A stretch of DNA of 30,614 nucleotides from a virus. Below the pieces are notes generated by a model that was not told the origin of the DNA, did no database searches, and was given only the letters and a program-made list of their open reading frames with translations. The stretch is from the IMG/VR virus record IMGVR_UViG_3300046449_000477, positions 1 through 30,614 of that record; one strand, given 5' to 3'. Positions within the stretch are counted from its first letter, which is position 1, and the number at the start of each line of letters is the position of its first letter. Below are positions 1-30,614 of the stretch, piece after piece. A program made the translations under genes and the position numbers.

Positions 1-300
1 ATGATTACCAAACAAAATCCAGGTCAACAAAAGCGAGTTCTCATAAATCCGTTCAAAGTCAGCCAAAATGAAGAGGAACAAACTGAATATGAAGAGGATT
101 GCCTAATGTTATCTAGTTTAGATTCTCTCGAGAGTAAGCATGAGCTTGTGATTGAGAGTATAAGCTACATATCAGATAGACTAGCGTATGACCAGTTAGG
201 CAGTGCGAAAGATGATGTTTGGTCAAGATTGATTGAACTACAGGAATACAGAAAGATGCTTGCTGAGTATATAGAATACCGAAAATACATCGAGCTATGA
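1..300 (+). CDS. Hypothetical acidic phage protein, start at window edge
   Basis: An open frame of 99 codons begins with ATG at the first base of the window and ends with TGA. The true start may lie further upstream, so the N-terminus and ribosome-binding site cannot be judged. The predicted protein is rich in Glu, Tyr and Ser, looks mostly helical from about residue 35 on, and has no signal peptide, membrane segment or recognisable motif. Two possible terminators follow it (311-335 and 386-427), so it is probably the last gene of a rightward unit. I do not recognise its family and propose no function. Confidence 0.6.
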   Translation: MITKQNPGQQKRVLINPFKVSQNEEEQTEYEEDCLMLSSLDSLESKHELVIESISYISDRLAYDQLGSAKDDVWSRLIELQEYRKMLAEYIEYRKYIEL

Positions 301-310
301 TTATCTTAGG

Positions 311-335
311 AAGCAACACTAGGTTGGGCTTTTTT
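311..335 (+). terminator. Weak rho-independent terminator candidate
   Basis: AAGCAAC (311-317) can pair with GTTGGGCTT (323-331) around the loop ACTAG if two G residues bulge out. A run of six T (330-335) follows. It lies ten bases after the stop codon at 300, the expected place. The bulge makes it weaker than the others in the window. Confidence 0.4.
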
Positions 336-385
336 CAAGTATCAACTGCAATAGCTCAGGGTTATCTTCCATAGGCCCAAGTGAT

Positions 386-427
386 AGTAGGCTGCTTATG
401 TATACATAAGCAGCCTACTCATTTTTT
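386..427 (+). terminator. 34-bp perfect palindrome with T-run
   Basis: Positions 386-419 are a perfect palindrome of 17 bp per arm, centred on GTA|TAC, followed by CA and six T (422-427). It separates the rightward gene ending at 300 from the minus-strand gene whose stop codon overlaps its last base. The T-run is only on the plus-strand exit side. The minus-strand exit has no T-run, so termination of the leftward gene here would rest on the hairpin alone. Confidence 0.65.
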
Positions 428-901
428 GTCATTTCGCCCATCCATTTGCCTCTTGTGTATTAGTTTTAACGCCTGTTTAAACGCGGTTAAACGTTGCTTG
501 TTATTAGTTAATGCAGTTGTATCCACGTTATATAAAGCAAGCTGTTCCCGTTGTTCTCCTGCGTTTAAACGTGTAAAGCGTTTAGTTTCCACTGTTAGCA
601 TATTTGTATAGTAATCGTTCATCGAATAGTCATTAGTTAAGTAATCACTGATCATTTTAATAGCATCAGCAAGTGTTAACCCAGTACGTTTAGCTAGTGT
701 ATTAAGCCTGTTCTCAATCCCTCCAAGTAAGAATGCACCGTTACATGTACGGCACAAAACCTCTCTTATGTGATGTGTTGTGTGGTCGTGATCGACTACT
801 AAATCGCTATTATTTTTACAGAAGTGACATTTAGCATTAGCCCTTAGTTCAGCTAGTTCCTTTTGGTTAAGTATCAGTTTTTGTTTGTTTTTTACGTTCA
901 T
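419..901 (-). CDS. Recombination endonuclease VII-like nuclease
   Basis: The protein (160 residues) carries the endonuclease VII signature (T4 gp49 family, PF02945). A zinc pair C25-x2-C28 is followed by DHDH at 37-40 and a second zinc pair C50-x2-C53 followed directly by N54, the same arrangement as the zinc and catalytic residues of T4 endonuclease VII. Family members cut branched DNA such as Holliday junctions and heteroduplex loops, often clearing DNA before packaging. The C-terminal half (about 60-160) is helical and not recognised. I chose ATG at 901; an adjacent in-frame TTG at 904 is possible. An AAGGA lies about 12-15 bases upstream, a long spacing. It is the only convincing minus-strand gene in the window and diverges from the lysozyme gene. 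Confidence 0.85.
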   Translation of the reverse strand: MNVKNKQKLILNQKELAELRANAKCHFCKNNSDLVVDHDHTTHHIREVLCRTCNGAFLLGGIENRLNTLAKRTGLTLADAIKMISDYLTNDYSMNDYYTNMLTVETKRFTRLNAGEQREQLALYNVDTTALTNNKQRLTAFKQALKLIHKRQMDGRNDKK

Positions 902-920
902 CAAATGTCCATCAAATCCT

Positions 921-930
921 TATAAATACA
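921..930 (+). promoter_or_regulatory. T4-late-like promoter box before lysozyme
   Basis: TATAAATACA matches the T4 late promoter core TATAAATA. It lies in the 53-bp divergent gap between the endonuclease VII gene and the lysozyme, 25 bp before the lysozyme start, leaving room for a short leader with GAGG at 943-946. No good -35 box precedes it. It is one of a series of such boxes in this window. Confidence 0.6.
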
Positions 931-954
931 TAAAACTATTTAGAGGAACCAAGG

Positions 955-1464
955 ATGGTGAACAGTGATAAAGCTAGTGATGTAGCTAGTAATATAACCA
1001 GTCGTTTAAGCAGTCGTAACGCGCTTAAAGAACGGATAAAACTAAACGAAGGAACTATTGAATATCAGCAGTACAAAGGCTTTTTCAGTGATGGTCATTT
1101 TCATTCATATAAATGTAGTGAGGGATTTACCACTATTGGATACGGGCATAGATGTGCTGATAACCAGCTACCAATAACGCCATTAGAAGCTGATGCTTTG
1201 TTAGATAAAGATATTGAAACGGCTAGGACATTAGCAGCCAAGATACACATAGATGAGTATCAAGTGGTTAATGATGTATTAATCGAGACAGTATTTCAGA
1301 TTGGCTATAACGGCTTATTGAAGTTCAAAAAAATGTTGCTTGCTTTGAAAGCAGGTGATTATGAAAAGGCGGCTTATGAAATGAAAAATAGTCGTTGGTA
1401 TAAACAAACACCTACGAGAGTACAGAAGCATATTGATGTGCTGTTAAGTGTTAAAGATAAGTAG
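955..1464 (+). CDS. T4-type lysozyme (GH24 endolysin)
   Basis: The 169-residue protein hydrolyses peptidoglycan glycan strands at the end of infection. It aligns with T4 lysozyme across its length. Glu32 in NEG matches catalytic Glu11. YKCSEGFTTIGYGH (52-65) matches the T4 stretch containing Asp20 and Thr26, with Cys54 in place of Asp20 and Thr60 in place of Thr26. SRWYKQTPTR near the end matches the T4 C-terminal motif. About 13 extra residues lie between the catalytic Glu and Cys. Cys at the Asp20 position is a recurrent variant (E-C-T triad) and is compatible with activity. There is no signal peptide, so a holin should release it; the hydrophobic protein encoded next is a candidate. GAGG lies eight bases before the ATG. 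Confidence 0.93.
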   Translation: MVNSDKASDVASNITSRLSSRNALKERIKLNEGTIEYQQYKGFFSDGHFHSYKCSEGFTTIGYGHRCADNQLPITPLEADALLDKDIETARTLAAKIHIDEYQVVNDVLIETVFQIGYNGLLKFKKMLLALKAGDYEKAAYEMKNSRWYKQTPTRVQKHIDVLLSVKDK

Positions 1465-1493
1465 GTAAGTAGGTAAAAAGACAAGGAGATGTC

Positions 1494-1694
1494 ATGGGAA
1501 CAATAATCGTACAAGGATTGTTAGCTGCATTAAAAAGTGTGTTATTAGCTGTTGCTAGTGAAGCATTGATTAAATGGGTAATCATTGAGCTAGCTGTTAT
1601 GGCTGCTAAATGTACTGCTACTACATTTGATGATGAACTAGTGCAGAAGATTAAAGCTGCATTAGAACAACGAAATCAACTAGAAGTTAAGTAA
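1494..1694 (+). CDS. Small hydrophobic protein of the lysis cassette, holin candidate
   Basis: The 66-residue protein starts at ATG with AAGGAG nine bases upstream and follows the lysozyme by 29 bp. Residues 4-40 form one or two hydrophobic helices broken by Lys and Glu. A charged tail after CTATTFDDELVQKIKAAL looks like an amphipathic helix exposed to the cytoplasm. Proteins of this shape (hydrophobic N-terminus, conserved DDEL-like motif, short helical tail) often sit beside phage lysozymes. Position and membrane character suggest a holin or lysis accessory, but no family-defining motif proves it. A strong terminator follows at 1725, so it closes the lysis operon. Confidence 0.7.
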   Translation: MGTIIVQGLLAALKSVLLAVASEALIKWVIIELAVMAAKCTATTFDDELVQKIKAALEQRNQLEVK

Positions 1695-1724
1695 CTAAAA
1701 GTAGAAGTAAGACTGAAGTTAAAG

Positions 1725-1748
1725 AGCCTAGCATTGCTGGGCTTTTTT
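1725..1748 (+). terminator. Rho-independent terminator of lysis operon
   Basis: AGCCTAGC (1725-1732) pairs with GCTGGGCT (1736-1743) around loop ATT, an 8-bp stem with one G-T pair, followed by a run of six T (1743-1748). It lies 31 bp after the stop of the small hydrophobic gene. Confidence 0.85.
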
Positions 1749-1780
1749 GTGACTCAAAAATGACGTATGAAAATGATTTG

Positions 1781-1864
1781 TGGCGCGGAACAACTTCCCA
1801 TAGTGCCTTCGGGTTCCCTGCTGTAGAACTGCCGCTGAGCGTAGTGATGGGCTGTGAAACAGCT
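1781..1864. other. GC-rich, hairpin-prone segment in gene-free region
   Basis: This stretch is clearly richer in G and C than its surroundings and has no open frame. GGAAC (1787-1791) can pair with GTTCC (1813-1817). GCGG (1785-1788) can pair with CCGC (1832-1835). GCTGT-GAA-ACAGC (1851-1863) forms a short hairpin. The alternatives compete, so no single fold is claimed. It is the first part of the 600-bp stretch between the lysis terminator and the gene at 2353. Confidence 0.3.
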
Positions 1865-1901
1865 ACCTAATCTCTTAATGTGCTTCTCATAGCTTTTAAT
1901 A

Positions 1902-1984
1902 TTGTTGCTTCACCTAATGTATAGCGAAAGCGAAAAACATTGGTTGCCTTTGCTGTGCCTACAAAAGGCAGAGCGAAGCAACAA
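1902..1984. ncRNA. Candidate structured RNA: three-way junction
   Basis: TTGTTGCTTC (1902-1911) pairs perfectly over 10 bp with GAAGCAACAA (1975-1984). The enclosed sequence holds two further hairpins. ACCTAATGT (1912-1920) pairs with ACATTGGT (1937-1944) with one bulged T. TGCCTTT (1945-1951) pairs perfectly with AAAGGCA (1964-1970). Together they form a closed three-way junction of 83 nt. The first inner loop also contains GCGAAAGC, a GNRA-type mini-hairpin. No coding frame explains it, and it is not a tRNA (no T-arm motif, no anticodon arm of normal geometry). Strand, promoter and function are unknown. Confidence 0.4.
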
Positions 1985-2010
1985 AGTTATACTTGCTTCA
2001 CTATCATTTT

Positions 2011-2077
2011 AAGAGCTATAGAGTTTACGAGATAGCTCTTAGAGCGACAGCGAAGTGATGTATTGAACAACAATACA
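2011..2077. other. Two perfect hairpins downstream of the junction element
   Basis: AAGAGCTAT (2011-2019) pairs with ATAGCTCTT (2032-2040), 9 bp with a 12-nt loop. TGTATTG (2059-2065) pairs with CAATACA (2071-2077), 7 bp with loop AACAA. Neither has a T-tail on either strand, so they are not simple terminators. They continue the hairpin-rich character of the gene-free stretch and may belong to the same transcript as the 1902-1984 element. Confidence 0.35.
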
Positions 2078-2124
2078 GGAACGTTAGATAGTATCTTAAT
2101 AGCAAGCGAGAAAACCAAGGTTCC

Positions 2125-2302
2125 AGTTTACAAATCCAGAAATAATCACGAATCTGCTTATAAATCCAACAGAAATAGCTTAATAAAGCAGCGCGTAAAC
2201 TGATTAGGCGTAAACTCAAATGTGATATGCAGAAATCCAGCTATTACAGCCACAAAATAAACTGAAATGCTAAATACTACGTAAACTGAAAAACGAGTTT
2301 AC
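2125..2302. promoter_or_regulatory. Cluster of GTAAACT sites, operator candidate
   Basis: GTAAACT occurs forward at 2195-2201, 2210-2216 and 2281-2287, and as its complement AGTTTAC at 2125-2131 and 2296-2302. A near copy, ATAAACTGAAA, is at about 2257-2267. The last two exact sites form a perfect 7-bp inverted repeat with an 8-bp spacer, placed just upstream of the -10 box at 2316-2321, where a regulator would control RNA polymerase. The gene that follows encodes a protein with a possible helix-turn-helix, so autoregulation is a reasonable inference. Confidence 0.45.
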
Positions 2303-2312
2303 CACAATGGAA

Positions 2313-2321
2313 TGTTATAAT
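2313..2321 (+). promoter_or_regulatory. Extended -10 promoter (host sigma70 type)
   Basis: TGT-TATAAT is a perfect TGn extended -10 element, 31 bp before the start at 2353. No good -35 hexamer lies 16-18 bp upstream; the inverted repeat at 2281-2302 occupies that place. This differs from the TATAAATA boxes of the other genes, suggesting host polymerase transcribes this gene, perhaps earlier in infection. Confidence 0.55.
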
Positions 2322-2352
2322 AGTACATAGGACAACACGCAAGGAGTGCATC

Positions 2353-3063
2353 ATGTCTACACAAAGAACCACTAAGATTTACATCAACGACCAAGACACT
2401 ATTATCGGTCAATCAACCAAAAAAGCTGGCACTCTTTCAGGCTATGTTTATATCACTACTATTCTTGATGAAGAAGTTCCTGATCAAGTAGCTAAGTGCC
2501 AATATCGCATCACAACAACCACACCAGATACCAAAGTTCTTAATGATTGGGATTCAATGTTCAATGGTGCTGTTGAGTCATACAAGAAGCATTACTCAAA
2601 AAACTATGAGGGTGTATCAATCAAGTGCGGCAACATAGTTCAAGAGAGAAACTTACAGCTAGGCATTATGCGTGATGTGAATGTTGCTTGCTGGGTAGCT
2701 GCTTATGATCAAAACGTCATAGCATTTCAGATTCATTATCCGTCAGGTGCAATATTCCAATCACATGATGTAGCTATGAGTACTAATGCTAATGGTCAAC
2801 GCGAATGTGACATTGTTACTGCTACTAAGACAACATTCGATCCATCAATAAAAATGACTGTATTGAAAGGTGGTGAAAAGACACATAGACGTGAGGGATC
2901 TAAGTTATCGTTCAGTGATGAAGCTGAGATACTTCGCTGCTTACAGGACAAGAAAGCTGGGAAATCGAAAATCACTGGTGCATTGCTTGCGACACAATAT
3001 CAAGTATCAAAGATGGCGATTAGTAAGCTAAAGAGTCGCTTTGAAGCTGAGGGTAAGCTTTAA
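2353..3063 (+). CDS. Unknown protein with C-terminal helix-turn-helix-like segment
   Basis: The 236-residue protein begins at ATG six bases after AAGGAG (2341-2346). Residues 1-185 look like mixed alpha/beta with alternating polar strands and no motif I recognise. Residues 188-236 are different: SFSDEAEILRCLQDKK is a helix, then ITGALLATQYQVSKMAISKLKSRF has the spacing of a helix-turn-helix, with VSKMAISKLK as a recognition helix like those of homing-endonuclease-type and small-terminase-type HTHs. DNA binding is inferred, not shown. The gene has its own extended -10 promoter, a cluster of GTAAACT sites upstream and a terminator at 3238, so it is a single-gene unit. It could be a repressor, activator or replication-linked protein. 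Confidence 0.8.
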   Translation: MSTQRTTKIYINDQDTIIGQSTKKAGTLSGYVYITTILDEEVPDQVAKCQYRITTTTPDTKVLNDWDSMFNGAVESYKKHYSKNYEGVSIKCGNIVQERNLQLGIMRDVNVACWVAAYDQNVIAFQIHYPSGAIFQSHDVAMSTNANGQRECDIVTATKTTFDPSIKMTVLKGGEKTHRREGSKLSFSDEAEILRCLQDKKAGKSKITGALLATQYQVSKMAISKLKSRFEAEGKL

Positions 3064-3237
3064 CAGTTTAGGATATACAATAAGCGTAAACAGCTAAAAA
3101 CAAGCCTAAAAAGCCGCTAATAACAACGAAAAACTAGCCATTCCTAAGCAAAAACAGCCATTTTTTACAATAGTAAAATATTCCGTGTACTTAGCCGGAA
3201 GTTTCTAGTCAGCTCATCACGTATGTAGAAATAAAGT
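3064..3237 (+). other. Untranslated tail of the 2353 gene, no gene seen
   Basis: Between the stop at 3063 and the terminator at 3238 there is no supported gene. The stretch is A-rich, holds a GTAAAC near-match to the upstream site cluster at about 3086, and a TTTTAC-AATA-GTAAAA hairpin around 3166-3179. I see nothing else. Confidence 0.4.
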
Positions 3238-3274
3238 AAGGCTCTCATGTTAATCATGATTGAGCCTTTTTTTT
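3238..3274 (+). terminator. Strong rho-independent terminator
   Basis: AAGGCTCTCATG (3238-3249) pairs with CATGA-TT-GAGCCTT (3255-3268) around loop TTAAT. This is a 12-bp stem with a two-base bulge, followed by an unbroken T-run to 3274. It ends the unit containing the 2353 gene. Confidence 0.85.
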
Positions 3275-3354
3275 GGCCTTTACAAAAACGACTGTTCAAT
3301 AAATCAACTATGTGGCGTTTTTTAGCCCGTTTGAAGCACTTTTAAATCTCAAAA

Positions 3355-3363
3355 CATAAATAC
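3355..3363 (+). promoter_or_regulatory. T4-late-like promoter box in degenerate cassette
   Basis: CATAAATAC lies 46 bp before the nuclease-like gene at 3410. The surrounding sequence (about 3322-3378: AGCCCGTTTGA, later the box, then GAAGAAAGG) is a diverged copy of the terminator-promoter cassette that recurs at 4066-4124 and 4577-4635. The terminator part here has lost its inverted-repeat symmetry. Confidence 0.5.
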
Positions 3364-3409
3364 CTATGAAGAAAGGCAAAAGCACTTTCAAACAATATAA
3401 AGGTATCTT

Positions 3410-4045
3410 ATGAACACAAGCAATAACACCAACACCAACACTTCAAAAAAACACTCATTAAAAAAGCCATTCAAGCTTAACAGAGCTACAAAGCTAACTT
3501 TCGATTATACGCCTAATAATAGTAAAGCTGGTTATAGCTACGAAGCGCGTACTGTAGCAAAGATTATCAAAAGCTATGGTGGACGTGCAGCTACATTAGA
3601 CGAGCAGTTAAAACAGGGCATTGACTACGTATCAGTTACTGGTGAAACGATTGATGTGAAACACCAGCCAAAAGCATTTATTCACGGCACTATCAACGTT
3701 GAGCTATTGGAATATAACACTGACGATCCAACCATTAATAACTTAGGCAGCTTCTTACATAGCAAAGCTGAAACTTATTATTGGTGTATACGTGATGATG
3801 AAGTTGAAGATGTACTTGTGTTCGATAAAGAAGCGCTGAAGCCATACATTGACCGAGTTATGAGCGGGGAAAGTATTGTAGGTTTTTTACTCAGTGAAAG
3901 TAATAGTCTTCACGCACGAAATGAATCACGCCAACACGGATCAAGTAAGTTCGATAACGCTGTTACATGTCGAGTAGATATTCATTTAGTGAAGCAGATT
4001 CAACGCGAATATGAAATGAAACAAGCTGGTATTAGTTTTAACTAA
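3410..4045 (+). CDS. PD-(D/E)XK-like nuclease candidate
   Basis: The 211-residue protein opens with a low-complexity Asn/Thr tail (1-15) and a basic stretch (13-30). Residues 43-84 then show a PD-(D/E)XK-like order: Glu45 in a helix (SYEARTVAKIIKSYG), Asp72 in GIDYV, and Asp82-x-Lys84 in TIDVKHQ, consistent with the metal-binding and catalytic residues of that fold. A later stretch, AETYYWCIRDDEVEDVLVFDKEALKPYI, resembles the strand-helix end of such cores. No close family is recognised and the Glu of the ExK motif is Asp here, so the assignment is tentative. It has its own promoter box and a terminator behind it (4073), so it behaves as a stand-alone moron-like unit. It might process phage DNA or attack foreign DNA. 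Confidence 0.65.
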   Translation: MNTSNNTNTNTSKKHSLKKPFKLNRATKLTFDYTPNNSKAGYSYEARTVAKIIKSYGGRAATLDEQLKQGIDYVSVTGETIDVKHQPKAFIHGTINVELLEYNTDDPTINNLGSFLHSKAETYYWCIRDDEVEDVLVFDKEALKPYIDRVMSGESIVGFLLSESNSLHARNESRQHGSSKFDNAVTCRVDIHLVKQIQREYEMKQAGISFN

Positions 4046-4072
4046 GTCTTGAACAGTACTAGTAAGAATATT

Positions 4073-4094
4073 AAGCCCGTTTGACAGGCTTTTT
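4073..4094 (+). terminator. Terminator of the nuclease-like gene
   Basis: AAGCC (4073-4077) pairs with GGCTT (4087-4091), followed by T to 4094. The inner C-A mismatch (4078/4086) weakens the stem compared with the sister copy at 4584. Confidence 0.65.
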
Positions 4095-4105
4095 GTTTAG
4101 AAACC

Positions 4106-4113
4106 CTAAATAC
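4106..4113 (+). promoter_or_regulatory. Late-like promoter box CTAAATAC
   Basis: CTAAATAC followed by ATATAAG lies 12 bp after the terminator T-run and 38 bp before the start at 4152. It differs from TATAAATA at the first two positions, but its context is duplicated exactly before the next gene, which argues for function. Confidence 0.45.
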
Positions 4114-4151
4114 ATATAAGAAAGCAACACTTACAAATAGCAGGTAATAAA

Positions 4152-4577
4152 ATGAATATGAATAAAAATGATGATGACAACGAAGTTACTATGGTAAAAG
4201 TCCAATGTGATAACGCTTACTATATTGGTTATTTAAAAGGCAGAATGTTACATAGAAGAAATATGCCAGCGTTTATTCAGCATTATGAAAGTGGACTAGT
4301 TAAAAGTGAATCGTGGTATATAAATGGAAAACTTCATAGATTAGATGCTCCTGCTGAGATCGAATATTATGAAAGTGGACTAGTTAAAAGTGAATCGTGG
4401 TATATAAATGGAACGCTTCATAGATTAAACGGTCCAGCTAAAGTTGAATATCAGGTTGATAACAGTATACATAAAGAATATTGGTATGTTGCAGGAAAGA
4501 AGCATAGATTGTTTGATCATACTGTTGATTATTCAAAGGTAATAAAGGTTGTAAGTGGTGTTTGGTTTGATGATTAG
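4152..4577 (+). CDS. MORN-like / YwqK-like repeat protein (141 aa)
   Basis: The protein consists of about four repeats of roughly 28 residues. The pattern is an aromatic-rich strand pair ending in xxGxxHR, then a Pro-Ala turn and YYESG. Two adjacent copies are almost identical (YYESGLVKSESWYINGxLHRL) and are visible as a DNA repeat of about 84 bp (around 4282-4365 and 4366-4449). The pattern resembles MORN-variant repeats (PF07661), also seen in so-called YwqK-family antitoxins, and probably forms a small beta-hairpin scaffold. Function is unknown. It lies between a late-like promoter and its own terminator and is related to the proteins at 5627 and, more distantly, 6867. Confidence 0.75.
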   Translation: MNMNKNDDDNEVTMVKVQCDNAYYIGYLKGRMLHRRNMPAFIQHYESGLVKSESWYINGKLHRLDAPAEIEYYESGLVKSESWYINGTLHRLNGPAKVEYQVDNSIHKEYWYVAGKKHRLFDHTVDYSKVIKVVSGVWFDD

Positions 4578-4583
4578 AATATT

Positions 4584-4605
4584 AAGCCCGTTTGACGGGC
4601 TTTTT
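4584..4605 (+). terminator. Terminator of the first MORN-like gene
   Basis: AAGCCCG (4584-4590) pairs with CGGGCTT (4596-4602) around loop TTTGA. The stem is perfect and is followed by T to 4605. Confidence 0.85.
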
Positions 4606-4616
4606 GTTTAGAAACC

Positions 4617-4624
4617 CTAAATAC
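4617..4624 (+). promoter_or_regulatory. Late-like promoter box CTAAATAC
   Basis: The same box and flanks as at 4106-4113, 45 bp before the gene at 4670, within the duplicated cassette. Confidence 0.45.
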
Positions 4625-4669
4625 ATATAAGAAAGGAAGCAACGTAAAAGCAGCATAAGGATATCAGGA

Positions 4670-4921
4670 ATGAACGCACAAGGTTTAAAACAATACCAGC
4701 AACACCAGCAACACAATGAAAACAAACAACTGACATTTGACGATCCAATATTAGGACGTGTTCCTGTTATTCATCTAACAACAATAAGTATTAACGAATA
4801 TCAACTAACACCATTTGAACCATTTGAAGTTACGAAAGAACTATCAGATTTAAGATTTAAACGTGTAGGCGATAATGTACAGGTTTTTAAACTATCAAAA
4901 ACACAAGTGGTTAACGACTAA
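4670..4921 (+). CDS. Small unknown protein (83 aa)
   Basis: The protein starts at ATG after AGGA and AAGGA motifs and begins with a Gln/His-rich stretch (about 8-20). Residues 21-83 look like a small beta domain (TFDDPILGRVPVIHL, then ITTISINEYQLTPFEPFEV). It has no membrane segment or catalytic motif I recognise. It is the first gene after the second terminator-promoter cassette and reads on into the genes at 4939, 5136 and 5627 without an intervening terminator, so it probably heads a short operon. Confidence 0.65.
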   Translation: MNAQGLKQYQQHQQHNENKQLTFDDPILGRVPVIHLTTISINEYQLTPFEPFEVTKELSDLRFKRVGDNVQVFKLSKTQVVND

Positions 4922-4938
4922 TAACTAAGGAGCAATGT

Positions 4939-5133
4939 ATGAAATGTTTAAATATAATAGATACACCTATGGTAATGATATCATTAATGTTCATGATGAG
5001 TGCTAGCTTATTTGGGCAATCAATAGTTTTTGAAAAGTTAAATACAATAGAACAAAATCAAATAGTAATAGCTAATAACTTGAAGATTAAACTTGATGTT
5101 ATTAGTGAAAATGTATGTAACGTAAAGGAGTAA
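4939..5133 (+). CDS. Small single-span membrane protein (64 aa)
   Basis: The start at ATG is set by TAAGGAG seven bases upstream. Residues 9-29 (about PMVMISLMFMMSASLFGQSIV) form one hydrophobic segment after a short N-terminus. The rest is a short helical, possibly coiled-coil tail (EKLNTIEQNQIVIANNLKIKLDVI). It lies two bases before the next gene, so the two are probably translated together. The shape fits a phage membrane protein of lysis, exclusion or host take-over type, but nothing decides between these. Confidence 0.65.
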   Translation: MKCLNIIDTPMVMISLMFMMSASLFGQSIVFEKLNTIEQNQIVIANNLKIKLDVISENVCNVKE

Positions 5134-5135
5134 TA

Positions 5136-5630
5136 ATGGGTGAGATGACTAAAACAATCACAGCTGACGATATATATAAAAAGTACTTTCTTACTAGTTT
5201 AAAGCGTAAAGTATTTGATGAAGTGTATGAAGCAATACAGAACAATCAATCAGTTGATACTAAGTCGTTAGTTGAACAATCAATACAAAAACATTCAACA
5301 CAATCAAACCACTCAAGTGTTAATACAGGTTATGGGTTGAATAGAGTGTTTATAACTGCAAGTATGTTAAAAAAAGCAACGTTTGAAGACACTCAAGCTG
5401 GTCAAGATCTTAATAGAATAGTCAGTGAAAAAGTTGATAGCTACAATAAACAACTACTAAACAACGACATATCAAATACATTAGATACTTTGATGTGCCT
5501 TATTGAAGTAGAAGACATATGTATAAAAACAAGTCGCTCTAGTATCAAAGATATAATCAATACTAGGTACTCTGATTTAGATGAAACAGATCAGTTTACC
5601 GTTACCTTAGCAACAGGATATCAAATATGA
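5136..5630 (+). CDS. Unknown helical protein with duplicated C-terminal motif (164 aa)
   Basis: The start at ATG follows AAAGGAG by six bases. The protein is predicted helical throughout, with a polar Gln/Ser/His-rich middle (about 40-65). Its end, YSDLDETDQFTVTLATGYQI, is shared with the pseudogene copy at 5963-6151, and in weaker form (YNELSEADQLAVTTATGY) with the protein at 6548, so these form a small family. The codons for the last residues include ACAGGATA, which provides the ribosome-binding site of the next gene, whose ATG overlaps this gene's TGA. No function is recognised. Confidence 0.7.
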   Translation: MGEMTKTITADDIYKKYFLTSLKRKVFDEVYEAIQNNQSVDTKSLVEQSIQKHSTQSNHSSVNTGYGLNRVFITASMLKKATFEDTQAGQDLNRIVSEKVDSYNKQLLNNDISNTLDTLMCLIEVEDICIKTSRSSIKDIINTRYSDLDETDQFTVTLATGYQI

Positions 5631-5962
5631 AAGCAACACTACTCACTTGGTATTACGAATCAGGTCAACTGAAAGAAGAAAAATATTGCGTTGATGGTAA
5701 AAGACATAGATTAGATGCTCCCGCAGTCACTAAGTATTACGAATCAGGTCAACTGAAAGAAGAAAGCTACTTTGTTGATGGTAAAATACATAGATTAGAT
5801 GCTCCCGCAGTCACTAAGTATTACGAATCAGGTCAACTGAAAGAAGAAAGCTATTGGGTTGATGGTAAAGACATAACTAACGAACTAACGAACGCGCACT
5901 ACTTCACATCACCACCTGAAATGAAAGCATTCATATTCTCAATGATGATGGCATCGGATTAG
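5627..5962 (+). CDS. MORN-like / YwqK-like repeat protein (111 aa)
   Basis: The ATG overlaps the stop of the previous gene (ATGA), implying translational coupling. Residues 1-85 are three near-identical 28-residue repeats (YYESGQLKEESYxVDGKxHRLDAPAVTK), encoded by an 84-bp tandem DNA repeat between about 5645 and 5875. The third repeat ends at VDGKD and lacks HR. A different tail follows (ITNELTNAHYFTSPPEMKAFIFSMMMASD). It is the same repeat type as the protein at 4152. After its TAG stop the frame stays open for 62 more codons through a duplicated piece of the preceding gene, so the present end may be recent. Function is unknown. Confidence 0.75.
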   Translation: MKATLLTWYYESGQLKEEKYCVDGKRHRLDAPAVTKYYESGQLKEESYFVDGKIHRLDAPAVTKYYESGQLKEESYWVDGKDITNELTNAHYFTSPPEMKAFIFSMMMASD

Positions 5963-6151
5963 AACAATAAACAACAACTAAACACCATACCAAATACATT
6001 AGATACTTTGATGTGCCTTATTGAAGTAGAAGACATATGTATAAAAACAAGTCGTTCTAGTATCAAAGATATAATCAATACTAGGTACTCTGAACTAGAT
6101 GAAACAGATCAGTTCACCGTTACATTAGCAACAGGATACAACAGTATATAA
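5963..6151 (+). pseudogene. Duplicated 3' end of the 5136 gene
   Basis: About 180 bp repeat the region near 5449-5625 with few changes. The frame encodes NTLDTLMCLIEVEDICIKTS and continues to LDETDQFTVTLATGYNSI before TAA at 6149-6151. There is no start codon with a ribosome-binding site; the only in-frame Met lies inside the conserved region. The frame is continuous with the upstream MORN-like gene across its TAG at 5960. It is best read as a gene fragment left by duplication or recombination, possibly expressed only if TAG is read through. Confidence 0.7.
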
Positions 6152-6180
6152 GACACTTATGTGAACTTAGTTTATCTATG

Positions 6181-6189
6181 TATAAATAA
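6181..6189 (+). promoter_or_regulatory. T4-late-like promoter box
   Basis: TATAAATAA lies 34 bp before the start at 6223, in a short gap after the pseudogene. It matches the T4 late core exactly. No -35 element is evident. Confidence 0.55.
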
Positions 6190-6222
6190 AAAGTAAGCAA
6201 TAACACACAAAAAGGATAAAAC

Positions 6223-6474
6223 ATGAACACAATCCAACATGAACAACAAACAACTCTAAGATACTATTTGAGAGATTATAATGAGTTAAACAAAATCAAC
6301 ACTAACCTAACTGTGTTGCCTTCTACTGATGTAACAGAACAACAAAATCAACTAAATGTATTGATGGATAAAATCAAAATATTAGTAGATGATTTAAACA
6401 CTACACGTGAATCATTAGGATTAGAAGAACTTGTTATCTATATACCTCAAATGGTATTGACGCGTATAAAGTAA
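6223..6474 (+). CDS. Small unknown helical protein (83 aa)
   Basis: The start at ATG follows AAAGGATA. The protein looks fully helical, with heptad-like spacing of Leu and Ile in LRYYLRDYNELNKINTNL and QLNVLMDKIKILVDDLNTT. There is no membrane span or motif. Its N-terminal part has a faint likeness to the start of the protein at 6548 (a Leu/Tyr pattern followed by ELNK), perhaps a shared origin. It is the first gene behind the late-like box at 6181. Confidence 0.6.
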   Translation: MNTIQHEQQTTLRYYLRDYNELNKINTNLTVLPSTDVTEQQNQLNVLMDKIKILVDDLNTTRESLGLEELVIYIPQMVLTRIK

Positions 6475-6521
6475 AATAACAGCAGTAACAACTAAGACTA
6501 AACAGACACTAGAAATAGAGT

Positions 6522-6552
6522 TGTTACTACAGCAACAGGATACAAAAATGAA
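6522..6552 (+). repeat. 31-bp gene-junction repeat, copy 1
   Basis: These 31 bases occur identically at 6841-6871. They contain GCAACAGGATAC followed by AAAAATGAA: ribosome-binding site plus start codon. In the second copy the same bases also encode the C-terminal VTTATGYKNE of the upstream gene. Here the upstream reading frame is absent, suggesting a lost gene body. Confidence 0.8.
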
Positions 6553-6901
6553 AAGTAAATACAGCTTACAAACAATATACGATTTAAACAAAGAGCTAAA
6601 CAAAGCTACTAATCCAACCATAGAAGATATTGTTTTATTCTTCAACATCATGTTGGCTAATCCGCGATCATATGACGATACAGGAGAAACTTTTATATGG
6701 AGTTGTGCTCTTTTGTATTTTAACAACTGCATTATAAGTGAACCTACAGACCCTAATGCACCATACAAATACTATGTTGAGATTACACATGAACACATAG
6801 AACAAAAGTATAACGAACTAAGTGAAGCAGATCAGTTAGCTGTTACTACAGCAACAGGATACAAAAATGAACAGAATGAACACAATAACATTCAGAACTG
6901 A
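6548..6901 (+). CDS. Unknown protein, paralogue of the 5136 C-terminus (117 aa)
   Basis: I chose ATG at 6548, seven bases after AGGA in the junction repeat; a TTG at 6521 in frame is less likely. The protein is helical with a few aromatic stretches (EDIVLFFNIMLANPRSYDD, FIWSCALLYFNNCII). Its end, YNELSEADQLAVTTATGYKNE, matches the ends of the 5136 protein and the 5963 fragment. The next gene starts inside its last codons (6867) and uses AACAGGATA here as its ribosome-binding site. No function is recognised. Confidence 0.65.
   Translation: MKSKYSLQTIYDLNKELNKATNPTIEDIVLFFNIMLANPRSYDDTGETFIWSCALLYFNNCIISEPTDPNAPYKYYVEITHEHIEQKYNELSEADQLAVTTATGYKNEQNEHNNIQN
6841..6871 (+). repeat. 31-bp gene-junction repeat, copy 2
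   Basis: Identical to 6522-6552. It overlaps the end of the 6548 gene and the start of the 6867 gene, coding for the first and initiating the second. Confidence 0.8.
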
Positions 6902-7145
6902 ATCAACTAAAGATGATACATTTAGTGGTTATGATTTTAACACTAAGCGTGAAGTGAACTTATATATTAATAATAAGTTCCATAAGGTAATAACTATTAT
7001 AGATAAAAATAGTTTATATGATTGCGAATACTATGTTGATGGTGAGTTACATGTAGCTGTGAGTATCGGTGAGCAAACAACCACAGGCAATGTATACGTC
7101 GAGACTGAACTGTATAAACAAAAAATAAAATACATTGAATGGTAA
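6867..7145 (+). CDS. Small unknown protein with degenerate MORN-like repeats (92 aa)
   Basis: The start at ATG overlaps the previous gene by 35 bp and lies about seven bases after AGGA in the junction repeat. An ATG three codons later is possible. Two segments, LYINNKFHKV and CEYYVDGELHVAV, keep the xYxxGxxH rhythm of the MORN-like proteins at 4152 and 5627 but lack the Arg and the Pro-Ala turn. The protein is mainly beta and polar. It may be a diverged member of the same repeat family; this is inference from the pattern alone. It sits in a tight run of overlapping genes. Confidence 0.6.
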   Translation: MNRMNTITFRTESTKDDTFSGYDFNTKREVNLYINNKFHKVITIIDKNSLYDCEYYVDGELHVAVSIGEQTTTGNVYVETELYKQKIKYIEW

Positions 7146-7149
7146 TAAT

Positions 7150-7596
7150 ATGAATATAGAAAATGAAATAAAAGGCATCCTTAATAATATTGATACGAAC
7201 AATCCAGAAAGCGAGTCTGTAAGTTTAAAGACACTAAAGCTGACTGTTATTGTTAATAATACAGTACTGAACGAATGCTTAGTTAAAAGTAATGCAACTG
7301 CATTTGAACTCCTAGAAATGTTTAATATGAACATGCTCGGTGAAGATGAATGTGTTGATCAAGTAAGCGTAAATAAAATGAACATAGACGATACTACTGA
7401 AGAATATGATGACTGGTATCAAATCGTAGTATTAACAATATTACGTAATACAGATACTGATACTGTTACTGAAGCAGAAGAAGTTATAGAAGAAACATAT
7501 ACTGAACCAACTGAACCAACTGAACCAACTGAACCAACTGAACCAACTGAACCAACAGATACAGATACAGATACAACAGATGAGAACATGTACTAA
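7150..7596 (+). CDS. Acidic unknown protein with Thr-Glu-Pro repeat tail
   Basis: I chose ATG at 7150, four bases after the previous stop; a TTG at 7135 in frame is possible. Residues 1-108 form a compact acidic domain (SVSLKTLKLTVIVNNTVLNECLVKS, then FELLEMFNMNMLGEDECVDQV) that may be alpha/beta. The rest is a flexible acidic linker ending in six TEP units and TD dipeptides, encoded by a 9-bp and then a 6-bp tandem repeat. The C-terminus overlaps the HNH gene by 17 bp. Such tails are often disordered spacers. Function is unknown. Confidence 0.65.
   Translation: MNIENEIKGILNNIDTNNPESESVSLKTLKLTVIVNNTVLNECLVKSNATAFELLEMFNMNMLGEDECVDQVSVNKMNIDDTTEEYDDWYQIVVLTILRNTDTDTVTEAEEVIEETYTEPTEPTEPTEPTEPTEPTDTDTDTTDENMY
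7501..7572 (+). repeat. Coding microsatellite: 9-bp x6 then 6-bp x3
   Basis: ACTGAACCA is repeated six times without error (7501-7554), then ACAGAT three times (7555-7572). Both unit lengths are multiples of three, so copy-number changes lengthen or shorten the TEP/TD tail without shifting frame. Confidence 0.95.
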
Positions 7597-7996
7597 ATCA
7601 GGATGCATCACAGCTCATTTAAATGACAATGGATACTGTGATACACACCAGCAATACTACCAATCCCAAGTATCAGAACGACATAAACGATACAACAAAG
7701 ACCGCCCATCACGACACTCATTCTACTTCACTAATACTTGGAAACGATTACGTGACCAATACATACGTGAACACCCATTATGCTGTCATTGCGATGCGTT
7801 AGGCATTACTAAGCTTGCTACATTAGTCGATCACATTGTTGAACTACAGGACGATTACAGTAAGCGTGATGATTACTTGAACTTACAAAGCTTATGCCAC
7901 GCCTGCCATAACGTTAAGACAGGTAAGGCACAGCAAGAGCGTAAGAAGAATGAGTTAGTAAAGGGAATAGGTAGAGACATTAACCAGGGATGGTAA
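7580..7996 (+). CDS. HNH endonuclease (packaging-associated type)
   Basis: The 138-residue protein has an N-terminal possible zinc site (C4, C9, C20, H23) and an HNH core. C68-x2-C71 and C106-x2-C109 would bind structural zinc, D84-H85 start the active site (VDHIVEL), N101 lies in NLQSLC and H110-N111 follow the last Cys. Phage HNH proteins of this type, encoded next to the terminase genes, help the large terminase cut at cos during packaging. The gene overlaps the 7150 gene and lies about 540 bp before the small terminase, with only a small gene and the likely cos region between, which supports this role. The start at 7580 has no strong ribosome-binding site, so coupling to the upstream gene is likely. 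Confidence 0.9.
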   Translation: MRTCTKSGCITAHLNDNGYCDTHQQYYQSQVSERHKRYNKDRPSRHSFYFTNTWKRLRDQYIREHPLCCHCDALGITKLATLVDHIVELQDDYSKRDDYLNLQSLCHACHNVKTGKAQQERKKNELVKGIGRDINQGW

Positions 7997-8032
7997 TAAC
8001 TAATAAGCACATACAAGGACAAGGAGTAATAG

Positions 8033-8263
8033 ATGATTAAAGTTGAACAACTACATAACGTGATGATGGACTATAACGGTGATGTGTTATGGATTAAGTA
8101 CTGTGATAACAATGGACTGACTATAACGTCACTGAACAATCAAGAGACACTTACAGGTGACGTTGAACTAGATGTACTTAGGTTCATTATTAAAACGCTA
8201 AGCATGATAGATACAGCAGACAGCACTGATACTGACAACACTGACAGATGGCTACACAAGTAA
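8033..8263 (+). CDS. Small unknown acidic protein (76 aa)
   Basis: The start at ATG lies seven bases after AAGGAG. Residues 1-60 look like a small beta-rich domain (VMMDYNGDVLWIKYCDNNGLTITSLN), followed by a polar tail of Thr-Asp repeats (TADSTDTDNTDRW). The acidic TD tail resembles the TEP/TD tail of the 7150 protein. It is the last gene before the non-coding packaging region. No function is recognised. Confidence 0.65.
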   Translation: MIKVEQLHNVMMDYNGDVLWIKYCDNNGLTITSLNNQETLTGDVELDVLRFIIKTLSMIDTADSTDTDNTDRWLHK

Positions 8264-8393
8264 GTATAAGGTATTAAGTATAAGCCCTCAATAAATCCTC
8301 ATAAAGCCCCACTGAAAGCCAAGTGATCCACTACTGAACGCACTTGAACCACTACTGAAACTGACTAAATAACGCATATTCCGCTCTTTATTT

Positions 8394-8404
8394 TTAAATA
8401 AATA
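8394..8404 (+). promoter_or_regulatory. Late-like promoter box before terminase
   Basis: TTAAATAAATA is a looser version of the late box, about 135 bp before the small terminase start and just before the G-run. It is the only such box in front of the packaging genes, but less certain than the exact TATAAATA copies. Confidence 0.35.
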
Positions 8405-8482
8405 ACATAGGGGGGTGGGTAAAGTTTAAAAACAAAACGTTTAAACAACGCACCGAAACCGATCTTAATAAATATTATTCCT

Positions 8483-8507
8483 AGCACCCCAAAAAGTGTG
8501 GTGCTTT
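8483..8507 (+). terminator. Hairpin before terminase, weak terminator candidate
   Basis: AGCACC (8483-8488) pairs with GGTGCT (8500-8505), followed by only three T. It could end readthrough from the left or act as a leader hairpin. The short T-run makes strong termination unlikely. Confidence 0.4.
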
Positions 8508-8538
8508 CTGCTGCGTGGAGCAAAGCCAAGGAGGGCTT

Positions 8539-8904
8539 ATGAAAAAACTTAAATGGCTGCCTAAGCCGTCTGAACAGTTTTACAAACAAGTATCAAAAAT
8601 CATCGAGGGTACTTATAGCGACACTGATGAGATTGATAATGTGTTGATGAGCATGTTAGCGATTGAGCTTAACGAGTATGTTCAAGCTATTAATGAACTT
8701 GAGATAAACGGTTCAACAATCACTGTTAAGGGCGCTAATGGTTACGAAGTAACAAAACAATCACCAGCAGTACAGACCAAACAAGCCGCATTTAAAAACA
8801 TCATCGAGCTATTAACCAAAACAGGTTTATTAAAAGATCCAATGTTTCGTGCTGGTGTTGCTAGTGCTGATGCTTTTACTGACTTCTTAAATGAGGATAT
8901 CTAA
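8539..8904 (+). CDS. Terminase small subunit, P27-like
   Basis: I chose ATG at 8539 because AAGGAGG (8528-8534) stands just upstream; an in-frame GTG at 8515 would place that site inside the gene. The 121-residue protein fits the P27-like small terminase family: a helical N-terminus, a helix around IELNEYVQAINELEING, a beta turn with NGYEVTKQSPAV, and a C-terminal helix pair ending in LLTKTGLLKDPMFRAG. It binds DNA near cos and recruits the large subunit. Its TAA stop overlaps the ATG of the large subunit by one base (TAATG), so the two are co-translated. The usual C-terminal Arg-rich end is reduced. Confidence 0.85.
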   Translation: MKKLKWLPKPSEQFYKQVSKIIEGTYSDTDEIDNVLMSMLAIELNEYVQAINELEINGSTITVKGANGYEVTKQSPAVQTKQAAFKNIIELLTKTGLLKDPMFRAGVASADAFTDFLNEDI

Positions 8905-10706
8905 TGAGCCTTAGCAGATATGAAATGCTGCTTGATGTTCATGGATTTAATACAAAGCTAAAAGATATACCAACAATACCCACACAAGATTATCGACAAG
9001 CATATCTCTATGCAGCAGACATTATCACTGGATATATCAATAGCAATAAGTACATCAAACTAGCATGTCAAAGATTTATAGATGATTTAAAAGCATCATC
9101 TGAACCTGATTTTAAATACATGTTCTCAACTAATAAAGCTCAGCGAATAGTTGATTTCTATAAGCACATGAAACACACAACAATGGACTTTTATGGCAAG
9201 CCATTTGAGCTTATGCCGTGGCAGATATTCATTGTTTCAAACATCATTGGATGGTTGAAAAAAGAACCACATCACCGCAGTAAAAAGCATGTAAGACGTT
9301 TTACAGAAGCACATCTTTGGGTAGCACGTAAGAATGGTAAATCAGCATTATCATCTGGTTTAGCATTGTATTTCTTCTTAGCTGATGGTGAGCGTGGAGC
9401 ACAGGTTTATTCAGTAGGGCCATCGCTTAGACAAGCAAAAATCGTATATGAGCAATCAACAGAACTCATTCAAACGATGCCTGTTAAGCACGATAAAGCA
9501 TTTAAAAAACGCTTTGATGGTATGCATTATTCGAACTCGAAATATCAGCCACTAGCTAACAACAGTTCAACACTTGATGGTTTATCAAGTCACTTAGTCG
9601 TATGTGATGAGATACATGAATGGACGGATAGAAACTTATACAACGTAATGAAAACAAGTACAGGCGCAAGGACTCAGCCGTTAATGCTCGTTATTAGTAC
9701 AGCAGGAACGATCCTAGATGGTATTGCTGTGGACTTGTATAAGCGCGGCCAGCGCATGTTAGACAAGGTTATTCAAGCTGATCATATGTTCACAATGATT
9801 TATGGGATTGATGAAGATGATGATTACTTTGATGAACATGTTTGGATTAAGGCAAACCCAACTTTAGGTCTGGTAAAAACATATGAAGAAATGCGAAAAG
9901 ACTCAGAAGCAGCACGCGATATGGTGTCGCAGAGGAATGATTATCTAACAAAGCATCTTAATGTGTTCTGTCACAGTGAAAAGGTGTGGTTAAAGAAACA
10001 AGATTTAGATAAATGCGTGGCAGATTTAGATTTTAATGCTGAGAAATACAAGCGTTATGACTGTTATATAGGCGTGGATTTAGCTCAAAAAATCGATTTA
10101 ACCGCTGTATCAGCAGTCTTCAAAGTGCCTGCTAGTGATACTGAATCGGGCAAGATTGAATATCATTTAATGCAAAAACATTACATAGCCCGTGGCGCTA
10201 TAAATAAAGCATCAGAACAAGTCCAAAATCTTTATCACACATGGAGCTTACAAGGTTACTTAGAGATAGTTGAGTCAACTATTACAGACTTTGATCTTGT
10301 GCGTGATTACATAGCTGATTTGAGTAAGAAGTATAACGTTATTGAAGTCGCATTCGATCCAGCACAAGGCAATCAGCTAATGAATGACTTGAGGAATAAA
10401 CACGGATTAACAGTAGTTGAAGTAAAACCAACACCAGTACAACTAAACGAACCTACTAAACGTGTAGAAGCGATGATTGTTGATAGTTGTATTAAATATA
10501 ACGGTGATAAGGTTTTTGAATATTGTTGCTCTAATGCGTTATTAAAAAATCATGCAAATAATATTGTCAGTGTTGTGAAAAATACTAATGAAGATAAAAC
10601 AGACAGTTTAATGGCGATGATTATTGCTGCATCACGTATTACAGAAGAATCAACTCAAAGCATATATGAAGATATGAAAGGTTTGGTATCTATAAGATAT
10701 AAATAA
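8904..10706 (+). CDS. terL: Terminase large subunit
   Basis: The 600-residue protein is the ATP-driven DNA packaging motor and headful or cos nuclease. The ATPase domain shows Walker A at about 140-147 (VARKNGKS), Walker B at 232-236 (VVCDE) and the coupling motif ISTAGT at about 258-264. The C-terminal RNase H-like nuclease shows three acidic positions: D392 in IGVDLAQ, D485 in AFDPAQG and D567 in DKTDSL. Length and motif order fit the HK97-type family that works with P27-like small subunits and HNH proteins, both encoded just upstream. The start overlaps the previous stop. The gene is followed after 12 bp by the portal. Confidence 0.97.
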   Translation: MSLSRYEMLLDVHGFNTKLKDIPTIPTQDYRQAYLYAADIITGYINSNKYIKLACQRFIDDLKASSEPDFKYMFSTNKAQRIVDFYKHMKHTTMDFYGKPFELMPWQIFIVSNIIGWLKKEPHHRSKKHVRRFTEAHLWVARKNGKSALSSGLALYFFLADGERGAQVYSVGPSLRQAKIVYEQSTELIQTMPVKHDKAFKKRFDGMHYSNSKYQPLANNSSTLDGLSSHLVVCDEIHEWTDRNLYNVMKTSTGARTQPLMLVISTAGTILDGIAVDLYKRGQRMLDKVIQADHMFTMIYGIDEDDDYFDEHVWIKANPTLGLVKTYEEMRKDSEAARDMVSQRNDYLTKHLNVFCHSEKVWLKKQDLDKCVADLDFNAEKYKRYDCYIGVDLAQKIDLTAVSAVFKVPASDTESGKIEYHLMQKHYIARGAINKASEQVQNLYHTWSLQGYLEIVESTITDFDLVRDYIADLSKKYNVIEVAFDPAQGNQLMNDLRNKHGLTVVEVKPTPVQLNEPTKRVEAMIVDSCIKYNGDKVFEYCCSNALLKNHANNIVSVVKNTNEDKTDSLMAMIIAASRITEESTQSIYEDMKGLVSIRYK

Positions 10707-10718
10707 CAGGAGAAAAAT

Positions 10719-11927
10719 ATGGAATGGATTCCAAGTTTTTTCAGAAAGAAAGAAAATACAAAGAGTAATGATAATAGCTTTAACGACCTAATGCGAAGAA
10801 TACGAAATCAAGGCAGTACTGCTTCATTAACTGAAATGGAAACTTTAGGGCTAAGCGATATTCTTGCTTGTATTAAAGTTAAATCAAACACTGTTAGTCA
10901 GTTACCTTTAAAAATGTTCAACATAACAAATGGCCGTGTTTTATTAAAAGCAAAAGATAACCCAACAGTAAACACATTAACAAAACGTCCTAATAACTAT
11001 CAAACAATGCATGATTTTATAAAAATGATGATTATGCATCTTGATGTTAGAGGTAACTTTTACGCTCTTATTACTCGTGATACTAGAGGTAATATTGTTG
11101 ATTTATTTCCAATACCACCAGATATCAGACCTCAAGTTGAGTTAGTTGATGACACGTTAATGTATCGCTTAGGTGCTAATGTTTATGATCAAAGTGAAAT
11201 ATTACATGTTAAAGATTTTAGTTTCGACAGTGTACGTGGACTAAATAACTTTGATGTAGCGTGTAACGTTATTAACTTGAACTACTACGCACGTAATCAC
11301 GGTATCAGTTTCTTCATGAATGGCAGTGCGCCAGCTGGTGTTATTACTACTGATAAAACTATGAGTAGAGAAGCACAAGTCGCGTTTCTTGAAAGCTGGG
11401 TGCAAACATACGGTGGTGCTGGTAATCACAATCGAACAGCGATGTTAGTTGATGGTGTTAAATACAGCCAAATAGGTACATCTAACGTTGATGCACAGTT
11501 TTTAGAAACTCGTAAGTATCAAAGAAGTGAGATAGCAGGTATTTTCTTAGTACCAGCATTCATGATTGGTGACTTGGAAAATGCTCATTTTAACAACATT
11601 GAATCACAAAACAGATTCTTCCATCAAACATGCATCGGGCCTCTACTTCAAAACATTGAAGAAAAGATTAATAGCATCTTACCTGACGGAATGGAAATCG
11701 AGTTCGATGACAAAATGTTCTTGCGTGGTGACGTTAAAACTCAAGCAGAAGTGCATAAAGCATACTTAGAAATGGGTGTTTATAGCGTTAACGAAATCCG
11801 TTCAGAAATCGGTGAAGAACACATTGAAGATGGTGATAAACGAGTTATTCAAACCAATAACATCACGTTCAACAATCCCTCTGAAGTACCTACGACAACT
11901 GAAAAACCACCTCTAACAAAACTATAA
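10719..11927 (+). CDS. HK97-family portal protein
   Basis: The 402-residue protein matches the HK97 portal family (PF04860). The characteristic N-terminal part reads SDILACIKVKSNTVSQLPLKMF and TKRPNNYQTMHDFIKMMIMHLDVRGNFYALI. The middle has GLNNFDVACNVINLNYYARNHGISFFMNGSAPAGVI, and the crown region EIAGIFLVPAFMIGDLENAHFNNIESQNRFFHQTCI. Portals form a twelve-subunit ring at one capsid vertex through which DNA passes. CAGGAG lies eight bases before the ATG. The last codons and stop overlap a TATAAATA box for the protease gene. Confidence 0.96.
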   Translation: MEWIPSFFRKKENTKSNDNSFNDLMRRIRNQGSTASLTEMETLGLSDILACIKVKSNTVSQLPLKMFNITNGRVLLKAKDNPTVNTLTKRPNNYQTMHDFIKMMIMHLDVRGNFYALITRDTRGNIVDLFPIPPDIRPQVELVDDTLMYRLGANVYDQSEILHVKDFSFDSVRGLNNFDVACNVINLNYYARNHGISFFMNGSAPAGVITTDKTMSREAQVAFLESWVQTYGGAGNHNRTAMLVDGVKYSQIGTSNVDAQFLETRKYQRSEIAGIFLVPAFMIGDLENAHFNNIESQNRFFHQTCIGPLLQNIEEKINSILPDGMEIEFDDKMFLRGDVKTQAEVHKAYLEMGVYSVNEIRSEIGEEHIEDGDKRVIQTNNITFNNPSEVPTTTEKPPLTKL

Positions 11928-11930
11928 ATA
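11923..11930 (+). promoter_or_regulatory. T4-late-like promoter box before protease
   Basis: TATAAATA followed by CA overlaps the portal stop codon (TAA, 11925-11927) and lies 35 bp before the protease start. A leader of about 30 nt with GAGG at 11957-11960 would result. Confidence 0.55.
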
Positions 11931-11965
11931 CAACATCAATCAATCACTATCAGGTAGAGGTGAGT

Positions 11966-12637
11966 ATGCAATATCGTGAATACGATCTTGATATTAAATC
12001 CGTTGATGAAAAAGGAATCATCGTTTGTTATGCGAATACATTTAACTATGTAGACAAAGCAAACGATGAAACGATTCAAGGAGCTTTCAAGAAAACAATA
12101 GCTGAACATACAGCTAAAGGCACTATGCCTAAAATGTTGTTTAACCATAATCGTAATGAACCAATCGGTAAATGGATATCGATGGAAGAAGATGAGTATG
12201 GTTTAAAAATGACTGGACAGTTAATACTAGAAGTTCAAAGAGCGCGTGAAATATATGCTTTATTAAAAGCAGATGCGATTAATGGATTTAGTATTGGTTA
12301 TACAGTTAAACAGCAACAATATGATCGTATAAATAAAATAACAAAGTTATTAGAAGTTGAACTAGGAGAAGTTTCTATTGTTCCATTTCCATGTAACGAC
12401 CAAAGCATATTAACAAGTATTAAAAGTATATTGGAAACAGGAGAGATTCCGCAGCCAAGTATTATTGAGAAAGAGTTAATAAGTCATTTCGGTTTAACTA
12501 AATCACAAGCATTAGCATTTATGTCTACTGGTTATAAAGGACTAAATACAACTGAAGAATATGAAGCTGAAAAGTCTATTAAAGAATCACAAGATGTAAA
12601 GCTAGATCAAATATTAGGACTATTCAAAAAGTCTTAA
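11966..12637 (+). CDS. Prohead protease, HK97 gp4-like (peptidase U35)
   Basis: I chose ATG at 11966, preceded by AGAGGTG; the in-frame GTG at 11960 would lie within that site. The 223-residue protein belongs to the HK97 prohead protease family (PF04586). Catalytic residues fit His61 (MLFNHN), Ser109 (NGFSIGY) and Glu135 (LGEVSIVP). It cleaves the delta domain from the major capsid protein during maturation and then itself. Residues 165-223 form a helical tail (KELISHFGLTKSQALAFMS) that may act as the scaffold-interacting part. The next gene encodes its substrate. Confidence 0.95.
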   Translation: MQYREYDLDIKSVDEKGIIVCYANTFNYVDKANDETIQGAFKKTIAEHTAKGTMPKMLFNHNRNEPIGKWISMEEDEYGLKMTGQLILEVQRAREIYALLKADAINGFSIGYTVKQQQYDRINKITKLLEVELGEVSIVPFPCNDQSILTSIKSILETGEIPQPSIIEKELISHFGLTKSQALAFMSTGYKGLNTTEEYEAEKSIKESQDVKLDQILGLFKKS

Positions 12638-12652
12638 ACACTTCTTTTATTT

Positions 12653-12660
12653 TATAAATA
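12653..12660 (+). promoter_or_regulatory. T4-late-like promoter box before major capsid gene
   Basis: TATAAATA followed by AATAAG lies 90 bp before the major capsid start, in the 113-bp gap after the protease. The long leader it creates contains the hairpin at 12682-12705. Confidence 0.6.
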
Positions 12661-12681
12661 AATAAGAACTAAGAAACCAAA

Positions 12682-12705
12682 TACGAATAGCGCGATGCGT
12701 TCGTA
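12682..12705 (+). promoter_or_regulatory. Leader hairpin of the major capsid mRNA
   Basis: TACGAA (12682-12687) pairs with TTCGTA (12700-12705). Inside, after a bulged TAG, CGC pairs with GCG around GAT. The nine base pairs lie in an unusually GC-rich leader (12690-12727) between promoter box and ribosome-binding site, with no T-run. It probably stabilises or protects the abundant capsid message. Confidence 0.4.
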
Positions 12706-12750
12706 CAGTCACGTCTGCGGGATGCGGATTAGAAGTAAAGGGAACTTACA

Positions 12751-14115
12751 ATGGACAAACTAGATTTAATCATTGATGCCGTTTCAGAAATGAAATCAGC
12801 ACAAGAACAAACACAAGTAAAAACTCAAGCTGATATTGAACAAGTTAAATCTGAAGCTCAAGAATCAGTTCAGCAAATAAAGTCAGATTTTGAAAATCGA
12901 CTTATTGCTGAAGTTAACGATATTAAATCTGTCGCCACGGATGGTGCAGAAAAAATCAAATCAGAAATGAAATCAGATATCGAAAACGTTAAATCCGAAA
13001 TCGATTCTGAAATCAACTCTATTAAATCAACAGTGCAAACACTGGACGCATTAGTTGCAAAACAAGGACGTAAAACAATGACTCAAAAAAATGTAGATGT
13101 TAAATCTCAAGTATTCAACGAAGCTATTCGTTCAGGTATTAAATCAGCAGCAGCTGGTGAAGCTTTCTTAGTAAAAGGTCTTAACACAGTTACCCAAGGT
13201 GACGGTGCTGAAACTGTATTAACTGACTTTGACTTAGCAGTTGTTGAACGTATGCGTTCACAAGGCGCGATGATTCGTGACATTGGTGTTCGCTCAGTAG
13301 CAAGTAAGCTATTTGAACGTTTCATTAAAACTAAAAACTCAGCTACTGCATGGGTTGATGAAGATGTTGCTAACTCTGGTATGGCTAATACTGCCGCTAC
13401 TCAACGCGCTCGTGTAGTTTGTACTACTGGTAAAGTTGCTGCTTATCCTTTCGTTACTCGCGAAGCTATTAATGATTCAAAAATCGACATTTTCGGTGAT
13501 TTAAAATCTGACGTTGCTAACCAAATCGGTCGTGCAGTACATGAAGCACTTGTTAAAGGTGTTACTGCTAACAAGCAACCAAAAGGTATTTTAGGTCATA
13601 TTGATGCTGTTGAATCTGCTAAATCAGATGATGCTCGTGACTTACGTTATTTCCAAGTAATCGAATCAAGTACTATTGGTAAAGTAGCTGCTGGTACTGG
13701 TGCTGCTTATGTTGGTGCTGTTCAAGACGCTATCTTAGCAATCATCGCTAGTGTTGATGCTGGTGCTCGTAAAGGTTGTAAGTTCTATGTGTCACAAAGC
13801 ATGTGGCTTGAGTTAATGAAACTACGTGATTTAGACGGTCGTTCATTACTATGTCCTGATGTTTCTGGTGCTGCTGCTGGTACTTTGTTTAACTTCCCAG
13901 TTGAAGTTGAATATCACTTAGGTGACGTTGTAACTGGTGCTGTTCCATTAGTGTTCGGTAACTTAGCTGAAGCTTTTGAGCTTTTATCAATCGGTGAATC
14001 ATTCACACAAGAAAACCCATATACAAATCCTGGCAACATCCAGTTGTATTATGAAACTCGTGTTGGAACGATCATGAAAGATAGTACTCAGTTGAAACTA
14101 TTCCGCATCAAGTAA
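12751..14115 (+). CDS. Major capsid protein, HK97 fold, with delta domain
   Basis: The 454-residue protein has an N-terminal scaffold (delta) domain of about 1-110 made of charged coiled-coil repeats (IEQVKSEAQESVQQIKSDF, DIENVKSEIDSEINSIKS). The HK97-type capsid domain (PF05065) follows, with GDGAETVLTDFDLAVVERMRSQ, WVDEDVANSG, YPFVTREAINDS and the ending YETRVGTIMKDSTQLKLFRIK. The protease upstream is expected to cut near residues 105-120. The cross-linking Lys of HK97 cannot be judged here. AAAGGGA precedes the ATG. The Ala/Gly/Val-rich, T-ending codon use in the capsid domain fits high expression. Confidence 0.96.
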   Translation: MDKLDLIIDAVSEMKSAQEQTQVKTQADIEQVKSEAQESVQQIKSDFENRLIAEVNDIKSVATDGAEKIKSEMKSDIENVKSEIDSEINSIKSTVQTLDALVAKQGRKTMTQKNVDVKSQVFNEAIRSGIKSAAAGEAFLVKGLNTVTQGDGAETVLTDFDLAVVERMRSQGAMIRDIGVRSVASKLFERFIKTKNSATAWVDEDVANSGMANTAATQRARVVCTTGKVAAYPFVTREAINDSKIDIFGDLKSDVANQIGRAVHEALVKGVTANKQPKGILGHIDAVESAKSDDARDLRYFQVIESSTIGKVAAGTGAAYVGAVQDAILAIIASVDAGARKGCKFYVSQSMWLELMKLRDLDGRSLLCPDVSGAAAGTLFNFPVEVEYHLGDVVTGAVPLVFGNLAEAFELLSIGESFTQENPYTNPGNIQLYYETRVGTIMKDSTQLKLFRIK

Positions 14116-14127
14116 TAGAGGTGGGAT

Positions 14128-14640
14128 ATGTATAAGATCACTAAAAGACCTTTAATATCCCCTGTTTCTGTTTCAAAAGTTGAGCAACATTTAAGAATCA
14201 GTGATGAAAGTGAAAGAGATCACTTAGAGTCACTGATTCAAGCTGCTACTGATTATGTTGAGCAATACTGCAATATTAAGATAATGACCACTCATATAGC
14301 CATTGAGCTAAACACAAAAGCTAATCAACCCATACAGCTGTTATTCGGTGATTTAAAATCGATTCTAAGTGTATATGTTGACGATGTTTTACTAGATAAC
14401 TCTGAGTATCGTGTCAGTTACATTAAAAACAGTATTGTCTTCAACAACAGTTACAGCAACACAGTAATCAACTTTGTCGTTGGCACTGATGATGTTAATG
14501 AAGTCCCACCAGCAATAAAGCAAGCAATCCTCTTAATCATCGGTACTTTCTATGAACATAGAGAGCAACAAACTGAGCTAAATCTTAAAGAAATACCATT
14601 CGGTGTTGAGAATCTTTTAGCTAAGTTCAGATATATGTGA
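14128..14640 (+). CDS. Head-tail connector, gp6 / phiE125 gp8-like
   Basis: The 170-residue protein fits the head completion family (PF05135, HK97 gp6 and phiE125 gp8 type). The N-terminal signature reads PLISPVSVSKVEQHLRISDESERDHLESLIQAATDYVEQYCNI, a beta sheet region follows, and the C-terminal helix is VPPAIKQAILLIIGTFYEHRE. Such proteins form a ring under the portal. GAGGTGGG precedes the ATG, 12 bp after the capsid gene. Order and spacing match the standard head module. Confidence 0.92.
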   Translation: MYKITKRPLISPVSVSKVEQHLRISDESERDHLESLIQAATDYVEQYCNIKIMTTHIAIELNTKANQPIQLLFGDLKSILSVYVDDVLLDNSEYRVSYIKNSIVFNNSYSNTVINFVVGTDDVNEVPPAIKQAILLIIGTFYEHREQQTELNLKEIPFGVENLLAKFRYM

Positions 14641-14647
14641 GGTGGTT

Positions 14648-14968
14648 ATGCAAGCAGGGAAGCTTAATAAACGTTGCCAGTTAATCAGGACAACAGAAGT
14701 CATTGATGAGATAGGGCAAGTAAAACATGAGTTGAACTCAGTAGCTACATTCTACGCTGACGTAACTAAAGTACAAATAGACGAAGCACTGTTACAGCAA
14801 GTCAAAAAGCAGAAAACAGTATACACAATCAATACTCGTTACATATCGCAAGAAATAAGCAATGAAGATATTATTTTATATAATAATCAGCAGCTTGAAG
14901 TTCTATCTGTTGACAATGTTAATGACGCTAACCGCGAGTTGATTATTATTGCTCAAAGCTTGAAGTGA
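14648..14968 (+). CDS. Head-tail adaptor (SPP1 gp16 / HK97 gp7-8 type)
   Basis: I chose ATG at 14648 with GAGGTGG upstream; the GTG at 14642 would sit in that site. The 106-residue protein starts MQAGKLNKRCQLIRTTEVIDEIGQVKHEL, the usual opening of the phage head-tail joining family (PF05521), continues with a small beta-barrel pattern (YTINTRYISQEISNEDIILYNNQQLEVLSV), and ends in the family's short strand. It plugs or closes the connector after packaging. It lies between the gp6-like and gp10-like genes as expected. Confidence 0.9.
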   Translation: MQAGKLNKRCQLIRTTEVIDEIGQVKHELNSVATFYADVTKVQIDEALLQQVKKQKTVYTINTRYISQEISNEDIILYNNQQLEVLSVDNVNDANRELIIIAQSLK

Positions 14969-14975
14969 GGTGCTT

Positions 14976-15521
14976 ATGTCATATAAATACACTCACGTTG
15001 ACGGCTTGAAAGAGTTAGATGATGCATTAGCTGAAATAGGTGTTAAAGCGGGTACTAAACTGCTTAGAAACGCTGGTAAAGCGGCTATGCAAGTGGTTTT
15101 AGATACGGCTATTGCACTAGTACCACAAGACACACAAGTCTTGCGAGAAAGCTTATCGTTACGTGTATCAACATACAAAAATGAGAAGCAAATAAATCGT
15201 GAAAGTAGAGAGTTAGGATTAACAGGTATCGACAAGCCTACTATGGCTTTTAAGGTTGGTAACTTTAAACGTGTTAAACATGCAGGAACTAACATAGATA
15301 GTCGATTTTATATATTGGCTACTGAGTTCGGTACAAGTAAACAAATAGCTACTCCATTCTTACGACCAGCACTTGAAAACAATCAATCGCAAGTAATCAA
15401 CACATTCAAACAATCACTTTCATTAGGCTTAATACGTGAGTCGATGCTTATTGCTGCGAAGAATGCTAGAGCGGTTGCTAAAGCAGCTAAGGCCGCTAGA
15501 AAAGCAGGAGGTAATCCATGA
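14976..15521 (+). CDS. HK97 gp10-like neck/tail completion protein
   Basis: I chose ATG at 14976 with GTGAGGTG upstream; GTG at 14970 is less likely. The 181-residue protein matches the HK97 gp10-like family (PF04883). It opens with GLKELDDALAEIGVKAGTKLLRNAGKAAMQVVLDTAIALVPQDTQVLRESLSLRV. YILATEFGTSKQIATPFLRPALE is the family hallmark. A helical Ala-rich tail (AKNARAVAKAAKAARKAGG) is extra. The stop overlaps the start of the next gene (ATGA), implying coupling. Confidence 0.92.
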   Translation: MSYKYTHVDGLKELDDALAEIGVKAGTKLLRNAGKAAMQVVLDTAIALVPQDTQVLRESLSLRVSTYKNEKQINRESRELGLTGIDKPTMAFKVGNFKRVKHAGTNIDSRFYILATEFGTSKQIATPFLRPALENNQSQVINTFKQSLSLGLIRESMLIAAKNARAVAKAAKAARKAGGNP

Positions 15522-15895
15522 TTGATATCGCATTAAAATGTGAACTTGAGAAGTTTAATGTGCCTGTTTATTACATGATTGCTCCTGCAAGTGCAGAGGA
15601 TAACTTCATCGTCATAACACCACTAAGTAATCAGTTTTATTCATTAATGAATCCAACATATAACGTTAACTTTCAGGTGACTATATACAACAAGTCAGTG
15701 ATGAATGGTCGCATATTACAACAAGAAATCTTTGATAAGTTTTATTGTTTCTCAGGTGATATTCAAACAAGTTCAAATCAAAAAACGTTCAGAGTATTAG
15801 GCACAAGTTTAATGGAACAACAGCCAGTATTTGAAAACGACACAAAACTTTATCAGTTCATAACAGATTTAACTCTACTAATGAACACAAGGTAA
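15518..15895 (+). CDS. Tail terminator / completion protein
   Basis: The 125-residue protein has the compact alpha/beta pattern of the lambda gpU/DUF3168-like tail terminators: a first helix, VPVYYMIAPASAEDNFIVITPLS, then NVNFQVTIYNKSVMNGRILQQEIFDKFY and a final sheet. These form a ring that ends tail tube growth and binds the connector. Sequence identity with named families is weak and the call rests on length, fold-like pattern and position between gp10-like and tail tube genes. Its ATG overlaps the previous TGA by four bases. Confidence 0.82.
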   Translation: MIDIALKCELEKFNVPVYYMIAPASAEDNFIVITPLSNQFYSLMNPTYNVNFQVTIYNKSVMNGRILQQEIFDKFYCFSGDIQTSSNQKTFRVLGTSLMEQQPVFENDTKLYQFITDLTLLMNTR

Positions 15896-15920
15896 AAGAT
15901 AGACAATAAGGAGGCCAAGG

Positions 15921-16397
15921 ATGGCAGTCACAAATCAACGCTCAACAGGCTTAGCTACTCGTATTTTTATGGGTGATGTAGGCGCATTAATAACAGCAGT
16001 CGCAGTACCAGCAAACATGATCGCTTATGTTTCTGATGTTTCAGGTTTAACTAACTCAGCAAGTACAGTAACTGGTAGTGAATACGCAAATGGCACAGCT
16101 GGTAGTGGTTATACACTTAACAAAGCAGGTGTTAAATCAGCGGGTCCAGTTACATTAGTACTTAACTACGTAACTAATGACGCAAGTATGCTTCGTTTAC
16201 GCAATGCTTACACTTCAGGTAGTTCACATTCATTCGTAGTTGAACTAGGTGAAACTGAAGCTTACGTGGGTTCACAATATGTTCAAATGACTGGTTCTGT
16301 TGGTTCATTTGATATTTCAACTGGTGCTGATGCATATCGTCAAGTAACGATTCGTATCGATCTTGAGGGTGGTTTCACCTATCCAGTTAAAGCGTAA
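15921..16397 (+). CDS. Major tail tube protein
   Basis: The 158-residue protein begins MAVTNQRSTGLATRIFMGDVGA and is beta-rich with Gly/Ser/Thr turns (SDVSGLTNSASTVTGSEYANGTAGS, SAGPVTLVLNY, RLRNAYTSGSSHSFVVELGE), the pattern of lambda gpV-like tube subunits. It lacks an Ig-like extension. Position before the G/G-T frameshift pair fits. The leader AGGAGGCCAAGGATGGC is the strongest ribosome-binding context in the window and is repeated exactly before the tail-tip gene at 21512. A perfect 13-bp stem-loop without T-run follows. Confidence 0.92.
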   Translation: MAVTNQRSTGLATRIFMGDVGALITAVAVPANMIAYVSDVSGLTNSASTVTGSEYANGTAGSGYTLNKAGVKSAGPVTLVLNYVTNDASMLRLRNAYTSGSSHSFVVELGETEAYVGSQYVQMTGSVGSFDISTGADAYRQVTIRIDLEGGFTYPVKA

Positions 16398-16409
16398 TAG
16401 CTTTTTTTC

Positions 16410-16443
16410 GGTTAGCTGTGAGCATAATCACTCACAGCTAACC
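16410..16443 (+). other. Perfect 13-bp stem-loop after tail tube gene
   Basis: GGTTAGCTGTGAG (16410-16422) pairs without error with CTCACAGCTAACC (16431-16443) around an 8-nt loop. No T-run follows on either exit side (a run of T precedes it at 16402-16408). It could protect the 3' end of the tail tube message or be an RNase cut-off point rather than a classical terminator. A late-like promoter box begins three bases later. Confidence 0.75.
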
Positions 16444-16445
16444 AA

Positions 16446-16455
16446 CATAAATACA
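16446..16455 (+). promoter_or_regulatory. Late-like promoter box CATAAATACA
   Basis: CATAAATACA lies three bases after the stem-loop and 74 bp before the tail chaperone start. The leader has a 7-bp hairpin, AAAGCAA (16491-16497) with TTGCTTT (16512-16518), directly before the AGGAG site. Confidence 0.5.
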
Positions 16456-16529
16456 TTATCAAAAACGGAATAACATAATACTAAACAATAAAAGCAACAG
16501 TTTGAGAGCCTTTGCTTTAGGAGATTAAA

Positions 16530-16904
16530 ATGTCTAAAACAACTAATACAACCAGTACAACTAATACAGAACACCAAGAACAACCAAAACCAGCTTTAAC
16601 ACTTTTACAAAAGCTATGTAAGCAACGATTAACTAAACGTACACTTGAAGATGGTACTGATATCTACTTACAAGGTATGTCGTTGAGAGCACACGATGCA
16701 TTAGTAGAAGATTATGGTTATAATATGGACACATTGGTCAAACAAGGCTTAGTCCATTGGTTACGAGCTGAAAACGGTGAACAAGTTTTCAATGAAGCAG
16801 AAGACGTAGAACAGCTAGATCCCGTAATGATTAGTGAACTAAGTGAAGTCATTATAGGGTGGTTACAAGATCCGCTGGGAAAGAAGAAAACAACGGTGAG
16901 TTAA
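16530..16904 (+). CDS. Tail assembly chaperone, lambda G-like
   Basis: The 124-residue protein binds the tape measure protein and recruits tail tube subunits; it is not part of the virion. After a Thr/Asn-rich start (1-20) comes a helical and beta domain (LLQKLCKQRLTKRTLEDGTDIYLQGMSLRAHDALVEDYG), similar in size and place to lambda gpG and HK97 gp13. The frame ends soon after the slippery site at 16877-16883, where some ribosomes slip to -1 to make the longer G-T product. Start: AGGAG seven bases before ATG. Confidence 0.88.
   Translation: MSKTTNTTSTTNTEHQEQPKPALTLLQKLCKQRLTKRTLEDGTDIYLQGMSLRAHDALVEDYGYNMDTLVKQGLVHWLRAENGEQVFNEAEDVEQLDPVMISELSEVIIGWLQDPLGKKKTTVS
16877..16883 (+). promoter_or_regulatory. 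-1 ribosomal frameshift site GGGAAAG
   Basis: The zero-frame codons read CTG-GGA-AAG, giving the heptamer G-GGA-AAG, identical to the lambda G-T slippery site. A slip to -1 puts the ribosome on GGG-AAA and then GAA-GAA in the frame that stays open to 17299. The A-rich stretch AAGAAGAAAAC follows. The zero-frame stop is only 18 bases beyond. Confidence 0.88.
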
Positions 16905-17299
16905 GAGAACAAGATTACTATGTTGCTTTGATTTGTGATGTTTTCAAAAAGCTTCCGTCTGAAGTTAAATCTATGGATTACGAAGATTATTTTTTATTAC
17001 GTGAATATTGTAAGAAATATAAATGTGGCACTGAATGGGATACTATGAAGTTCGCAAGATTAATACAGTTTGTTGCTGCCGCACCTCATATGAAAAGAAA
17101 TCCCGACCTCGATATATACGATATTTTCCCTCATCATTTCAAACGTGACGTTGTTGTTGAATCAAATGATAAGGTAGCAAATGCATTCTATATGATGCTT
17201 TCAATGGCTACACCAGAGCAGCCTATATCCACAGATGAAAATATTGAAAATATTGAAGCTATAGAACCTACTGAGCAATCCGAACAATCACATCAATAA
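16883..17299 (+). CDS. Tail assembly chaperone T domain (made as G-T fusion)
   Basis: This frame is reached by -1 slippage at 16877-16883. The fusion would hold 118 residues of G followed by 138 residues of T, 256 in all. There is no independent start with a ribosome-binding site; the first in-frame GTG at 16859 lies inside G. The T part is helical (YYVALICDVFKKLPSEVKSMDYEDYFLLREYCKKYKCGTEW, then FVAAAPHMKRNPDLDIYDIF) with an acidic, low-complexity tail (ENIEAIEPTEQSEQ). In lambda, the T part contacts tail tube subunits while G coats the tape measure. A strong terminator follows. Confidence 0.85.
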   Translation, partial: EENNGELREQDYYVALICDVFKKLPSEVKSMDYEDYFLLREYCKKYKCGTEWDTMKFARLIQFVAAAPHMKRNPDLDIYDIFPHHFKRDVVVESNDKVANAFYMMLSMATPEQPISTDENIENIEAIEPTEQSEQSHQ

Positions 17300-17363
17300 T
17301 CAGAACTAATCATATCTAATCAACTCACCGTTACATATTCTCAAACTGGGATATTCCCGTTAT

Positions 17364-17387
17364 AAAGCCCTTCGGGGCTTTTTTTTT
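17364..17387 (+). terminator. Strong rho-independent terminator before tape measure
   Basis: AAAGCCC (17364-17370) pairs with GGGCTTT (17375-17381) around a TTCG tetraloop, with T to 17387. It should cut the late transcript between the tail chaperones and the tape measure gene. No clear TATAAATA box lies between it and 17433 (only TATAAAG at 17361, inside the terminator), so the tape measure probably depends on readthrough. Confidence 0.9.
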
Positions 17388-17432
17388 GACCAAAATCTGT
17401 GCATGGATGCAACAGAATGAAAAGGAAGTCAT

Positions 17433-20228
17433 ATGTCAAATATAGCAACATTAAGCGTCAGCTTAGTAGCTAATACTGCTCGGTTTAGCCAAGCATTAGT
17501 ATCTGCAAGCTCAAGCGCAAAAAAACATTCAGGTGATATAGGTAAGCACTTATCTAATATTGGCTCAACTGCTGGTGGTGTAATGGCCGCTGGTGTCACA
17601 TTAGGACTTGGAGCTGTTACAGCGTTAGGTGCTGCTATTGTTGCTAATACAATAGATACCGCTAAAAACGTAAAAGAACAGGTTAACTTAGCACGACAAA
17701 TAGGCGTGAACGTTAACCAATACAGAGCACTAACAACTCAGTTAAGTACGTTCGGAGTATCAGCTGATGATGCTTATAGCGCATTAAAGGATTTGAACTT
17801 AAAGGTTAGTGAGTTAGCTATTACTGGTGGTGGTGCTTTTAAAGACTTCACAGATACAGTTAATGTTGATTTAAAAAGTTGGAACAGTAAGAGCGCGATT
17901 GAACAGTTATCGTTATTAGATGAAGCAACTTCAAAAATGTCTGACAACAACCGCAGACAGTTCGCAGATGCATTAGGTTCAGATGCATTGTTAAAAGTAT
18001 TAGACGCGCTTAAAGCTAGCGGTAAATCAGTGACTGAAGTTGTTGCTGATTACAAAGCTATGGGTGGTTTTGTTACTGATACTGACATTAGTTTATTAAG
18101 TTCAGCTTATGAAATGTGGACTAAGTTAGGCACACAAATAGGGATTATTCGTGAACGTTTCGCAGTAGCTTTCGCTCCAATGCTTGAGCCTATTATGAAA
18201 ATGGCTAGTGATTACTTAACAGAGATTGAAAGCAAAGAGGGCGGTCTAAGAAAGTGGGCTTTTGATTCAGCTAAAACAATGACTGAAGCAGTATTTGATG
18301 TGGCTGAGTTCTTAGTTACAACTTTCGGAAACATCTATAACGCTATCATAGGGGTTCACAATGCTTGGGCTAATATGCCTAATACTGATGCTGAACCTAT
18401 TAAGCTTGAGCTAACAACTGGTGATTTAGAGAAACAGTTAAAAGACCGTACTGATATGTTGGTTAATGCTGAACAGCGATTGCAAAAAGCACTTGATGCT
18501 AAAGCTGAGACTAACAAAGTCATTGAGAACTCAACATTTCCATCTATCCACAGTATGCGAAGTGAGGGTAATGATAAGGTTATTAGTAAATGGCAAGATG
18601 AAGTAAATGCAATAAAGTTAGAAGTCAGTAGTTTGCAAGGACAAATAGCAACATCTATTGATAGCGGTGCTCTTGGTGGTTTGAAAAGTGTTAGAGCTAG
18701 AACCAATAAGTTCTTAGATGATTTAAACAAAGATATAGATAATGTTCAAAGCAAGAAAGGAACAACTGATTTAGGCGCAACGACTAAAGGTAATGATTCT
18801 GGTTCTGCTGGTGGTACTGTTAATGGCACTGGTAGAAAAGATGCTTTGAGTGAATACAATGCAATCATTTCATCTGCTATAGGTGTGAATAAGACTATTG
18901 AGAATAGTTTTAATGAATCACAGTTAAAGCTTAATGAATACGTTAAAAATGGATATTTAACTCGTGATGAGTTTGATAAAGCTCAAGCTATTCTAACGAT
19001 TGATCGTGATAAGCAGTTGCTTGATACACGTATACAGAACTTGAATACATTAGGGCTAACTAGAGAAGCTAATACACTTCAATATCAATCTGAACTGGAT
19101 TACATCAACAAGCTTGAATCACTTAATGAGATTTCAAATGCTCAAGCTACTGAAGCTCGTATTGAGCTAGGGAATAAAGTAGCTGCTCAAGAACGTTCAT
19201 ACGCTCAAGAAAAAATCGAAAACCTTAATGCTGTCGGATTAGCTGATAAAGCTAGAACACTTCAAATGCAAAATGATCTACAGCTTATTTCTGATATGCA
19301 AGCTGAGGGGTTATTAACTGAGCAAGAAGCTAATGATGCTCGTGTTGAAATGGGTGAAGCGTTAGCACTTGAAAGGGCTAATACACTTGAAAGTATTGGG
19401 TTAGAAAGTGAAGCGTTAGCGATTAAGAATGAACTTGAAATGGAAAACTTGAAGCAGTTATATGATGACAAGTTAATCACTCAACAAGAATATCTTGATG
19501 CTAAAGCTGAAATGGAAAATGAGCATTTAGAAACACAACAAGAAGTATGGGTTGAGTCACTATCTGGCTTTCAAGAAGATATGTGGGGTATGTGGGAATC
19601 AATATCGTCAGGTGTCGCTGATAGTTTTACTAGCATGATGATGAATGGTGATGATTTTGGTAAATCAATGAAGAACGTCTTTAAACAAATGGCTGTTTCA
19701 TACGTAGCTGAAAAGATAAAGATGTTCTTGATTGATAAAATGTACGCAATGATTGCTGGTAAGTCTAACGCTCAAGCATCAGTAGCTAAAGGTACTGAGA
19801 AAGTCGCTGAGGCTGGATTAAATGCGTTAACTTCATTCGCTGCTGCTCCTTGGCCTATTAACTTAGGTGCTCCTGCGTTCTCTGCAATGATCAGTGGTTT
19901 AGCTGCTGGTTATGGAGCAACAATGACATCTGCTGCTGTATCTGGCGCGTCTGCTGTAGGTCAGTTCCATGACGGCGGTACTATTCCTTATGATGGTACT
20001 TTCTACTTACAAAAAGATGAAGTCGTTGTGCCACGTGCTAAAGGTGCTGCTGCTATTACAGCTCTTGAAAAGATTGATACTGCTACAGCGAAAACAGAAC
20101 AACCTACTCAACAACCCGTTAATGTGAACGTGACTATTACTGCTACAGATAGTAAATCATTCGTTGATCAAATGAACAATATTGAGGGGTATTTCAATCA
20201 AATGGTTTATAACGCTATTAATCAATAA
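17433..20228 (+). CDS. Tape measure protein (931 aa)
   Basis: It sets tail length and is ejected ahead of the DNA. Residues 1-45 start LSVSLVANTARFSQALVSASSSAKKH, the usual tape measure opening. Hydrophobic segments lie at about 48-72 (GGVMAAGVTLGLGAVTALGAAIVANTI) and near 800-850. Residues about 490-700 hold four imperfect helical repeats of 45-60 residues with the pattern LNxxGLxxxAxTLQxQxELxxIxxL and ITxQEAxxARxEL. The C-terminal FHDGGTIPYDGTFYLQKDEVVVPRA is the lambda gpH-type ending. AAGGAAG precedes the ATG. 931 residues would correspond to a tail of roughly 140 nm by the usual 1.5 Å per residue rule. Confidence 0.95.
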   Translation: MSNIATLSVSLVANTARFSQALVSASSSAKKHSGDIGKHLSNIGSTAGGVMAAGVTLGLGAVTALGAAIVANTIDTAKNVKEQVNLARQIGVNVNQYRALTTQLSTFGVSADDAYSALKDLNLKVSELAITGGGAFKDFTDTVNVDLKSWNSKSAIEQLSLLDEATSKMSDNNRRQFADALGSDALLKVLDALKASGKSVTEVVADYKAMGGFVTDTDISLLSSAYEMWTKLGTQIGIIRERFAVAFAPMLEPIMKMASDYLTEIESKEGGLRKWAFDSAKTMTEAVFDVAEFLVTTFGNIYNAIIGVHNAWANMPNTDAEPIKLELTTGDLEKQLKDRTDMLVNAEQRLQKALDAKAETNKVIENSTFPSIHSMRSEGNDKVISKWQDEVNAIKLEVSSLQGQIATSIDSGALGGLKSVRARTNKFLDDLNKDIDNVQSKKGTTDLGATTKGNDSGSAGGTVNGTGRKDALSEYNAIISSAIGVNKTIENSFNESQLKLNEYVKNGYLTRDEFDKAQAILTIDRDKQLLDTRIQNLNTLGLTREANTLQYQSELDYINKLESLNEISNAQATEARIELGNKVAAQERSYAQEKIENLNAVGLADKARTLQMQNDLQLISDMQAEGLLTEQEANDARVEMGEALALERANTLESIGLESEALAIKNELEMENLKQLYDDKLITQQEYLDAKAEMENEHLETQQEVWVESLSGFQEDMWGMWESISSGVADSFTSMMMNGDDFGKSMKNVFKQMAVSYVAEKIKMFLIDKMYAMIAGKSNAQASVAKGTEKVAEAGLNALTSFAAAPWPINLGAPAFSAMISGLAAGYGATMTSAAVSGASAVGQFHDGGTIPYDGTFYLQKDEVVVPRAKGAAAITALEKIDTATAKTEQPTQQPVNVNVTITATDSKSFVDQMNNIEGYFNQMVYNAINQ

Positions 20229-20260
20229 TCAATAATCAATAACCAACAAGTATCCAAACT

Positions 20261-20290
20261 AGGGTTAGCATTTGTGCTAGCCCTTTTTTT
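20261..20290 (+). terminator. Terminator after tape measure
   Basis: AGGGTTAGCA (20261-20270) pairs with TGCTAGCCCT (20275-20284, one G-T pair) around TTTG, followed by seven T to 20290. The last T is the first base of a TATAAATA promoter box. Confidence 0.9.
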
Positions 20291-20297
20291 ATAAATA
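20290..20297 (+). promoter_or_regulatory. T4-late-like promoter box fused to terminator
   Basis: TATAAATA, followed by CAACAAC, begins at the last T of the terminator tail and lies 19 bp before the start at 20317. Stopping and restarting transcription thus share one base. The leader holds AAAGGAGGGC. Confidence 0.6.
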
Positions 20298-20316
20298 CAA
20301 CAACAAAGGAGGGCAT

Positions 20317-20892
20317 ATGACCACATTTCCGTATAACCGCTGGGAAGATAAATCAGTATCAGTAAATGACGTTAACGATATTGATACAGATACAACTTTA
20401 AATGGGACAGTCGTTAGAAAAAACAACGGCTTCCAACAATACGAGTTCGAAGGAACTACATTACTTCAATCACAAAAAGAAGCTAAATCGCTTTATGCAT
20501 TCTTAGCAAGCAAGTCAGGTAACTATGAAAGCTTTAAGGTTCAAATACCATTAGGTTTACAGTTACTTGATAGCACACATCCTTTAACTGTAAATGTTAA
20601 AGAAACAACAGAAGCTGGTGAGACTTCAATAGCATTAGTCCCATCAAGTCAGCTTGAGAGTGGTACTTATTTTAACTTCAGTAACCACAGCAAACTCTAC
20701 ACAGTCATTTCACATGACACGTTAACAAGCGTATTAGTGATTCATCCTGCATTGCGTGTTGATGTTGATTCAACTACTTACGTTGATTTTGATGCACACA
20801 TATATGGATATCAAAAGTCTAATGAACTAGAGAGAGCACCACACACAGCTAACTATCAAAAGTTCAAACTTAAAATAATCGAGGACGTGTAA
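20317..20892 (+). CDS. Minor tail protein, distal tail type (191 aa)
   Basis: The protein begins MTTFPYNRWEDKSVSVNDVN and is beta-rich. A middle segment, TVNVKETTEAGETSIALVPSSQLESGTYFNFSNHSKLYTVISH, looks like the small beta insert seen in several phage minor tail proteins. Lying directly after the tape measure gene, it takes the place of lambda gpM, a tail-tip (distal tail) protein. I do not recognise close family motifs, so the exact role is by position. The stop overlaps the next start by one base (TAATG). Confidence 0.75.
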   Translation: MTTFPYNRWEDKSVSVNDVNDIDTDTTLNGTVVRKNNGFQQYEFEGTTLLQSQKEAKSLYAFLASKSGNYESFKVQIPLGLQLLDSTHPLTVNVKETTEAGETSIALVPSSQLESGTYFNFSNHSKLYTVISHDTLTSVLVIHPALRVDVDSTTYVDFDAHIYGYQKSNELERAPHTANYQKFKLKIIEDV

Positions 20893-21425
20893 TGGCACTA
20901 TCAAATGATTTAAATAAGAACACGTTAGAAGTTAACTTTTTGTTTGAAATCCATATCAAAGAACAAAGCTTTTACTACACAGATTGTCCTTTTGACTTAG
21001 TTGTTGATGAACAGCGATACAGCAGCTTAAACATTATTAAGAAGTTCGATAACGTAAAAGAGTCAGCAAAACTAGATAGTAAAGGAGTAAAGATTGTACT
21101 TGTTGGGTTAGATGAAACGATTCGAAACTTGTTTGTATCAACAGATGCTTTAAATAGCCAAATCAAGATAATCACAGCATTCAGACAAGGCAATAAAGTT
21201 ACTAGCATTTATAACTATTTTAACGGGTATGTGAAGACAGCTAAGTTCAAATCAGCCAAAAAAAGCGACTTAACAATCACTACAAGCACACAGCTTAATC
21301 TTGATTTTAAAGCTAGTTCACGTACGAACCATAGCGAACAAACATCACGTTACCCAAACGACAACTTCTATAAATACTCGACAATGACGGACATGGAAGT
21401 TAGCTGGAAAAAACAAAACACTTAA
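20892..21425 (+). CDS. Minor tail protein, L / DUF2163-like (177 aa)
   Basis: The protein opens with NTLEVNFLFEIHIKEQSFYYTDCPFDLVVDEQRYSSLN, continues with a beta domain (NLFVSTDALNSQIKIITAF, YNYFNGYVKTAKF), and ends with RYPNDNFYKYSTMTDMEVSWKK. That ending resembles the PxDxFFxxV...IxW close of several phage tail-tip (gp17/18, DUF1833/2163 or lambda L-like) proteins. In those the region often carries Cys residues for an iron-sulphur site, which are absent here. It is co-translated with the gene before. It most likely forms the tail hub ring on which J sits. Confidence 0.72.
   Translation: MALSNDLNKNTLEVNFLFEIHIKEQSFYYTDCPFDLVVDEQRYSSLNIIKKFDNVKESAKLDSKGVKIVLVGLDETIRNLFVSTDALNSQIKIITAFRQGNKVTSIYNYFNGYVKTAKFKSAKKSDLTITTSTQLNLDFKASSRTNHSEQTSRYPNDNFYKYSTMTDMEVSWKKQNT
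21369..21377 (+). promoter_or_regulatory. Late-like box inside the 20892 gene, before J
   Basis: TATAAATAC lies within the coding end of the previous gene, 134 bp before the J start. Coding constraint (FYKYS) could explain it by chance, so it is less certain than the intergenic boxes. Confidence 0.3.
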
Positions 21426-21511
21426 TCTTTTACTTTTACTAAATCTTAAACGGAACTTAGGAGCAAGTACTAAGCAGCTAACACAGAAAGAGTTAACACA
21501 GGAGGCCAAGG

Positions 21512-24500
21512 ATGGCTGAGAAAAACCACAACCCATATTCAACTCAACAACGATCTATTTCAGGTATTAATGCATTCGCATCACCTGATTTTAATGTTGA
21601 GTTACTTAACTATGATCGCTTTCTAGAAACTAAATCAGGCGACAAAAGAAAGCCTGTTATCTATGGTGAAACTCGTACTGGCGGCATCTTAGTATTTCAA
21701 GACTTAGTAGGTCCGAATAAAGATTATTTGCTGCAAGTTTATACAGTATCTGAGGGCGAGATCCACAGTGTACCAGCTGTTTACGTGAATGGTTCTGATT
21801 CACGTAACAGTATGTTTTCAGCTACTGTTGAACAAATAAAAGGTGTGATTGTTAAAAAGCACCCATTTCAAAAAACCACTATTGAATACGACATAAAATA
21901 TCAATCATTCTTTGATACTTTACAGGTAACATCTGGTTCACAGCGTACGATTTACACACAAGTTTCAACAGGTAGAACTGACTACACAACAACACCATTA
22001 ACAATAGCTAAGCTAAGTCCTAAATGGGATGACACTTTCCAAGGTAACGGTTCAGCAGCAGTAGCAGTACTAATAGACTTATCAGCATTTGATGTTGAAC
22101 CAAAGATTGAGTTCAATATTAAAGGGCAGCTAGTTCGTGATATTAGAACTGAATCAAATGAAAAGGTATGGAGTAATAACCCAGCTTTATGTTTGTATGA
22201 TTACCTAACTAACAGTCGCTATGGTGCAGGTAAAGATCCATCTGTATTTGATATCAACAGTTTTATTGAACAAGCAGCAGTATGTGACCAGGTGATTAAC
22301 CTTAAAACAGGTCAAAACTTACTTGCTAACACTAGTGCAAAAACAACGATTAGAGAGAGTGATAGCACGTTAGGCGGTAAGGTTATTAACATCGGTCCAT
22401 CGCGTTTTCGCTCGCGAGCGCGTACTGACTTACATCGTGGCCATATCATTAATGATGGTTATGATGTAGTTGGTTTAATGGCTACTAACTCAAGTGCTGA
22501 AAACACTCAACGCGCACAAGCATTCAACAAGCAAATATTCGAGCAAGCTGGTTATCAAATCACAGACCCTATTCTGTTAATAAACACGCTTAGATATAAG
22601 AGTGGTGGTTTAACTAGTGGTGGTGATTATTATGGTTACGCAATCATCATTAATGCTAATGGCGAGTATGTAGCAGCCCTTGCTGGTAATGAAGATGTTG
22701 AAGTTACAGTTGAGCTAGCAGTTAAAAACAAACCTGTAGGTGATGTAGAGGAATCTGCTCGTTTTAGTTTTAACGGTATCATTGATCAAAGTGAAACCGT
22801 TAAAGATAACGTTGAGAAAATGCTATCTGAAATGAATGCTACTCTACCTCCTTATAACGGTCTTACACACCTAAAATGCCATGTACCATCAACAGTAGTA
22901 AAAACATTCGATTTATCTAACATTATTGGTGATATTGAATATGAGTTCGGTGACAGCGATACAAAATATAACGGTGTACAGGCAACGTATCGAGATCCTA
23001 ACTTTGGTTATACTAATCAATCAGTTGTAACTATTGATAATAGCTATGATGGTGGTGATAGTAATAGCAAAGAGTTTAAAGAGCTTAATCTTAACTTCTG
23101 TAATAGCTATGGACGTGCTCATTACTTAGCGAGTATGTTTTTAAACAAAAGTAAACTACAAGACAGTATTAAGTTCACATCTACACACGTAGGTATCCAG
23201 TATCAAGTAGGTAATATTATTCGCGTTAATGACACTAAGAATAATATTGATCGTGCTTATAGTATTGTTGATAAAATAATCAACACTGATTCAACTGTTA
23301 CGTTGCTCTGCTTAGTTTATGACACTGGTATTTTTGAAGTACTACAGCTAAACATTCCATACGATGCAAACTTACCTTTAACCACAACTACGATCACTGA
23401 ATCATTAGATCCAGTAACTGATTTTACAGTTAAACAGGTCGCTTTTGATGTGGCTGGTAGTGCTGATTTAAGTTGGAAAGCATCAGCAGCAGTAGACCAT
23501 TTTAACATTGAATATAAGACAACTGGTCAATATAAGTTACTAGCTAAAACAAACGATCTTTCATTCAGAGCAGTAAGTTTAAAATCTGGTGCGTATACAT
23601 TTAGGATTCGTGCTTGTAATAAACTTGAAACGCTTGTGAGTGATTACGTATCAGCAACACTAAACATCAATACAAACGTGGTTGAGTTTCCATCTGTTTC
23701 AAATGTGGCAGCAGAGTTTACTAGTGTTGATGCTGTCGTTAAGTGGGATGATTTACGAAATACTGCTTTTGTAGATGATAGTAATCCATTAAGCGTTAAT
23801 AACAGCACTTATCGCCCTTTTATTAGTGGATATGAAGTGCGTGTTTATTCAGGTACAAGTCTACGTAGAACAGAAGTTGTTACTGATCCGTCTTATAGAT
23901 ACACATTAGATAAAAATGCTGCTGATGGATTGAAACGCAGTATAAAGTTCGTTGTCCGTACTATTAACACAATGAATCAAACTGGTTCAGCTACAGCAAC
24001 AGTAACAGTAGTAAACAGCCAAATAGCAGCACCAATCGATGTTGTTGTTAATGTTGATTACGATACTTTCTACGCCAGTACATTTAAGCCTATTGAGCTT
24101 GATTACAATGGTACTCAGTTCCACATGAGCAAAACAAAAGGCTTTACACCAAGCTCAAGTTCTTTAGTCGCTGATGTTAGGGATAATACTTTCAGTAAGA
24201 GTTTGAGTGTAGGTAAGTGGTATTGCCGTATTGGTCATTATGATGTTTTTGATAAAACGGGTATGAACTTTAGTGCTGAAAAAGAGGTTGTTTTAACTGA
24301 AGTTACTTTAGCTGATATTGACGTTGATGGGATTATTGCTGGTATCAATGAATCATTACAAAATGAAGCTGTTGAACGAGCTAGAGTTGATATTCAAAAT
24401 GCTCAAGATGCATTGTTATTAGTAACACAAGAAGCTAGTGATCGTGCAGCAGCTATCCAAGCTGAAACAGTTGCTAGAACTAATGCAGTAGCTAAAGAAG

Positions 24501-27500
24501 CTAGTGATCGTGCTACAGCTATAACAACAGCAGTAGCTAGTGAAACATCTGCTAGAAATACAGCAATCACAGCAGAAGCTACTACTAGAGCTAATGCTAT
24601 TACTGCTGAAGCTAGTGCTCGTCATGATGCGTTGATAGCCGAGGCTAGTGCTCGTGGTACTGCTATTAGTAATGAAGCTAAATCACGTTCAGATGCAGAT
24701 GGTGCTTTATCATCACGTGTTGATGTTATTAGTGCAGCTACTGGTTCAAATGCAGCAGCAATAACAGCTGAAGCAACAGCTAGGACTAATGCTGACAGTG
24801 CTTTATCAACAAGAGTAGATAGTGTACTTGCTAAAAGTAATGCTAACTCAGCATCAATAAGCTCAGAAGTGACAGCTAGAACTAATGCAGATAGTGCTTT
24901 ATCAACACGAGTAGATAGCGTACTTGCTAAAAGTGATGCTAACTCAGCTTCTATTACATCATTAACTAAAACTGTTACTGATAATAACTCAGCTACCGCG
25001 ACACGTATTGATACAGTTGAAGCTACTGCTTTAACGCAAGCAGAAAACGCAGAGACAAGCGCTAAAACATTTGCTACAGCTAGTGTTAATACAGAAAAGA
25101 ATGCGCGTATAACAGCAGACAGCGCGTTAACGACACGTATAGATACTGTTACTGCTACAGCAGATAAAAACAAAGCTGATATTGTTACTGTTAACACTGC
25201 GTTGACTACTAAAGAGCAAGCTTTAGCTCAAAGCATTACTAACGTTCAAGCTAATGTTGATGGCGTTGATGGAAAGTTAACAACTGAAAAGACTGCTAGA
25301 TCAACAGCTGATACTGCTTTATCAACACGTATCGATACTGTTACTTCAACAGCTAACAAAAACAAAGCAGATATCGTTACTGTTAACACTGCATTTGCAA
25401 CAGCTGATAGTGCTTTATCAACTCGCATTGATACAGTTACTGCTACAGCTAATAAAAACAAAGCAGATATTGTTACAGTTAACACTTCTTTAGCTACTAA
25501 AGAAGCTGCTTTAGCATCAAGTATCAATACTGTTCAAGCTAATGTTGATGGTGTTGATGGAAAGTTAACAACTGAAAAGACAGCACGTACAACTGCTGAC
25601 ACAGCTTTATCAAGTCGTATTGATACTGTTACTGCTACTGCTAATAAAAACAAGGCAGATATCACAACTGTTAACACGGCTTTAGCTGATGCAAATACTG
25701 CTTTCGCTTCATCTTTAACAAGTATGGAAACAGCAGTAAAAGCAGATGCAACTACTAAAGCAGACGCAGCGAAAGCAGCGGCACTAGTAACAGCAGCAGC
25801 TGATGCTAAAACTAAAGCAGATGCAGCGCTAGCAGCAGCTAAAACAGATGCAACTACCAAAGCTAATAGTGCTGAATCAAATGCAAAAGTAGCAGCAGCA
25901 ACAGATGCAGCGAATAAAGCAGCACAAGCACTAGTAGATGCTAAAGCATACGCTGATACTAAAAAGACAGAAGCAGCTACTTATACCAATAGTAAGTATG
26001 ACGCAGCAGTTCAACTTATTAATAATAAAGATAGTGCTCAAGCATCAGCACTAACCAGTATGGAAGCATCGGTTAAAACTTATGCCGATAGTATTAAATC
26101 AGGTATTAATATATTCCATGCTGATTATTCATATATCGATCCATTAAACCCACCACCAACACAACAAGGTGGTAATGGAACATTTGATTGGTCAAATGCA
26201 TCAGTTGGTACAGGTGAAAACTCAACGCGCGGTATTGGTGCTGTTCATTTAAAAGTAGATGCTTCTGGTACTGAAAAGTTTGTTTTCTTATGTGAAAATG
26301 CATCAAAACCAAATATTAAAATCAAACCAAATAACAAGTGGATTTTAAGTGCATGGGTTTATTCTGTAGGTGGTGGTGTAGTTCAGTTGTATCTAAGAAC
26401 ACCGCTAAAATACTATGTTGTTGCTAGAAACGTTCCAGCTGGTGTTTGGACACGTATTAGTGGAGTGGTTAATCTGGATGGTGATTTATCTACTGAGGCA
26501 TTAGTTCGCATAGATGCTGATGGTTCAAATCACGAACTATATGCTACTGATTTTATGGTTGAAGTTGCTCCAGATGCAACATCATCCGTCCCGAGTATAT
26601 ATTCACCTGCTATTGGTGGACTTATATCTAAAGATGAAGCAGCTACTTATACGAATAGTAAGTACGACCAAGCAGTTACTTTGATTAATAGTAAAGACTC
26701 AGCACAAGCATCATCGTTAACAGCAATGGAAACAGCAGTAAAAGCTGATTCAAAATCTAAAGCTGACGCAGCAGAAGCAGCAGCTAAACTAGCAGCAGCA
26801 GCTGACGCTAAAACTAAAGCAGACAACGCTTTAATCGCAGCTAAAAGTGATGCAACTACTAAAGCTAATAATGCAGAATCAGCAGCTAAACTAGCAGCAG
26901 CACAAGATGCAGCTAATAAAGCAGCACAGGCACTAGTAGATGCTAAAAAATATGCAGACGATAAAAAAACTGAAGCAGCTACTTATACCAATAGTAAGTA
27001 TGACGCAGCAGTTCAACTGATTAATACAAAAGACTCAGCTCAATCATCTGCATTAACAAGTATGGAAGCTAGTGTAAAAACTGATGCGACTAACAAAGTT
27101 AACGCAGCTAGTGAAATAGCTAGTTCAATGTATAACTTAATACCTGATGCTGGTTTTGAGAAACCATTTAAAGATGGTTTACCACTCGGATTCGACTCAA
27201 CCGCAGGTAGTATTTCAACTTCGCTTATTACGGTTAAATCACGTGATGCATCTGATGTTTGGGGTTTAGATTATAACGGACTAACTGGTGAGATATCACA
27301 AGGTGCTCCTGATGGAACTAACCTAGGTAAGTATCGTGAAATAAGATCTCTACCTATATCAGTAACAGCAGGGCAGCGTATAGGCTTTAGTGTTTATGCA
27401 GGTGTTCATCGTTGTAAAGTGTCTGCGTTCATTTATTTCTTTGATAAAGATAACAGTATTGTTGGTAATAGTGGTTTTGGTAATAATGATAATGAAGTTA

Positions 27501-30235
27501 ATGGTGGTAAAAACTTATCTAACTATAAACGCTTATCAAGTTATAAAGATGTTCCTGATGGAGCTGTTTATGCTAGAGGTGTTTTGAGAAAGTTTAACAC
27601 TGATCAAGGCCAAGAAAGTTCATTTGTTTTTTATGTCATGCCGCAAATATCACTGTGGGGTGCTTCGCAAACAACACCACCTACTTGGTGTAATACTGCT
27701 AAGGTAGATGCTGCTATAGTTGGAGCAGATCCAGCAGGTTCAGCTGATGCAGCACTAACAGCCGCTAAAACATATTCAAACAGCAAATACGATCAATCTG
27801 TTGAGCTTATTAATAGTAAAGATGCAGCACAAGCTACATTAATCACTTCACTAGAAACTAATATTACTCGTGTTAGTGATAATAGTGAGCAGCAAGTATC
27901 TGACGATTGTATTTTTAATAGTCGTTTTACATTAAAGAACAAAGAGAATAGACCTACTGGTTGGTTCGCTACTTACACAAACGCAACTCCTAATAATATT
28001 GGATATGCTACGAATGCAGCAGATGGCGCGTATTTAAAACACCCAACTGATTCAAGTATTGGTATGTGTTCAACAGCGTTTAGAGTACGTGATGGTGTTG
28101 AGTATATTATTCGCATTCGTGTAAAAGCTGATGTTGCTAAATCAAACGGCTTTTATTTTAGAATGCAGGAATACGATGCAGAGTTACCGCGCGGTAAAGT
28201 AGCTATTGGTAACTCAACTAGTGAAGCCGTTGTTCAGCAAAGTACACGTCAAATAACGTCATTTCATGAAAACAAAGACATAACCACTTCATGGAAAGAG
28301 TTAACGTGGACTTATAAACCAACAGTAACAGCACAATACGCTAGCGCATTATTAATGAACTGGGATGGTATGGGTGCTGGTAACGCTTTGTATATTGATT
28401 ATGTGAGTATTGAAGCTGTTGTATCGAAAGACTACACCAACGCCAAATACGACCAAGCTGTCACATTGATTAATAATAAAGATAGTGCTCAAGCTACCGC
28501 GTTAACCACTATGGAAGCTACTGTAAAAAGTTATGCTGATAGCATTAAATCTGGTGTGAATATCATCCATGCTGATTATGCGTATATCGATCCACTTAAT
28601 CCTCCACCACTTCAAAAAGGTGGTACGGGTACAGTTGATTGGTCAAATGCAGCAGTTGGTACAGGTGAAAACTCAACGCGCGGTATTGGTGCATTACATA
28701 TTGTTTCAACCAATGGAACTGAGTGTTATGCGTTTTTATCGGATAGCGCTGTTGGTAACAACAACATCAAGATTAAGCCAAATAATAAATGGATAGCTAG
28801 TGCTTGGGTTTACTCAGTAACTGGTGGCCAAGTTCAGATTTATTTGCGCACAATGAAACCTGCTTACTACGCAGTAACGAAAGTGATTCCTGCTGGTGAG
28901 TGGACTCGTATTAGTGGTGTATTGAACTTAACGGGTGATTTATCAACTGAGTGTGTTATGCGCCTAGATGCTGATGGCGTAGGTCATGAAGCTTATTTTA
29001 CTGATGCGATGATTGAAGTTGTATCAAATAATAACTCAACTGAACCCAGCGTATATTCACCGCCTGTTGGTGGTTTAATATCAAAAACAGAAGCTGTTAC
29101 ATATACAAACAGTAAGTATGACCAAGCCGTACAGCTTGTTACTACAACTGATAGTGCTATGGCTACTCGTGTTGATGGTTTAACTACAACAGTAGGCAAT
29201 AACACCTCAAGCGTTAATACTTTAAGTACTAGCGTTAACGGATTAAAAGCTGAATACACGGTTAAGGTTAACTCAGTTGGTCATGTTGCTGGTATTGGTT
29301 TAAGTAGTGGGCCAATGGGAAGTGCTTTCATAGCACAAGCAGATCGTATTGTTCTTGCTAACAGTACTGGTGGCAGTGGTGTTGCGCCATTTAAGCTAGT
29401 GAATAACGTTGTTTATTTGAATACAGCAGTGATTCAAAACGCGAGTATTACAACTGCTCACGTAGGACAGCTTGAAGCTAGTAACATCAAAGCTGGTGCT
29501 ATTAATGCTACTCACATACTTGGTGATACGATTACAGGCGATAAAATCAAAGCTGGCACAAAAATATCATCACCTATCATTGAGGGTGGTCAGGTGCGCT
29601 TACTAGGCACTAACTATATGGAGATTAGTTCAGCTACTCCATTTGGTCCTGATAGTTTAGTGAAATGGTGTGGTGCTAAGTTAATGTCAGGTAGTGAGCC
29701 AAACTTTGCAGCGTTAAGAAAATCGAATGCTACTCAGTATGTAACAGCTAATGGTGATGCTTACTTTGGTGGTGCTTTATCAGCTGGTATTTTAAAGAAT
29801 GGTTTAGATACCACTTTATTAACTCCTTATACTGTTGGTTCTTATATGAACGAAGTTGGGCCGTTCTCAAGTAATGGCAAAGCGAAGAATGTTGTTGTTT
29901 CATATAACGAGCATGGTGTATCAACTTCGTCATCATCACCCGGATCTAGTCTTACACAGCAAAAGCTTCAATGGCAGCTTGAACGCTCTATTAATGGTGG
30001 TTCGTGGGTTACAGTTAGTTCAGGTACTTTTACTGGACCAACTACATCAGATTATGACGCTGAAACAAATAGATACACGATTATGGGTTACTGTAATGGT
30101 TCAACTACATTCACAGATAACACTACCACAGTAGGCACTTATGCTTATCGTATTAAAGTTCTAGCGTTTACTAGATTCCACGCCACATCAAGCGTAACTA
30201 CTCAAGTATTATCGCTAATATCAACAGAGCAATAA
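21512..30235 (+). CDS. Tail tip / host-specificity protein J-like, giant (2907 aa)
   Basis: It should form the trimeric tail tip and bind the receptor. Residues 1-625 are the J-like hub (Phage-tail_3-like). Fibronectin III-like domains follow at about 629-720 and 726-836, and a further beta domain at 837-930. Residues 940-1530 are Ala-rich coiled-coil repeats (ITAEATARxNA, then ADxALSTRIDTVTATANKNKAD). Four beta-sandwich inserts of about 170-200 residues lie at about 1530-1710, 1874-2070, 2128-2306 and 2349-2528, joined by YTNSKYDQAVxLINxKDSAQA coiled-coil linkers. The first and fourth are near copies. Residues 2528-2716 resemble DUF1983 (AEYTVKVNSVGHVAGIGL, then GAINATHILGDTITGDKI), and a variable tip domain ends the protein. 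Lambda J has 1132 residues. Strong site AGGAGGCCAAGG before ATG. Confidence 0.93.
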   Translation: MAEKNHNPYSTQQRSISGINAFASPDFNVELLNYDRFLETKSGDKRKPVIYGETRTGGILVFQDLVGPNKDYLLQVYTVSEGEIHSVPAVYVNGSDSRNSMFSATVEQIKGVIVKKHPFQKTTIEYDIKYQSFFDTLQVTSGSQRTIYTQVSTGRTDYTTTPLTIAKLSPKWDDTFQGNGSAAVAVLIDLSAFDVEPKIEFNIKGQLVRDIRTESNEKVWSNNPALCLYDYLTNSRYGAGKDPSVFDINSFIEQAAVCDQVINLKTGQNLLANTSAKTTIRESDSTLGGKVINIGPSRFRSRARTDLHRGHIINDGYDVVGLMATNSSAENTQRAQAFNKQIFEQAGYQITDPILLINTLRYKSGGLTSGGDYYGYAIIINANGEYVAALAGNEDVEVTVELAVKNKPVGDVEESARFSFNGIIDQSETVKDNVEKMLSEMNATLPPYNGLTHLKCHVPSTVVKTFDLSNIIGDIEYEFGDSDTKYNGVQATYRDPNFGYTNQSVVTIDNSYDGGDSNSKEFKELNLNFCNSYGRAHYLASMFLNKSKLQDSIKFTSTHVGIQYQVGNIIRVNDTKNNIDRAYSIVDKIINTDSTVTLLCLVYDTGIFEVLQLNIPYDANLPLTTTTITESLDPVTDFTVKQVAFDVAGSADLSWKASAAVDHFNIEYKTTGQYKLLAKTNDLSFRAVSLKSGAYTFRIRACNKLETLVSDYVSATLNINTNVVEFPSVSNVAAEFTSVDAVVKWDDLRNTAFVDDSNPLSVNNSTYRPFISGYEVRVYSGTSLRRTEVVTDPSYRYTLDKNAADGLKRSIKFVVRTINTMNQTGSATATVTVVNSQIAAPIDVVVNVDYDTFYASTFKPIELDYNGTQFHMSKTKGFTPSSSSLVADVRDNTFSKSLSVGKWYCRIGHYDVFDKTGMNFSAEKEVVLTEVTLADIDVDGIIAGINESLQNEAVERARVDIQNAQDALLLVTQEASDRAAAIQAETVARTNAVAKEASDRATAITTAVASETSARNTAITAEATTRANAITAEASARHDALIAEASARGTAISNEAKSRSDADGALSSRVDVISAATGSNAAAITAEATARTNADSALSTRVDSVLAKSNANSASISSEVTARTNADSALSTRVDSVLAKSDANSASITSLTKTVTDNNSATATRIDTVEATALTQAENAETSAKTFATASVNTEKNARITADSALTTRIDTVTATADKNKADIVTVNTALTTKEQALAQSITNVQANVDGVDGKLTTEKTARSTADTALSTRIDTVTSTANKNKADIVTVNTAFATADSALSTRIDTVTATANKNKADIVTVNTSLATKEAALASSINTVQANVDGVDGKLTTEKTARTTADTALSSRIDTVTATANKNKADITTVNTALADANTAFASSLTSMETAVKADATTKADAAKAAALVTAAADAKTKADAALAAAKTDATTKANSAESNAKVAAATDAANKAAQALVDAKAYADTKKTEAATYTNSKYDAAVQLINNKDSAQASALTSMEASVKTYADSIKSGINIFHADYSYIDPLNPPPTQQGGNGTFDWSNASVGTGENSTRGIGAVHLKVDASGTEKFVFLCENASKPNIKIKPNNKWILSAWVYSVGGGVVQLYLRTPLKYYVVARNVPAGVWTRISGVVNLDGDLSTEALVRIDADGSNHELYATDFMVEVAPDATSSVPSIYSPAIGGLISKDEAATYTNSKYDQAVTLINSKDSAQASSLTAMETAVKADSKSKADAAEAAAKLAAAADAKTKADNALIAAKSDATTKANNAESAAKLAAAQDAANKAAQALVDAKKYADDKKTEAATYTNSKYDAAVQLINTKDSAQSSALTSMEASVKTDATNKVNAASEIASSMYNLIPDAGFEKPFKDGLPLGFDSTAGSISTSLITVKSRDASDVWGLDYNGLTGEISQGAPDGTNLGKYREIRSLPISVTAGQRIGFSVYAGVHRCKVSAFIYFFDKDNSIVGNSGFGNNDNEVNGGKNLSNYKRLSSYKDVPDGAVYARGVLRKFNTDQGQESSFVFYVMPQISLWGASQTTPPTWCNTAKVDAAIVGADPAGSADAALTAAKTYSNSKYDQSVELINSKDAAQATLITSLETNITRVSDNSEQQVSDDCIFNSRFTLKNKENRPTGWFATYTNATPNNIGYATNAADGAYLKHPTDSSIGMCSTAFRVRDGVEYIIRIRVKADVAKSNGFYFRMQEYDAELPRGKVAIGNSTSEAVVQQSTRQITSFHENKDITTSWKELTWTYKPTVTAQYASALLMNWDGMGAGNALYIDYVSIEAVVSKDYTNAKYDQAVTLINNKDSAQATALTTMEATVKSYADSIKSGVNIIHADYAYIDPLNPPPLQKGGTGTVDWSNAAVGTGENSTRGIGALHIVSTNGTECYAFLSDSAVGNNNIKIKPNNKWIASAWVYSVTGGQVQIYLRTMKPAYYAVTKVIPAGEWTRISGVLNLTGDLSTECVMRLDADGVGHEAYFTDAMIEVVSNNNSTEPSVYSPPVGGLISKTEAVTYTNSKYDQAVQLVTTTDSAMATRVDGLTTTVGNNTSSVNTLSTSVNGLKAEYTVKVNSVGHVAGIGLSSGPMGSAFIAQADRIVLANSTGGSGVAPFKLVNNVVYLNTAVIQNASITTAHVGQLEASNIKAGAINATHILGDTITGDKIKAGTKISSPIIEGGQVRLLGTNYMEISSATPFGPDSLVKWCGAKLMSGSEPNFAALRKSNATQYVTANGDAYFGGALSAGILKNGLDTTLLTPYTVGSYMNEVGPFSSNGKAKNVVVSYNEHGVSTSSSSPGSSLTQQKLQWQLERSINGGSWVTVSSGTFTGPTTSDYDAETNRYTIMGYCNGSTTFTDNTTTVGTYAYRIKVLAFTRFHATSSVTTQVLSLISTEQ
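24335..25730 (+). repeat. Tandem coding repeats of the J coiled-coil region
   Basis: The DNA repeats imperfect units encoding ITAEATAR-type 11-residue motifs, then blocks of about 33-75 residues with ALSTRIDTVTATANKNKAD and VQANVDGVDGKLTTEKTAR. Copies differ mostly at silent positions, so they arose by duplication and have since drifted under protein-level selection. Confidence 0.85.
26102..26640 (+). repeat. Duplicated beta-sandwich insert of J, copy A
   Basis: This segment encodes a domain (HADYSYIDPLNPPP, then GTGENSTRGIGAVH, ending in PSIYSPA.GGLIS) repeated at 28557-29095. About 40 bases (26202-26241 and 28653-28692) are identical; the rest has many silent changes. Confidence 0.85.
28557..29095 (+). 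repeat. Duplicated beta-sandwich insert of J, copy B
   Basis: The second copy of the 26102-26640 domain, with the same start (HADYAYIDPLNPPP) and end (PSVYSPPVGGLIS). It lies just before the DUF1983-like region. Confidence 0.85.
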
Positions 30236-30241
30236 GGGATA

Positions 30242-30265
30242 GCCTGCTGTAGAAGTACAGCAGGC
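30242..30265 (+). other. Perfect 10-bp stem-loop after J
   Basis: GCCTGCTGTA (30242-30251) pairs with TACAGCAGGC (30256-30265) around GAAG. There is no T-run; AACAAGGAGG, the ribosome-binding site of the next frame, follows directly. Its likely role is 3' protection of the J message or a processing site rather than classical termination. Confidence 0.7.
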
Positions 30266-30279
30266 AACAAGGAGGTTTT

Positions 30280-30330
30280 ATGAAATCGTTATCAAGCGAA
30301 GTATTAGGTGATTTATGGATAATCAAATAA
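30280..30330 (+). CDS. 16-residue leader peptide, probable coupling ORF
   Basis: ATG at 30280 stands four bases after a perfect AAGGAGG (30269-30275) and opens a 16-codon frame (MKSLSSEVLGDLWIIK). Its end overlaps the start of the membrane protein gene at 30315. The strong site and overlap suggest translation of this frame brings ribosomes to the next start, which itself has only AGGTG. It may also be a small functional peptide. Confidence 0.45.
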   Translation: MKSLSSEVLGDLWIIK

Positions 30331-30614
30331 TACTGACATTAATAGTCACTGCTATTTTTGCAGTTATTGGTTATCTAGCTAAATCAAAAATAGGGTCTAT
30401 GGAAAGCAAAGTTAGTGACTTGGAAAGGCACAACCAAAAGCACTCAACACAACAAGCGGTTGATGATGATAGATGGAGACGTCAAGACATTACTAACAAG
30501 AAAGTGGATGAGGGGCAGAGTGAAATGGCTGTGGTTAAGAACCAAATCGGTACATTGCACTCACATATTGACGACATTAAAGCTACTCAAAAAGAAATGA
30601 ATGGAAAGCTTGAC
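30315..30614 (+). CDS. Membrane-anchored coiled-coil protein, truncated by window end
   Basis: The frame opens at ATG 30315 and runs off the window after 100 codons. Residues 4-22 (QIILTLIVTAIFAVIGYLA) are one membrane span near the N-terminus, followed by a basic stop and a long charged coiled coil (SKVSDLERHNQKHSTQQ, then KKVDEGQSEMAVVKNQIGTLHSHIDDIKATQKEMNGKL). Such N-in anchored coiled-coil proteins next to J are common in siphoviruses and may act in lysis (holin-like or spanin-like) or membrane exclusion. Neither role is proved. AGGTG lies five bases before the ATG, inside the leader frame at 30280. Confidence 0.7.
   Translation, partial: MDNQIILTLIVTAIFAVIGYLAKSKIGSMESKVSDLERHNQKHSTQQAVDDDRWRRQDITNKKVDEGQSEMAVVKNQIGTLHSHIDDIKATQKEMNGKLD

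Follow-up and report, generated by a model that had tools for sequence, protein, structure and literature searches.

In phage T4, the late promoters lack a -35 element and nine of them have A at -13; the late consensus of phage Aeh1 has a/gC at -13/-12 (PMC2988020). Phage CBB encodes a gp55-like factor and has 35 ATAAATA sites before its structural genes, gp33 and gp45 not being found there (PMC5259590). Phage rV5 has a T4-late-like motif (TggTAaAAtA) without homologues of gp55, gp33 or gp45 (PMC3606486); hence, gp55 is not needed for such a motif. No paper on siphoviruses with T4-type late promoters was found among the open texts searched.

The window analysed here is the whole of the IMG/VR virus record IMGVR_UViG_3300046449_000477, a linear stretch of 30,614 bases with 63% AT and an A-rich coding strand. 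Nearly all of its genes lie on the plus strand, in the order lysozyme (955), a run of small genes (3410-8263), terminase small and large subunits, portal, HK97-type protease, major capsid, connectors, major tail protein, tape measure, distal tail protein and a 2907-aa J-like tail protein; the minus strand carries only the endonuclease VII gene. The structural genes form a lambda/HK97-type siphovirus module and not a T4-type one, as the window holds an HK97-type protease and capsid with a siphovirus tape measure and tail proteins, and no T4-superfamily capsid, portal or contractile-tail genes. In a tblastn search of the phage collection, the only matches of endonuclease VII were gp49 records of the T4-like phage Acj61, and the nearest matches of the lysozyme are tail lysozymes from jumbo phages of the T4 superfamily, GAP32 among them.

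Some features of the small-gene region may be recorded separately. Part of the 3' end of gene 5136-5630 (about 5486-5630) is repeated in the gap at 5963-6222. The proteins encoded at 4152-4577 and 5627-5962 consist of tandem repeats (YYESGxxKxExWYxxGKxHRLDAPA) that look YwqK/MORN-like, and the former has no Pfam match. The structure models of ORFs 2353 and 5136 were of too low confidence for use, except for a likely C-terminal helix-turn-helix in 2353.

The initial annotation had proposed a T4-like late promoter array on this module, with TATAAATA in the gaps at 921, 6181, 11923, 12653 and 20290, CATAAATAC at 3355 and 16446, and CTAAATAC at 4106 and 4617. All of these copies are present, that at 11923 overlapping the portal stop codon, and the observation holds in a fuller form; the annotation had missed the AATAAATA copies at 8397 and 8467, the sites at 10698 (portal) and 21369 (long tail-fibre gene), and the antisense TCTAAATA. 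The sites are collected in the table. A T4-like late promoter array serving an HK97-type structural module is well supported: the sites are enriched, lie on the expected strand and at the expected positions, vary as known late promoters do, have no -35 and are in part fused to terminators, and the comparison with T4 and GAP32 agrees.

Table. Putative late promoters of the window and the genes that bear on them
Feature	Position	Strand	Basis
Endonuclease VII, T4 gp49 type	419..901	-	phrog_423 1.4e-19; PF02945 1.8e-10
TATAAATAC, late-promoter-like, serving lysozyme 955 and 1494	921..929	+	
TCTAAATA, sole antisense [AC]TAAATA of the window, 43 nt 5' of endonuclease VII ATG (901)	937..944	-	
GCTAAATAC, weak candidate, gene 2353 (also with TGTTATAAT extended -10, about 2313-2321)	2269..2277	+	
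CATAAATAC, gene 3410	3355..3363	+	
Terminator + CCTAAATAC (4105-4113) cassette, gene 4152	4067..4124	+	
Duplicate terminator + CCTAAATAC (4616-4624) cassette, genes 4670-5962	4578..4635	+	
TATAAATA, gene 6223 and those after it	6181..6188	+	
AATAAATA, A at -13 variant, terminase unit	8397..8404	+	
AATAAATA, A at -13 variant, terminase small + large subunit unit	8467..8474	+	
TerL, portal, HK97 protease, major capsid (module served by the sites)	8904..14115	+	PHROGs
TATAAATA at TerL end, 21 nt 5' of portal 10719	10698..10705	+	
TATAAATAC, head maturation protease 11960; overlaps portal stop codon	11923..11931	+	
TATAAATAAATA, two overlapping sites, major capsid 12751	12653..12664	+	
CATAAATAC straight after long hairpin, gene 16530	16446..16454	+	
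Tape measure gene; terminator 17364-17381, without late-promoter-like site (main gap in the array)	17433..20228	+	
TATAAATAC fused to terminator T-tract, distal tail protein 20317	20290..20298	+	
TATAAATAC, 143 nt 5' of tail-fibre J-like gene 21512	21369..21377	+	

The motif is concentrated on one strand and in the gaps. Over the whole window, TATAAATA occurs 10 times on the plus strand and never on the minus strand, the copies beyond those already annotated being at 10199, 10698, 12328, 14982 and 21369. Six copies lie in gap DNA against 0.34 expected, and this value was reached in none of 2000 dinucleotide shuffles. The same holds for ATAAATA (11 observed, 1.4 expected) and [CT]ATAAATAC (5 observed, 0.1 expected), with 0/2000 shuffles reaching the observed value in each case. 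By contrast, CTAAATAC alone is not significantly enriched over the window (4 observed, 2.1 expected), and its copies at 4106 and 4617 count as one event since both belong to one duplicated 58-bp cassette. When all 7-mers upstream of ORFs were ranked with no motif preset, ATAAATA came first and TAAATAC second; moreover, the pattern is not dredged, because the motif, that of T4, had been named in advance.

Sense [AC]TAAATA is found 7 times in coding DNA, which is at the synonymous-codon expectation (10.7). Internal copies such as those at 10199, 12328 and 14982 may therefore have no promoter role and are not claimed as promoters. On the antisense strand the motif is rarer in coding DNA than expected (0 observed, 5.0 expected, P 0.003).

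Position gives a further measure. With gene starts preceded by a gap taken as candidate transcription-unit starts (n = 17), and [A/C]TAAATA taken as the range of known gp55-promoter variants, a plus-strand copy lies 18-150 nt 5' of 13 of the 17, whereas 2000 shuffles gave a mean of 1.5 and a maximum of 5, and antisense copies in those regions number zero. The antisense TCTAAATA at 944-937 precedes the sole minus-strand gene and forms a divergent pair with the lysozyme site at 921. In the aligned sites, information content by position is strong only across the 8-9 bases of the element, with no -35, as had been noted before, and no other conserved upstream position; the earlier remark that most sites continue as ACA or ACT is roughly right, position 9 being C in 10 of 13. 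Variants of the element are AATAAATA at 8397, 8467 and 12657, and xCTAAATA at 2269, 4105, 4616 and antisense 944; the former corresponds to A at -13 in T4 and the latter to a/gC at -13/-12 in Aeh1 (PMC2988020). Sites directly follow a hairpin or terminator at 4105, 4616, 16446 and 20290, which bears out the statement that several do so. The two copies of the terminator-promoter cassette differ by one mismatch, and each stands before a different small gene.

From these features we infer that the sites are promoters and, more weakly, that the factor reading them is a gp55 homologue. Taken together, the array is probably a phage sigma-factor-dependent set of late promoters working as in T4, with a gp55-like protein as its most likely reader. 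The element [T/C/A/x][A/C]TAAATA(C) would be the sole conserved part of about 13 late promoters plus one divergent, each driving a short late transcription unit that is often closed by its own intrinsic terminator. The reader would be a sigma factor without -35 contact, acting on the host RNA polymerase like gp55 of T4; its gene most likely lies in the portion of the genome not yet sequenced, and late transcription may perhaps be coupled to replication via a sliding clamp. The flanking of the array by genes with T4-superfamily relatives, namely endonuclease VII and the GAP32-like lysozyme, counts for this explanation; the lack of a sigma factor in the window, the absence of the array in relatives and the tape-measure unit without a site count against it.

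A gp55-type sigma factor is the simplest model for the reader of the sites. Profile searches detected no gp55-like or sigma region-2 protein in the 30.6-kb fragment or the partial duplicate record, the same profiles had no match in the relatives, and a general family scan of window proteins gave no match to gp33 or gp45. In a tblastn search with gp55, the phage matches listed, a sample of the full set, were in records of at least 141 kb, except for two short T4 entries; an HK97-type siphovirus with a gp55-type factor would therefore be new relative to these matches. The chances are about even that this is a lambda/HK97-type siphovirus outside the T4 superfamily which, instead of a single antiterminated late operon, uses a gp55-like sigma factor, possibly clamp-coupled, and a full array of about 14 late promoters of the T4 type. 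An array read by a phage factor unrelated to gp55, such as another sigma factor or a modified or phage polymerase, and convergent on a -10-like element, is unlikely. It would accord with rV5, for which no homologues of gp55, gp33 and gp45 are reported (PMC3606486), and with the failure to see gp55 in the window; however, the sites agree closely with those of T4 and GAP32, also in their variants, and the array adjoins genes with affinity to the T4 superfamily.

Host promoters account for the sites even less readily. TATAAA matches TATAAT at 5/6 positions, so that weak reading by host sigma70, aided by an activator from the phage or by an extended -10, is conceivable, but TATAAT itself is depleted in coding DNA on both strands (5 vs 14.7 and 6 vs 19.2 expected) and is without strand bias (7 and 6 copies). 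Conservation, moreover, spans 8-9 bases and takes in the A at position 8 and the C at position 9, there is no box further upstream, and none of the sigma70-like -35/-10 pairs, which the initial annotation had named as a competing account of the starts, coincides with a late-type site. Sigma70 boxes are thus a quite improbable source of the array. Such pairs number 26 in the window against 77 expected, and are undepleted in sk1 (75 vs 68 expected) and T4 (61 vs 69 expected). The window looks purged of host promoters, with late sites apparently retained at unit starts. On both strands TATAAT and these pairs are strongly depleted, more so than in sk1 or T4, which would fit selection against host promoters. 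ORF 2353 (2353-3063), a 236-aa orphan, may be an early regulator because it combines a likely C-terminal helix-turn-helix with a sigma70-type TGTTATAAT. Finally, AT-rich composition or leader bias without promoter function is already nearly refuted and very improbable, since, for all the AT content and A-rich coding strand of the window, the enrichment is not reproduced by shuffled sequence, antisense copies are missing from the same regions, and the AT-matched siphophages sk1 and phi11 (both 65.5% AT) have ATAAATA upstream of 0 and 6.6% of their genes.

Apart from a 100% identical partial copy, no relative closer than about 36% TerL identity was found. From viral contigs, TerL and the major capsid protein retrieved that copy and a relative at 30%, the capsid protein had no match in genome contigs, and a TerL profile gave 80 loci with identities of at most 36%. 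The exact promoter cassette, the left end and endonuclease VII recovered no close relatives, and the right end recovered only the same phage. IMGVR_UViG_3300046534_001113 is this phage in another assembly (100% identity over 12.8 kb), and extends the right end by about 232 bases, in which lie a terminator and the beginning of another small gene. In the distant relatives examined (about 30-35% TerL and about 24% capsid identity), the array is absent and no gp55 was detected. If the favored reading is true, a strategy of late transcription can travel separately from the genes for capsid and tail, and the phage would offer a small natural system for asking how far gp55, gp33 and the clamp are required.

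Among known systems, Vibrio phage K396 and other lambda/HK97-type relatives share the order of terminase, portal, protease and capsid with this phage, but have only about 35% TerL identity and no ATAAATA array. K396 has another intergenic motif, ATAGTTAT, enriched 5' of genes (e.g. 6389, 6420, 18591, 41647, 43416, 43450); it occurs on both strands, often paired, and may be an operator or a further promoter element specific to that phage. Like this phage, rV5 has a T4-late-like motif 5' of late genes, although its motif is more degenerate, no gp55/gp33/gp45 homologues are reported, and it is a myovirus. In the share of genes that have ATAAATA in the 110 nt ahead of them, the window (26%) falls with the T4 late region (28%) and gp55-bearing GAP32 (31%), whereas sk1, phi11, Mcat17, fEg-Aba01, K396 and GJ44 reach 0-7%; the remaining loci of the screen, which are for the most part HK97-type relatives and in general less rich in AT, reach at most 10% with a median of 0. 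Similarly, ATAAATA is the top upstream 7-mer in GAP32 and the second in T4, and is not the top one in any of those six phages. GAP32 and CBB differ from this phage in being myoviruses of more than 350 kb with a T4-type capsid and sheath; they are alike in having ATAAATA ahead of structural genes at a similar frequency, and GAP32 further has endonuclease VII, a gp55-like sigma factor and the best match to the lysozyme found here. Unlike in T4, the sites serve an HK97/lambda-type siphovirus module, C stands at position 9 in most of them, and gp55, gp33 and gp45 are not seen in this 30.6-kb fragment. In common with T4 are the 8-bp TATAAATA element, the lack of a -35, the many short units and the endonuclease VII gene. 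Terminators also directly precede the promoters of T4 genes 9 and 19, as at several sites here, and the sites of both phages lie 20-45 nt, or in some cases about 80-140 nt, from the start codon (22-36, 81 and 142 nt in T4; 21-42, 98 and 143 nt here).
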